From the NCBI GenBank assembly GCA_030248135.1, contig JASANC010003074.1, positions 182,501-246,500 on the forward strand: 64,000 bases of DNA, written 5' to 3'. A program made the translations under genes and the position numbers. Under the pieces are notes generated by a model. The model ran no database searches. It saw only the letters and a program-made list of their open reading frames with translations, and was not told where the DNA came from. Below, in pieces: positions 1 through 64,000 of this stretch. The first letter of the stretch is position 1; every line of letters starts with the position of its first letter. This DNA is from Theristus sp. LFF4_11. Lineage: Eukaryota > Nematoda > Chromadorea > Monhysterida > Xyalidae.

Positions 1-2910
1 GCACAGTGCTTCCGCGGCGTCCTGGGCGAACGCCAATTGCAGCGTCGCAGTGTAGACCTGTAGAACTCATAGTTTTGTGGAATGCTCATTTACAATGGCA
101 ATTATTGTGCTTTGTTTCCACGGTCACTTATAAAATTGTGAGACATATTTTTTAGATGCAACTGGATGCAACGCTTGACATATGTGTCAGCGTCAGTGAA
201 AACCTGTCGACTAATAATAGGTTCTAAGTTTTTTAAAATGAGTTTAATTTAATTTTTTTTAAAACGAGAAAAAACCAAACCAGCGGCTCCTCGCCATACT
301 TCCGTACAAACGCACACAGGTTACCGAGCGGCACCAGTTCGACGACCATTCGCAGCGGCTCCTGTCCGATGATAACGCCGTAGAAGCGTGGAATGTTCTC
401 GTGCGTCAGCTGACGCAGGTGGCGCGCGCAACGCATGAACTGTGCATAACACAATACATGAACTGTGCATAACGCAACGCATGAACTGTGCATAACGCAA
501 CACATGAACTGTGCATAACACAACACATGAACTGTGCATAACGCAACGCATGAACTGTGCATAACGCAACACATGAACTGTGCATAACGCAACGCATGAA
601 CTGTGCATAACGCAACACATGAACTGTGCATAACGCAACGCATGAACTGTGCATAACGCAACACATGAACTGTGCATAACGCAACGCATGAACTGTGCAT
701 AACGCAACGCATGAACTGTGCATAACGCAACGCATGAACTGTGCGTAACGCAACGCATAAACTGTGCATAACGCAACGCATGAATTGTGCATAACGCAAC
801 GCATGAACTGTGCATAACGCAACGCATGAACTGTGCATAACGCAACGCATGAATTGTGCGTAACGCAGCGCATGAACTGTGCATAACGCAACGCATGAAC
901 TGTGCATAACGCAACGCATGAACTGTGCATAACGCAAGGCATGAACTGTGAATTCTGCAACGCATGAACTGTGCATAACGTAATGCATGAACTGTGCATA
1001 ACGCAGCTCATGAACTGTGCATAACGCAACGCAACACGCAGACAATTTTGTTGACTTCCTGCACTGACACGTTCAGAAAAGTCTTTAACGATGCAGTGCA
1101 GTTCGCAGTGCAGGGCAAAATGCAAAAATTTGCCTGACAAAACCATTCATCACCCCGCGTTTTCAAGATTTGAAAAGTGACATAGGCAACGTTCAGTTGC
1201 AGGACTTTCAAGTGGTAATTCACAATAAATCCAAAAAACTGTTATTCAGGTCATTTCAATTCAATTCAGTTCAATCCCCACTTGCCAAACCTCCAGTTTT
1301 CGTTTCCAGCTGATCGCGCGACACTGTTTCACGGCGACATCAATCGTGTGCCAGTGTGTTTGATCAGATGGGTCGTCGTTGACACGCAGTTTCCCAGCGT
1401 ACACCTGCATTGCTTTCTGTTTTTTGAGGACAATATTGTCTGTGGTTTACTGGGAAAAAACGGCTGAACAAAAAAAATAGTTCACCCACACAAGCACAAC
1501 ACACTGAAATCCATCGAAAAAAACCATTATGATTTTTTGAGTTCTGCGACTCAGTGTGTTTGCAGACGTCGAATGGAAACTGTAGTTTCAATCTTTATGT
1601 CACAAAATCGCCTAAGTGACTCGGCCCGATTCAGGGCACTCGGATCACTTTGCCAGTTTTGAATTACCGCGTCATGCATGAAACTGACCTTGTACATCTG
1701 CGCGCATCGAGTCTCGGAACAAAAATAAATAAAGCAAGATGACACGAAAATCCCAAAAATAACGCGGTTTCGCCATATTCGCCCACCAGCGTGGTCGGTC
1801 CAATGCCAATCGCCTTTGATTTGTCAACGTCCGTCAACCGATTCGCCTCCAGCTGCCACCACTGCGGCAGAATGGCGCGTTTCAGTTGGGCGTCCCCGGT
1901 CGCCGCGAAACGGCCGAGCGCGCCGTCACGGAAATTACAGTAGTGCTCCAGGAGGTCTTGCACGGTCCTGAACGGAAGTGGTAAAAACCGGTTTTTTATG
2001 TTGCCAGGAAAAAACGGCGGTTTTTGTTTGTCATGCCAACTATAGTCATGAACAAACAACAAGAAACAGTGCAATAATTCTGTGATATCGTAAAATGCTG
2101 GTCATGGGTTCACGGAGATCCAGATTGCCAAATGGCCATCTGAGATTGTTTGCAACCCTGTGGCGCTGCAGTTGGTGGTCACGCATGACACTGAGCAGGT
2201 GTCGGTTGACAAACGAGACCAAACAGGGAGAGCACGGGGAGGTACGGGCCTTTTTGAGATCCATTGTCTTGGTTTTGGTTATTTGCCACTGATGTGGTAT
2301 TGCACACATCTCATCTACAATGTATGTATACCTTATGTACTCTTATCCGTCTCAATATATTACTACCAAAAAAAAACGATTGAAAACAAGGCGCACTGAA
2401 ATCGCAGACTGTCCACGTGAAAGTATCCGTCGAACGTGCAGCCAATCACCAAGTGACGCGCGAAATTCCACTGGATCGACAGCACCAAATCTTCCTGTAA
2501 ACAAAGCGGATAAAAATCGAGTTTTGGTGTGAACAATGTTCGCCGCCCAAGTGGGTTGTTAGCCGCATATGCAACCGCATTACGACATGGCACTTTGAGC
2601 TGCAGTGCACCAGCGTGCTCGAGTGAGCCTTCGCCTTTTCGAGGTGGTACAAATTGCAAAAACATCACGGTCACGTCCACGTGAGGCCTGGCTGACGCTG
2701 CATTGCAACGACCGCAAACAACAAAAAAACGGCACTTTATGCCACAAGAACGCGACGAAAGAAACATCGACCTTTCCATCCCTGTAGGTGCACCTGATCA
2801 GCCAATCACCGTCTCGCTCCTTGATCAGTTCGTTGGCGTCGAAGCGCGGCAGGAACCCGTGAAAGCAGCGGCCCGAGCGGATCGCATCAAACTGCTGCGT
2901 GCACTCTAGA
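1..2910 (-). CDS. SH2-domain non-receptor tyrosine kinase (Fer-like), partial
   Basis: Six phase-compatible exons: 2772-2910, 2397-2494, 1787-1967, 1291-1404, 281-439 and 1-57; the last runs off the window. The first two exons and the start of the third form an SH2 domain: C-F-H-G-F-L-P-R, then G-D-W-L-I-R, R-H-L-V-I-G and T-V-Q-D-L-L-E-H-Y. The third exon ends with a kinase P-loop strand I-G-I-G-P-T-T-L, joined exactly to V-Y-A-G-K-L. Beta-3 V-A-V-K, the hinge M-V-V-E-L-V-P and helix alpha-E (L-A-F-A-Q-D-A-A-E-A-L) follow. This order is that of nematode Fer/SPE-8-like cytoplasmic kinases, which phosphorylate tyrosines of signalling proteins. Oddities: the third P-loop glycine is Thr, and the usual alpha-C Glu appears as Cys (F-M-R-C-A-R) at an exon edge remodelled by a tandem repeat, so activity is uncertain. 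The catalytic loop lies outside the window, and the 5' exon before 2910 (a codon is split there) was not found. Confidence 0.9.
430..1035. repeat. 23-bp tandem array (about 26 copies) containing a splice acceptor
   Basis: The unit is 23 bp, with core catgaactgtgcataacgca on the plus strand, and shows little divergence between copies. On the gene strand each unit reads ...gcacag/TTCATGCG..., which is the acceptor plus first bases of the kinase exon 281-439. Because 23 is not a multiple of 3, all frames through it give repetitive spurious translations. Confidence 0.95.
1551..1745. repeat. Dispersed repeat, copy 1
   Basis: This segment shares its layout (taagtgactcggccc, then gggcactcggatcactttgc and a gcatgaaactg tail) with 5,280-5,440, 30,490-30,570 and 39,060-39,150. 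It lies in an intron of the kinase gene. The family is unknown. Confidence 0.6.
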
Positions 2911-4035
2911 CTGAAACGAACATACAGTTGGTTTCGGGTTGTTCGGCAACAAATTGTGTATTTAATCCGTCCGTTTCATGATTGCTTTTTTCACACGTTT
3001 ATAGTCGTTGTGATTTACAAAAGCTACAAGTTCTGCTGATAAATTTACCGAAGCTGTTACAAGACAGAAAACACGTTTGCCATCATCTGTTGGTATGCTA
3101 AAATTGAGCCTCATGTGTTACTTACTACAAGACAGTTCAGTAACTTTAGTGGCAACGTTTTTCAGTGACCGACGTGCGAGGGTGTGCATTCATCATTCTG
3201 CGTCCAACCGGATGAAGCGGCAGAGAAAGCTTTTCATGTTTTTTGCGCACCGGTTCCGAAAACCCTACGGTACCAAACTCCGGCGGAAACGGACTATACT
3301 GCCTCGAGCCCAATATACCCTCGGCTCAGGAGGGAGCAGAGCAGACACTTAGTTGTTCAATTGGTCACTTTTTAGTTTCTCCACGCGTGTCCTGTCCACA
3401 GTGGGGTCTGAACTTTCCACCTACAGAACGGCAGGCAGAAGTCCTACACCTGCGCTACAGACAGGACATATTGGAGACGAACATCAGCTAATTATGGGTG
3501 CTTTCTTGAAATGGACTCACCGATGGTGCAACCAGCTCGATTCACCCAATCAACATGGCAAGTAATTCAAAAGTGCCAGATTGCACAAACTGCATTGTTT
3601 CACATAGTTAGACTGCGGGACTGAATAGAAGCAAAAAACTTACTCTGAATCCCCTGAAAAGAAGAACGAGTCTTCCGAGCGAATCCGTGTTGCCAATCTG
3701 CGAAAAAATGCAGTTCTTGAATTTCACGTGAACTTTTTTGTGATTAGCCTATAAGCAGCAGCCCTGAGAATAGGATTAAAAAAAGCGAAAGGATAACAAC
3801 ATGATGACTGATCACCAACTGGCTGAGCAGTGAGGTCACTTTTGCTTGCATTGTCGCTTGTATAAAGGCTTTGCATTACAAAATTGTTAAATGAAAACTG
3901 TTTGCTGTGTGCACCATTACTGGTGTTTATATTTTCAGCTTTTTTTTGTGGAACGATAAATAGTTTATTCCTCATTAGTGCAAGAAACTTGAATGTGTGA
4001 CCAAACTTCGGTGGTTTGGTGCGGATGTGGTGGCT
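2911..4035. other. No gene recognised; contains a dispersed repeat
   Basis: The kinase 5' end should lie here or further right, but no convincing start exon was found. Positions 3,235-3,310 (gcaccggttccgaaaaccct and following) match 42,925-42,990 in the opposite orientation, so this is a dispersed repeat. Confidence 0.5.
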
Positions 4036-4040
4036 AAAGC

Positions 4041-4130
4041 GGCATTTATGAAACAGTATTTAGTGACGCGTAGCAGTGTTAAAAATAGCAACGCGGTCAT
4101 TGAATACTGCTTCATGAATGCCGCTTAAGC
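4041..4130. mobile_element. Palindromic ~90-bp MITE, copy 1
   Basis: Near-palindromic: it begins gcggcatttatgaaacagta and ends tactgcttcatgaatgccgc, with a short loop around the tagc/gcta centre. Relatives lie at 4,533, 48,163 and 54,995. Confidence 0.8.
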
Positions 4131-4532
4131 GACCCGTGAGTCCAATGCCTTTTCCACGAGAGGCCAGCCTCCATGGCCACTGGATTCAATAAGTGTTTAT
4201 TCTTGTTTTTTCTCAGAATCATTTGTGTGTCCAAGTCCAACCAACAAAAAAAATGAATGGTATCAGAAAACCGGAAATTATAAACGGATACGAATGTGCA
4301 GCGGCGTCAGTGAAAATCAGCTGAATACACACGACTACAAGACCCATTGAAACAAAGCAGACTGTTTTTCTCTCTTTCTCACAATTATTGGGATGTAAAT
4401 AGTGAAGTCCTTGTCTGAACACAATGCACACGGTTATAGCACAATGATCTTCACACATGCATTGACACGCGCACAGAACAGCTGCGTGTGTCGGCGGGTG
4501 TTTTTGTGACTGTGCAATGTCTGTGTTAAGGC

Positions 4533-4622
4533 GCAACCATGAAGCAGCAATTAGTGACGCGTAGCTGTGTTAAAACATAGCTACGCGATCCCCAAATACT
4601 GCTTCATGAATGCCTCTTTACT
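4533..4622. mobile_element. Palindromic ~90-bp MITE, copy 2
   Basis: It has the same stem as the copy at 4,041 (gaagcagcaattagtgacgc ... atactgcttcatgaatgcc), with gtagctgtgtt/aacatagctac at the centre. Confidence 0.8.
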
Positions 4623-4629
4623 ATATTAC

Positions 4630-4972
4630 TAACGCTTCCCGGACTTTTCCCGCGCGGACATTTCCCGCGGACATTTCCCAGGTGGACATTTCCCGCGCGG
4701 ACATTTCCCAGGCGGACATTTCCCGCGCGGACATTTCCCGCGCGGACTTTTCCCGTGCGGACATTTTCCGCGTGGACTTTTTTCTCGCGGACTTTTCCCG
4801 CGCGGACATTTCCCGCGCGGACATTTCCCGCACCGGACATTTCCCGCGCGGACATTTCCAGCACCGGACATTTCCCGCGCGGACATTTCCCGCACCGGAC
4901 ATTTCCCGCGCGGACATTTCCCTCGCGGACATTTCCCGCGCGGACTTTTCCCGAGCGGACATTTCCCTCATT
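4630..4972. repeat. 15-bp minisatellite (ggacatttcccgcgc)
   Basis: About 22 copies of a 15-bp unit, with variants ggacttttcccgcgc and an accgg insertion. The 15-bp period is a multiple of 3, so both strands carry open but meaningless pentapeptide repeats; I reject these as genes. Confidence 0.95.
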
Positions 4973-5279
4973 TTCGTACATTCCCGGATATCTACATTTA
5001 CTTTTCAGTCAGTTTTCTGTCATTACTTCACGCTGAGTTCAGTTCTACCTAACTTTCCACCCGCTGAAACCAATTCAGAACTCAACCAATCAGCTTCTCT
5101 GTTGAAAGGCCGGTCGATCAATACAAGTCTTAGCTATGGATTTTTATTGTTATGCGTGTTCGCATGTAACCGAGCACATAAGAAAAGAACAAGAGTGGTA
5201 CAATTAACGGTCCAAGGCTGAATTTTGATATTGAGTTTTTGGGCCTAAAAACCAACTATATCTTTTATTTTGGTCCTGG

Positions 5280-5440
5280 GACTCAATGCGCGCATAGATA
5301 GATGGGTAAGCAGTCTCATGCGTGACGCGGGAATTCAAAATTGGTAAAGTGATCCGAGATCCCTTAATAAGGCCGGGTCACTTAGGCTATTCTGAATTAC
5401 CACATAAAGATTGAAACTAGCTTCCTTTCACGACTTTACA
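5280..5440. repeat. Dispersed repeat, copy 2
   Basis: Contains gactcaatgcgcgcatagat, then gtaagcagtctcatgcgtga, matching 39,060-39,150 and, in reverse, 1,551-1,745. It sits between the two inverted minisatellite arrays. Confidence 0.6.
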
Positions 5441-5514
5441 ACCGCATTGAGTCGCAGGTCGTAAAGAAAAAAAAATAGGAATACTTACTTGTCAGAATTA
5501 ACCAGTGCGGTGCG

Positions 5515-5785
5515 GAAAATGTCCGCACGGGAATTGTCCGCGCGGGAAATGTCCGCGAGGGAAATGTCCGCGCGGGAAATGTCCGCGAGGAAAATGTCCG
5601 CGCGGGAAAAGTCCGCGCGGGAAATGTTTGCGCGGGAATTGTCCGCCCGGGAAAAGTCCGCGCGGGAAATGTCCGCGCGGGAAATGTCGCGCGGGAAAAG
5701 TCCGGTGCGGGAAATGTCCGCGCGCGAAAAGTCCGCGCGGGAAATGTCTGTTTGGGAAATGTCCGCGCGGGAAATGTCCTGTCTG
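5515..5785. repeat. 15-bp minisatellite, inverted relative to 4,630-4,972
   Basis: About 18 copies of gtccgcgcgggaaat, the reverse complement of the array at 4,630-4,972, from which it is separated by about 540 bp. The 15-bp period again keeps frames open; no gene is inferred. Confidence 0.95.
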
Positions 5786-5818
5786 CGTGCACTGTCTCCA
5801 ATACTAGGACTTGAAATC

Positions 5819-8800
5819 TTAAGAGGCTGTCCGCGACTCAGACGACTCTAATGCCTGTTAGCCGCGGCCAGCCAATTTTTCGACTTTCAGTTTTTGACAT
5901 TCTGATAGGGGGAATAATTAGATATACGCAAGAAACTCTCCCAAAAAAATTTTCAGCCCCTAAGACCCACTGTGGCGAGCTGTGGGGCCTTGAGACCGAA
6001 GCCAGGTCAAGCAAAACACGGTTTTTGCTGTTTTTGCACAAAAATGGCCGTAACTCTGCACTCCTTTGGCCTTATACCTTCATCCGGGTATCAAACAAAA
6101 GCGCAGAACCTGGGCTAACAGCTCAGAACCAAAAAATAAATTTTGGGTAAAAACTACCTTTTTAGAGGCAAAAATGTGCAAAATTTGGGTACTCCAAAAA
6201 CGGTCAAAAATGCAGTTTTTTGCCAAAAAATAAACGTAAATTTCAAAATGCAAAGCAGGTAACTACAGGGCGTTATAGTCCCCGTTAATGCGCATTTTAT
6301 ACATGCATTCGATTTTTCCAATCGAAGCCCGCTCAATAATTTTTATGGGCTCAAAGTTTGGTGCCCAAAAAACCCGATTTTCACAAATTTGCTCTTTTTG
6401 GTCTGAAAATTGGTACTAAGTGGTTATTTTGGACGCAGAACACGATGTTGACATTTAAAAATTTCAAAAGTGCTTATTTCCCCCTAAAAACCAGGTTCCA
6501 ACACTTAAAAACCCTTTTGTGGGGCAAGATTGATTATGGGTGACCCGGACTATAAAAATAAGGTAAAAAGTCTGAAAATTGAGCCAAAAAGTGCAGAAGA
6601 GTCTGCTGAAGAATAATGAGCAATATTATAAAAACTAATTTAAAATTTTTGTTGTGCAGAAAATCCCCCAAACTAGACAAAAGTACCCAAAATACGAATT
6701 TTTGCTATTTTTGCACAAAAATGGCCGTAACTCTGCACTTCTTCGGCTTTATACCTTCATCCGGGTATCAAACGAAAGCGCAGAACTTGCGCTAACAGCT
6801 CAGAACCAAAAAATAATCGGATAAAAATTATCTTTTTAGGGGCAAAAATGTGCAAAATTTGGGTAATCCAAAAACGGTCAAAAATGCAGTATTTTTGCAA
6901 AAAAAAATGACCGCAAACTTCAAAATGCAAAGCAGGTAACTACAGGGCGTTATAGTCCGCGTTAATGCGCATTTCACCCATGCATTCGATTTTTTCAATC
7001 GAAGCCCGCTCATTCATTTTGATGGGCTCAAAATTTGGTGCCCAAAAAACCCGATTTTCACAAATTTTGCTCTTTTTGGTCTGAAAATTGGTACTTAGGG
7101 GTTAATTTGGACGTAGAACACGATGCTGACATTTAAAAAAATTTGAAAAGTGCCTATTTCTTCCTAAAATCAGGTTCCAACTTTTAAAACCCTTTTTGGG
7201 GGCAACATTGATTATGGGTGACCCGGACTATAAAAATAAGATAAAAAGTCTGAAATGTGAGCCAAAAAGTGCAGAAGAGTCTGCTAAAGAATGATGAGCA
7301 ATATTATAAAAACTAATTTAAAATTTTTCTTGTGCAGAAAGTTCCCCAAACTAGAACAAAAATACCCAAAATACGAATTTTTAGGGTAAGTTTCCCTCAG
7401 GATGCGATTTAATTGAAAGAAAGTTTCTCTGTTGTTGCTGTAAATGGACACAAACATGTAATAAAGGCTGATAAACACCATTTCTCTTTTGTTAAAAAAC
7501 TAATTGAGCAAGATATTACCCACAAAATGCCTGAAATATGCATTTTTCGTTCAAAATTGTATTTGCTTTGGGTCCCGAAAGGAAAAGGATGATAGAGTTT
7601 GTGTCTGACATTTTGTTATCAGGGTTCTTTTTGACGCTGAACACGATGCTGACACTCAAAATTTCAAAAGTGTCTATGTTATCCAGAAAGCCTGGTTTTC
7701 TTTGGTATGAGATTCAAGAAAACTTGTGCCAGTGTTACCAAAACTTGGCACGAGGTCTAATTCGGTCGGCAAGATTATACTAATCTCCACGATTTGTGTC
7801 ATTAGTTTATCATCCCGTTCGAACTTTTTAGGTTTCCTTATTGTGTTTTCTATTTTTTTATTTTGGTGTTATTCGTGTCTATAGTCATGTGTTGTCAAAT
7901 ATTGTGCAATGGGAATAATTGTGTGACAATCTCAGAAACATAGTGTAGTCTAGAAAACCTGGTTTTCTTTGGTATGAGATGCAAGAAAACTTGTGCCAGT
8001 GTTACCGAAAGTTGGCACCGAGGCCTAATTCGGTCGGCAAGATTATACTAATCTCCACGATTTGTGTCCTTAATTTATTATCGCGTTCGAATTTTTTAGA
8101 TCTCCTTATTGTGTTTTCTATTTTTTTATTTTGGTGTTATTCGTGTCTATAGTCATGTGTTGTCGAAAATGGTGCAATGGGAATAATTGTGTGACAATCT
8201 CAGAAACATAAAAACAACAATAAACAGCAATGCATAACGTACATTGCATTGTACAAAGCAAATACAATTTTGAACGAAAAATGTATATTTCAGGCATTTT
8301 GTGGGTAATATCTTGCTCAATTAGTTTTTTAACAAAAAAGAAATGGTGTTTATCAGCCATTTATTACATGTTTGTGTCCATTTACAGCAACAACAGAGAA
8401 ACTTTCTTTCAATTAAATCGCATCCTGAGGGAAACTTACCCTAAAAATTCGTATTTTGGGTATTTTTGTCTAGTTTGGGGAACTTTCTGCACAAGAAAAA
8501 TTTTAAATTAGTTTTTATAATATTGCTCATCATTCTTTAGCAGACTCTTCTGCACTTTTTGGCTCAATTTTCAGACTTTTTATCTTATTTTTATAGTCCG
8601 GGTCACTCATAATCAAACTTGCCCCCAAAAAGGGGTTTTAAAAGTTGGAACCTGGTTTTTAGAGGGAAATAGGCATTTTTTGAATTTTTAAATATCAGCA
8701 TCGTGTTCTGCGTCTAAAATAACCTTTAAGTATCAATTTTCAGACCAAAAAGAGCAAATTTGTGAAAATCGGGCTTTTTGGGCACCAAATTTTGAGCCCA

Positions 8801-9975
8801 TCAAAATGAATGAGCGGGCTTCGATTGGAAAAATCGAGTGCATGGGTGAAATGCGCATGAACGGGGACTATAACGCCCTGTAGTTACCTGCTTTGCATTT
8901 TGAAATTTACGGTTATTTTTTGGCAAAAAAACTGCATTTTTGACCGTTTTTGGAGTACCCAAATTTTGCACATTTTTGCCCCTAAAAAGAGTAATTTTTA
9001 ACTTTTTTGTCTGTCAGCTGTTAGCGCAGGTTCTGCGCTTTCGTTTGATATCCGGATGAAGGTATAAGGCGAAAGGAGTGCAGAGTTACGGCCATTTTTG
9101 TGCAAAAACAGCAAAACTTCGTATTTTAGGTATTTTTGTCTAGTTTGGGGGATTTTCTGCACAACAAAAATTTTAAATTAGTAATTATAATATTGCTCAT
9201 CATTCTTTAGCAGACTCTTCTGCACTTTTTGGCTCAATTTTTAGACTTTTTATCTTATTTTTATAGTCCGGGTCACCCATAATCAATGTTGCCCCCAAAA
9301 GGGGTTTTTAAATGTTGGAACCTAATTTTTAGGGGGAAATATACACTTTTCAAATTTTTTAATGTCAGCATCGTGTTCTGCGTCCAAAATAACCCCTAAG
9401 TACCAATTTTCAAACCAAAAAGAGCAAATTTGTGAAAATCGGGTTTTTTGGGCACCAAACTTTGAGCCCATCAAAATGAATGAGCGGGCTTCGATTGAAA
9501 AAATCGAATGCATGGGTGAAATGCGCATTAACGGGCACTATAACGCCCTGTAGTTACCTGCTTTGCATTTTGAAATTTACGGTCATTTTTTGGCAAAAAA
9601 CAGCATTTTTGACCGTTTTTGGAGTACCCAAATTTTGCACTATTTTGCCCCTAAAAGGTAATTTTTACCCAAGTTTTAGTTTTTTGGTTCTGAGCTGTTA
9701 GCGCTTTCGTTTGATACCCGGATGAAGGTATAAAGCCAAAGGAGTGCAGAGTTACAGCCATTTTTGTGCAAAAACAGCAAAAATCGTGTTTTGCTTGACC
9801 TGGCTTCGGTCTCAAGGCCCCACAGCTCGCCACAGTGGGTCTTAGGGGCTGAAAATTTTTTTGGGAGAGTTTCTTGCGTATATCTAACTATTCCCCCTAT
9901 CAGAATGTCGAAAACTAAAAGTCGAAAAATTGGCTGGCCGGAATTGGGCTGTCTGAGTCGCGGACAGCCTCTTAA
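5819..9975. mobile_element. 4.16-kb foldback DNA element with TTAA ends (piggyBac-like)
   Basis: Both ends are TTAA followed by the inverted sequence gaggctgtccgcgactcaga. The arms (about 5,823-7,570 and 8,256-9,971) are imperfect inverted repeats of about 1.75 kb. Each arm holds two tandem units of roughly 680 bp; the phrase ggccgtaactctgcac marks each unit. The spacer (about 7,690-8,210) holds two direct copies of a ~260-bp sequence starting tggttttctttggtatgaga. No transposase is visible, so the element is non-autonomous. The TTAA target site is the piggyBac signature; the family assignment is an inference. Confidence 0.88.
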
Positions 9976-10479
9976 TAGTCACGCATGTGATGAAGAAAAC
10001 AACAAACATACAAAAATTGGTGTCACTCTCACAATGCAAAAAGTTACCAAAAAAACTGAAACAACAACAACAACCACCATGCGCGTAACAACAGAAGCAG
10101 CAACAATAAATTATTATAATTCAAAATTTAAATCAGTTTCAGTCAAAATCATACATTGTGATCGGAATCACTGCCTTGCGAGAAATTCGTGCGTCTTTTT
10201 TATTCCAAGATCAAACCGACCCAGAGCCGCCTGAAAAAGAAAACAAAATACAAAAAATACATTTTCAAGGTGCATTCATGGTGGATATTTAGGAAAATCC
10301 AGGCAAGCAGCTGATTGGCTGCTGTTGAATTCGGCTTACTGATTGGTCCTGACCAGTTTGACGGCAGCCAATCTGGCGAGCCAGACTGCACAAAAATGGC
10401 ATGGGTTTTACAGTCGAACTGTGATACGAAAAACTAACCAGTCCCCTCCCCTCATCGGAAAAAATGGAGTTTTAGATTC

Positions 10480-10550
10480 AACCACCTTGAAGGATTGGGG
10501 TTTGGATTCACCCACCCGAAGGATTGGGGTTTGGATTCACCCACCTGAAG
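10480..10550. repeat. Short tandem repeat over the sgt-1 stop codon
   Basis: About two and a half copies of gaaggattggggtttggatt followed by cacccacc. The array reaches the stop codon of the sgt-1 gene at 10,537-10,539, so its end supplies the final S-G-G codons. Confidence 0.8.
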
Positions 10551-13500
10551 GTGGTGGCGGTGGCGGGTGGCTACCCCCGGAAGCTCCGCCCCCTGCCCCT
10601 GAGGAGCCATCGGGCGGCTGAAAGTTGCGGCGTAGTTCGTCGACCAGGTCCGGATTCGCAGACTGCATCTGTTCGGCGAGTCGTTGGCCGGCCTGCATCA
10701 GCCCGCTTAGACCCGCTGCACCGCCCGTCCCGCCGCCCGCGCCCTGCTGCTGCTGCGTCATTAGACCGCCCATCATGTTGCTCATTCTGACGTGAAAAAG
10801 TACGGGAAATACGCATCCAGAATGTGCGTAACACTGCTATATGCAGTCAAACAAGAACAGAAATGGGAGTGGTGTGAGCGTCTGGAGCAGACCCATCCAT
10901 TTTATGTTTCAAAAACCAGGAAACTCCGGTAACAGTGTCATGGTGTATCAGTAACAGAATTTGGCTTGCACACCCCGGTAGAATGTTAGCGGTTGCCCGC
11001 GTTGACGGCCAGAAGGGGCCTGCTCCGTGGTACACCAAACTAGGGTCCACCTGGTCGAGGCGTGAGAAACCCAGGAATGGGAAAAGTAAATTGTATTTCC
11101 TTCTGAAACTGCTCGCAATGTGCGCAAACTAGCAGCACAATCATTGTCTTTTGACTCCCATTCCAGCATCACCAAAGTCGCCTGATTTGTCGTCACCAAT
11201 CAATGTCATACCAAATAAAACACTTTTTATTTGAAAACCACACCAGCAGTTCTGTAGCCAATCAGCGAGATTACAAATTACAAAAACACCCAACACCAAC
11301 AAATTCTGCATGTTCGGATCGGCCATCAGCTGCGTGGCCATGTTCATCATCGCTGGGTTGTTCAGTAAACTGCCCAGATCCATGCCGCCGCCGGCGCCGC
11401 CGCCCAATGCCGCGAATGGATTCTACAAGAAAAAGTCGCTTTTTAATTTTAATAATTGCACAGTTTATCAACAATCTATGATCCAGTGCTTCGTCTGGTT
11501 CTTTTCGATTCGAGAGCGACACAACACTGATTAGGCCACCATCAACAAGAAATCATGTTCATCTCATGGCCTACCGACTGAAAAACATGTTTTAAGTTGC
11601 AAAACAATTTCTGAAACGATATTTCAATTCAGTTCAAGTCATTTCAACGCTAAAAATTGACCCTAGAAGTCATCCAAATCAAAAAAAACATGGAGTACGT
11701 CGGTAAAACTGACCAACTAATGACATGTACCTAAGCCCAAAAAGAAGTTGGGAAGAAAATTTGGTTTCAACTTTCAAAAAATTATGCCATAAATGGATTT
11801 TTTTCAAAGTTCCTAACCCTAGCTGAGCCGCACCACTGCTGAAATTTCGGTTTTCTGCACAACGCGAAAAGCAGAACAGTCGAATACTAACCACAAACAG
11901 ATTCCAATCCTATCCGAGATGAAGAAAACTAAACCAAAAAACAACAAAGACCAAACTCACAGCACCAGCCTGTCCGGCGTTAGTCTGCTGTTGCTGCTGC
12001 TCGCCAACTCGTACCTGCGCGATCTCTAGATTCGTTTTGTAGTTCTCGTTATCCGGTTCCAACTCGATCGCTTTCTTGTACGCATCGACCGCCTCGCCGT
12101 AACGATTTTGCGACGAAAGGGCCAAACTGGAAATTTTTGGGTAAACTGAGTATTTTTGGATAGACAACGAACGGACGACCTTTGCACTTCGCCATTATGC
12201 ATGGTCAGATACCCGTGCGATGGATGCCGTGGTGGTGTACCGTGGCGGCTATTTTATTTTATTTTATTTTATTTTTAAGAAACTGTTTATTTTCACGCTA
12301 AAGAACCCGGTTTTTTACCAACAGAAAATCTGAATTTTCTGTTGTCGAAACAAATCTAAATTTTTAGTCGTCGAATCCACCACTCAATTGTGTTATTGAG
12401 TTCTGATGCCTGTTGGTGACTAGAACACGTGTTGATTATTGTTCACAAAACCGACAAGAACAGGTTTTCGCCAGCTTTTCTTGCTCAATTGTGTGTTTGG
12501 CAAAATCCAGAGCAATATTCTGAAGCTGGAAAACCATTTTCGAGATAAAAGTCAAGTTTTAAAACAGTTTTAAAACCGTGAAAAGAAACCGGTTTCTTTT
12601 CACAAAACATAAAAAACCGCTTTTTTCCATCCCTACTAAACACGCACCACCACACTTTCGCGGAGCTTGACCCGGCAACCAACACCAATCAGCTGGTATT
12701 CACTGTCCACTTATCATATCATCTTCTTGTCATTTTATCACCAATAGTGCCATCAAAATAAGAGCAACTACGGGACGTGGGACGGCTCAGAAAACTCGGA
12801 GACCACTAAGAACAATAGAGAAGAGGCCACGTGCTCCAGGTTCTCGCGGGTCTGCTTCGTGGTACACCGTGGGAACGCACGGGCGGTGGGACGTTTGGTT
12901 ACCACCATGTTTTCGGTTTTTCGATTGAGATTAAGAACCGTGTTTCACGCTAAAATCTCAATATCTAATGACCCCTCACGATTACAAGTAGATCTCACCC
13001 CATTCGCCCATATGCTTTACTGTAAGACGGATCGATAGCGATGGCGTTTCGACAGTCTTGAATGGAAAGATCATACTGTTCGAGTTTCGCGTACGCAGCA
13101 GCCCTGAAACAAACCTTACACTTTACAGGGGGCGACTCTGCATCATTTCTTTCCAAAGCCCGTGGCCTAAAACTGGAACGTGCAGTGATTCGTTGAGAAC
13201 AAACAGCTATTTTTTTCAATAAAATAGCTCAATAGAAAATTGATTACACAAGATGTGAACTGCGGATATTGACAAAAAATCATCACTCCCCTCAGCTATT
13301 TCTCAAGTTCTTGACTACTTCTGGGCGCTGATTGGTTCGTAAATGAAGTAAACGTTGGAATGTTGTGGAAGTGAAAGAAAATAAAAATAAAAATTGAAAA
13401 AAGCATACACTTGAGTGACACCACCAACACGTACCTATTACAATAATAGACGGCGTTTTCATAGAGTTTCAACGCATCGGTGTACTTTTGCACGGCCTCG

Positions 13501-14590
13501 TCATATTTTCCGGCACGCATCAAATCGTTGCCAGACGATTTCAAATCGTCCGCTTCTTTTTTCTCCGCCTCCGACGGCTCTCGAGGTTGTCGCCGCTGAA
13601 AAGGGAGCCGCAAAACTCGGTGCACAAAAACGAAATCGTGGCGTGAAAAGTGCTCAAATTGATTGCACCAAAAAATTACATAAAAAAGTAAATTTCGCTG
13701 CACGAACCAACGCGTAGAAAGTTTCGACGAAACTTTCCGACGGAGAACAAAAGAAAACACAAACAATTTTTATTAAAAAAATCAGATACCTCTTTTCATT
13801 GTCAAGGTGTTCCAATCAATGAATGATGAAGAAAACCAAACGCACCAATCAATCAACAACTTTTCCAATCGAAAAAAACAACACAAATCACGCACCACAC
13901 CAGCGGTGGACAAGCCTTCAGCGGTGACAAACGTCTCAAGCAGGGGACGCGACGGCTGGAAGGCGAGGTCGTCCTGCGAGAGGCCGAAGCCGCTCTCCAG
14001 GCACTGTAACGCCACTGCAAAAGGGACGTGAACGAGAAATTAAGGTGACCAATTATCAGATACATCTAATGGTTTGCTCCCTGCAGAGCCAAGGGTAAAT
14101 TTGGCTCGGGTTTCTGGAACCGGTGCGCGAATAGTTAAACAAAACGGTGAGAAGAGTGGCGTTTTGGTTCTTGAATGAGTCGTTTGAAAAGTGCATCATC
14201 AGATGATGGGGATGGGACATTCTGATCGGTCTGATTATGATCTGACCGTTAATAACAATCGGACAGAATGGGGAAAAGCAAAGGGTCGGTTTTTGTTTTA
14301 AACAATAAACGGTAGAAGATTGAAAGTGGGCGGGGGGCGTTTGTCGTTGAAAATTACTGTCTTTCACGGCCAGTTTTGGAACCGCCGTCGCCGCCGCTGC
14401 CAGACAAACTCCACTCCACCTACCAAACCAACCAACCAAAGAAACTTGAATTGAATGAAACACACACGCAAAACGACAAACCTTCCAAACTTTCGACTTC
14501 ATCTTCCGACCTTGAAGCGCCAGCGATTTCGTTGCGAATGAACTGAATGAACGCGGCTGTCAACTTCCGTTTGTTGCACGGCGTGCTCAT
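10537..14590 (-). CDS. sgt-1: Small glutamine-rich TPR co-chaperone (SGT)
   Basis: Seven phase-consistent exons: 14482-14590, 13896-14014, 13435-13595, 12999-13103, 11961-12126, 11295-11422 and 10537-10786, giving 345 aa. The N-terminal dimerisation domain (residues 1-65) has the SGTA pattern A-F-I-Q-F-I and V-A-L-Q-C-L-E-S-G-F-G-L. Three TPRs follow at about 90-195 (S-G-N-D-L-M-R-A-G-K-Y-D-E-A; A-A-A-Y-A-K-L-E-Q-Y; L-A-L-S-S-Q-N-R-Y-G-E-A). The C-terminus is Gly/Met/Gln-rich with N-P-A-M-M-N-M-A and N-P-D-L-V-D-E-L. SGT binds Hsp70/Hsp90 C-termini through its TPRs and helps triage hydrophobic clients in the cytosol. Length and order match the metazoan family. The exon 6 donor (gttggg) is weak and was chosen because it alone keeps the next exon in frame. 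Introns carry transposon debris. Confidence 0.95.
11540..11825. mobile_element. Truncated copy of the TAGGGTTAGGGG hAT-like element
   Basis: Matches the right third of the elements at 21,712 and 43,916 (catgttcatctcatggccta, gaaacgatatttcaattcag, acatggagtacgtcggt) and ends ctaaccctag. The left part is missing. It lies in an sgt-1 intron. Confidence 0.85.
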
Positions 14591-14845
14591 GTTTTTTTTT
14601 CGTCGGTTCGCAGGTTGGTTGTATGACGGACCGGAATGCCGGAAATTACTGGCTTTTTCAGTCAGTGTCAGTTGATTTTGTTGAAAAATGGGCTGTCTGT
14701 CGCGTATTTTGTTTGACAAAAATGAATCGAGATTTAACTGGCAATCTTTCTTCTTTCAGTTATTTTTTTGTATTTTCAAAAAAGCCGCCTGACAATGAAA
14801 AATTATCTGAAGAAACGAATGCGCTTTTTACTAATGCGTGACCCA

Positions 14846-15205
14846 AGGCAAAATAAATGGCCCTACACTATGTAAATGGTCCAAGATAAAATGAATGGCC
14901 CAACGATTTGTATACATTCTTAAAAGTGATCTTTTTATCTGAGGTTGCTTGCAATGAGTCGTTGTTGTAAGTTCCAAATCCTGAACCTGATCCTATGCCA
15001 AGCCTTTTTCACTTTCACCTTATCAAAGGGTTGGCTTAGAATTAAGTTTAGGAACCAACAACGACTCATTTCAAGCAACATTTTCCCCAAATCAAAAAGG
15101 CTTGGCTTAGGATTCGGACGATGAACCTGCACCGACTCATTGCAAGCAACCTCTGATTTATTTTGTGTAGGACCATTCATTTTGTGTAGGGCCTGTCTTG
15201 GGCGG
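14846..15205. repeat. Small foldback element
   Basis: The ends are inverted (ggccctacactatgtaaatg on the left; the reverse complement of the right end reads ggccctacacaaaatgaatg), with a second inverted pair inside (aggttgcttgcaatgagtcg against cgactcattgcaagcaacct). No coding content. Confidence 0.7.
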
Positions 15206-16380
15206 TGGGCCACGCATTGCATTAAAGAGCGCCGAAACGAAAGTGTTGTCGACCGTTCAAAACGTTCATTCAGTGCGATTTTTTTGTTCCTGGGAAGTTT
15301 TTTGGTGAATGAACGAATCACTCTGCAAAAAAGAAACCAACAAATAACAAAACCGCAATATTTTAATACACGCATAATGCTGACGTTGACTAACCTGCCT
15401 TGTCGTCGGGTGTTCAAAATTTCACATTGCACCCTAAACACAAACAAAATTTTTTATTGCTTGTAAAGAATTTGCAATTGCATGTAGCGGTTTTGGAATT
15501 GATGTTTTCTCCAGACCGTGCACTCTGGTCACCATAACAAGCGGTAATGTTGCACAGTCACAAACAAATACACTAGTTCGTGTGTTTGATGCTGTGCAAC
15601 ATTACTGTGTGCATTATCAATGGATCACTTCGGCCCACAAAATACACCAGGGAATCGCATGGCTGCTGGTGTGACAAACACGCAAAAAAACTGCTTCGAA
15701 ATCAGTGTGAAATTCACTTTATTGTTTATCAAATCCAGTGAACAGTAATTTTTGTGTTCCACAAACGTGGCAACAAAATTGGCGGAATGGTGCTAAATTA
15801 CAGAACTCAATCAATTAAAAAACAGTGCTGTGATGTCATGAAAGAATGATGCTGTGGTTCGCTGCATTTTTAAAGAATGTTCAAGAAGTTGCTCAACACA
15901 TGTGCCCAAGTGACTGCAACTAAAACTGACTACTTTGTAATGTTGTACTCTGAAGACCGCGCATTTCTATCAACACAAACCGCCACACAGGCACGTGCTA
16001 TGTTCAAGTGTTTGATCTACAATGCGATCTCCAGACCAGACCATCAATCTGATGCACGAAAATATGTGACAGATAACAGGAATCACTTTATGAAAGTGCA
16101 ACGTTTCAAACATCAAATATTACAATGTGTCGAATAAAATCAATCAATCAATCAATTAAACAGCTAGCACGAAAGCAGTGCACTCTGTTCTAACACTGTA
16201 ATATTGCACTGTCACAAACACACACGCATGCGAGAAAACCAGTGACCGCGTTCACCGGTGTGTTCGAGTTCTGCTTCAAATTGCTGAATGCATCAAAGTC
16301 TGCATGCCATGACATCACAACAGCAGCGCACACCGTGCAGCCGGTGTGTTTGTGCGTATAACACAGTGCACCGTCTTCAC
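15206..16380. other. Intergenic, repeat-rich, no gene recognised
   Basis: Two similar segments, 15,510-15,600 and 16,175-16,270, share gtgcactctg, a ttgcac-gtcacaaaca block and aaacacac tracts, suggesting a decayed repeat. An 86-codon plus-strand frame at 15,877-16,137 has no recognisable features. Confidence 0.4.
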
Positions 16381-16383
16381 ACT

Positions 16384-16530
16384 ACAGTCGAACTCTAAAT
16401 CTAAAGTATATCCAGCTAGCTGATTGGTTGACGCATGAATTGCTGCCGAGGCGCACTCTGTCCTGCACAGCAGAGCCTGCACAACCAACCAATCAGCAGA
16501 TCGCCTATATAATTTACGAGTTCGAATGCA
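16384..16530. mobile_element. TACAGTCGAAC-type MITE, copy 1
   Basis: Starts tacagtcgaactctaaatct and ends with the inverted form tatataatttacgagttcga. It has inner ctgattggttg/caaccaatcag inverted repeats. It begins about 25 bp beyond the stop codon of multi-HTH gene A, so it probably lies in that gene's 3' UTR. Confidence 0.75.
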
Positions 16531-16553
16531 GCAACCAATGATGCCAAAATGGA

Positions 16554-19500
16554 TCACTCGTCATCATCGCTGCTCTCATTGTCCTCAAAGTCGACCACCT
16601 CCACGCCGCCCTCGTACAGGCCAGCGATCTCCTCAGCATTCACCTCGAACGTGCTGCACGTCGCCGTCGCCGCCTCGTCCGAATCGTCATCCGCACTTCG
16701 AAGCGGCCTCTTCCGCGGTCGGCCGACCTTGCTCTTCGCCAACGACCCGCCGCCCGCCTTTTCCCGACCGTTCCTCTTCTGGTCGCCGTCGTCGCACGGT
16801 TCGCGCGTGATCACGAGCATGTGCCGGATTCGGATCTTGTCTTTTTTGTTGCCGCCCGGTTTTGATTGCGGCGCAGTGGACGCAGCAGCACACGATCCGA
16901 ACGAGCTGGAGGGAACGTCAGACGACGACGACGACGACGTCGCTCCATTCACAGCCCGTTTCGTCGCCTTCTTCCGCCGCGGGCTCGTCTGCCGTGCGAG
17001 CGTCTTGTTGTACTGCGTCACCGGAATCGAGTCGAACTGACTGTCGCGCAGCTTTTCGGACGGCAGCTTCAGATTGGCGCCTCGCAGCCACCGTCTGATG
17101 GTGTCATTCGACACGTACAACTCCTTAGACATGTACGCGATCGAACGGTGCTCCTGCAGGTACATGGCGATCGCGCGCGCTCGTTTCTCCTCGCGCATCT
17201 GTGCAAAAGTTGCTGAATGATAAATACTTTTTGATCTTGTGTTTCCGATTTTTGAAAGAAACTCAATCACATTGTCTGGTCTAAACTCTATAACAGATAC
17301 AACTAAATTGCTGTTGAGGCGGCTTGCACAGAATCCGTGCATGCACGTGACACAATGAACCTGTCTTGGTGTTGCTGGAACCAACTACTAACGGCCGTTT
17401 CCTGCTCTCAATCTTTCGGATTTCTCCACAAAACGACGAAACCGTGCACCAAAGTGCACCCAACAGCGAACAGAGCCCATAATCACGGAAGCAGAAAACC
17501 ACAGCCGGGTGGTGGCGGCGACTGACCTCCGCATAGCCGTCCTGCACCACCCGGAAGTCCTTCTTGCCGGTCGCATTCCCGCGGCCCAACTTCTTCGTGC
17601 GATGCGTCTCCCGATCGGGCATCGTCACCTTGCGTCCCGTGGGCAGCGTGAACGTGTACATTCCATCTTCGACGTGATCCGGCGGGAATTCGCGTTTCAG
17701 TTGCTCGTGATCCTCGCCCTCGAACTCTTTCGCCCAGCGTTGCAGCGTGGCGCTCTGGTGGCCGACGTATTTGCCGAACAGATTCGAGCGGATCACGTAG
17801 CCGGTGTGCGCCAGAATCGCCATCATCATTCGGCGGTATTGCTGGAGAGGAGAATGAAGACATGCAAGCTTATGGAGAAGTTATAGGGAGTCCAGCTGAG
17901 TGGTTGGTGCTTGGTTTGCACAGGCCACAGAAGGTATACATCACGTGATCAGCGACCAGTCAGCTGATTGCCTATAATTTAGAGTTCGGCTGTGGATTTG
18001 TGGGCATCTGGAGGAGTGGTGTTTGCATATCTGTTTTTCTGTTTCGAGATCAGGATTTCGTCACCAGCCGGCGACAGAAAGCCCAAAGGCTCCAAAATAT
18101 CGGTGCGTATATTTATCGTGGTGGAGTGTTCACAGCCTCTTGCAAGGTTGCCAAAACAAAGGGTCTATATCAGTCCACGCGCTCTGGACCGAGTAAATTA
18201 GCAACTTCAACAGTTTCCGTCGATATATTTTTGGGCTCGGAACATTCTCACCAAGATTTCCGGCGCAAAGTTCGATGTTTCTCAACAAAACGCGCTCACC
18301 ACGGTGCCGATGTTCTGCCGGCCCTCCTTCTTCACAGCGATCACTCGCTCATCAGGCAGCGTGAACGTCAGCTCCCCGTTTTCGTCCTTGTCCGGCGGAA
18401 ACTCGCGCATCAACGTCTCCGGATCCTCGGTCTCCTTCAGGCGGGAGATGATCTCGCGCAGTGTGCACTGTGGCTGCGCAAAGTAGAACGTGAGCTTCCA
18501 GATGCTCAGTTTGCCGTGCAACATGATCGCGTAGACCATGCGTTCGTAGCGCTGCGAACACGAAATTCACGCAGAATTTATTACATCGGTTCTGCTTCAT
18601 CGGCCGTCACTCAGATGCAGAAGACGGGGTGGGTGGGGTGATGGTGATGTGCCGTGGGCACTCTTGAAAACACAATGCGTCGTGTTCATGGCTCAAAGTA
18701 CTGGGCCATTTTTGATCATTGCCTTTGAGTTGTTGCAGAAGTTCCAGCACGTCGTGAACTCGTTTGAGTGAGAACAAAATGCCCCCCAAGGCCCAAACGC
18801 GACAGATAATTTTTGCCAGTTTCTTTTGTCTTCCACAAAACCGATTGCAGAATATTGAGCTATTGAAAAATGACAAAGGTACTTTATGCATGAACACAAC
18901 GAGCAGGTAGGGAACACTTCGCGCGCCTGAACGCCGGTGGGAAAACGCAGTATAAGAAAACGAATTGAAAAAATATTCCAAAACAACACCAAAAACACCC
19001 GTACCGATTTCTGCGTGGCACATTCTTTGGCGTCCCAGCGCGGCACCTCCACCACCCGGCCGGAGCCGAGCAACGTGAACGTCATGACGCCCGTCTTCTC
19101 GTCGACAGCGTCCGGCGGGAACTCGGCCTTCAGTTTCTCCGGGTCCTCCCGGCGGTAATAGTTCAGACGGCGTTGGATGCGATCGCAGCTGCAGTCGATG
19201 TAGTGGCGGAGGCGGAACGCACTCAGCTTCGAGTGGTGGTAGATCGCGACAATCTGACGGTCTTCGTCCTGCAATTGCGAAAATGGGTGGCAACGCCCGA
19301 CAAAAAAACATGGTGCGGGCCTCGCCTCCGTCGGAAGCTGAGCTCATTAAAAACCGCCGCGGTAATAAACGCGTAAAGAAAATTCTCAGTTTTGATTGAT
19401 AAACATTTTATATTTCGATTCTCAAGAACTGTACGGACAGAATCGTGTACGGCATTTAGCACAACAGTCGTGCGTGTGACGGACACTGCACGATTTCTAA

Positions 19501-21476
19501 ATCCCGTGCGCAAGATTGTCCGTCCGCACGTGCGGACACACCACACGACTTTTTGCCGACGCGAATTAGTCGTCCGTGTGTGCGCATATGACACTTCAGT
19601 CGTTCTAAATGCGGTGCGCAGTTTTCCGTTTTGACGTGTGGCGCAAGCGAAACGACCGCATTTAGAACGACGTGCGTTCCGTGCGTACGTACGAAAAACT
19701 AATCGCCTTAATGAATCAGTTCTTGCGGCTCGCGAAATGAAATTAAATAAAATGTACAGGGTGGGCCAAAAAAAAGGTTCCATTTTCAAACTGCTGTCAC
19801 TGGCTGGTATTTCAATATTATGAGCTGAAATTTTCAGCATTGATAAAACATGTGATGCCATTTTTCTGACAAAATTTTTATCTAGTTTGGTCAAGTAGAT
19901 TCAGTTTTACAGCACAATGTTTAAAAATTCCCAAATTTTCAAAAAAAACGGATTTTTAACCAAGAATTTAACAACGAATCATTGCTCATAGACATCCAAA
20001 TCATCATCAAGGTTTGTCGTCCGGCAGCGGCTGGATGGAATTTTACGCGAAACTGGCGAGTCACTGCAGAAAAACTTTCAGATTGCTCCCACCAGATAGC
20101 ACACCAGACCCGTTGTTCTGCTGTCCACTTAACCATGACGAAACTGCAGAAAACTGAAACTGAAACACTGTTTTTATTCAAACCGCAGAAAAACTTTTCA
20201 AAAGAAACAAATTGACAGACAGAGCAACACAGAAAACAAAAAATCAACTTAACAATTCTTTCTGTCGCAGTCGCATGGCTGCTGACTCGAGTCCGTTGTG
20301 AAACATCAGAATTTCGCTCGAGGTGCTCAAATGCAATTCAAGTGTGAGACCTTTCCACTCTGAGCGCATGATTTGAACTATCGCGGGTATCCAAAAAGAC
20401 CAATTTGTCACTTTCGCAACAGTTTCAAAATTGAATCACGCATCTTGATACTAATTTTTTCTTGCACTCATTTTAGTCAATTTGTTAATTTTTCGAGTTT
20501 TTTTTAGAAAATCTGCCACAGTGAGCGCTAGGAATTATATATCGGAAAAAAAATTTTGTCAGTAAAATGGCAACGCATGTTTTATCAGTGCTGAAAATTT
20601 CAGCTCATAATATTAAAACACCAGCCAGTGACAGCAGTTTGAAAATGGAACCTTTTTTTGGCCCACCCTGTACTATCTTCGCGGAGCTCGCGGAAAAAGC
20701 GGGCCTGTCAAGCCCCCATCTACCTGCAGCTTTCGGCACAACCCCAGAGTAAAACACTCGCCAGTCGCAGGGCATTGAAAAAACAAAAACAAAACCGTAC
20801 CGGGTCAACCTTCATGATCTTCACGGCCGGCGCCTGCGGTGCGCAGCTCTTTGGGATCGTGATCCATTCATCATCGATCAGTCGGCATCTCCACTCCGTC
20901 TCAGTTTCTGTGTTTGGCACAAAAGAACACGTGCGCTTTTCAAAGAAGCAGAACCACTTACATTTCTTAAAAGAGTTTTTTTAGTTATAGAACAGCATTT
21001 CGACTCACCGGAACCGGTCACATACAGACATACATTGGGAATTTTTCTCTCGACATTTTCTGAATTTTTTTACGGTGATGCGCTCATGTTTAGATTCCTG
21101 TTGCTGGCCCACGACGGAATGCTCAGAGAGAAAGACCGGAGTCCGACACCCACCACTACTACATTCGTATTACCACTACAAAATCCGAAATAAAACCAAA
21201 AGATGCCCATCCTAAAAAACCGCACAACGAACCAGTCAACCAGCTGCTGTTGTCCACAAAGCCGTCGAACAGCGAATGACTGCCGTCCGCCAGATACGAG
21301 TCGCGCCACATGCGAATGCGCCGCCCGCTGATGCCCGGAATCAGCAGGTCCAACTTTGCGATCGAGCAGTTCGTCGTCGCGAGAATACGACACACCCGGC
21401 GCTGGAAGGCGGCGTCGTTCGCGAACGGATAGAACGACTTGCGCGGTTTCTTCGTTAGTTTGTCCGTGAACTCCAT
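16554..21476 (-). CDS. Multi-HTH protein A with AT-hook (unknown family)
   Basis: Six phase-matched exons: 21233-21476, 20801-20907, 19005-19268, 18300-18551, 17527-17841 and 16554-17198, giving 608 aa. Start: the ATG lies 6 nt after a cattgcag acceptor, as in a trans-spliced nematode message. An N-terminal HTH (R-R-V-C-R-I-L-A, about 25-60) is followed by a degenerate hairpin motif (I-T-I-P, about 95). Three HTH-plus-hairpin units follow at 118-205, 206-289 and 290-394, each with E-F-P-P-D and T-F-T-L. A last HTH (about 397-434, S-N-D-T-I-R-R-W-L) precedes a Ser/Lys-rich tail with an AT-hook V-G-R-P-R-K-R (552-558) and an acidic end. The AT-hook and HTHs suggest nuclear DNA binding. I recognise no named family; a domesticated transposase origin is possible but no catalytic domain is seen. 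Paralogues B, C and D lie downstream. Confidence 0.75.
17880..17993. mobile_element. TACAGTCGAAC-type MITE, copy 2 (left end decayed)
   Basis: Has tagggagtccagctgagtgg ... cagctgattgcctataattt and then agagttcggctgtgg at the right end. It lies in an intron of gene A. Confidence 0.65.
19420..19735. repeat. Degenerate inverted-repeat sequence in an intron of gene A
   Basis: Repeated gtccgt/acggac and cgatttctaaat words occur with inverted copies around 19,430-19,500 and 19,590-19,700. Similar words (gtccgtacgcacagacgtcg, cgatttctaaatgg) recur at 37,405-37,530 in an intron of gene B. It is probably an old MITE. Confidence 0.45.
19755..20672 (-). mobile_element. Internally deleted Tc1/mariner-like element
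   Basis: Flanked by TA, with long terminal inverted repeats of about 120 bp beginning cagggtgggccaaaaaaaag and ending tttttggcccaccctg. On the minus strand at about 20,135-19,990 it encodes M-V-K-W-T-A-E-Q-R-V-W-C-A-I-W-W followed by S-F-S-A-V-T-R-Q-F-R, the HTH start typical of DUF4817-type mariner transposases. The catalytic part is missing, so it is non-autonomous. It sits in an intron of gene A. Confidence 0.85.
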
Positions 21477-21711
21477 CGTTCACTGCAATGTCCGATGGAA
21501 ACTTTCTGGACTCCTTCCTTGCCAGAGAAATCTATGTTTGTCCAAATTTATTAATCAAATCAAACTCTCAACGCGCCTGTCGTCGTCGTCGTGCCAGCGG
21601 CTCAGACGACCGACTGTGTGTGTCAAATCAAACGTCACAACTCACAAGAGAAAAAATGCCGAAAATGCGTCTCCGCCGCCGACAGTGTACGGTATCGACG
21701 ATGGTCGCGGT

Positions 21712-22741
21712 TAGGGTTAGGGGAAAAAAATCCGGATGTTTTTTTTAAAAAAATTAAAAAAAATTTTTTTTTTTACAAGTTAGGTTCGTTCGAAGCGTCT
21801 CGTCGAGCTGAGTTCTTCTAGACTATTTTCAGAACGATCCGGGAAACTATAAGAGCGAAAATCGTGTTTTATTGAAATTATGTCCATTTCGTAGAGGGAA
21901 AGTTGCATTTTCAACAGTAAAACAGGGCAATTTTTCACGTGTACTTGAATATTGAACCGTTCTTAGTGGTTCCTCTTTAGAAAATTACCAAAATTTGACT
22001 GTGTTCAAAAATTCCTGTTTGCTGTAGCTAAGTCGGCAACCCCTGTCGACCCGGTCGCCCCCCCCCCCCCCACCAAGACACTTACTTTCAGGTTCAACCA
22101 GCTATGCTATCTGCCACATGGCGAGAGCCCACTCTTCAAATCATCGTATCGAAAACACGTACCATGATTTCGCGATCACGTTGCGGGCAACTGACAGACG
22201 CAAGTTTAACACGTTAGTTTAGCTCAGCACGCAAGTTTTAACATGTGGCCATGTTATCGGGTATCTGAAAAACGGTCGTGTGATGTGGTATTAACCAACA
22301 TCTCCGCTCAAATTGTTTAACAATATATCGCACAACTCCATTGTAGACCTATAACATACGCCAATCAACAAGATATCATGTTCATCTCATGGCCTTTCGA
22401 CTGAAAAACATGTTCTAAGTTGCAAGAAAACGATTTCTGAAACGATATTTCAATTCAGTTAAGTCATTTCAACGCTAAAAATTGACTCTAGAAGTCATCC
22501 AAATCGAAAAACATGGAGTACGTCGGTCAAAATGACCAAATAATGACATTTACCTTCGCACACAAAGAAGTTGGGAAGAAAATTTGGTTTGAACTTTCAA
22601 AAAATTATGCCATAAATCGAATTTTCAGAGCAAAGTAGAAGAAAAATTTTTCAAATTTTTTTTTTAAGTTTGAAAAAAAAATCCAAATTGAAAAAAAAAA
22701 CAAAAAAAAATAAAAAAAAATTTTCAAAGCCCCTAACCCTA
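21712..22741. mobile_element. hAT-like non-autonomous element, TAGGGTTAGGGG family, copy 1
   Basis: 12-bp perfect terminal inverted repeats (tagggttagggg ... cccctaacccta) are bounded by an 8-bp direct duplication gtcgcggt (21,704-21,711 and 22,742-22,749). It is 1,030 bp long with A/T tracts at both ends and no coding content. An intact second copy is at 43,916. It lies about 230 bp upstream of the start codon of gene A. Confidence 0.92.
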
Positions 22742-22749
22742 GTCGCGGT

Positions 22750-24006
22750 CTCGACACGATTTTGCACCGTGAGCTTGAGTGATCACTGATTGCCTGTATT
22801 ATCTTTTCTTCAAGACCTAAAGAATAGCACATATCTCCTGGCGCTTCTTTTTTAAAACGCACGCGCGTGGCATCGGCATGCTCATGCTCATGATCCACTA
22901 GCGCGCGTGCACACGCTCCGGCCCCAACAAAAACTTGTTCAAAACGCAATTGTTCTGACCTCTACCTTCTTGAAAAGGCTTGGCTTAGGTTAGGATTAGG
23001 TTAGGAATAGGTTTGGCTTAGGATTAGGCTTTAGGATTAAGATTTGAATCAAGTCCGTTTTAGTAATGTCCGACAACGCGCGTGTTTTACCTGAAGCGGA
23101 TTTTAGAAAAGAAGGGCAGCCCACATATCTGATCAGTACACAAATGCAACGCAACATGATGTTTTATCCCTGTGTTTTCGCGTGGCATAAAGTATTAAAC
23201 GTCGCATAATCTCGTATGCTATTAACATGCGACATCGCACCTTTTACCACGCGCACCCAACGAAGACGTGAAACATCTGGTTTTCACTGCCCGTTTCCTG
23301 GCTTGGCTTGGCTTGGCTTGCCGTAATAACTGGGAATAATATATTCAAAACAATATTTTATGCCACCGCTTATAAGGATGGCTGGCGAACTGGTCGATCG
23401 CTTTGTGGGTGAAGAAAAAACCACCAATTTCTCGCGTTTCTTTGTTTAAAAATTTTATTGCGATTTTATTATAAAAATTTTTACTGACAAACATACGGAT
23501 GCAAGGTGGAGCATTACCATTGTTCGTTGCAAAAGAGAAGACGCACGATGAAAATAGTAAATAAAGCACAGAAAAGCTGAGTCCACAAAACTTTTGATAT
23601 GATCGATATCGATACAGTCTCAGAGCTCTGAATAGTTTAGCTGAAAAAGGCAATATTCATCAAAAAGCACTTGCCAGCAAATGCAACAAAAAACAAACTG
23701 TGGTTTGGAAACCCATCGTGAAAGATTCGAATTCGACGTTGCATAGACGTTGGAAAACGAGAGTAGAAAACACCAAAAAGACGTTCAGAACAGAGTTGCG
23801 AAACGAAAAAATGACACAAAAACGTTATCAACACAACATGAAAAGAGAACACCAAAATGACAGAAACGAAGAAAAACGAAGCAAAAACAGTTACAGTGAA
23901 ACTAGACATGAACAGGTCAATATCAACCGGATTAACGAGAAGAAAATCGATTCCAAGGAAATGTCAAAACACAAATTGACAAAATATCAATTTCGACACG
24001 AAAAAT
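22750..24006. other. Intergenic, no gene recognised
   Basis: Contains a ggcttaggattagg stretch (about 22,977-23,045) and a ggcttggctt microsatellite (23,297-23,322). The open frames on both strands around 23,640-24,030 have no features of a protein and lie in A-rich DNA. Confidence 0.4.
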
Positions 24007-27000
24007 TCAAAAATCCGCGTCCAATGTGAATACACGATCCTCTGGCTTGCTCATCACACCCGATTTCTGGTATTCGCCGACGCGTTTCTCAAAGAAATTC
24101 GTTTTCCCCTCGAGCGATATGTTCTCCATGAAGTCGAACGGGTTCTCCTTGTTGTAGATCTGCGATAGGGACGACGATAAAGTGGGTATTTTTTGGGTAA
24201 AATATTAGGTAACATTTTTTTGGTATTTTTTGGAAAAATATTTCGATGATTTTTTTCTGGTGAAAAATAGATAAGAAAACACACAATAACGGAAATAGAA
24301 CTAGACAGTGCCAATCGAAACGACGCAACAAAACCAACCTTGTCCAGGTGCAAATCCACCAGCAGGCGATCGGCAACGAACTCGATGTACTGAGCCATCA
24401 GGCGACAATTCATGCCGATCATGTCAACCGGCAGAGCGTCCGTCAGAAACTCCTGAGATTTTTTTGGTTCATTTTCATGTCAAACTGAAAAATCGATGAC
24501 CTAAACATAAAACAAAAGCTCACAACAACAACATTAAAAATTCGGCAATGGAAGCAACAAGCAAAATTAATACAAAAAGCAAAATCAGTGGCAGCACCTG
24601 CTCAATGGTGACCGCATCGCGAATGATCTCGTAGACACGCTCCTTCGACGGTTTCTGCACCAGATGCGAGAACATCAAACAGGCGAAGTTCGTGTGCAAA
24701 CCCTGGTAGATTGAGAAAAGTACGATTATCTTTGTTTTTAAACGAAAAAACGTCTTTTTGTCGGACAACAATAAAACAATTGTATCTTGCATGACATCTC
24801 TGCATAAGTACAGAAAGTACCACTCTCTCACCAGATCTAGAAACCCGGGAGTACCCAAACCAAGCTGCAGCTGGTTTGGTGCAAACAACCCGTAAGCAGT
24901 ATTTCCAAATGCATCTGAATGCAGGCTGTCACATGCCTACAGCGCTGTTTACAACGGCTACGAGGAATTAACATCATGGTTCATTCCCCGTGTAGGGATT
25001 CATCAATATGGCTAAATCTCCATACGGTGAGATAGAAACGTGGCGAAATAAAATCGTGACACCGGAGTGAATGAACGCCGATAGTTTAGCCGGAGACATC
25101 ACATTCTCCAAAGCCCACTCCGTCCAAAAGTGAATCCACACTCTTTTCCACATGTTTCCCGAACGCCGATTTCTCCCTATATCCAGCTATATCGACCTCA
25201 TCACGTGAGATCAACTCGTTGCTGAACGTCAGTCCCGGCATGAGGCCGCGTTTTTTCAGCCAGAAGATCGCCGCGAAGCTGCCGGAGAAGAAGATGCCCT
25301 CGACGGCGGCGAACGCCACGATGCGCTCGCCGAACGGACACGCGTAGTCGCCCGTCCATCGCAGTGCCCAGTCGGCCTTCTTGCGCACGCACGGCAACGT
25401 CTCGACCGCGTTGAACAGGTGATCGCTGGACAAGAAAAAAACTAATTTTTCTAACCATCTTCGGAATAATATGCTATTGAGTGCGGGTTTCGTCAGCAGC
25501 GGCGCATCAGTTGATGACACACCAGCACCCCATCCGTATTCTTGCATCTGATGTTGGCAGAGGCCGACCCCATCATGCCAATTGGTTCATTTGATGGAAT
25601 AATGTGGTTTGAGGTTTTGGTGTCACTGGAATCGCTGTTTTTTTGGAAACGAATTTCGGAGTAGAGTGCTTGTCTCTGACGATGGCACGCTGTGTTAATG
25701 GTGCACATTCACTGGCAAACACACAGGCATATACACACACACTAACATAGACGCTGCTCCAAGATCACATGTTTGTTTGTTTGTTTGTAACTACGCAACA
25801 TTCCTGTGTTAGCAATACATACACACATCGTCTTCGGGCTAGGACTTGATTCAAATTCCAATATATCCCCTCACCGCTCTTTCGGATCTTTCACGTAGGT
25901 GTCAATGAGCAGACTGTACATTTCAGAGTGAATGTTTTCAATGGCCATCTGGAAACCGTAGAAGCAGCGAGCCTCGGTCACTTGCACTTCTTGTGCGAAA
26001 CGTTCGGTCTGAAGAGAGGAAAAAACCGGTTTTTGTGGTTCCGTTCTAATGGGCCTAGGCCTGATACCGTAAGAAACGAAGTGAAGACAATACCAGTGAT
26101 TTGCCCGTAAGTACAGTCGAACTTTAATTATAGGGAATCAGCTGATTGATTGGTGGTCACGTGATGCATGCTTTCTGCGCAGGCATTGCGGTGTTTGGTT
26201 TGCAGAGAATACATGCATCACGATCACCAACCAATCAACTAATTCCCTTTACTTTAAAATTCGACTGTGCAGATATGCATGGTAAGAAATAAAAAACGAT
26301 CAAAAACAACATAAAAATGAGAGAAAATAGCTTTTGCCTCACCAAATTCTCGTTCACAATTCCATCGGATGCCGCAAAGAACGCCAACACGTGCGAGATG
26401 AAGTGTTTCTCAGCATCGTTCAGTTTCTCCCAGTCCACTTCGTCTTTGCTCAGGTCCACCTGAAAATACACTTCTTTGTTATGCTGTTCTTTTAAACGGT
26501 CACAGAACTTCCAATCCAATCACGCTGGATTGGCTACTTCGTAATGGTTACTAATAACCAAATCAGCACGTTCAGTTTCAAATGCGAAGTCCATACTCCA
26601 TACAACCAATGGGTGTGTGGACATTGGAAATGTAGGATAATGTCGCATGTGGGAACGTGTGTGTTCGATGGATAACAAGATTCTATTCCCGTAGCATAAC
26701 AATTGGAAATGAACAAAACTAAAAGACAATGCACTTTAGCAAACATACAAACTAACACACTGGCAGACATATAGGACATCATTCAAACATATATCCTCGC
26801 ACGCATGCTTGCCAGTGTGTTTGCGCTGTGGCGGTGTGTACCACTAACGAAGTGCATGCTTTCAACAGCAAACAGCATCACTTTATACCTCTTCGGCCGT
26901 CCAAAACGATGCCTCAGCTTTCTTGTACATTTGCCAAATGTCGGGAAACTGAATCGGAAAGATCACGAAACGATTCGGATTATCGCGAAGCAGCGGCTCG

Positions 27001-28000
27001 AGTTGTTTGTCGAATTTGGGCTGAAAACATTTCTCAAATCACGCACGCTGATTGGAAAATGCAATTTGGCACGCACGATGCGGAAACTGAGGTTGCATGG
27101 AGGACAGCATTGGGTCTTGAAACGATTTGACGTCATGATTACGAGACAGAAAGAAAACGACTAACACATTTTTTACGATCTATCAACCGCTCCGGGTGTC
27201 TGTCTGCAGTTGAACGATCGTGTCGAGACCAACTGCGCTAGATACCATACTCTACTACCGTATGTTCGTTTGAACATGTCACCATTTTCGCTTAATACAG
27301 AGCACGCGAATGAGGAAAGAAAGTGGAAACAAGTTGCTGAACATAGCTCGCCACAGATAGGCGCTTGAATTGTTGATTCGTTGTTCTTACTGTAATTCTT
27401 ACTGTAACTGAAAGTTTCGCTTGCTGTATTCTGTGAAGAAGTGCCAAGTTTAAAGCAAACCTACTTTACAACTTCCTAGCTTTGGCATAAGTTCAAAAAC
27501 TGAATTCCCATGATTGTTTCTCACCTTTTCATCCTGTGCTGGCTCCGAAGGTGCGGGCCGTTTTGCGGGCGATGGTGAACTGGTGGTCAGCTGTTTGAAC
27601 GCCTTACTTGGGCTCGTGTAGAGTGGCGCCGTTGAGGTTGGCTAAAGTTAGGGCGAAACGTTTTTGGGACAATGTGGTGGTCAACTTTCCCTTTATTTCA
27701 CTTGTTTATTTCATTTATGGTCAACTTGTTTTCAGTGGCACCGAGTAACACTATTTTGGGCCAAAAGGGATCAAGGGATTTTGACTGGGTCCGGGGACCC
27801 GTGAGGGACTGAAGGCTGACACGTTGATTGGCTGCAGAAGACTGACTGGTCTAACCAGCCAATCAGCGAGCGCAATTAAAAATGTCACACTCTTGTGAAT
27901 GGAGAATATATCAGTGGTTTGTCATTCTAAATGCAACAAAACAATTTTGAATACATACCGCAATATTCTCCTGGTTGTTCTGCTTCAGTATACCAGCCAT
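24007..28000 (-). CDS. rnr-2: Ribonucleoside-diphosphate reductase small subunit (R2)
   Basis: Nine phase-consistent exons: 27959-28000, 27525-27641, 26889-27020, 26343-26459, 25875-26008, 25197-25425, 24598-24702, 24339-24452 and 24007-24159, giving 380 aa. R2 carries the diiron-tyrosyl radical cofactor and, with R1, converts ribonucleotides to deoxyribonucleotides in the cytosol. By the mouse R2 pattern the iron ligands are D129, E160, H163, E223, E257 and H260, and the radical tyrosine is Y167 (H-S-E-M-Y). The C-terminal R1-docking peptide F-T-L-D-A-D-F is intact. A variable N-terminal tail (residues 15-53, Ser/Pro-rich) precedes the ferritin-like core, as in other animals. The exon 6 donor is unusual (gtcgat). 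Nothing looks broken, so the gene is probably functional and S-phase expressed, as the family usually is. Confidence 0.97.
26111..26273. mobile_element. TACAGTCGAAC-type MITE, copy 3
   Basis: Begins tacagtcgaactttaattat and ends with the inverse tactttaaaattcgactgtg. Inner repeats are gggaatcagctgattgattg/caaccaatcaactaattccc. It lies in an intron of the R2 gene. Confidence 0.85.
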
Positions 28001-29474
28001 TTTTTTCGGTTCTTTGTGCAACAAATCAATCCAGTTAACTCAACAACCAATCAATAATTTGTGATCTGAAAAGCAAAATTAAAAAAAAACTTATGGACAT
28101 GCAAGTTTGAAAGCAGATTTTGAATTCCATTTCAAAAGATGACCCAAAATTTTCCGCACATCACAATTGTGGTGATGAAAAATAATATAAAATGACGTTG
28201 TTGTTGTAGCGGTGCACGCGGAAAATCGCCGAAATATTCCCGCTCTTCACCGAAACTCCGCCCATCCTCTATTCAACAGAAGTCGATCAACACGCGACCA
28301 ACCAATCAACGATTTTCGCGCGCTTTTCGATAATATGGCCCATCAATAATGATGTGGGTGATGCGTAACACCAAAGGTAGGCAGGCGTCTATGCAAACAG
28401 ACATAAGAGCCATCATATAAAAACAATGGTCAAGATGAATTAGATAACATTGAGACAGGTCATTTTTAAGCGGAATTTTTTTCGCACGATGTAGATGTAG
28501 AAGGTGCATAGTTCAACAGACAAGCTGTGCAAAAAAAGTCAACGGAAACGTGAGTGAGAATACAATGTTTTTTTACCCCCATTGATAGGCTGGGAACTTC
28601 GGAATTGTTGGGTCAGAACAGAAAGTCAGATACTGCCAAAAATATAGCCAAAACTGGGAGGGAATGTCAACCCAGAATTACATGTGAACTTCTTTAAACA
28701 ACCAAACCACCGCGCGACCAAGGTAACATTTTTTATTGTCGTAAATAACGTAAAAATCTGGAACCATAAAAATAATGCAGTAAGCAACCATGAAAGCAAA
28801 CGCTTTGGAAAAAACAACAAAAAAACATTGGTCAGTTTTTTGAACACAACTGATGGTAAGAACTGCGAAACAATCGAACAAACAGAAAAAAACTGTCGGA
28901 ACGACCCGCCTGAAAGAGCAACACATTTTCCAAAAAATCTCTTCAAAAATCAGTCAAGAGACAAAATCAGATCAGAACCGGCTCGATTGTCAGAAACAAG
29001 TAGAAAAAATGGAAGTAGAAACGTATGAAAATACTCGCATTTTAGTCGGAATGACTTGTGAAACAAAATAAATGTAAAACCACATTTTTTAACGCTACAC
29101 AAAAATCCCTGCAGTGTAATGATTTCAGAGTACTAAAGCATTCATTAAATAATACATTCGAACACCGAGTGAAACTAGCTGACTGGCTGCATTGAAGCTT
29201 CACGTTATTTTTGCGTTCAAAATAGATAATATGTTATTCTGCCATAACACACACAAATTGGGAGCACCGAATTCAAACCGCAGCCAATCAAGGCCAGTCG
29301 CACCACAAAAAACAGCGTCAGAACCACACCATAATAATTCAATCATCACAATCCAAAATAATAAAAAAAACATCAATTCTTCACATCCATATGAAACCAC
29401 TCCGAGATCACCCCAGCTGCACAGCGTGTGTGTGTGTTTCCAAGTCTGTTCACAATCTCAATCAGTTCCGTTCA
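28001..29474. other. Intergenic, no gene recognised
   Basis: Separates the 5' end of the R2 gene from the 3' end of multi-HTH gene B. Both strands hold only A/T-rich frames without domain features. Bidirectional aaccaatca/tgattggt words suggest MITE debris near 28,290. Confidence 0.4.
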
Positions 29475-32400
29475 TTATGTCAGCAACGCCTCACTGCTGC
29501 CAGCCGACGACGACGACGGCGCCACAATCATCGACAGCGGCTCCGCCTCCGGCACCATTGGCTCCGCCTCCGGCATCGTTGACTCCGCCTCCGGCATCGT
29601 TGACTCCGCCTCCGCACCGGCCGGTCGACCCGCCCTCGTCGTCGTGACCAGCCGTTTCTTCTGCTCGCCGTAATTACCGCCGCCCGCGCGTTTCCAGTAA
29701 TAGTGGAGAATCTGATAGGAAATGCCGCAGCTGCGCGACGCTTCTGCCATACTTTCGCCGGCCTCGAGACGCCGCAGTCCCGCAGCGATCAGATCGTGCG
29801 AGTATTTCTGTGGTTTCTGAGAACATGGAGAAACGTGTGTATTATCGATTTTTTTGCGGTTCTGCGACTCAGTGCGGGTAGTGCAGACGTACAGTCAATC
29901 TCGCTAATATATGCAACTACCTGATTGGTTGGTCATAGCAACTCTCAGCGCTGATTGGTTAATCATGAGGTGTTCTCAGCGCTGATTAGTTGGTCATCAC
30001 GTCATGTTAGCGTCATGTTGCATATATTTTCCAGACGGACTGTAGAAAGGAAACTACGATATGGTCGAGTAAACATGGCAGCTTTTTTCAGGGTGCAAGG
30101 AGCGCGCGAATTTTGAATGAAAGAAAAAAGACGTTCAGAAACCAAATTGTGTGCCAAATTTGACGCGTTTTTTTAAAACTAATGGATTATCTGCGCTATT
30201 ATGTTCATTCTTTATCCCTTGTACACATGATTGGGAATTATGTTGGTTTTTTGTTGAAAAAGACAACTCCTAGTCTGCGGCTGATCGCGCCTTGATGGAC
30301 TGCCCCATTTATTCGGCCATACTGTAACAACAGAGTATCCCAAGGCAAGGACCAAAATATGATGGGAGAAAACGTGAATGAACAAATAATGTACACTACT
30401 GAGCTAAATTTATCACTGCCTCATGTACACAGACTGCCTCATTTATTCGGCCATACTGTACGTAGTATCAATCAAGATTCAAGATAGCTCAAGTGACTCG
30501 GCGCTAATTAGGGTACTCGGATCTATTTGCCAGTTTGAGTTCCCGCGTTATGCAGTGAAACTGTTTATAGTCGCCCTGGATATTTTGTAGTATTAGCTGT
30601 TTGGTTGCCTGAACATCAGGTTCAAAAAAAGAAATTGGAATGGACATATTTATTCTTTTTTCCAGCTTTGTGATTTCTGTGCGTTTGTTTTGTGTGGGTA
30701 GACAAGCAGTGAGATATTGATAGAAATAAATCTTGTTTGTGATTTATGAGATGAAGACATCAAAAGCAGCAGTCTTCATAGCAAAAAAGTTTATTTTGTT
30801 TCAAAAAACAACGACGGCGACGACGACAGTTGGAAACCTGAATTCGCTGTCAAATAGTAGCTGCTTTAATTTTTTGATTAAGGAAAACGCTTTGTTCTAT
30901 TTGTGTGACGTACATTTTGTAAAAAGCAGACTTGTTTTGCTGTCAATTCCCTTTTCCAGTAACAACGACGGCGGCGACGACAACGTTCGTTGTTCTTTCT
31001 TTGTCAAATTGACAATTCGCTTTGAAAAATGTTTCTGTTGAAACATAATTCCTGTTTTACCTTCAAGGTTTAAATTTAAAGCGACTATTTCTGCAGCATT
31101 TTTTTCCGAAGGGAAACGTCGTCGTCGTCAGTTATCGTCCCTTTTTTCGAACAAAAAAAGAGTTTCTTTACCATGAAATTTGCTGCTTTTGATTTGTCTG
31201 CAACTCCCAAATCATGAACAAGATTTTTCCATTAAAAATCTCACTGTTTGCCCACGCAAAATAAACGCACAGGAAATCACAATACGCAGAAAAAAGAAAA
31301 AAATTCTTTTTTGAACCTGATGTTCAGGCAACCAATCAGCTATTACTACAAAATATCCAGGGCGACTATACCTATCTGAGTCTCGGGAACAAAAGAAAAA
31401 AGAATAGTTTACTGTTAAGAAAATATGAATGGATAAATGTGCAGGAGGAGTGGACTCGTGCTTTATAAAGTCAGTTAGTGGTGGCTGTGTTCCCTGCCCC
31501 AGCGTGCTGGCCTCGGAGTCTGGATTTCCGTGTGCACCCTGCCTGCTGACACTTGAATTAGTGTGTCAAATAAAATTAATAATCAACTGGGCCGCGCACT
31601 TTCGGTGAACATGTCCGGTAAAAACTGATTGGGCAGAAACCTTGATTTAGCCCACAATCAGCGTGCCATTGGTCACATAAGCACTGTTGCGTTTTTCGCC
31701 CATAACTCGTTTCAAGTTTCTGGAACAATCCACGTGCTTGCTGCTAAATGGATCCACTTTAGAATACCTATTCCGCCAACGTGACTCAACTCGCCACCTG
31801 TCGGTGGCCTCAAAAATTGGCGATGCTCAACCGTATTTCAGGTGAACATGCCGGGTAAATTGGGAAAAGTTTTCAACCAGCAATAAACCCCACTCGGCTA
31901 CGCCTCATTGTGTGGGTTATCGCCTCTGCGCAAAGCTGATCAAAAGAAAGACTATGGGCAAGGTTATTCACACGTGCAACATCAACCGAGCAATGCACGA
32001 ACGTAAACAAAAATTTTAGTTTGCCTTTGGTTAGGTCCATCAAGCTTTTTGAGTCCAACACAGTTTGGAATACGAAATTTTTCCATTCACTATTTTACAT
32101 TCAGCATGAGCAATTCCAGCACGCCGATTCCGGAGAAAAAAAAGAATCCGGATTTTGAACTCAAATGTGAGCAGCCACAGCCACAGTGGTTCAATTTCAC
32201 GTCGACTCGACAACAAAAGTGCACACAGCCACAAAAACCAATCAGCAAAACGAACAAACCAGACCAAAATAAATTTAAAATTCGCGCCAAAACCAAGCGA
32301 GCACACACTCACCCTGCTCGCGCGACTATGCACCCTGATTCGTTTGCGCGCGAAATTCAAAATGCTCGCGCTGTTCGCACTATTCGCCGCGTTATCCGAT

Positions 32401-35400
32401 GCTTTCTCACTGTTGTTGCTCATGCTCAAATCAATCGGTGCATTCTGCTGCAAGCTGATTGGTGTGTCCGGCGGTGTGCTGGTCGCTGATTGGTTGACTG
32501 TCATTGGAGTGGTCGGTGTCACCTGGAAACAGCTTGGAATTTGTAAATTCTCAAAGAAAACCAGGAAAATTGTGTGTTTGCGCACGCAAATACATAAATT
32601 GTTGTAATCTGGCAAAAAATCGGAACTTGTTAACAAGTAAAACAGCAAAAGAACAAGTTGCTGTGAGAAGAGATACACATTTACGCCACCAACTTTCACA
32701 TTCAATCAATCACAAAAACTCACCGCGTTCGATCGCGGCGTGCCCGAGTTTGTGCTGCGGCGTCGTCGTCCGCTCGGCCCGGCCCGTTTCCAATAATAAT
32801 GCAACACCTGATACGAAAGACCGGAGTTCCGCGAGGCCTCCGCCAGACTTTCACCAGCCTGCAGGCGTTTAATGGCCGAGTCGATTTGTGACGGCGAATG
32901 ACGTTGCACTTTCTGAATAATTGCAGCGTTTTTAAGCGTTTCTTTCGTGAAAAAAAGGCAATTGAAATACAACAAAGCAGGTTATAAAAACCAGAGTCAA
33001 ACTGAAATCTAGCAGTGGATGTCTCGACTGCCAAATGTCCCAGGAATGCAATACATCTACGTTTGGCAGATTGGTTGGCCTGTCTACGCTCACTGCTTTA
33101 ATCTGAACTTGTTGACCAAGCCAAACGGCGCATACAGGTCGAATTCAAAAGAAACAAACCAAAAATTTGCAAGACAAGGTGTGTTCGATTAAACCAAATG
33201 CTAATGCTGATTGCGTCACGTTGCGTACCCGCACTGTCTTCTGTCCGGAGTACGATTGACGTTCGCGCGTGTTTGCTTTCGCGGGCTTTTGGTGCGAGAA
33301 ATTCGGCGTCTGCTGATTCAGCTGGCTGAGTATCTGGAACAAAATGAAATCAATTGAATACAGAGTTAGACGTCTGCGAACGGATTTGTTGTTCGAACCG
33401 AACTGCATATCCAACATGCTCAGTTGCAAACAGTAGAATCGGAAAGTAATAAAATCCACTAGCACGCAACCAGCAAGATTCTGGCTGACCGGCTGGTTTG
33501 CGAATTGTGTTCAACCATGGTACAGTACAACAAGCAATCAATGAGTAAACAAAATTAATCATAAAAAAACTCGAGAATTCCGTTGTCTGTCTTCCACAGC
33601 TTCGCACAAAAATATCATGACCACTCCTAACCGAGTCTGACGACTGGCAAAATGGTGCGAACATCGGACTGTTATAATCGTTGGCAGGCGAGGTCGGCAG
33701 CACAACAACCGGCGGCTTAGCGTTGGACGCGGTGGGCGGAGACAAGTGCTGCTGGAAAAAGAAGTGGCTGAGAGGTTTGGCTTGACTAAGGATCAGGACA
33801 GGCTCGAAAAAAGTGCCGTGCAGTACCGGGACACGTCACTTTAGGATTTACGCTGGTTTGTACCTGACATACGTAGGGGTGGGTCGGTATAAAAAACGGT
33901 TTTTTTCGGTATAAAAAACGGTATAAAAAACGGGTTTTTATACCAGCGCCAAAAAATGGCCAAAATAAATTACCGATATTTTACCGCGTAAATTTTGGTT
34001 TTTTTCCGGTTTTTATACCGCCGAAGGACCCAAATTTCAATTTTTGAAATCACTCAAAATGCACTGTATTCCGCATATCCATTTCAATTTTCATTTTCGC
34101 CACTTCATAACTTGATGTTCCGGAGAACACAATTCACGCTCTTGGTATAAATAAAGCACCCTGAGACCCGTGTCAAGTGTTGCTGGCAACAGCACGGAAT
34201 CGTTGCTGTCAAACTGCGACAGCACGGATTCGCAGTCCCCGTCGGCAGCGTCAGCTGCTGCCACTGAGAACATTGCTGCGCTTGCATCGGCAAATTGTGT
34301 GGACAGCTCTGATGACGATGGTGACGGCTGCATTGATGATACTCGTGATGATGATGATGAATAGACAAAAATCGGGTGAATTGCTAATATTTATTCAGTC
34401 AAATTTCCTGAAATTTTGTGTCTTTGAACTCGGAAATTGCTCAAAGTTTTGTTGGTGATGTCGTCGTGCTGTTGTACTGATGATAATGACCCGAATCTCC
34501 ATCTGATTTTTTGCTCTTTCAATTTTGTTCTTGGCTCACTTCTTTCGTCTGTGCGGGTTCGTGATTCTTTTTGTCTTTCGGTGATCTTTTATTTAGAAAC
34601 GCGGTGAAATTGTTGTGCAGTTACATATCTCTCGATCGTGTCAGTTCAATTGATTTGCATGTATCACATTCCTTGCTGTTTCAAATATCAATCTGTCTTG
34701 CGTTAGTTTTTTTGTTTTAAACTCTCATCTGATAATTTTTCTGATGCTGCATTCTCTCTAAGCGCCACCGATTCAAATAAAATCAAGATTGGAATACGTT
34801 TCCATTGAAACACATACAGTTTCTGGCTAGAATTGTGGTCTTTTACTCATTATTCAGCGGTTTGCGTAAAATCAGAGTACCAGAAATTGTCGCAATCACA
34901 AGATTCTTCAAATACTGGGTCGGTAAAAAAACCGGGTATAAAGAACCGGACGCGGTATAAAAAAACCGTTTTATATACATGGATTTGAAAAAAACCGTTT
35001 TTTACCACCCCTAGACATACGACAACGTACGTCAGGCGCGAACGAACGCAAATTCAAAAACTAAACGTGACCTGGCGGGTCGGGCCGTATTGCTAGTTTT
35101 TGCACCAAGAACGAGACGTGACGTGACGTGCCGTCCCGTGCCGTGCCGTGCTATATGCGCACACATCAGGTATAAACTGGCCTCTACGTTTGCCATCAAA
35201 AAATAGAAAACGTGCACCAGACCAACCAGTTGTTGCTGCCCGAGCAACGTGGCGGCGGCCGCTGCGGCAGCCAACTGGAACATCATGAAACTGCCTGGTG
35301 CACTGGTCGGCCACTGCAGCAAGTCGGCGTTCAGTTTCGGCCCAGCACCACCACCATTGTTGTCATTTTCACACTCAACAGCAGCACAGTGGACGCTAGT

Positions 35401-38400
35401 CGCTGTCTCGTCCGGTGGACTATCTTCACGCTGATGGTGGTCGAATTTCGGCGAGAAATTGGCGGCAAATTCAAAAGTGTTCTCCGGCGAATCAACCGTG
35501 GATCGTGTTGTTGTTGGCGTGATGGCCGATTGGTTTTCGGAGTCCATTGGCTCGGTGGTCGGCGGGTTTTCGCCAGGTTCAACAATCGGGAGCGAGTGAT
35601 TTTGAGGAGTTTGATGTTCCGTTTCAGGTCGGGTCACATTTGGCGCCTCTTCTTTGGCGAGTTCTTCAGTTTTAGCCGCTACATTCGAGGCCGCCGTGCG
35701 TGAGCGCAGTTTCGCGACGATGTCGTCGATTCGTGCACGTTTCACCGGTGGCGCTGTCGGCGATTCCAACTTCAGCATTTCGTCGTCTGGCTGCTGCTGA
35801 TTGCCGCAGTCGATTTTCTGAGGCTTCACGACCTGGAATTGGACAAAAACAACGGTTTTTTAAATTGTAAGAAAAAACTGAAAAATCGATCAAAAATCAT
35901 TGTTTTCGAACATTCAAACGTGAACGAACGCGACGAGGCGGGCGTGATGTGCGCGATCTGGATGGTGATGGTGGACTCTTACAATGGTGTTGTTGTTGTT
36001 CTATTTGTTGAGGATTTTAGGCGATGTTTTTAGCCAGGGCAGGGCTAACCCAGAGAAGTGCACAGAACGCCGTCGAGTGGGGCACCCATCGAGTTTCCTC
36101 TGTCCTCATCAAGTGCCTATACACCCCTCGGCGGGGTTCGATCCCCGAACGCACAGACTTAAGAGTCTAATGCGCTACCACCGAAGCTACGAGCGGTGGC
36201 GATTCAAGTGCACTATTACAGTCGCATTTTCAAAAAGCACATCAAACTATTACTATTAGTACCTCAACGGGTACGCCGGATGCGTCCAATAAGCACTGGT
36301 CACTGTATTGCTCGTCGGTGGTGTCGTCAGCTGCATTTTGCGCCATCACCGCCGCCGCCGGCTGGTTCCCGTCCAGCAGTCGTCGCATCTGCACCCATCG
36401 ACGGACGGTCCGCTCAGAGACGCCCGCCTCGCGACTGATCTGCGACATCGACTTGGTGCCTGCGGCGGGCGAATGAAGGGGAAAATTTGGTGAGAGCACG
36501 CCGACAAAAGTCGAACTCTATGAGCCTATGACATACCCAACCAGCAAAAAGCAAAAAGTCTTCTGGGAACACACTGAAAACAAAAAAAACGGTTCTTTTA
36601 CCCAATGCAAACAGCCGAAAAACGTGCGCTTTTTCGGCGTCCGATTTCTGGGCATTTGGGGCCGGAGGGCGATTGGCCAGGGTGTGGTCGAATTCCGGCA
36701 CGGTCACGGTGCGGCCATTCGGCAGGTGAAACGTCAACTGACCGTCGTTGACGCTGATTGGCTGATGCATCGCTTTCAGACGTTCTTTTGATATCTGGCC
36801 TGAATGGAAGGGACACACCGTGTTTTGAAGTGTCATTACCGAACATCAAGCTTGAAAAATTTCAAACAGGAACCTTTGGAACTGGATCAAGCCAAACATC
36901 AAACACAAAAGTCAGAACTGTCCAAAATGTGCATAGTAACTTTTTGCAGGCACTACGGGCATGCCGGTTGGACTTTATCAACCTGACATGGCGAGAATCA
37001 CTGAGCTGCTTTTTCAGATGTTTGACACAACAATTTCTTTATCTGATGGAACAAAAAATAAATCGGCGAATTTAGATCCCCTTGAGGAGTGTGACGCTTG
37101 TCTTTAAGATTGTGCGTTCATCACGAAGACAAAGACGAAGAAAAAAACGCAGCTGATTTCAAACAACATGTTGTTGTTGTTTTGCGGTTGTGCAGTGTTG
37201 TAGCTGATCAGCTCGACGTTGCGCCGAGAGCTGCATATGGCAGTCATGTGGCAGCTTTTCTTGCTAGTTCCGCCGAAACGGTACACGTTTAGGCGCCGCT
37301 GTGAGGCGGATGCCAGGGACTGCACCTGCCGGGATACCAAGCTCCGCTTCCGACGGAGGCACGCACCCATTACTCCCCTGGCGAAAACGACATTTAGTTT
37401 TTTGTCCGTACGCACAGACGTCGTACGCACTGAACGTGTCCGTAACGCATTAAGAGAGAACACACACGATTTCTAAATGGCGTGGCCATTTTTTAAGCGT
37501 CGTGTCCGTGCGTACGCACAAAAATCTGAATGCTAAATGCCCGTTTACACACGATCGCTAACCTTCGAACTCGCGACACCACTTTCGAATGGCGGTGCGC
37601 GAGTGTGCCAGATGCGCCTGCAGTACCATGTACGACTGGGCGGTGTGCGCTGCGACGGCGGCGACCGCGCGACGGTAGTCGAGGCCGACTCCACCGTGCG
37701 ACATCTGCATTCATGCTTCTTTGATTCACAGTTCAGCTCACGTTTTGTTAGGCGATGTTTTCAGCCGGAGATAACCCAGAAAAGCGTACAGAACGCCGTC
37801 GAGTGGGGCACCAATCGAGTTTTCTCAATCAAAACGTGCCTATATATGTTATCCTTTCACGTAAAAAAAATAAGAGGAAAGCGCGAGAGTCAAGCTGACA
37901 ATAATACTGGTGCCTGTGCATGCAAGGCGCTTTTAAACCAATTCAACGTCATTCGGTACGACAGGTTTGTACAAAGTTACAGTATTGTTGCACAAGTGGT
38001 CGAGCCAGTTGCCTTTTAGGTATTTTTGTGTTTTCTCTCGGAAGTCGGATTTATTTATTTCGATTCTGCGCTGCTATTTGTCTGTGTCACCTTTTTGTAA
38101 CCCTCCCTCTGAGCGTATGCAAATACACAATAAAAAATCGGGGAACCCCGTCGTGTCTCAGTGAAACAAAATTTCGCAACCCAACGGACAAAAATGATGC
38201 CAGATTGACGCGTCACTATTCCCGATGTTGTGCGACCAGCCGGCTTGACCATCAATAATGGTATGTGTTTGAACGTACACATTCGTATTCGGAATAAAAT
38301 TCGAATCCAAAAAATGCCCAACACTTGATTGAAACTCCACCAACCTGCTGATTACACGCAGCCTTCTCAATCTGTACCATGTGTCCATTTGGTAGCACAA

Positions 38401-39433
38401 ATCGGTGCTCAGTCTCCGTCTCCGTGTGCCACGAAAGATCCACACCAGAAGTGACACCTGAATAAAATAGAAAATAAAAATAAAAATTCAGTCGTCATTA
38501 TGTCACCGGTCATCTTCGCCGGTTGAAGACGACCCAAAAACTTGACTAACTTTTGACAAAAACGGCTTGACTTTGATGCCTGCCGGAGGCTTAGCTAAGG
38601 AAACGTGCGCCGATGACTTAGTTCATTCTCGAAAATTCTGGTTCAATCGAACAGCTGACTTCCGCGTTTTAAAGACGTTTTTTCAATCAACCACGACACA
38701 ACGTAATAATTTCCGAATGATTAGGCTATAAAGGGTTTTTTGGAAAAAACTTTTTTTCGTTTCCCAAATCCGGGTTTCTTCAACCGAACCCTGATCTCCC
38801 TGCAACGCACCGTCGCGTCCGGGTTGCCCTCTAAGCATCCACTTTCGAATCGTCGACTTGTTCACGTGGATCTGACGCGCAACATCACGAACGGAGCATT
38901 TCGTGCGTGCGATGATCTGACAGACGCGGGATTTGAACTCGGCCGTGAAGATCGTGGCGCCGTGGTGATGGTGCGGTGCGGTGGATGCAGGCTGGGTGCA
39001 CTGCAGTAAAGAGAAACTTTTCATGAGAAAACACACTTCTACGTTATTTTTTATATCGGTTCCGAGACTCAATGCGCGCATAGATAAGTAAACAGTTTCA
39101 CGCATGACGCGGCAATTCAAAGTTGGTACAGTTATCCGAGTCCCCTAAAACTGGCTGTGAACAGTATCAATACCTCGGTTCACGGGTTGCTGGTTAAGAA
39201 AACAAAACTCGAATGAGTTGGAACAGAGGAAAACAAATAAAATGTGAAGCTAGAGTTTCTTAAACGGTGTTTGACAGCAAATTTTGGTATCACTTCTTAA
39301 AAATTGTCCAGTATATGTCATGACACCCAACCAGACTGACCTTTCCAACCGCCAGTTTTGCGTGTTGCACATTGGTGAGCGCATTATGAACTCGTTTTCG
39401 ATAGTCACTCAGTGGTTGCACTCGTCGAGGCAT
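29475..39433 (-). CDS. Multi-HTH protein B with two pipsqueak-type HTHs (unknown family)
   Basis: Twelve phase-matched exons: 39341-39433, 38790-39000, 38345-38457, 37563-37704, 36602-36799, 36263-36459, 35227-35832, 33632-33751, 33235-33333, 32724-32912, 32313-32522 and 29475-29816, giving 839 aa. In order: HTH1 (S-R-V-C-Q-I-I, about 50-90), hairpin (V-L-P-N-G-H-M-V), HTH2 (140-187) with hairpin F-H-L-P-N-G-R-T-V-T-V-P, HTH3 (S-E-R-T-V-R-R-W-V), K-R-A-R-I-D-D-I-V-A-K-L-R in a long Ser/Pro/Ala linker, a pipsqueak-type HTH (about 597-638), P-I-D-L-S-M-S (685-691), and a second pipsqueak HTH (730-772) ending L-H-Y-Y-W-K-R-A-G. The last elements resemble E93/LCOR-type corepressors that bind CtBP; this is by motif only. 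The start is an ATG 5 nt after a ttgcag acceptor. That exon also joins in frame to gene C, so B and C could be one 1,111-aa protein. Confidence 0.7.
29890..30050. mobile_element. MITE with inverted ends (acagtc ... gactgta)
   Basis: Starts tacagtcaatctcgctaata and ends gcatatattttccagacgga plus ctgta. Three internal gctgattggt or ctgattggttggtcat copies occur. It is similar in style to the TACAGTCGAAC family but distinct. It lies in the last intron of gene B. Confidence 0.65.
30490..31395. mobile_element. Foldback element (~0.9 kb)
   Basis: Imperfect inverted arms: agtcgccctggatattttgt with gaacatcag on the left against acaaaatatccagggcgact and cctgatgttc on the right. Inner pairs around 30,735-30,790 and 31,165-31,235 share cttgtt-atgattt and caaaagcagca words. 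Its left end overlaps the dispersed repeat with agtgactcgg. No coding content. It is intronic in gene B. Confidence 0.75.
31785..31995 (-). mobile_element. SINE-like repeat with tRNA A box, copy 1
   Basis: About 210 bp is the reverse complement of 60,888-61,095 with few differences. On the minus strand it reads gaggcgtagccgagtggggt, a close match to the tRNA A-box pattern TRGCNNAGYNGG. A B box is not clear. Confidence 0.7.
33874..35013. mobile_element. hAT-like element in an intron of gene B
   Basis: Bounded by the 8-bp duplication gacatacg (33,866-33,873 and 35,014-35,021). Terminal inverted repeats are taggggtgggtcggtataaa against, in reverse, taggggtggtaaaaaacgg. Plus-strand 34,170-34,364 is a 64-codon frame ending in acidic S-S-D-D-D-G-D-G residues, perhaps a transposase scrap, but no hAT catalytic motif is visible. 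Confidence 0.85.
35915..36196 (-). mobile_element. tRNA-derived SINE, copy 1, with attached piece of gene C exon 1
   Basis: The tRNA-like head is 36,123-36,195 on the minus strand, with A box tagcttcggtggtagcgc, a cttaag anticodon region and T-arm cggggatcgaaccccg. The body runs to an aacaacaacaac tail near 35,990. Beyond it, 35,915-35,965 encodes I-Q-I-A-H-I-T-P-A-S-S-R-S-F, almost identical to the N-terminus of gene C (M-Q-I-A-H-I-T-P-A-S-S-R-S-F). In gene C the same SINE sits directly upstream of that exon. Confidence 0.8.
36123..36195 (-). tRNA. tRNA-like SINE head (tRNA-Lys-like; not a functional tRNA)
   Basis: A- and B-box-like sequences and a good T arm are present. The anticodon arm does not fold with a normal 7-nt loop and the acceptor stem is weak, so I read it as the promoter head of the SINE rather than a working tRNA gene. 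Confidence 0.45.
37745..37845 (-). mobile_element. tRNA-derived SINE, headless copy 2
   Basis: Matches the SINE body (ttaggcgatgttttcagccg, gaacgccgtcgagtggggca) but lacks the tRNA head. It lies immediately upstream of the acceptor of gene B exon 37,563-37,704. Confidence 0.75.
39060..39150. repeat. Dispersed repeat, copy 4
   Basis: Contains gagactcaatgcgcgcatag, then gtaaacagtttcacgcatga, as at 5,280-5,440. It lies in the first intron of gene B. Confidence 0.6.
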
Positions 39434-39447
39434 TTTTTCCTGCAAGT

Positions 39448-39622
39448 ACAGTCGAACTTTTAATTATAGGCAATCAGCTGATTGGCTGGTGATGCACGTA
39501 ATGCCTGCTTTCTATGCAGGCATTGCCGAGGAGGCGGAGTCTATCCTGCACAGAAGCCATACATCACGCGATCATCAAACAATCAGCTAGTTGGATAGGT
39601 ATGTTATAGAGTTAGACTGTAC
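39448..39622. mobile_element. TACAGTCGAAC-type MITE, copy 4
   Basis: Begins tacagtcgaacttttaatta and ends ttatagagttagactgta. It fills almost the whole gap between the 3' end of gene C and the start of gene B. Confidence 0.85.
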
Positions 39623-39636
39623 AAAACTTCAATGGC

Positions 39637-40911
39637 TCACAAGTAAAAAAATCCTACGATTGAAAAAGAGCAAACTTGCGCAACCTTCTTGACCGGGCCG
39701 TTCTCGTCGACGCCGCCAATGTCCGGGCACTGCTCGGTCTCCGCCCTCAGCTGCAGCCAGCGTCTCACCGTTCGATAGGACTTCTCCACGCGCACGCAGA
39801 TCTCCGGCACCGTCAGTTGTTGTTCGTCGGCCAACCGGAACGCCAGTGCCTTTTTGGCCGCGATTTCGGCCAGTTTCGAATTGCTACGCGTGTCAAACGA
39901 CCGTTGCTCGACGGCGGTCTCATCGAAAGTGTCGTCGTTGTGTGCCGTTTTCGTCGGAATCCGCACCACCCGTCCGGTCGGCAGCACAAACGTCAACAGA
40001 CCATTGTCGTTTCGACTCGGCCGGAATTCGGCGCGCAACAGATCGGCCTCGCCGGCGAATTCGTGCGACCACTTTGCCAGGGTGGAGCCGGAGTGGCCGA
40101 GGTGTTTCTCGAGTGTGAATGGGGACTGTTGGGTGTGCAGGGCGACGGCGGCGAGCGCGCGGCGGTACGACGGTGGGTGACCGTGCTGAAGGTTGAGGGG
40201 AACACTCGCATGAGAAAACACGGTTACCAAGTGCATCTGTTCCTTTTATTCTGAAGCGGCGCAATAAAATTGTGTGAACACACACTTCACGGCACCGGCA
40301 GTGAAGTCAATGGTGCTTTATCTGTGGAAAATATTGTCTGTTTTAAATCATAGTGAACGGTTTATTTTCAGCCCGCCCACCTGTTTATAACAGGCCATCT
40401 TTGGGATGCGCACGATTTTCTTGTCGGGCAGTCGAAATTCAAACTCCCGCTCGTTTTCAGTGTACCACTGCTCCGTGTCTTCCGCCGCGTCGGTTGATTG
40501 TCTGTAAAAGAAGAGAATGAAACATGATCATGACTTTGAATCTTTTGACAGAATACAAGATCTCACGCCAATGCCATTACTAGCGCAACAAGCGACTGCT
40601 AAAAACGTATGATACATGCGCATTACTCATCCAGTAGTTATAGCGCACCAAAATAACGAGTTGAACTGACTGGACGGGCAGAAGAATGAAGAAAGCGCCA
40701 AAATTGAACACAAGCTCTTCCACCTGTACTCTCGGAAGCGTCGCTTCTGATGCTGCCAAAATGAAATTGTCGATTTGCTGACGCCAATTTGGCGACCGAC
40801 CGCCGTCAGTGAGCACTCGGTGATGGCGAGAATCTGGCAAACACGCCATTTGTACAGACGCGAATAGGCGAACGAACGCGACGAGGCGGGCGTGATGTGC
40901 GCGATCTGCAT
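39637..40911 (-). CDS. Multi-HTH protein C (unknown family)
   Basis: Three phase-matched exons: 40724-40911, 40381-40501 and 39637-40185, giving 285 aa if the last exon is read to its own stop. HTH1 (about 18-58) has W-R-V-C-Q-I-L-A-I-T-E-C-S and is followed by a hairpin F-E-F-R-L-P-D-K-K-I-V-R-I-P. The third exon alone encodes HTH2 (Y-R-R-A-L-A-A-V-A-L-H-T ... L-G-H-S), hairpin T-F-V-L-P-T-G-R-V-V-R-I-P, and HTH3 (S-Y-R-T-V-R-R-W-L). It lacks the K-R-A-R-I-D-D region of B and D. The ATG is 12 nt after an actcag acceptor. A donor at 39,684 would join in phase to 39,341-39,439 and on into gene B, so C could be the 5' part of a longer gene. It probably binds DNA; no named family is recognised. 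Confidence 0.62.
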
Positions 40912-40984
40912 GGTGATTGGTTGCTGAGTTGATGAGCTGAGAGAAGCTGTATGCCGTTTGATGTGGCCAATGCCAAACTGTTGC

Positions 40985-41185
40985 AATGGTGTTGTTGTTG
41001 TATTTGTTGGGGATTTTAGGCGATGTTTTTAGCCAGGGCAGGAGGGCTAACCCAGAGAAGTGTAGTACAGAACGCCGTCGAGTACGCTGCCCATAGAGTT
41101 TTCTCTGTGCCTCTGCACCCCTCGGCGGGGCTCGATCCCCCGAATGCACGGACAATAGTCTAACGTGTTCCAACGAGGACACAAG
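40985..41185 (-). mobile_element. tRNA-derived SINE, copy 3, upstream of gene C
   Basis: The body shares ggcgatgttttagccagggc-type sequence and gaacgccgtcgagt with 35,985-36,120. The head (41,115-41,180) has gggggatcgagccccg and a decayed A box. The tail end lies about 75 bp upstream of the gene C start codon. Confidence 0.75.
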
Positions 41186-41465
41186 GATTTGGCCGTGGTG
41201 AGTGCGCAACCCCTTGTGCTGGGGCTACGCAGCGTACCGGTGTCGTATAGCGAGCGTTCGCGTCTCACACAGACGTGGTGGGACTGGGAAACATCTTTTC
41301 AGACAGACTGGAACTGGACAAGCCGAATTCGGTGGACACCTTTCTTCGGAGAAAAAATTAACACTGGGTGATTGAAGACTGACTGCGTCATGCAGTTTGT
41401 ATCTCAAGTTCGAGACGGAGAAGCAAGGGAGCAACCGAAACATTGCACTGCCCCATCAGAAAACT

Positions 41466-41636
41466 ACAGTCGAACTCTAAATTATGGGGAATCAGCGTCG
41501 TCGTTGGTGATCACGAGATCGCATGCTTTATGTGCAGAAATTGCAGTCGGGGTGGAGTTTGGTTTGCACAGAAAGTTTGCATGCACGTGACCACCAAGCA
41601 ATCAGCTGATTCCCTATAATTTAAAGTTCGACTGTA
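41466..41636. mobile_element. TACAGTCGAAC-type MITE, copy 5
   Basis: Ends are tacagtcgaactctaaatta and taatttaaagttcgactgta, inverted over about 25 bp and flanked by TA. It lies just 3' of the stop codon of gene D. Confidence 0.88.
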
Positions 41637-41653
41637 TTTTCAATGAAAGAAAT

Positions 41654-44600
41654 TCAAGCAAAGAGCCTTCCTCCAGTTGCAACCTTGTTCGGCGCCACCA
41701 GCCTCCGATGGTGCACCCCACTCAGCGTGTTGCGCGCTCGCTTCTTGGCGATCGGCCGACGATTCACCGACAAATACGCCTTCGTCTTGTGCGATTTCTA
41801 AATTGGATACCTCAAAAAACCGCAAAATGGAAAATATAAACAGTCATTTCAGAAGCGAACCAGTTTTCCACCGACTTACAAGGCCTAAAATACGCCAAAA
41901 AACACTGATTTGGGGCGCACGATGCCCGTGAACCACAAATAAGCAAGCAGCACACTACGTTCAGAAGTTCTGCCAACATCTCCTATTCTCTCTCAGATCT
42001 CAGACTCAGAGAATCTCAGAAAGCAAAATACTCACAATACCAACTGCCACTATCAGATCTCACAGCGATTCAGGCAGCTCAAATTCAAAATTCAACGTTC
42101 ACTCGCCGAGTGCCAGTGCCCTTTTAACGTTCAAAACACTCACTTTTCACCGGCTGAGTCACAATTTCTCGTTTCTTGCTTGGTAATGAATGATTCTACA
42201 TCACCCTAAAATCCAGTCACCGCACCTTTCCAGCCAGCGGTCGCAGACGATTCTCGTCTTTCCCACCCGAATCACCAGTCGCCGCCGTCGCACCGGCCGA
42301 ACTCGAATCCGAATGGCGATGCGACTCGCCGGCAGCGGGCGGTTCTCCGTCGACATTTTTTTCCGCCCCCATTTTCACGAACGCCCCCGCGTCCATCGAG
42401 CTCTCCGATCCGGAGCCACCGTCGCACTCCGAATTCGAACACGACGATGAATCGTCCGTTGTTGGTTCGTTTCGATCCTCCGCCGCCGTCGTCGCTCCGC
42501 GCAGCTTTCGGATGACGTCGTCGATGCGCGCCCGTTTCGCCGGTTTTTGGGATTCGATCGCGGATTCCGGCAGTGAAGTGGGAGGAGGGGACGTAGGACT
42601 GGCGGAATTCCGCTGTGGCTGGTCGGGATTCCGCTGTTGCATCCATCGACGGATCGTACGAACCGAGATGTGCGTGCGTGCGCTCACTTGGACGATTGGA
42701 ACCTGAGAGGAGACAGATGATTGGCAATGGAGATGTGGTGGGGTTGCAGTTGAATTCATTTCGTGTTTTACATTGCAGTTGCGCAGCAGCGAATCAATCG
42801 TTTGTCCAATTCCATTTGGTGTTCATCCCGACTGTCAGTTTGTCTAGTGCAGTTCAAATCCAAACCGAGTCAATTATGCAAATCTGCACATCATGTAAGA
42901 TGCAACAATGTGTAAATTGGGTTAGGGGCAGTATGGCCCGTTTCCACCGGAGTTTGGTACCTCAGGGTTTCCAAAACCGGTGCGCAAATGAAATAAAAAA
43001 CATCCACCCCCGCCTGTTCGCCCGCGAGGAGACCGCACCTGCTGATCGAGCATCTCAAAGACGCGCTGGCGTCGTTCGTCGCGGTCGCTTTCCCGCGAGT
43101 AGTGCGGTGTGCTGAAGCGGGCCGCCAACGACGGCGCGTGCGAGGAGCGCGGTATTGAGACCGTTTTACCGGCGGGCAATTGGAACGTCAGAATGCCGCC
43201 GTCGTCGGTGGTCGGCCGGTACTGCTGCTTCAGTTGGTGCTCCTCGTGCGCGTAGCGGAGCGTCCATTTTCGCATGGCCGTCCGCGAATGACCGAGGTAT
43301 TTCTCGAGCGACATGAATGATTGGCCTAAAGGGAAAATGGGCGAATTTTGTGATTGCAAAATGTGGCAGAAAGAACAAAGACATTGTTGGTTTTTTATTT
43401 TGTGGTTCTGCAGTGATTGGTTGGTTGGCTGGTGTAATGGAATAGTTATAGTGCTGGCTTTTGTTGTTGTGTTTCAGCACTTCATTTGCCACTGATCTCT
43501 GAATTTTCTCGGTTTTTAGCTTTTGTTGATGTTTTGACGTGAACATACATGTCAGAGATGTGCACGGGGGGTACTTAGGGGGTACCGGTACCGGCAAACG
43601 TCGCGCGTCGCGCAGGGCCTGGGGGCTACGTCGCGCAGCGCCTCGGTCGGAGTTGAAAGAGACAAAAGTTTTACACATGAATTTGATTGCCAAATCGAAA
43701 TCGATAGCCCATGTCGCGCATTTATCAGTCAAAATTACGGTCTGCTATTGTGCTTTTGTTGTGAGCTGCTGAAATCGCTGCAATCCTTTTAATTCACAGA
43801 TGTCCCGCACATAGTTGTTCCAGAGCCGAGGGGTTGGGGGGGGGCCGATATAGATAGCTGGAGCAAATTTTCTAGATAGATAGATAGCTGGAAAATTTTG
43901 GGGGGGCCGCGGGGGTAGGGTTAGGGGGAAAAAAAAATCCGGATTTTTTTTTTTAAATTAAAAAAAAAATTTTTTTTAAAAAAAAAAAATTTTTTTTTAC
44001 AAGTTAGGTTTGTTCGAAGCGTCTCGTCGAGCTGAGTTCATCTAGACTATTTTCAGAACGATCCGGAAAACTATAAGAGCGAAAATCGTGTTTTATTGAA
44101 ATTATGTCCATTTCATAGAGGGAAAGTTGCATTTTCAACAGTAAAACAGGACAATTTTCGACGTGTACTTGAATATTGAACCGTTCTTAGTTGTTCCTCT
44201 TTAGAAAATTACCAAAATTTGACTGTGTTCAAAAATTCCTGTTTGCTGTAGCTAAGTCGGCAACCCCTGTCGACCCGGTCGCCCCCCCCCCAAGACACTT
44301 ACTTTCAGGTTCAACCAGCTATGCTATCTGCCACATGGCGAGAGCCCACTCTTCAAATCATCGTATCGAAAACACGTACCATGATTTCGCGATCACGTTG
44401 CGGGCAACTGACAGACGCAAGTTTAACACGTTAGTTTAGCTCAGCACGCAAGTTTTAACATGTGGCCATGTTATCGGGTATCTGAAAAACGGTCGTGTGA
44501 TGTGGTATTAACCAACATCTCCGCTCCAATTGTTTAACAATGTATCGCACAACTCCATTGTAGACCTATAACATACGCCAATCAACAAAATATCATGTTC

Positions 44601-47167
44601 ATCTCATGGCCTACCACCGACTGAAAAAACATGTTCTAAGTTGCAAGAAAACGATTTCTGAAACGATATTTCAATTCAGTTAAGTCATTTCAACGCTAAA
44701 AATTGACTCTAGAAGTCATCCAAATCGAAAAACATGGAGTACGTCGGTCAAAATGACCAAATAATGACATGTACCTAAGCACACAAAGAAGTTGGGAAGA
44801 AAATTTGGTTTGAACTTTCAAAAAATTATGCCATAAATCGAATTTTCAGAGCAAAGTAGAAGAAAAATTTTTCAAATTTTTTTTTTAAGTTTGAAAAAAA
44901 AAATCCAAATTTTTTTTTTAAAAAAAAAACGAAAAAAAAAATAAAAAAAAAATTTTTTTTTCAAAGCCCCTAACCCTACGCGGGGGGGGGCATGTGACTT
45001 TGGGGGGGGGGCGGTCAAAATTTTGAAATTTGATAGATAGATAGCTAAAACGCTAAAAAGCTATAAAAACAGCAAAATAATGCTAAAAATACACTAAAAA
45101 TCAAGTATAAACGCGTATTTTACCTAAAATTAGCGAAATTTTCAAGAATTACGAGCAAAAATGGTCAATTTTGGTTAAAAAATGACTCATTTTATGTCTT
45201 CGAAGACAAAAATTTTCAGATAGATAGCTGGCTGAGAAAATTTTTTAGATAGATAATAGCTGAGCCGAAAAAACCTGTTTGATAGAGATAGATTCGAAAT
45301 TTTTTTTTGGGGGGGGGCCGGCCCCCCCAGGCCCCCCCCTAGAACAACTATGGTCCCGCAGCGCCTCAGGTGGAAGAGACAAAATTTTCACAAGTGAAAT
45401 TAAAATTGCTTCAAAATTAAATTCGAAGATTTCAATTGACTGACTGTCGTGGTACTTCAGTAGGTTGCAAAAAAATCGCGCTGCGCATGTAGATGGTAAG
45501 CACATTTTATTCCGCAAATGTGAGTTGCACAGACATCCAGGTTTTTTACGCAAAATCGTGCGTCAATGACGCAAAATAATTTGGTATGACACAAAGAAAT
45601 AGGTCGTTTCGGTCAGCTTTTTTGATTATCTCAATTTTCGAAGATTTCAAGGCATTGTTTTTTAGAAATTTTCTGCCCAGATTCAAAATTTTTCTGCGCC
45701 TTCGGCGCAGGACGTGGACACTTTTTAATTTGGCGATCACGAATTCATCGTTCGTTTTTTGATTGTTCAGTGTTTTGCTGATAACCGTTCAATTCAATCT
45801 AAGAATATTTTTGTTGTTTTGACCGTATCAACGATCACTTGGTCCATCTAGCTCCTACGTAAGCTTTTGTTCGCACGTTTTTCTAAACATCTGCGTTTTT
45901 TAACACGTGAATAAATGTCATAGACAGCAAACTACTTTGGATGACATCCAAAAATCGCAAGGTAAAATGCGTTCTCAGGGCCTAATTTTTGAAAATTTTC
46001 TTCGCTACGCGAAGACGTTACAATTTACCGGTTTTTCATTGAAATGAGAGTCAAAGCCACTTTCCGAACGAAACATAGAATAAACTTCAAAAATATAAAT
46101 GTATTTGTATTTGAAATCGCGCTTCGCAAGCAGAATGTGACACTAAATTTGCGAGAAAAATTTGGTGGAGGTGGGGTCGACGTCGCGCAACCACCCGAGC
46201 CGGTACCAGCAAAAATTGTCTGGCGTGCACACCTCTGATACATGTACCATACAGAGCGCATTTTTTCACTTGATGACTACTGGACGAAATGAATAAACTG
46301 AACTGAAAACAAAACGAAACTTATCAGCGAAACAAAAACCAAAAACGCTGACCAGTGTGCGCGACAATGGCTGCGATCAAACGGTGGTATTCGCGGTCCG
46401 GCGGTGATGATTGGATCGGGGACTGCAAAATGGTGATTGAGGAACGCTTGTGCGACTGGATTTTGTTGACTTAATTCAAAACAAGATTTAAAAAACCACT
46501 TTTGTCTTTTGCTTCACACATTTTGCGAGACGGTTTTTTTCCTCCTAACTCCAAACAGTGAACGACGCAGCGAAACTAATGTTAGTTTAGTTGTTTGTGT
46601 AGCTTGATTTCGCTGTCGTCTAATTGAGCAATCAAAAACGTGCCGAAAATGAACTGGAGATAGCACACTGGCTGCCGAAAAACATAAAAAACACAAGGTG
46701 AAACTCGAACTTTCAAGAAAGTCGCATCCATATGACGAGTTTCTCTGCTGGCGAAACAGCCAATTTGACGACGTCTCTATTTCATTTCAACAAGCAAACC
46801 ACAACAACACAAAAACCAAAAAACTCACCTCAAATTCACTGGTCGGCTTCGGGATTCGCACGCGTTGCCCGTCGGGCATGTCGAAGATCCACTCGGCCAC
46901 CGTCTCATCGAACCAACCCTCGTTCACCAGGGCCGTATCGTCGACCGATCGCTGCTGCGGTGGAAACTTCTGGTGGCCCCAGCCTTTCAGCGTGCTGTAT
47001 TTCACGTTCAGTCGATTGGCGAGACTTCGAAACGAGCATTTCGTGATGCGCAGAATTTCGCAGACGCGCTGCTTGAACAACGGCGAGTATTGCACGTTGG
47101 TGATTGGCTGGATTTGGTGGCGGCGACCATCGTCGACGACGCTGATTGGCTGGTCGCCGGTGGACAT
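41654..47167 (-). CDS. Multi-HTH protein D (unknown family)
   Basis: Five phase-matched exons: 46829-47167, 46353-46422, 43039-43325, 42226-42702 and 41654-41797, giving 438 aa. Exon 1 encodes HTH1 (about 30-66, Q-R-V-C-E-I-L-R-I-T-K-C-S) and hairpin I-F-D-M-P-D-G-Q-R-V-R-I-P. HTH2 is split by the large transposon-filled intron (R-L-I-A-A-I-V-A-H-T / Q-S-F-M-S-L-E-K-Y-L-G-H-S). Hairpin T-F-Q-L-P-A-G-K-T-V-S-I-P and HTH3 (S-V-R-T-I-R-R-W-M) follow, then K-R-A-R-I-D-D-V-I-R-K-L-R in an acidic, Ser-rich linker and a basic last exon (K-K-R-A-R-N), possibly nuclear targeting. It is the most compact full version of the family and useful as its reference. Role inferred: nuclear DNA-binding regulator. 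Confidence 0.75.
42925..42990. repeat. Dispersed repeat (inverse of 3,235-3,310)
   Basis: Reads cgtttccaccggagtttggt ... ccaaaaccggtgcgcaaatg, matching 3,235-3,310 in reverse complement. It lies in an intron of gene D. Confidence 0.7.
43810..45352. mobile_element. Middle nested hAT-like element
   Basis: Flanked by the 8-bp duplication gtcccgca (43,802-43,809 and 45,353-45,360). Ends are catagttgttc and gaacaactatg, followed inward by G- and C-rich tracts. Without the inner insertion it is about 472 bp. It holds gatagatag microsatellite words on both sides of the inner element. Confidence 0.9.
43916..44978. mobile_element. Innermost nested hAT-like element, TAGGGTTAGGGG family, copy 2
   Basis: Flanked by the 8-bp duplication cgcggggg (43,908-43,915 and 44,979-44,986). 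Ends are tagggttagggg and cccctaaccctac minus the final flank base. It is 1,063 bp long and strongly similar along its length to 21,712-22,741, so it is a recent mover. Confidence 0.92.
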
Positions 47168-50159
47168 TTTTTCCGGGTGTGCTGTCCGTCGCGTTTGCCC
47201 TGAGTTTTTTTCTGGCCGTGTGTATTTATGTCACTTACCGCGCAGTTTTCTGTTTTTATGAATTGAACTTTTGAGGACTGGGTGAGCTTGATGACTGAAA
47301 TAGCGCGTTCGTTTCAGACAACACACTGTTTTTGAAGGTGTATCAAAAAGCAAGAAAGAATGCGCTTCGTTGTTCGACTGAATTTAGAAAAACATCAAAA
47401 CACACGATGGTCGGTTGAATTTGAATTTTGAAATTGATAAGTTTTGCGGTTGTTGTTTGTTGCAGCAAACACACAACGAGCAAAGTAACGCATGTTCTGA
47501 GATTTTGTCTGCTGGACAAAAGCCAAAGCCAATCAAGGGTGCAGTACAGTTTCCAAAACGTGTCAAAAAAATGTGCCTGAAAACCGAGAATCTATACACG
47601 GCGGCAAACGTGAAAATGAAATGAAAAACAGCACACGACAAACGGCGCGAGCATGAAATTTGAACATGGAATTGAAAAATTTTGATCGCGTTGTTTTGAA
47701 AAACAACGAAACCTGAGAACGGATGATTCAGTTCAGCTGCCAACAAGAAAGAGAGAAACACAGCCGAAACTTATTTCTATGGCACACACGAAAAAAAATT
47801 CAATACCACCACACAGACAAACCGCGCACTATTCTATGCCAATGACAAAATGTTCAGTTTCTTCAAAAACAAAAAAGCAAATTGAATTTGTTGCTGTTTA
47901 TGTCTGACTGGACGTGTGTGACTCTTGGACTAGACTGGAGTTGGACTGGGGACGAACAGATGGCAGAGAAAGAAGTCAATAAACAGCAAGCCCAAAAAAG
48001 CATTGAGGCAAAAAGAAATATCTCGCACATTTTCAATTTTATTTTCTTGCTTTGAAAAAGGACCGGATTCAACACGGCTTTCGGTTAGTTCGTTTTTTTT
48101 TGTTTCGCTATTTGCCGCGAGGAGTCGAGCCGAGCCAAAAAAAGCTCGCCGTGCTCATGGTGTTAAGGCGCATCCATGAAGCAGTATTTGGTGAGACGTA
48201 GCTGTGTCAATCTATAGCTTCGCGGACATTAAATGCTGCTTCATGAATGCTCCTTTATTGTCACAAGAGAAGAACAGAGTTACGTTTTTTGAATTCTTCA
48301 CTTGACGTTTGGACCACTGACCTGCCAATACTTGTGTATCTCATGATAGTCATGAATTCAACCACCACAGCAACGAAAGAGAAAGCCAAATGAGCACAAA
48401 CTAAAGACTCGAGAAATAAAAGCTGAATGCATAAAAACAGAAATGAAACTGAAAAAAAAAACGATTACCTATTGCACAATCACCCGTGGTGGCCTCAACA
48501 TGCAAGAAAAACGATACCACACAAACCCAGAAAAGTGAGGAATGGACACGTTCAAAAGCCGCAACAGTATAAAAAACAACACGTCATCGCATTTATTTGC
48601 ACTTTCTGTATCTTCAAAACACAGCCCCACAGGCCACACGCGCACACGGCACGGCACACCTCTCAAACTGCAAACCGTGACAAAAGATAATGGTGGAATC
48701 CACAACGTGCCAACATTTTCACTGCACTGTACAGTACAGCACTGCGTCATGTTTTAGTGGAACCGACACCACAGGTTGCAAGGTGCACGTGTTCAACATG
48801 TTCAGAAAGCCCTGCAATGTTATGATGCTGCACGTTCAAAATATAAAAAAGCCTCACCCTGGCACTGGAGGGGCATTACATGTGGCACATCTGGAAAAAC
48901 GCGTTGTGGGGTCACTCAGTTGGCCAGTGGCCAACCGGAGATATGGAATGACGCAAAATGAGTCGGTGACGTGTTTGTGCGTTTTGGAAGTGGGTTTTTG
49001 AAAACAAGGAGTTTGTTATCATTTGCAAATGCCAAACACGATAGAACGTTGAACACATCCGATGAGTGTTGGTTGGGACAATCGATTTCATTGAAAGCGA
49101 AATGCATTTGCGGCTTCAAAAAAATACACGCGAGTTTTTTGAAAAAGCGTTTGAATGACCTTTGAAATACCAAAAGTTTTGCGTTCAAATAATGTACTAA
49201 CCATAAACGAAATAATAAAAATTAATAAAAAAAGTCATGGTACAAAGTGCAGCTATAGCAAGATATTAGCAAGCAAAATCGTTCTAACGGGTCACTAAAA
49301 ACAAAAAAGAACAAAAAAGCTTGGATTCGTGTTTTCAGTTTTTTTTAAATAAAAAACCGTTGATAGAGTCACTCCAGTCTGGCACTCTCAAAAACGAAAT
49401 GATGACGCACGTTCACTGAAAACCAACCGACCGGATTAAAACGTAAAAACGATCACACGGTGGCTGCCTGCCTGTGGCAATAAAAAAGCGACTCTCTGGT
49501 TTTACTTTTATTCTTTGTGTGTGTTGTTGCAGTTGCATAATTGCTGATGATCAGGGCAAGGTTTTGGATTGCATTTGTCTTCTGTTATGGTCTTCAATTT
49601 TGATTCTGTCTGTTGCTGTTCAGAATTTGTTGAATTGTCTGGCGTGTATTTGCTTGCAACCGTTTCAAAACACATTTTTATTAAAATTGAGAATTTTTGA
49701 AGTTGAAAACAGGAAAAGAAAACGCGTAAACAAATTGACAGAAGCGATGGCGCACTGACGAAATATACAAAACATAGTTGGAATGTTTGAAGTTGGAACA
49801 TTCACATTTAGCATTAGCAAACCGTAAGTAGCGCGGATGCTGCTCCCTGTCTTTTTTCACGCGCATGCGACACCCCAGTTGCCAAAACCAGAATAGGTGA
49901 TTAGAATCACAGTTAAAAAAAGAAGAACAAGATGTGCAGCTTCCAACAGATCCTGTCCTACGACAACCGAACAAAGAAGCATTGAAAAACTGTATAGAAT
50001 CTAGAATACAACGTTTGAAAGGGTACAAAACAGTTCGAAAGAGTAAACGTTCATCATGCAAAACGAACAAAAACATCCTGTCCGTACAACTGTCGCACAG
50101 AGCAATCAAAAGTGAAAAAAGGAAACTTTTCACGCAACCCCCCCTGGAAACAATCGCGG
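47168..50159. other. Intergenic between gene D and the collagen gene
   Basis: No gene is recognised on either strand. The region is A/T-rich, with only short frames lacking domain features, and contains one palindromic MITE (48,163-48,256). Confidence 0.4.
48163..48256. mobile_element. Palindromic ~90-bp MITE, copy 3
   Basis: Reads gcgcatccatgaagcagtat ... atgctgcttcatgaatgctc around a gtagctgtg/tatagcttc centre, as at 4,041 and 4,533. Confidence 0.8.
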
Positions 50160-52142
50160 TCAGTTCTTGTACGGGCTCTGCAAGACGTGCGGGTCACCAC
50201 GCCGGCCGCCGCCGTAGCGGTCGCGATGGCGCGGCTCGTTCTGGTGCACGTACGGATCGGCGTGCTGACGGGCGATGTCGTTGACGCTCGGCGCAATCAG
50301 CTGCTGCACACCGCAGTTCGACGGGCAGTAGCCGGCCGAGTCGCCCGGTGGACCCTCCGGACCGCGTGGTCCCGCCGGGCCGGGCACGCCGCGCTGAATC
50401 AATAAAATCAATCAAATCAATCAATCCAGGTTTTTGGGTTTTTTGTTTCTTTTCCGTTTTTTTTTCACTGTTAAATAAAACGTGTGAGTTCAAAAATGCA
50501 ACGTATGATGATGTGTCGAAATGATCGTACCCGTCCCGGTTTGCCGGGCGGCCCCTGCGGGCCGAACGGGCCCGCGCGTCCGGGGCTGTTCGACGGCAGA
50601 CCGTTCGATCCAGGCGGACCTTTCGGACCTGAAATTAAAGTTTTTGTTTTTTAAAACTTTTAGCCAAAAAATTTCCAAAAAACAAACAAAATCTCCAAAC
50701 GCACCCCGCGGGCCAGCAGTGCCGGGCAATCCCTTGATGCCTTTGCCTCCAATGGCGTCGTCGCCAGGGAACCCTTTCGGCCCGGAGTCGCCAGTCGTGC
50801 CGACCGGGCCCGGATGGCCGGGCTCACCTTGGTCGCCAGGCCGGCCTGAAAAAAAACAGTTTTAACCTCATTTTTCTTGAAAAAGCCCGAAGCAGGTGCA
50901 ACCGACCATTGGTGCCCGGAAGGCCGGGGTGGCCGGGCGGGCCACCTTTTCCAACGCGGCCCTCTTGACCCTGTGGACCTCGGTTGCCGGGCGGCCCGGG
51001 CGGGCAGAGGACGCTGCAGGTTTACAGAAACCAAAGAATTTTTGAGCAAACAATGGAGTTATTTTTAAGCAGAAGGCAAAAACAAAACATTTTGTCAACA
51101 CATGGACCAACCATGGGAACGATTGCTGGTTCTGCTCCGACATCAAATCGAGCCCGTCCATGCCCGGTTTACCGTGCCGGCCGGGCATACCCGCATTACC
51201 CGGTGTACCGTCAATCTGAATTTTTGTTGAGTTATAAATTCCAAGTAACAGCCTATCGACAGTGAAAAATCAAATTAAAAACAAGCGTGATTTCGACAAC
51301 ACAGTTTTTGACAAATTAGAAAAACGTACGCCCGGCGGGCCAGGCGGTCCCGGTGGGCAGGTGAGGCGGACGCACGCTGAAATAACTTGTTTTTTTACGT
51401 TCCAACTTGGAGAATTTTGTTTTAAATTCTTGACACGTTCTCGACAAAATAAAATCCAGCTGAAATCACGACATACTGGTGCAGGCCGCTTGTACAACGG
51501 GGCTCACTGGTGCATTTACACCAAACGAATGATGAAAATTGCCATCTTGCTGGTAAGCTAAAATTAAAATTAAAGAACATGGGGTTACAAAATCATTAGA
51601 AACGACTTTCGCAAAGAAAATGCGTTGAAAGATAACGAACGGCTTCTCGGTTCGCGCACATTCTTCTGCGCCTTCTGCAGGTCTACCCACATGTCTTTCG
51701 AGGTTTGCTGAAAATTTTCCGCCTGAATTATGATTATGACGAAATGAAAGAAAACCCACAAAAATAGAATTTTACAAATTGCCAATTTACCCAAAAAACC
51801 TTTTGCCTAAAAAATTCCACGTAGAAAACCTGCGAGTTCCGATTCGATTCAATTAAATTGGAAACTTCGCAACAACTAGAAAATCAAATGCGGACCAGCA
51901 TTTACCCAAGAATCAAAATTCCACCCAAATTTCTACCCAAAAATAAAAATTTACCCAAAAATTCACCCAACTTCAAAATCTGCCCAAAAATCCGAATTTA
52001 CCCTAAACGCCGCCATGCGCACTTCCATGTCCGCCTGCGCGTTCATCAGCTTGTAATAGAGCATCGGCAGCACAAACATCAGCGCGGCCAGACAGGCGGT
52101 ACTGATGCCGGCCGACATAAGTGCGGCGCTTTTCATCATCAT
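50160..52142 (-). CDS. Nematode cuticle collagen
   Basis: Nine phase-consistent exons: 52002-52142, 51641-51707, 51477-51557, 51330-51376, 51112-51215, 50907-51013, 50705-50845, 50531-50628 and 50160-50393, giving 339 aa. The N-terminus (M-M-M-K-S-A-A-L) leads a hydrophobic segment (about 6-30, T-A-C-L-A-A-L-M-F-V-L-P) and M-R-M-A-A-F-R, the usual cuticle collagen N-terminal domain, which acts as signal anchor. Cys clusters (C-T-T-C-V-R-L-T-C; C-V-L-C) bracket short Gly-X-Y blocks, then a longer interrupted Gly-X-Y region runs to Y-C-P-S-N-C-G and a polar tail. Such collagens are secreted by the hypodermis, trimerise and are cross-linked into the cuticle. Nine exons is many for this family; several introns fall between Gly-X-Y codons or split a Gly codon. 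Donors are weak (gttcgt, gttggt, gtcggt), but phase agrees at every junction. Confidence 0.94.
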
Positions 52143-54990
52143 GATTGTGTTGTTTCTGAACAGAAAACCTGAAGGGAAAGAACCATACGGGAAAAAGTCA
52201 GAAAAGTTTGCCGACCAATCCAATCGGAATCACTACCGGTTTGGTGCAAACCATCTCATTTATATATACGGCCATTGAACACATCACGAAATATGTAATT
52301 AGAACACATCAAATTTCGCGGCCCGCCCGACAGAGAGCAGTTCGGTATTTTTGGTAAAAACAATTACCATCCTGGCCAAAAAAACACGTTGCGCAAAACG
52401 GGCGAGAAAAACCAGGTCATTTCATGATTGCGTGTGTGTGTGTGTATTGAAGATGAGGCTGTTAAAGTTTTTCAAACTTTAAAAAAGAAACATGAAACGT
52501 CGAAATTAATCAAACGCATATCCGTCCGCGATAAATGACGCTGCACTAAATTGGCGGTTTCTATGAGACAGAAACGGTTTGTTCCAAAAAAAGTTTTGTT
52601 TTGGTGTGTATCTTCGTGTGTAAATTTGTCTAAAACCCCACAGTTCTTCAGGCCGAAACAGTTTTGTGATGTCGTTTTTCCATCCGCCGCGGTTGAAGAG
52701 AAAATTTGCATATCAAGCAAATTTAAACCACAGCACACGTGCAGAACATTTATCAATCATGCACGTTGCAATAAAGTTTTTCCGACAAATGATCTGTTCT
52801 AGCAGCAAGATTGTCTTTTTTTCATTTTTCTTGTCAAATTATGTCACTGTTCACACGCGGGCGTTTTTCTGATGACAAAGCGGATAAACTGACGACTCAA
52901 ACCGTGTCAAGCGTTTCACACAAAAAACTTATTTTTGCTTTCGTTTTTGACACAGTCATTTGACAGCTCATGCAGAGGTGAACTTTTATTTGCTCGAGCG
53001 TTGTTTCGCACAAAATCAATCTCAATTTTTTTTATTTACATTTGATAAAATTGATAAACGTCAAACAAATTGTGGGCGGGGCGCTTTTGTATGTACCTGA
53101 TTTTGTACACGAACACAATCCACGATGTGAGCTCAATATTGCATGGTTTTCGTTGGGAGTATTTTGCTGTCGTCAACGAACTAAACAATTCTGACCCACA
53201 ACAAATCGGACAGATTTCCGCATTGTTGCAATCGAAGCAACTGAAGGAAAGAATTTTTATTCATGAAGTCTTTGGACACAAAAAACTGGTACAACGTACC
53301 TGAAGATCGCTAAACAAAGCGTGTCTCTTTCATCATGCTTCGCACATGCAGTATTCGGCCGTATTTTCAAAGAAAAACTGTCGAACCTATTTACACCAAT
53401 ATACAAAAACAAAAGACGGTGACGTGACACTTGATAATTGGAACGACAAAACTGATTTTCGCCATTTCCATTGTGTAGGCAGAAACGAACTGATTCTGAT
53501 TGCAATATCGCTACAACAAAAACACTCTTCTGACAATTTTCTTATAACAAATACGGATTCAAAAAAAATATTGCGGTGCGTTTCCAAGTCCATCAAACCG
53601 ACAGAATGTCGTTGTGCAAAATAGGGTCAATTTTCCATTCAATCAATAGAAAACTCAAAGTAGTTTCATGAATTTTGTTTTTTTTGTGCGATATCACGTT
53701 TGCAAAAACATTCGAACGCTTTGGATTCGAGTTTTTTTTTGGAATATCCTGCATGACGACGACTACAGAAAATTCAAATGGGTTCAAACGCGGCACATTC
53801 AAAATGGATTTTCATTTGCACAAATTTTTGATTTTTGAGTACCTGTATTTGTGTGAATGAACGTTTGGATTTTTTAACGAAAAAACTTGTTAGGTGTACA
53901 ACTGGTTGTTCTGTGACATTTTTTGTGAGCAGGTTGGCTCTGGCTTCCAGTTCTGCTTTCAAGCTACGGAAATGTATATGCAGTGTTTCATAGATTTGTT
54001 TCATTAATTTCTCTGTAAAACACGACATGGTTTTAGTCTCCCACTAAGACGAGTGACGCACGGGTTTAATTAAAAAAATGTGTCATGCCCATGTGCACAA
54101 TATCAAAGTACCCGTTTTTACCGCAAAAGCACTGCTGTGTGTGTGTGTCTGTGTGTTTGGTTTTGTTCATTATTTTTCAAAATCTGCAGCTTTGCAGTGG
54201 GTGGATTGAAAACTGGTACTCCAAAGGCATCGTGCAAAAAGCAGAGCGAAAACCGAATGTCTACAATGGTTAAAAATGTTGCGCTATTGCATTTCCTGCG
54301 CATTGTTTTGCACATTTTTCTATGCAACAACCGAAATTTTTCAATTTTCGAACACCGTTATTCACAGTGATTCATTACTTGCGGGTTTGTAAGATTTTGG
54401 CTCATGTAATGAAGAATCTGATTTTAAAAACTTGACCGGGCAAAAACTTACGAGTCGCGCCTTACGGGTTTTTAGGGTTTTGCGGGTCGGGCATGCGGGC
54501 TGGGCCACGCTTTTTTTAGGGTCGGACCTGCGGGGCCGGCCAGGCTTTTTTGCGTTTGCGGGCCAAGGCAAGCGGTCCAGTCCAAAACACAAACGTCCCT
54601 ATTCGCCACACCATAGGATTCTGTTCTAGTTCCGTTCCAGCTGTCACGAAAACATGCCTGACATGGAATGATAACAGCTTAGCGGGTTTCCTTCCTGTCG
54701 CGAAATTTTATAATAATAATACATTCGTTTTTTCTCTGTTTCTGTCCGTGTGTGCATGTGTGAGATATCGCGTGTCGGTAAAATGGTTCAGAAAATTCAC
54801 AGCGAATGCAAATAAGCGTAGCGGCTGATTTGTTGCAAAATGCTAACTTTTTTCGTTTTCACAAAATTACAACCAATATGGGGACTACTGAATACTCACC
54901 CACCCCAACTCAAACTAAACGGTTGCGTTTTTCCTTGGAATTCACCTGCGTAGAGCCTGGGCAACTCAAGCTTGCACTGCAAATCCTCAT
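52143..54990. other. No gene recognised
   Basis: A/T-rich DNA upstream of the collagen gene. Short frames occur on both strands without domain features. A G/C-rich patch at 54,435-54,595 (cgggtcgggcatgcgggctg and similar) may be a degraded transposon end. Confidence 0.35.
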
Positions 54991-54994
54991 CTCA

Positions 54995-55088
54995 ATCAAC
55001 GCGGCATTCATGACGCAGTATTTAATGACGCGCAGCTGCGAACATAGCTTTGAGCTCACTAAACACGGCTTCATGAATGACGCTCAAC
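54995..55088. mobile_element. Palindromic ~90-bp MITE, copy 4
   Basis: Reads gcggcattcatgacgcagta ... acggcttcatgaatgacgct, the same stem as the other three copies but more diverged. Confidence 0.75.
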
Positions 55089-56499
55089 CGTTTGGAAGTC
55101 CATGTACAGTGGCGACCAAAAGTTTGGAAACCCCTGCGTGCACTGCATATCGATTGGATAGGTAATTTTTGCGTTATTACTATTAATATGCACATAAGCA
55201 AATATTTTTGATTTTTGGAACACAGCAATATAGTGTCCACTGCAGTACACAAAAAACAAAAATAACACAAGCTGTGTTATTTTTATACACACCATGGTAC
55301 GCACTGCTTTGAATGGCATGCGAAACATCAACGGCAGGCGTGAACATGATGATAACGTGTGTTTGGTTCATGCCTGTTCACTTCTTTCGTCACAAATACA
55401 GCATGGCAAAAATTCACAACCACTGGAGTGGCTTCAGTAAACAGTTTGCCAAAAAACAGCCACCGGACTGCAATTCAATCACTTGCATTTCATTTCAGAA
55501 ACGATCAGTACTCAAAGTGCGAGGTGGGATGGGTGGGGCATGCATGTGTTCTGTACAGTGGGTATTGTTTTGTATGCACTGTACAGTCCGTCATGTGTAT
55601 TGTTGTGTTCATAAAAACAAGGCTGGCATGTGTTGGGGACAGACGCACAATAAAAGCACGCATATACCACCACGAACACACGGGCGCATGAGCGTTTTGG
55701 TCGCCATTGTATGTACATCCTACGATAGTTGGTGCTTTGCATCAAAAGCAAGTCAAGATGCACACAGACCAAACAAGCGTCACGAGAAGCGAATGAATGA
55801 CAGCGGTTTCCACACGCGAAAACTGAAAACGCATTATAGGCGCTGTCATCGTGTCGTTGCGCTTGTATCTGTGAAAAATAATTCAGCTACAAGTAAGTGT
55901 ACGGGGTGGGTACACAAGCAACGGTCCACATGCGTGGTATTAATAGTGTTTATTAAGCATCCTGAATTCATTCACCACACGACTGCCATTTTCTGGACCT
56001 GGGCAATGCGTGGCCTCGACTGGACAAACGAAACTCACACAGTTCCTTCCAGGACACACCACAGAAGTTTAGACTTGTTCTGACCGTTCTTTAGTTTTGT
56101 TGTCTTCTTTAGTTTTGTTTATGGTGGTTCTCCGTAAAGAGAAGAACTACAGGTCCACAAAATCGCGCTGCACGCACGCCATCATTGGTATGAATACACA
56201 AACTTTGTGGAGCTTTTTTAGCATTTTCAATGTGAATGTTTCATTCCGCTCATGGGTCTGCTGGTGTAGTTGAGTGTGACCCCCAAAAACTGCGTGAATC
56301 TTTTCCGCGGCTGACCTTTCCGGCGTGAACCTTTCCCTCCTCGAACTTTACCGCGCAGCGTTTCTTCCGTTTTACGTTTAATGGTTTGTTAGCTTGATGG
56401 CGATTGGTTGGCTGTTCGCAAAGGCCCGCCTGCGACAAAGCTCCGTGCGCCAAATGTCCGTCTGCGGCGTAGGTCCGCACAGGAAGAAAAAAGATCCGT

Positions 56500-56985
56500 C
56501 GGGAAAGGTCCACGTGGGAAAGGTCCACGGGGAAATATCCACCTGGGAAAGGTCCACGTGGGAAGTCCACGTGGGAAATATCCACGTGGGAAAGGTCAAC
56601 GTGGGAAAGGTCCACGTGGGAAATGTCCACGTGGGAAAGGTCCACGTGGGAAAGGTCCACGTGGGAAATGTCCACGTGGGAAAGGTCCACGTGGGAAGTC
56701 CACGTGGGAAATGTCCACGTGGGAAAGGTCAACGTGGGAAAGGTCCACATGGGAAATGTCCACGTGGGAAAGGTCCACGTGGGAAAGGTCCGTGTGGGAA
56801 ATGTCCACGTGGGAAAGGTCCACGTGGGAAATGTCCACGTGGGAAAGGTCCACGTGGGAAAGGTCCACGTGGGAAATGTCCACGTGGGAAAGGTTTACAC
56901 GTAAAGATCCACGCAGGAAGGGTCCAACCAAGCAGGAATGGTCCACGCTGGAAAGGTCCGGACAGAAAGATCCGTGCGGGAAAGT
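56500..56985. repeat. 15-bp minisatellite with CACGTG core
   Basis: About 30 copies of ggtccacgtgggaaa (variants atgtccacgtgggaa and a 14-bp form). Each carries the palindrome CCACGTGG, an E-box core. The unit resembles the gtccgcgcgggaaat arrays at 4.6-5.8 kb. Long frames here are repeats of a pentapeptide and are not treated as a gene. Confidence 0.93.
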
Positions 56986-56999
56986 CCGTTCGCTGTGAA

Positions 57000-59460
57000 T
57001 TCTTCAGCTGTAGTTCTTAGTTTTCCTCCAACGATTCAAGAAAATCATCATTGTTTTCTCTTGTTTTTATGTTTGTTGACCAGGTTTCATGACCTTTAAA
57101 AAAGATAATCATCAACATCAACAACCGCACCAAAAAGTGAAAAACATAAAGTTTTAAAAAAGTTTTAAAAGGTTTGCTTTTAGAAAACAAACAAGCACTT
57201 CTTTTTCGTCAGTTAGAATAAACCACTTGAACATGATAAAAAGGATGAGTTCGTATGAAAAAAAGCTCTCTTGGTGACATAAATTAGAAATGCATGAAAA
57301 CAAACTGGCAAACTGAACGGAACGTCCAACTAAAATAAAAAACATCACAAGATTACGGTTTTGATAACCATCACCATTAATGGACGTGACACGATTTTTC
57401 TACAATGAAAGTTTCGGTTGATTCGCTGCTGTTCGGGGGAGCTAGCAGACTAAACGCAAGTAGAAAACGTGTCGAAAATTTGAAAAATGAAAGAGCAAGA
57501 TCGTGGCGAGATCAATTCGGTAAATAAATACCGTCCTTGGGTCTGCATGTTGCAACACTATGCGCCTTTGTCACACGGCAAGCGCGTGGGCGGTGTTTTT
57601 GGCACGTTTCAGGATATTCAGGTCAGACTTCAGGCAGTTTTTTGTTTGTCCAACATGGTAAATAAAAAAGTTCAGCCACATTATTCTGATACATTTAAAA
57701 ATAGCCAACACGCTGGATTTCGGTTTCTTCCCAACAGTTACTCAATTTCCGTCATCCGTTTTTTTTTAATTTCACATGGTAAATTTCACAAACTTCTTGC
57801 TCCAGCACGATTTCGTCAGTTCACCTGTTTCATTGCATTTCTATCATTTCATTTCACCGCTTTTCTATCGCGTACAGCTGAGAGCCAGCTCTTGACAGCC
57901 AGCTATAACGCTGCTTAGCGACCACGCATGAAATCCATATATGTCCAAACTCCTGTTACTCCAGATTACGGTATCCATCGTGTTAGGTCTCGACACAAAG
58001 TTTATCCGATTGAATCGATGCTGAAGTCAAATTGCAGGAGGAAGGCGAATCCGATCATTAATAAAAGGATTTTTTCAGTTGTCTCAAAAATTATATCGTC
58101 GAAATTTTCCACTGAAGTTCTCTGAGCGCACGGTAGATACCGTAATCAGTAAATATCAGATGGTGACAAATTTCATTTTGCCGTAAAGCGCATGCAGCAG
58201 ATATGACCAGAGGCAAATGACATCGCCAGTTTATGTCAAACAAACGCCGGTTCTGTCAACTTTTTTTCAGTCATAATTTAATAAATGCAAATAAAACATA
58301 TTGTTTGTGGCCGCGTTTTCAATGTTGTTGTTGTGACACTCGCTTATTTCATTGAACAAATGCGTAAAGTGACAACTGATAACTATACAAGGCCTTGTCG
58401 GTCAGTAGTTCACGGTCCGAGCGACAGTTTTGGCGTTTATTCTTTAGAACGGTTTTTTACATGACGGTGATGATTTTTAAAGTTAAAAGCATCTTCGCAA
58501 ACTCAGTATTCAGCAGTTGTTAGTCCTCTCTTTCATATTTTGTTTTTCACGAGCCCACACGCATACCCGTTAATTTAATTAGTTGGATAGAGTCGATGAA
58601 ATGCCACAAATAAACGAGGTACGTTGCATTTTATGCAAACAGCAATTTATGTACAGTACATACATAAATTTTATGTTTTTATTTATTTCATGCATTTATT
58701 TCATGTACTAGCAGTTGACCCGTGCCTACGGCCCGGATTAAAAAAAACCTTTGATCAGAAGAGGAAACGCAGAAAATAAAATTTTGTGCGTTTCTTGGGA
58801 CTGAAAACGTTAGTTTGGAGAAAAATTTTGTCACTTTGGTAAAAACTTTTTTTCAGGCTAATTTGAAACTGGAAAACCGTACGATCCGTCACATGTGTAC
58901 TTTGTGAGCATGAGAAAACATGCTAGCATGAGAAAATGTCAATAGTAGTGCGATGTGGCAGCTTATTTTTGGGTGATAGTATTAACAAACAGCATGCACT
59001 TCGAATCGAACCCCAAAAAAAGAAAAAAAAACATGAAAATAAACAGCTGCAGACTGCAGTCAAGCCATTGCCGCAACCCACAATGCCTGTGCCAGAGTGT
59101 TTTCAGTGTGCGCGTATTTTCAGATTGTCCATTTCCTGATGGCGATATATATTGTATGTACACACACAGATCGGCTAATTTGCTTCAATCGGCTGGCTAG
59201 GCGCCATAAAAAAACTTTGTGTCGTTGGTAGCAACTGACCATGAGAACAGTTCAAATGTATAGATATGGATTATGAATTATTTTTGAAAAAAGTACTCAG
59301 ACACAAAAATGCTAGCACTGAAACACACACAAACATGCACGGAAACATATTCGGCTGATGAGTTTCGTTTTTGTTTTCTTTCCCCTTTTTGGCGCATCTC
59401 AAGTGATCTCATCTGGCTGTTTCTCTGCCATGCGAAATGTTTCTCCGAATGTTTAATGTT
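57000..59460. other. No gene recognised
   Basis: A/T-rich DNA. A 143-codon plus-strand frame at 57,487-57,918 starts with ATG but has no recognisable domain and no supported splice partners; status unknown. A cagttgacccgtgcctacgg block at 58,713 looks like a dispersed repeat end. Confidence 0.35.
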
Positions 59461-59462
59461 TA

Positions 59463-59645
59463 CCGTCCGAACTCTGAATTATAAAGTAATCAACTGATTA
59501 CTTGGTGATCACGTGATGCATGCATGCCTTCAGCGCCGGACAAACTCCGCCCCCTCCCCAATGCATGCACAGAAAGCCTGCATAGGCGTGATCACCACCA
59601 ACCAATCAGCTGATTGTCTATATAATTTAAAGTACCGACTGTATT
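59463..59645. mobile_element. TACAGTCGAAC-type MITE, copy 6
   Basis: The left end is decayed (ccgtccgaactctgaattat) and the right end is taatttaaagtaccgactgt. Inner inverted repeats are tggtgatcacgtgatgcatg against gcgtgatcaccaccaaccaa. Confidence 0.8.
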
Positions 59646-60887
59646 CTGCAAAACTGGCAGATGTGATTCCGAACTTCACGTCTCTTTTCATGAACCGCGT
59701 TTTGCAGGTCAGAAACATAAAGCCGCTAGAAAATTTTTCTTTCATTGGCGCTTTGCAACGCACCGCACCGAAATACAATGCATGGCACGCGCCCATTATC
59801 TGCCGCCCCCACAGCAGCGGTCCCGATTTGCGCTGCGCGTTTCGCTGCGTGTGTCGCGCACTAACTGGAATATATACATGTATGCGTTTGCTATGCGTCT
59901 TGTTGTTGTTTTTTGTTTATCTTTCGAATCATTTTTGGCGTTTTTATTTTTCGCCAATAAGCTCATATGCGTCGTATTTGTTTTGAATTGGGCAACCAGG
60001 AAGTATCACCGGCCGGCCGCCAGTCATGCGGTGGTCGTTTTCTGGTTGCAGTCATTGGTTGTAGAGCGTAATTGATCTGACACATTCCGGAGAGTCGGAT
60101 TTAGCAAGTCATGCAGGATTTCTGCCGTTTGACTCAGTTCTTGTGCTAACAGGAAGTTCAAAATTTTAACGATTCACCAACCACTGTTTCATGTGATTTC
60201 ATTTTACAGACCGTCATTGAAAATTCAAAATTTGCATAAAAATTATGGTAAAACAGTTCTCTACTTATAGAATACCACAACGAGTCTTTCTGTTTCTACT
60301 GTTCCGAGCAAAATGCATTCAAAAATTAAAAGGCGGAATTCGAAATCATGGAAATGTAACGAAATGGATTTAAAGGCCGTCAGTAAATCAGAAGAAAGAC
60401 GCGAAGTATAGACATGCGGTGACATCCATTCATATCAGTGCTCCAGCAAAAAATGGTCAGTTTGATTTTTTTAGACATTGAAGTGTCCAGTTGATTTAAA
60501 AAAACTGACGTACATTCACAACGTATCTCGACGTACGTCAAAGGCACGGCTCAATGGACCAGACCTCACGTGACATGCCGTACCGTATACGCATACCGTA
60601 CCGTGCCGTACGTCAGTATGAACGGGCCTTGAGATATCTGATAAGTTGTGAACCGTGTCACTCAATGGCCAATGCGTTCTGCGCAAACACTGCCGTTCGT
60701 TTTGGAATAGAAAAAAAATGTGCAATTGGCTACTGGCTTGGCACAGCATCTGCCCAGAAAATATCCGTCTTTAATTTGAGCAAAATTCTGATTTGTGATT
60801 TCTTCAGTGTGCTCATTCATAAAGTGCATAAAACCAGGCGAAACGCACCCAAAGGCCACTTTTTTATTCGTTCACGTTCGTGTTTGT

Positions 60888-61095
60888 CCGGTTGATGTTG
60901 CACGTGTGAATAACCTTGCCCATAGTGTTTCTTTTGATCAGCTTTGCGCAGAGGCGATAACCCACACAATGAGGCGTAGCCGAGTGGGGTTTATTGCTGG
61001 TTGAAAACTTTTCCCAATTTACCCGGCATGTTCACCTGAAATACGGTTGAGCATCGCCAATTTTTGAGGCCACCGACAGGTGGCGAGTTGAGTTT
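60888..61095 (+). mobile_element. SINE-like repeat with tRNA A box, copy 2
   Basis: About 208 bp matches 31,785-31,995 in inverted orientation. It contains gaggcgtagccgagtggggt (A-box-like) and continues gtttattgctggttgaaaac. The match to the other copy ends near ggccaccgacaggtggcgag. Confidence 0.7.
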
Positions 61096-61861
61096 TGGCA
61101 AATTTTCGTGCCTAGAGAAAGCAGTTTGGTGTAAGCTGAGTTGAATATAATTGCTGGGAGGGTGGATTTGCCTAGTAAAACAGCGTTTATTGATTTTGAA
61201 AAACAAGCTAAAACTAGTTTTTCGTGTGACCCTGGCGCCTGTATACCATTTATTCTTTCATCGGATGTGTCACGCACATTTTTCAAAGCTGAAAAAACTA
61301 TGCTGGCCAAATCTCGGATCGCTTGGTGGAAGAAAAATTCAATTTTGAAAAAACTCAGCAAAAAAAATTTTCGGCTAGAGGTTATTATTATAGTCAAAAC
61401 GAAAGAAAATGCGTTTTTATGCCGAAACCCGGGAAGCGAGTGAATTTGCGGACTATTCGTAAAAACGCAATCAGTGAGCGGCGTGCGAAACGTAGCGAAA
61501 CAAACTTTTCAACAAATTTGTCTGGTTTTGGTTTTTCAAGCTCATGGCTTTCATTTTTCGCAATCATCGATGACATTAAAAATGACCTTGGATTTCGCTT
61601 CTGCTGATTTATTTCTCATCAACAACAGACGAAGTTTGGTCACTTCAAGAGCAAAACGCTTAGTTCGCGTGGTATTCACTAAGAAAAATCGAAGATTTTC
61701 GAAAAACTCACTACTCTTCTTTTGATTACTGTGAAATTTTCACGGCGATTTTTGCGATTTTTTTTCGTTTTCACAGTGCTCTACGTGGCGTTCATGATCG
61801 TGTCTCTGGCGAGTGAAGTGTGTTTCTTCTGGTGAACAGTTTTGCATGGTGAATTGCATGG

Positions 61862-62000
61862 CTCGTAAATTACAGGCAATCAGCTGATTGGTTGGTGATG
61901 GCGTGCACGCAGGCATTACTGTGGAGGTGGAGTGTGCCCAGCGTGGAGAGCATGGCAGCACGTGGGATCGCCAGCCAATCAGCTGCTAGCCTGTAATGCG
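61862..62000. mobile_element. TACAGTCGAAC-type MITE relative, copy 7
   Basis: Inverted ends attacaggcaatcagctgat and atcagctgctagcctgtaat enclose ggtggagtgtgcccagcgtg. The outer tcgaac part is missing. It lies about 90 bp upstream of the membrane-protein exon. Confidence 0.65.
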
Positions 62001-62090
62001 ACACCATTATTCCGAAGAGTGGCGCGGCTTAGCACAACGACCAACCAGAACACAATTTCCGATTGACGCTTTCCACATTGCGTTTTCCAG

Positions 62091-62894
62091 TCAACAGCCG
62101 AACTCGACTTTGAACGGGCGCCACTGCTGCTGTTTGCGGTCATGGCCGCCGGCATCGTTCTGTCGGTTGGCGCCGTCATCTTGATCGTGTGCCTCTGTCG
62201 CAAATGCTTCGATCGACCTGCGGATGCGACGACGTCGTTAGTGGTTGTTTTGTATTGCTTTGCTGCTGAAAAAATGGTACCTTTCATTTGGACATAGAAA
62301 GAAATTCTGTGATGATGCACCGGCCGACCAGTGTAACGGTTGACTTTGTTTGAAAAGTGTCCACTCATTTTTGACTTGAAATCAGTCAATCAACAAACAA
62401 TTTGCTCATTTTTTCAAATCTTGAAGTTATCAAAAAAATCTGTTTGTTTCTCTTCAGAACACTGATGCCAGAAGAAGCGCAGAAGAGTTTCGGATTCGGC
62501 TTAATCAGGAATGCGCCGCGGACGTCTCTGAAAACGACCACTACTGAATCGGTTGGCAGTGGCGGCAACGGGAACAGCTGCGCGCTCACTGCTGCTGATT
62601 CTATGGAAGGTGCATTGCTGAAAGAGCGTGGAATTGTTGAATACAAGCATTTTCGATTCAACAACTGCTTTATTGTCGGCATCGGATCTAACATTCTTCC
62701 TTTGTGATAACTGTTGATTTTCCAGGGAACCCAATACCAGCCAGCTTGAAACAATATTATCCGCAACAAAAAATCCCCGAAAACATATCAACAGAGCGCC
62801 GTGATCAGCAGCAGAACTATGAGCAGCAGCATAAGATGCAGCCGTTCCCATTGCAGCGGTACACGAGCAACTTTGATCCAATTGTTTATTCGAG
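62091..62894 (+). CDS. Predicted single-pass membrane protein, partial (three internal exons)
   Basis: Three phase-matched plus-strand exons: 62091-62236, 62458-62609 and 62726-62894, each with a pyrimidine-rich cag acceptor and gt donor (gttagt, gtgcat, gtttgt). The first encodes an acidic stretch (T-A-E-L-D-F-E-R), then a clear transmembrane helix (A-P-L-L-L-F-A-V-M-A-A-G-I-V-L-S-V-G-A-V and onward), then C-L-C-R-K-C-F, a basic, Cys-rich stop-transfer that could be palmitoylated. The next exons give a Ser/Thr/Gly-rich and then Gln/Tyr-rich cytoplasmic tail (Y-Y-P-Q-Q-K; F-D-P-I-V-Y-S-R). This fits a type I receptor or adhesion protein, but no ectodomain exon upstream and no 3' exon downstream was found, so the family is unknown. 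Confidence 0.45.
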
Positions 62895-64000
62895 GTTTGT
62901 GTTTTCAAAATGATGATTTGTGTTAAAATTAGCTGATTGGCCGATGGAAAGTGTGCCGATATTAAAGCTTACTGGGGTGTTTCGCCAAGTTTTTGTAACG
63001 AAGTGTGGTCAGTTAAGAGTACTTGAAAATTCTTTGAAAGTTTCTACGGTTCAAAGTCCTCCTTTCATGTTTTTTTGTCATCTTGTTTGTTCACCATGAC
63101 AGATAGAACCCAAGTATAAAACTATCTAGATGCGTACACTGTACATATAGCCATATGAATAACCAGTATTTCGTCCTTCTTGTGTTCCCCCTCTTTCCTT
63201 TCCGAACCAATCAAAGTAAAAATAAAAAAGCCTGTCCCAGTCTCAAAAGTCTGAAAGCCACTTCTTACCGAACTTATCAACACTCCAACAGACAACACAC
63301 TCACTTATTCAGAAATGGCTTCCGTTTTCAGACTCAATGGTCAGAAAGATCTTGCAAAAATTGCATGTGCTTTTTCAATGTTTTCTGTCGCTTATTATTA
63401 ATAATTCAGGTTTTTCTGTCGTTTTTGATTGCTTACTGGTTAGATATTTTTTCTAAAAATATTTGGGCATAAAATTCTGCATTGCAGTTCTTCAATTTGC
63501 ACTTTTCGGCAATTCAAATGATATGTAGCAGCAATCAGCTGCGGTTTTGTGCACATGTTTTTTAGCAGCAATCACGCACGATTGTGGATTTAGGATTTTC
63601 TTTTCACAAGTGAACAAAGTTCGCTGTTCGAAAATTGAAGTGGAACGGCAGGTTTCTTGAGACGAGTGGAAAAGAACATTAAACCCTGGCGACATCGGGG
63701 CGTCAGCTGGCTTAAAAATAATTTTCAACTTTTCTTGGCGACTCAATATGATAGCTGAAATATATAAAACGCAAAGTCTGGAAAGAGTCGATGTCCTTTC
63801 ACATTCCAGCGCTTTTCTGCGCGCGTGTGGCCAAATTCGATTTCCACGTTTTCGCTCACACTTCTGCAGCATCTTGGCTGAAGCTCAGTTGAATTTCGTT
63901 TTTGGCTCATGATCTTGCGCAAGCCTTTAGCCTGCGAAATAGTTCCTCTTTCTTGAAAACAAATCTTTGGCCTGGTGGGCGTGCCGTGCGTAAAAACGAT
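62895..64000 (+). other. No further exon recognised
   Basis: The membrane-protein gene should continue here, but no exon with convincing splice sites and domain content was found before the window ends. Confidence 0.35.

Follow-up and report, generated by a model that had tools for sequence, protein, structure and literature searches.

A putative family of multi-HTH DNA-binding regulators with intervening beta hairpins in the nematode Theristus sp.

Closest described systems

Multi-HTH regulators are already on record, Pipsqueak among them. The DNA-binding region of CENP-B is composed of two HTHs. Drosophila Psq is described with four HTHs at its C-terminus (PMC10379775) and CENP-B as a derivative of pogo-like transposons (PMC10027918, where the string 'nematod' is absent). 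Four genes (A, B, C and D) in a 64,000-nucleotide stretch of Theristus sp. DNA, referred to here as the window, fit none of the families tested. We consider that they encode sequence-specific DNA-binding regulators built of serial trihelical HTH modules, with a probability of about 0.6.

Gene architecture

The exon chains of A-D were read from genomic DNA alone and were observed to be in frame with GT/AG junctions, all on the minus strand (Table 1). They follow a common plan, HTH1-hairpin1-(HTH2-hairpin2)n-HTH3, where n is three in A and one in B, C and D, and the intron between hairpin 1 and HTH2 is of phase 0 in all four genes. This bears out the shared plan claimed in the initial annotation, whose quoted motifs were all found on the minus strand within 16554..47167, a span delimited by the stop codon of A and the ATG of D. 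Its count of about ten TFxLPxGRxVxIP motifs agrees with the ten hairpins observed (four in A and two in each of the others). The description of four paralogues on one strand holds for A-D but left out relatives on C2559 and C1270 as well as most of gene B.

Exon 1 of gene A has four possible donors, each in frame to the stop, and the donor is therefore ambiguous. The recognition-helix signature S..T[IVL]..W is absent from HTH2a and HTH2b of A and these two units may therefore not bind DNA. Intron 2 of this gene holds an element with inverted ends, and repeats are dense across the locus. Gene C is arranged as HTH1-hp1-HTH2-hp2-HTH3-basic tail, followed by a stop, and gene D as HTH1-hp1-HTH2-hp2-HTH3-KRARIDDVIRKLR-acidic region-basic tail, where the last exon resembles exon 4 of C (a score equalled by 8 of 2000 shuffles).

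Table 1. Positions of the genes and exons within the window (hp, hairpin).
Feature	Position	Strand	Content
Gene A	16554..21476	-	589-617 aa by exon-1 donor; HTH1-hp1-HTH2a-hp2a-HTH2b-hp2b-HTH2c-hp2c-HTH3-acidic tail; stop at 16554
A exon 1	21233..21476	-	ATG, HTH1; donor 21233, alternatives 21281, 21221, 21197
A exon 2	20810..20907	-	hairpin 1
A exon 3	19005..19268	-	HTH2a, hairpin 2a; no recognition-helix signature
A exon 4	18300..18551	-	HTH2b, hairpin 2b; no recognition-helix signature
A exon 5	17527..17841	-	HTH2c, hairpin 2c
A exon 6	16554..17198	-	HTH3, GRPRKR basic stretch, acidic tail, stop
Gene B	29475..39105	-	11 exons, 838 aa in longest reading; HTH1-hp1-HTH2-hp2-HTH3-KRARIDD-HTH4-PIDLS-HTH5
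B exon 1	38811..39105	-	HTH1; CENP-B_N over cut-off
B exon 2	38345..38457	-	hairpin 1
B exon 3	37563..37704	-	HTH2
B exon 4	36602..36799	-	hairpin 2, start of HTH3
B exon 5	36263..36459	-	remainder of HTH3; joined HTH3 over HTH_23 cut-off
B exon 6	35227..35832	-	KRARIDDIVAKLR motif from 35742, common to D; low-complexity tail
B exon 7	33632..33751	-	exon chain
B exon 8	33229..33333	-	exon chain
B exon 9	32724..32912	-	HTH4, transposase/psq-like; alone, all matches under cut-off
B exon 10	32313..32522	-	PIDLS (CtBP-type) motif
B exon 11	29475..29816	-	HTH5, stop
Gene C	39145..40911	-	317 aa, 5 exons: 40911-40724, 40501-40381, 40185-39685, 39439-39341, 39189-39145
C exon 3	39685..40185	-	HTH2, hairpin 2 and HTH3 within one exon; AlphaFold2 model
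Gene D	41684..47167	-	at least 429 aa; exons 47167-46829, 46422-46353, 43325-43039, 42702-42226, 41797-41684; 3' end not found
D exon 1	46829..47167	-	HTH1 and hairpin 1 within one exon; AlphaFold2 model

Repeat homology and domain families

As judged by profile-profile comparison, HTH1-hairpin1 is homologous to HTH2-hairpin2 (probability 96.6, E 6.9e-10 for one comparison, over 75 columns). HTH1 and HTH3 were matched with a probability of 94.5 and HTH2 and HTH3 with only 46.8. Most of the variation was found at third codon positions, with mismatches at positions 1/2/3 of 0.50/0.46/0.63 in the HTH1 units, 0.56/0.45/0.60 in HTH3 and 0.52/0.44/0.56 in the HTH2 units, where the third-position excess is small. 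This pattern fits constrained coding repeats under purifying selection.

By their profile matches, the HTHs belong to the CENP-B/Brinker/transposase class. CENP-B_N (PF04218, cut-off 21.2) was matched over cut-off by HTH1 of B (25.4 bits) and C (23.6 bits), with HTH1 of A and D not listed, while HTH_23 was over cut-off in three of the four HTH3 units, in line with the earlier suggestion of duplicated transposase-type HTHs. None of the six HTH2-hairpin units has a Pfam model over cut-off, which accords with the initial statement that no family could be named. The sole HTH_28 match among the HTH2 units, on B, scores 16.7 bits and is under cut-off. HTH2 is therefore taken as an HTH from its homology to HTH1 in the profile comparison and from the structure model. 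Structure prediction of one unit had been proposed as a check, and HTH and beta structure was predicted in AlphaFold2 modelling of C exon 3 and D exon 1. The C exon 3 model gave no Foldseek match at E <= 0.001.

The likeness to CENP-B lies in HTH1; CENP-B was also the top structural row for the D HTH1 model, in a structure comparison that barely covered the hairpin fold. However, the nematode family has three to six HTHs together with hairpins and no transposase domain is listed for it. The pipsqueak-like origin also suggested for the HTHs was not borne out: the best HTH_psq (PF05225) match, B HTH4, reaches 13.1 bits against a cut-off of 20.4, and this model was not listed for nine other units of one set (for one unit, among the best 25 of 27 families) nor for ten further units. 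A-D resemble Pipsqueak in having several HTHs per protein that would form the DNA-binding region, as well as in the weak B HTH4 match, but differ from it by the beta hairpins after HTH1 and HTH2. A BTB domain was not found among the Pfam matches listed for the A-D chains (for one chain, the best 25 of 42). The architecture also differs from that of Brinker, with BrkDBD (PF09607, cut-off 23.4) scoring below cut-off on the N-terminal part of B (18.7 bits) and on B HTH1 alone (15.2 bits) and not listed for the other units. The bipartite DNA-binding domains of Paired (Pax) and the Tc3 transposase differ by a whole-chain rmsd of about 10 Å and no such Pfam match was listed. Neither is known to have a hairpin of this kind between its HTHs.

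Relatives and database searches

A fifth gene of the genome, on C2559, is a clear relative with HTH1, hairpin 1 and C-terminal HTHs of the B type. C1270 carries a more distant multi-HTH locus where HTH6 matches CENP-B_N with 27.3 bits (cut-off 21.2), the fourth HTH is weak and the hairpin score was reached by 52 of 3000 shuffles. Other candidates were rejected. C1043 had an E of 0.48 and was not matched by the pooled HTH profile at E < 2. C2774 has HTH_Tnp_1 over cut-off, with frames suggestive of an IS3-type transposase on a contig of bacterial appearance. Contig C1529 has HTH_28 over cut-off and one frame matching the HTH1 profile (E 0.004), within a separate group of genes that each carry a single HTH of Brinker-like appearance. 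C1935, C1625, C1269 and C1754 gave at most weak matches, with pooled-profile best E values of 0.0023, 0.81, 0.19 and none, respectively, with no HTH1 or HTH2 profile match at E < 0.5. In the same genome, the nematode cuticle collagen N-domain has 84 matches (none in 14 control genomes). The SL1 leader has no exact match, and Rfam SL1 matched neither this genome nor the 14 controls.

In a set of 5.8 billion proteins, none of the 1745 candidates scored for gene C reached E <= 0.01. For gene B, none of 7993 reached E <= 0.1, but these candidates may have been drawn largely by its stretches of low complexity. A toy query made of two copies of the hairpin motif gave no match. As a positive control, the ribonucleotide reductase M2 of the window had all 7998 scored candidates at E <= 1e-50 (best 82%, animal sources from ncbi, uniref and nr). 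The suggested lineage specificity is consistent with the empty search for C, but the 120 control rows listed, many nameless, included no named nematode and do not show the nematode coverage of the set. Literature searches aimed at a multi-HTH-hairpin family returned no description.

Extent of gene B

Gene B probably continues to 29475 and thus gains two further HTHs of another type (HTH5 is 58% identical to HTH4 over 48 residues) with a CtBP-type PIDLS between them. Its first ATG (39105) lies within a repeat and a second in-frame ATG occurs at about 39024. An improbable alternative is that B is two separate genes, the first with HTH1-3 and consisting of exons 1-5 or 1-6, the second psq-like and consisting of exons 6 to 11 or 9 to 11. 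Read-through of the exon-5 donor reaches a stop at the seventh codon, exon 6 contains an in-frame ATG, and intron 5 carries a dead copy of the start of C exon 1 (52 nt, 96%), a sign of rearrangement. Against such a division, D joins HTH3 and KRARIDDV.KLR in a single exon and this motif recurs 30 residues into B exon 6; KRARIDD occurs only twice in the six frames, once in each of these places. Furthermore, every later junction is of phase 0, and C2559 has HTH1-hairpin1 followed by HTH4/5-type HTHs on one strand in the same order, with putative exon joining.

PIDLS is found at residue 684 of the long B model and was not found in A, C or D. It is a short PXDLS-like motif (P.DLS is present in 70 of 5000 shuffles), a type through which the corepressor CtBP is recruited, and on this motif B is perhaps a repressor.

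Proposed function and alternatives

We propose that a short beta element of three strands (the hairpin) follows HTH1 and each HTH2 and leads to the next module. The third helix of each HTH with the S..T[IVL]..W signature would enter the major groove. The hairpin element would serve as a spacer or as a wing, and three to six HTHs together would read a long composite site. Other functions may be carried by the basic/acidic or low-complexity tails, and PIDLS of B would recruit CtBP. Most likely, the family is restricted to a lineage and would read long composite sites.

It is unlikely that A-D are CENP-B-like chromatin or satellite-binding proteins with a role in repeat or centromere organisation instead of regulators of particular genes, as the corepressor-type motif in B speaks against such a role. 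Slightly less plausible is that they remain linked to a mobile element, either as products of a transposon or as the N-termini of transposases domesticated only recently. Although their HTH classes match those of transposases and the locus is dense in repeats, including the inverted-end element in A, they have 5-11 exons and a codon pattern of constraint. Genome matches of C exon 3 (5/5) and of the A repeats (6/6) were all inside the window, unlike the multiple copies of an active DNA transposase, and no catalytic domain was among the Pfam matches listed for any A-D chain. A downstream DDE or pogo-derived domain was absent among the matches listed for A-D (B in two parts, the N-terminal one with its best 25 of 42; C and D minus the last short exon). 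An ancient derivation from transposase HTHs also fits the regulator explanation. It is very improbable that the exon chains are merely conceptual (pseudogenes or chance exons), given that the frames are open across all junctions, the intron phase is common to the genes and there is a third-position excess, despite the uncertain A exon 1 donor, the missing 3' end of D and the first ATG of B within a repeat.

A bolder and rather improbable possibility is that the trihelical HTH with its three-stranded TFxLPxGRxVxIP beta element is a DNA-recognition module new to description, strung by this nematode lineage into arrays where the module number was changed by exon duplication and array length sets which long sites are read. 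If true, such HTH-built arrays would be the counterpart in animals of the modular arrays of zinc fingers. B and its relative on C2559 would show two different HTH types coming together in one protein. If the module works as a DNA-reading unit, the family would be a natural modular HTH array whose paralogues differ in unit number (three HTH2-hairpin2 in A, one each in C and D) and so would allow comparison of site length, and it would add to the nematode transcription-factor repertoire a family largely passed over by domain libraries.

Gene models and genome setting

The window lies on contig C1974 of a genome of 159 Mb in 3744 contigs. The nematode cuticle collagen N-domain was matched 84 times in this genome (once in the window, at 51990-52115) and in none of 14 control genomes, and on this sequence evidence the window is therefore nematode DNA. 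The canonical SL1 leader had no exact match and Rfam SL1 no match in the whole genome, in searches that can miss common words and lacked a positive control; this result is odd for a nematode.

The exon chains of genes A-D were read on the minus strand and assembled by script. GT/AG was observed at every junction. The donor of A exon 1 is one of four candidates, each of which preserves the frame. The first ATG of B is 39 nt from the stop codon of C (39105-39145); this spacing would suit an operon, but the stretch overlaps a dispersed repeat.

Features of the gene cluster and its surroundings (window positions)
Feature	Position	Strand	Remarks
Gene A	21476-16554	-	6 exons; stop at 16554
Gene B	39105-29475	-	probably 11 exons; stop at 29475; first ATG inside repeat
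Gene C	40911-39145	-	5 exons; stop at 39145
Gene D	47167-41684	-	5 exons; 3' end not found
TPR gene	10500-13800	-	TPR matches; presumably SGTA; flanks cluster
Cuticle collagen gene	50000-52200	-	flanks cluster, opposite side from TPR gene
Ribonucleotide reductase small subunit M2 exons	24000-26520	-	between B and A; 82% to crustacean protein
Element with inverted ends	19754-20673		A intron 2; ends 126 nt, 94%
1.08-kb element	21706-22748		upstream of A; copies 93% identical
1.08-kb element	43910-44983		D intron 2
1.08-kb element, part	11541-11802
Dead copy of C exon-1 start	35922-35972		B intron 5; 52 nt, 96%; ATG lost
U4 snRNA gene	31795-31937	-	B intron 10; 111.1 bits
U4 snRNA gene	60940-61082	+	111.1 bits

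The inverted ends in A intron 2 enclose a short frame, MVKWTAEQRVWCAIWWEQSESFSAVTRQF, which has a transposase-like look and gave nothing over the cut-off against Pfam. The SINE-like repeat flanking the C exon-1 start also accompanies the dead copy in B.

The repeat unit

The modules of A-D follow the order HTH1 (for example SRVCQIIARTKCSVRDVARQIHVNKSTIRKW), hairpin 1, HTH2, hairpin 2 and HTH3, where the hairpins are predicted short beta elements, and the HTH2-hairpin 2 exon occurs three times in gene A. Profile comparison joins HTH1-hairpin 1 to HTH2-hairpin 2 with a probability of 96.6 over 75 columns. HTH1 and HTH3 were joined at 94.5 and HTH2 and HTH3 more weakly at 46.8. In aligned codons, the mismatch rate is highest at position 3 for each unit type, with a slight margin in HTH2. 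Different codons encode 47-64% of the residues that are identical between aligned units. A phase-0 intron separates hairpin 1 from HTH2 in all four genes. Because of the profile homology, the position-3 excess, the codon differences and the shared intron, the units look like duplicated coding exons under constraint.

Extent of gene B and relatives elsewhere in the genome

Gene D carries KRARIDDVIRKLR downstream of HTH3 within one exon. Elsewhere in the six frames of the window, KRARIDD was found once, 30 residues into the exon following the HTH3 exon of B, in the correct phase. Five further phase-0 exons lie beyond it and reach two similar HTHs (HTH4 and HTH5, 58% identical across 48 residues) with PIDLS between them. 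Profile comparison detected no relationship of HTH4/HTH5 to HTH1-3.

The initial annotation had counted four paralogues. All four were found, and the count is exceeded by a relative on contig C2559 and a multi-HTH locus on contig C1270. On C2559, an HTH1 scores 43.4 bits and an exon reading WWYTEFQHAFSVQLPDGRRVEIAKSK matches the hairpin at 15.6 bits, scores that none of 1000 and none of 3000 shuffles reached, respectively. They are accompanied by PVKRPK and by three additional HTHs, two of which match the HTH4/5 profile of B (13.7 bits each, 0 of 1000). HTH1-type and HTH4/5-type HTHs thus co-occur twice, in B and on C2559, and this helps the reading of B as one gene. On C1270, six HTH exons, one of them weak, span about 7 kb on the same strand. 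Of these exons, the first fits the HTH1 profile at 26.0 bits and four more fit the HTH3 profile at 11.8-16.3 bits, with none of 1000 shuffles reaching any of these scores; AIDLS follows the HTH in one exon. A hairpin candidate here is not secure, its score being reached by 52 of 3000 shuffles.

Two other contigs were set aside. At C1529:71001-79000, several genes with one HTH each, such as QYSLDFKLKVLEYNRTHSQNQTSNKFNVDRKVIRYWRDN, look Brinker-like and lie clustered, including two near-identical genes about 3.3 kb apart. At C2774:18001-28000, on a 266-kb contig, frames read like IS3-type transposase, which suggests that this contig may be bacterial, from a symbiont or contamination.

Novelty and proposed mechanism

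Protein database searches gave no relative of gene C at E <= 0.01 among 1745 candidates and none of gene B, whose low-complexity stretches may have crowded its candidate set, at E <= 0.1 among 7993. Literature searches aimed at the family found no description of it; multi-HTH animal regulators are already known. The family is likely, rather than established, to be lineage-specific, because the control query, ribonucleotide reductase M2, retrieved animal proteins with no named nematode among the 120 matches listed.

In HTHs of the CENP-B, Brinker and Tc3 class, helix 3 enters the major groove. Helix 3 of each HTH here would likewise enter the major groove, and three to six HTHs per chain would read a long or composite site. 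The beta element is likely a spacer or wing, since its position after HTH1 and HTH2 is constant. The presence of several HTHs per chain, three to six in this family, recalls Pipsqueak, for which PMC10379775 describes four HTH DNA-binding domains. The PIDLS of B would fit CtBP recruitment (PMC8816384), but shuffling of B also yielded P.DLS in 70 of 5000 sequences. We infer that proteins of this family would bind DNA and read such sites, and that B would recruit CtBP.
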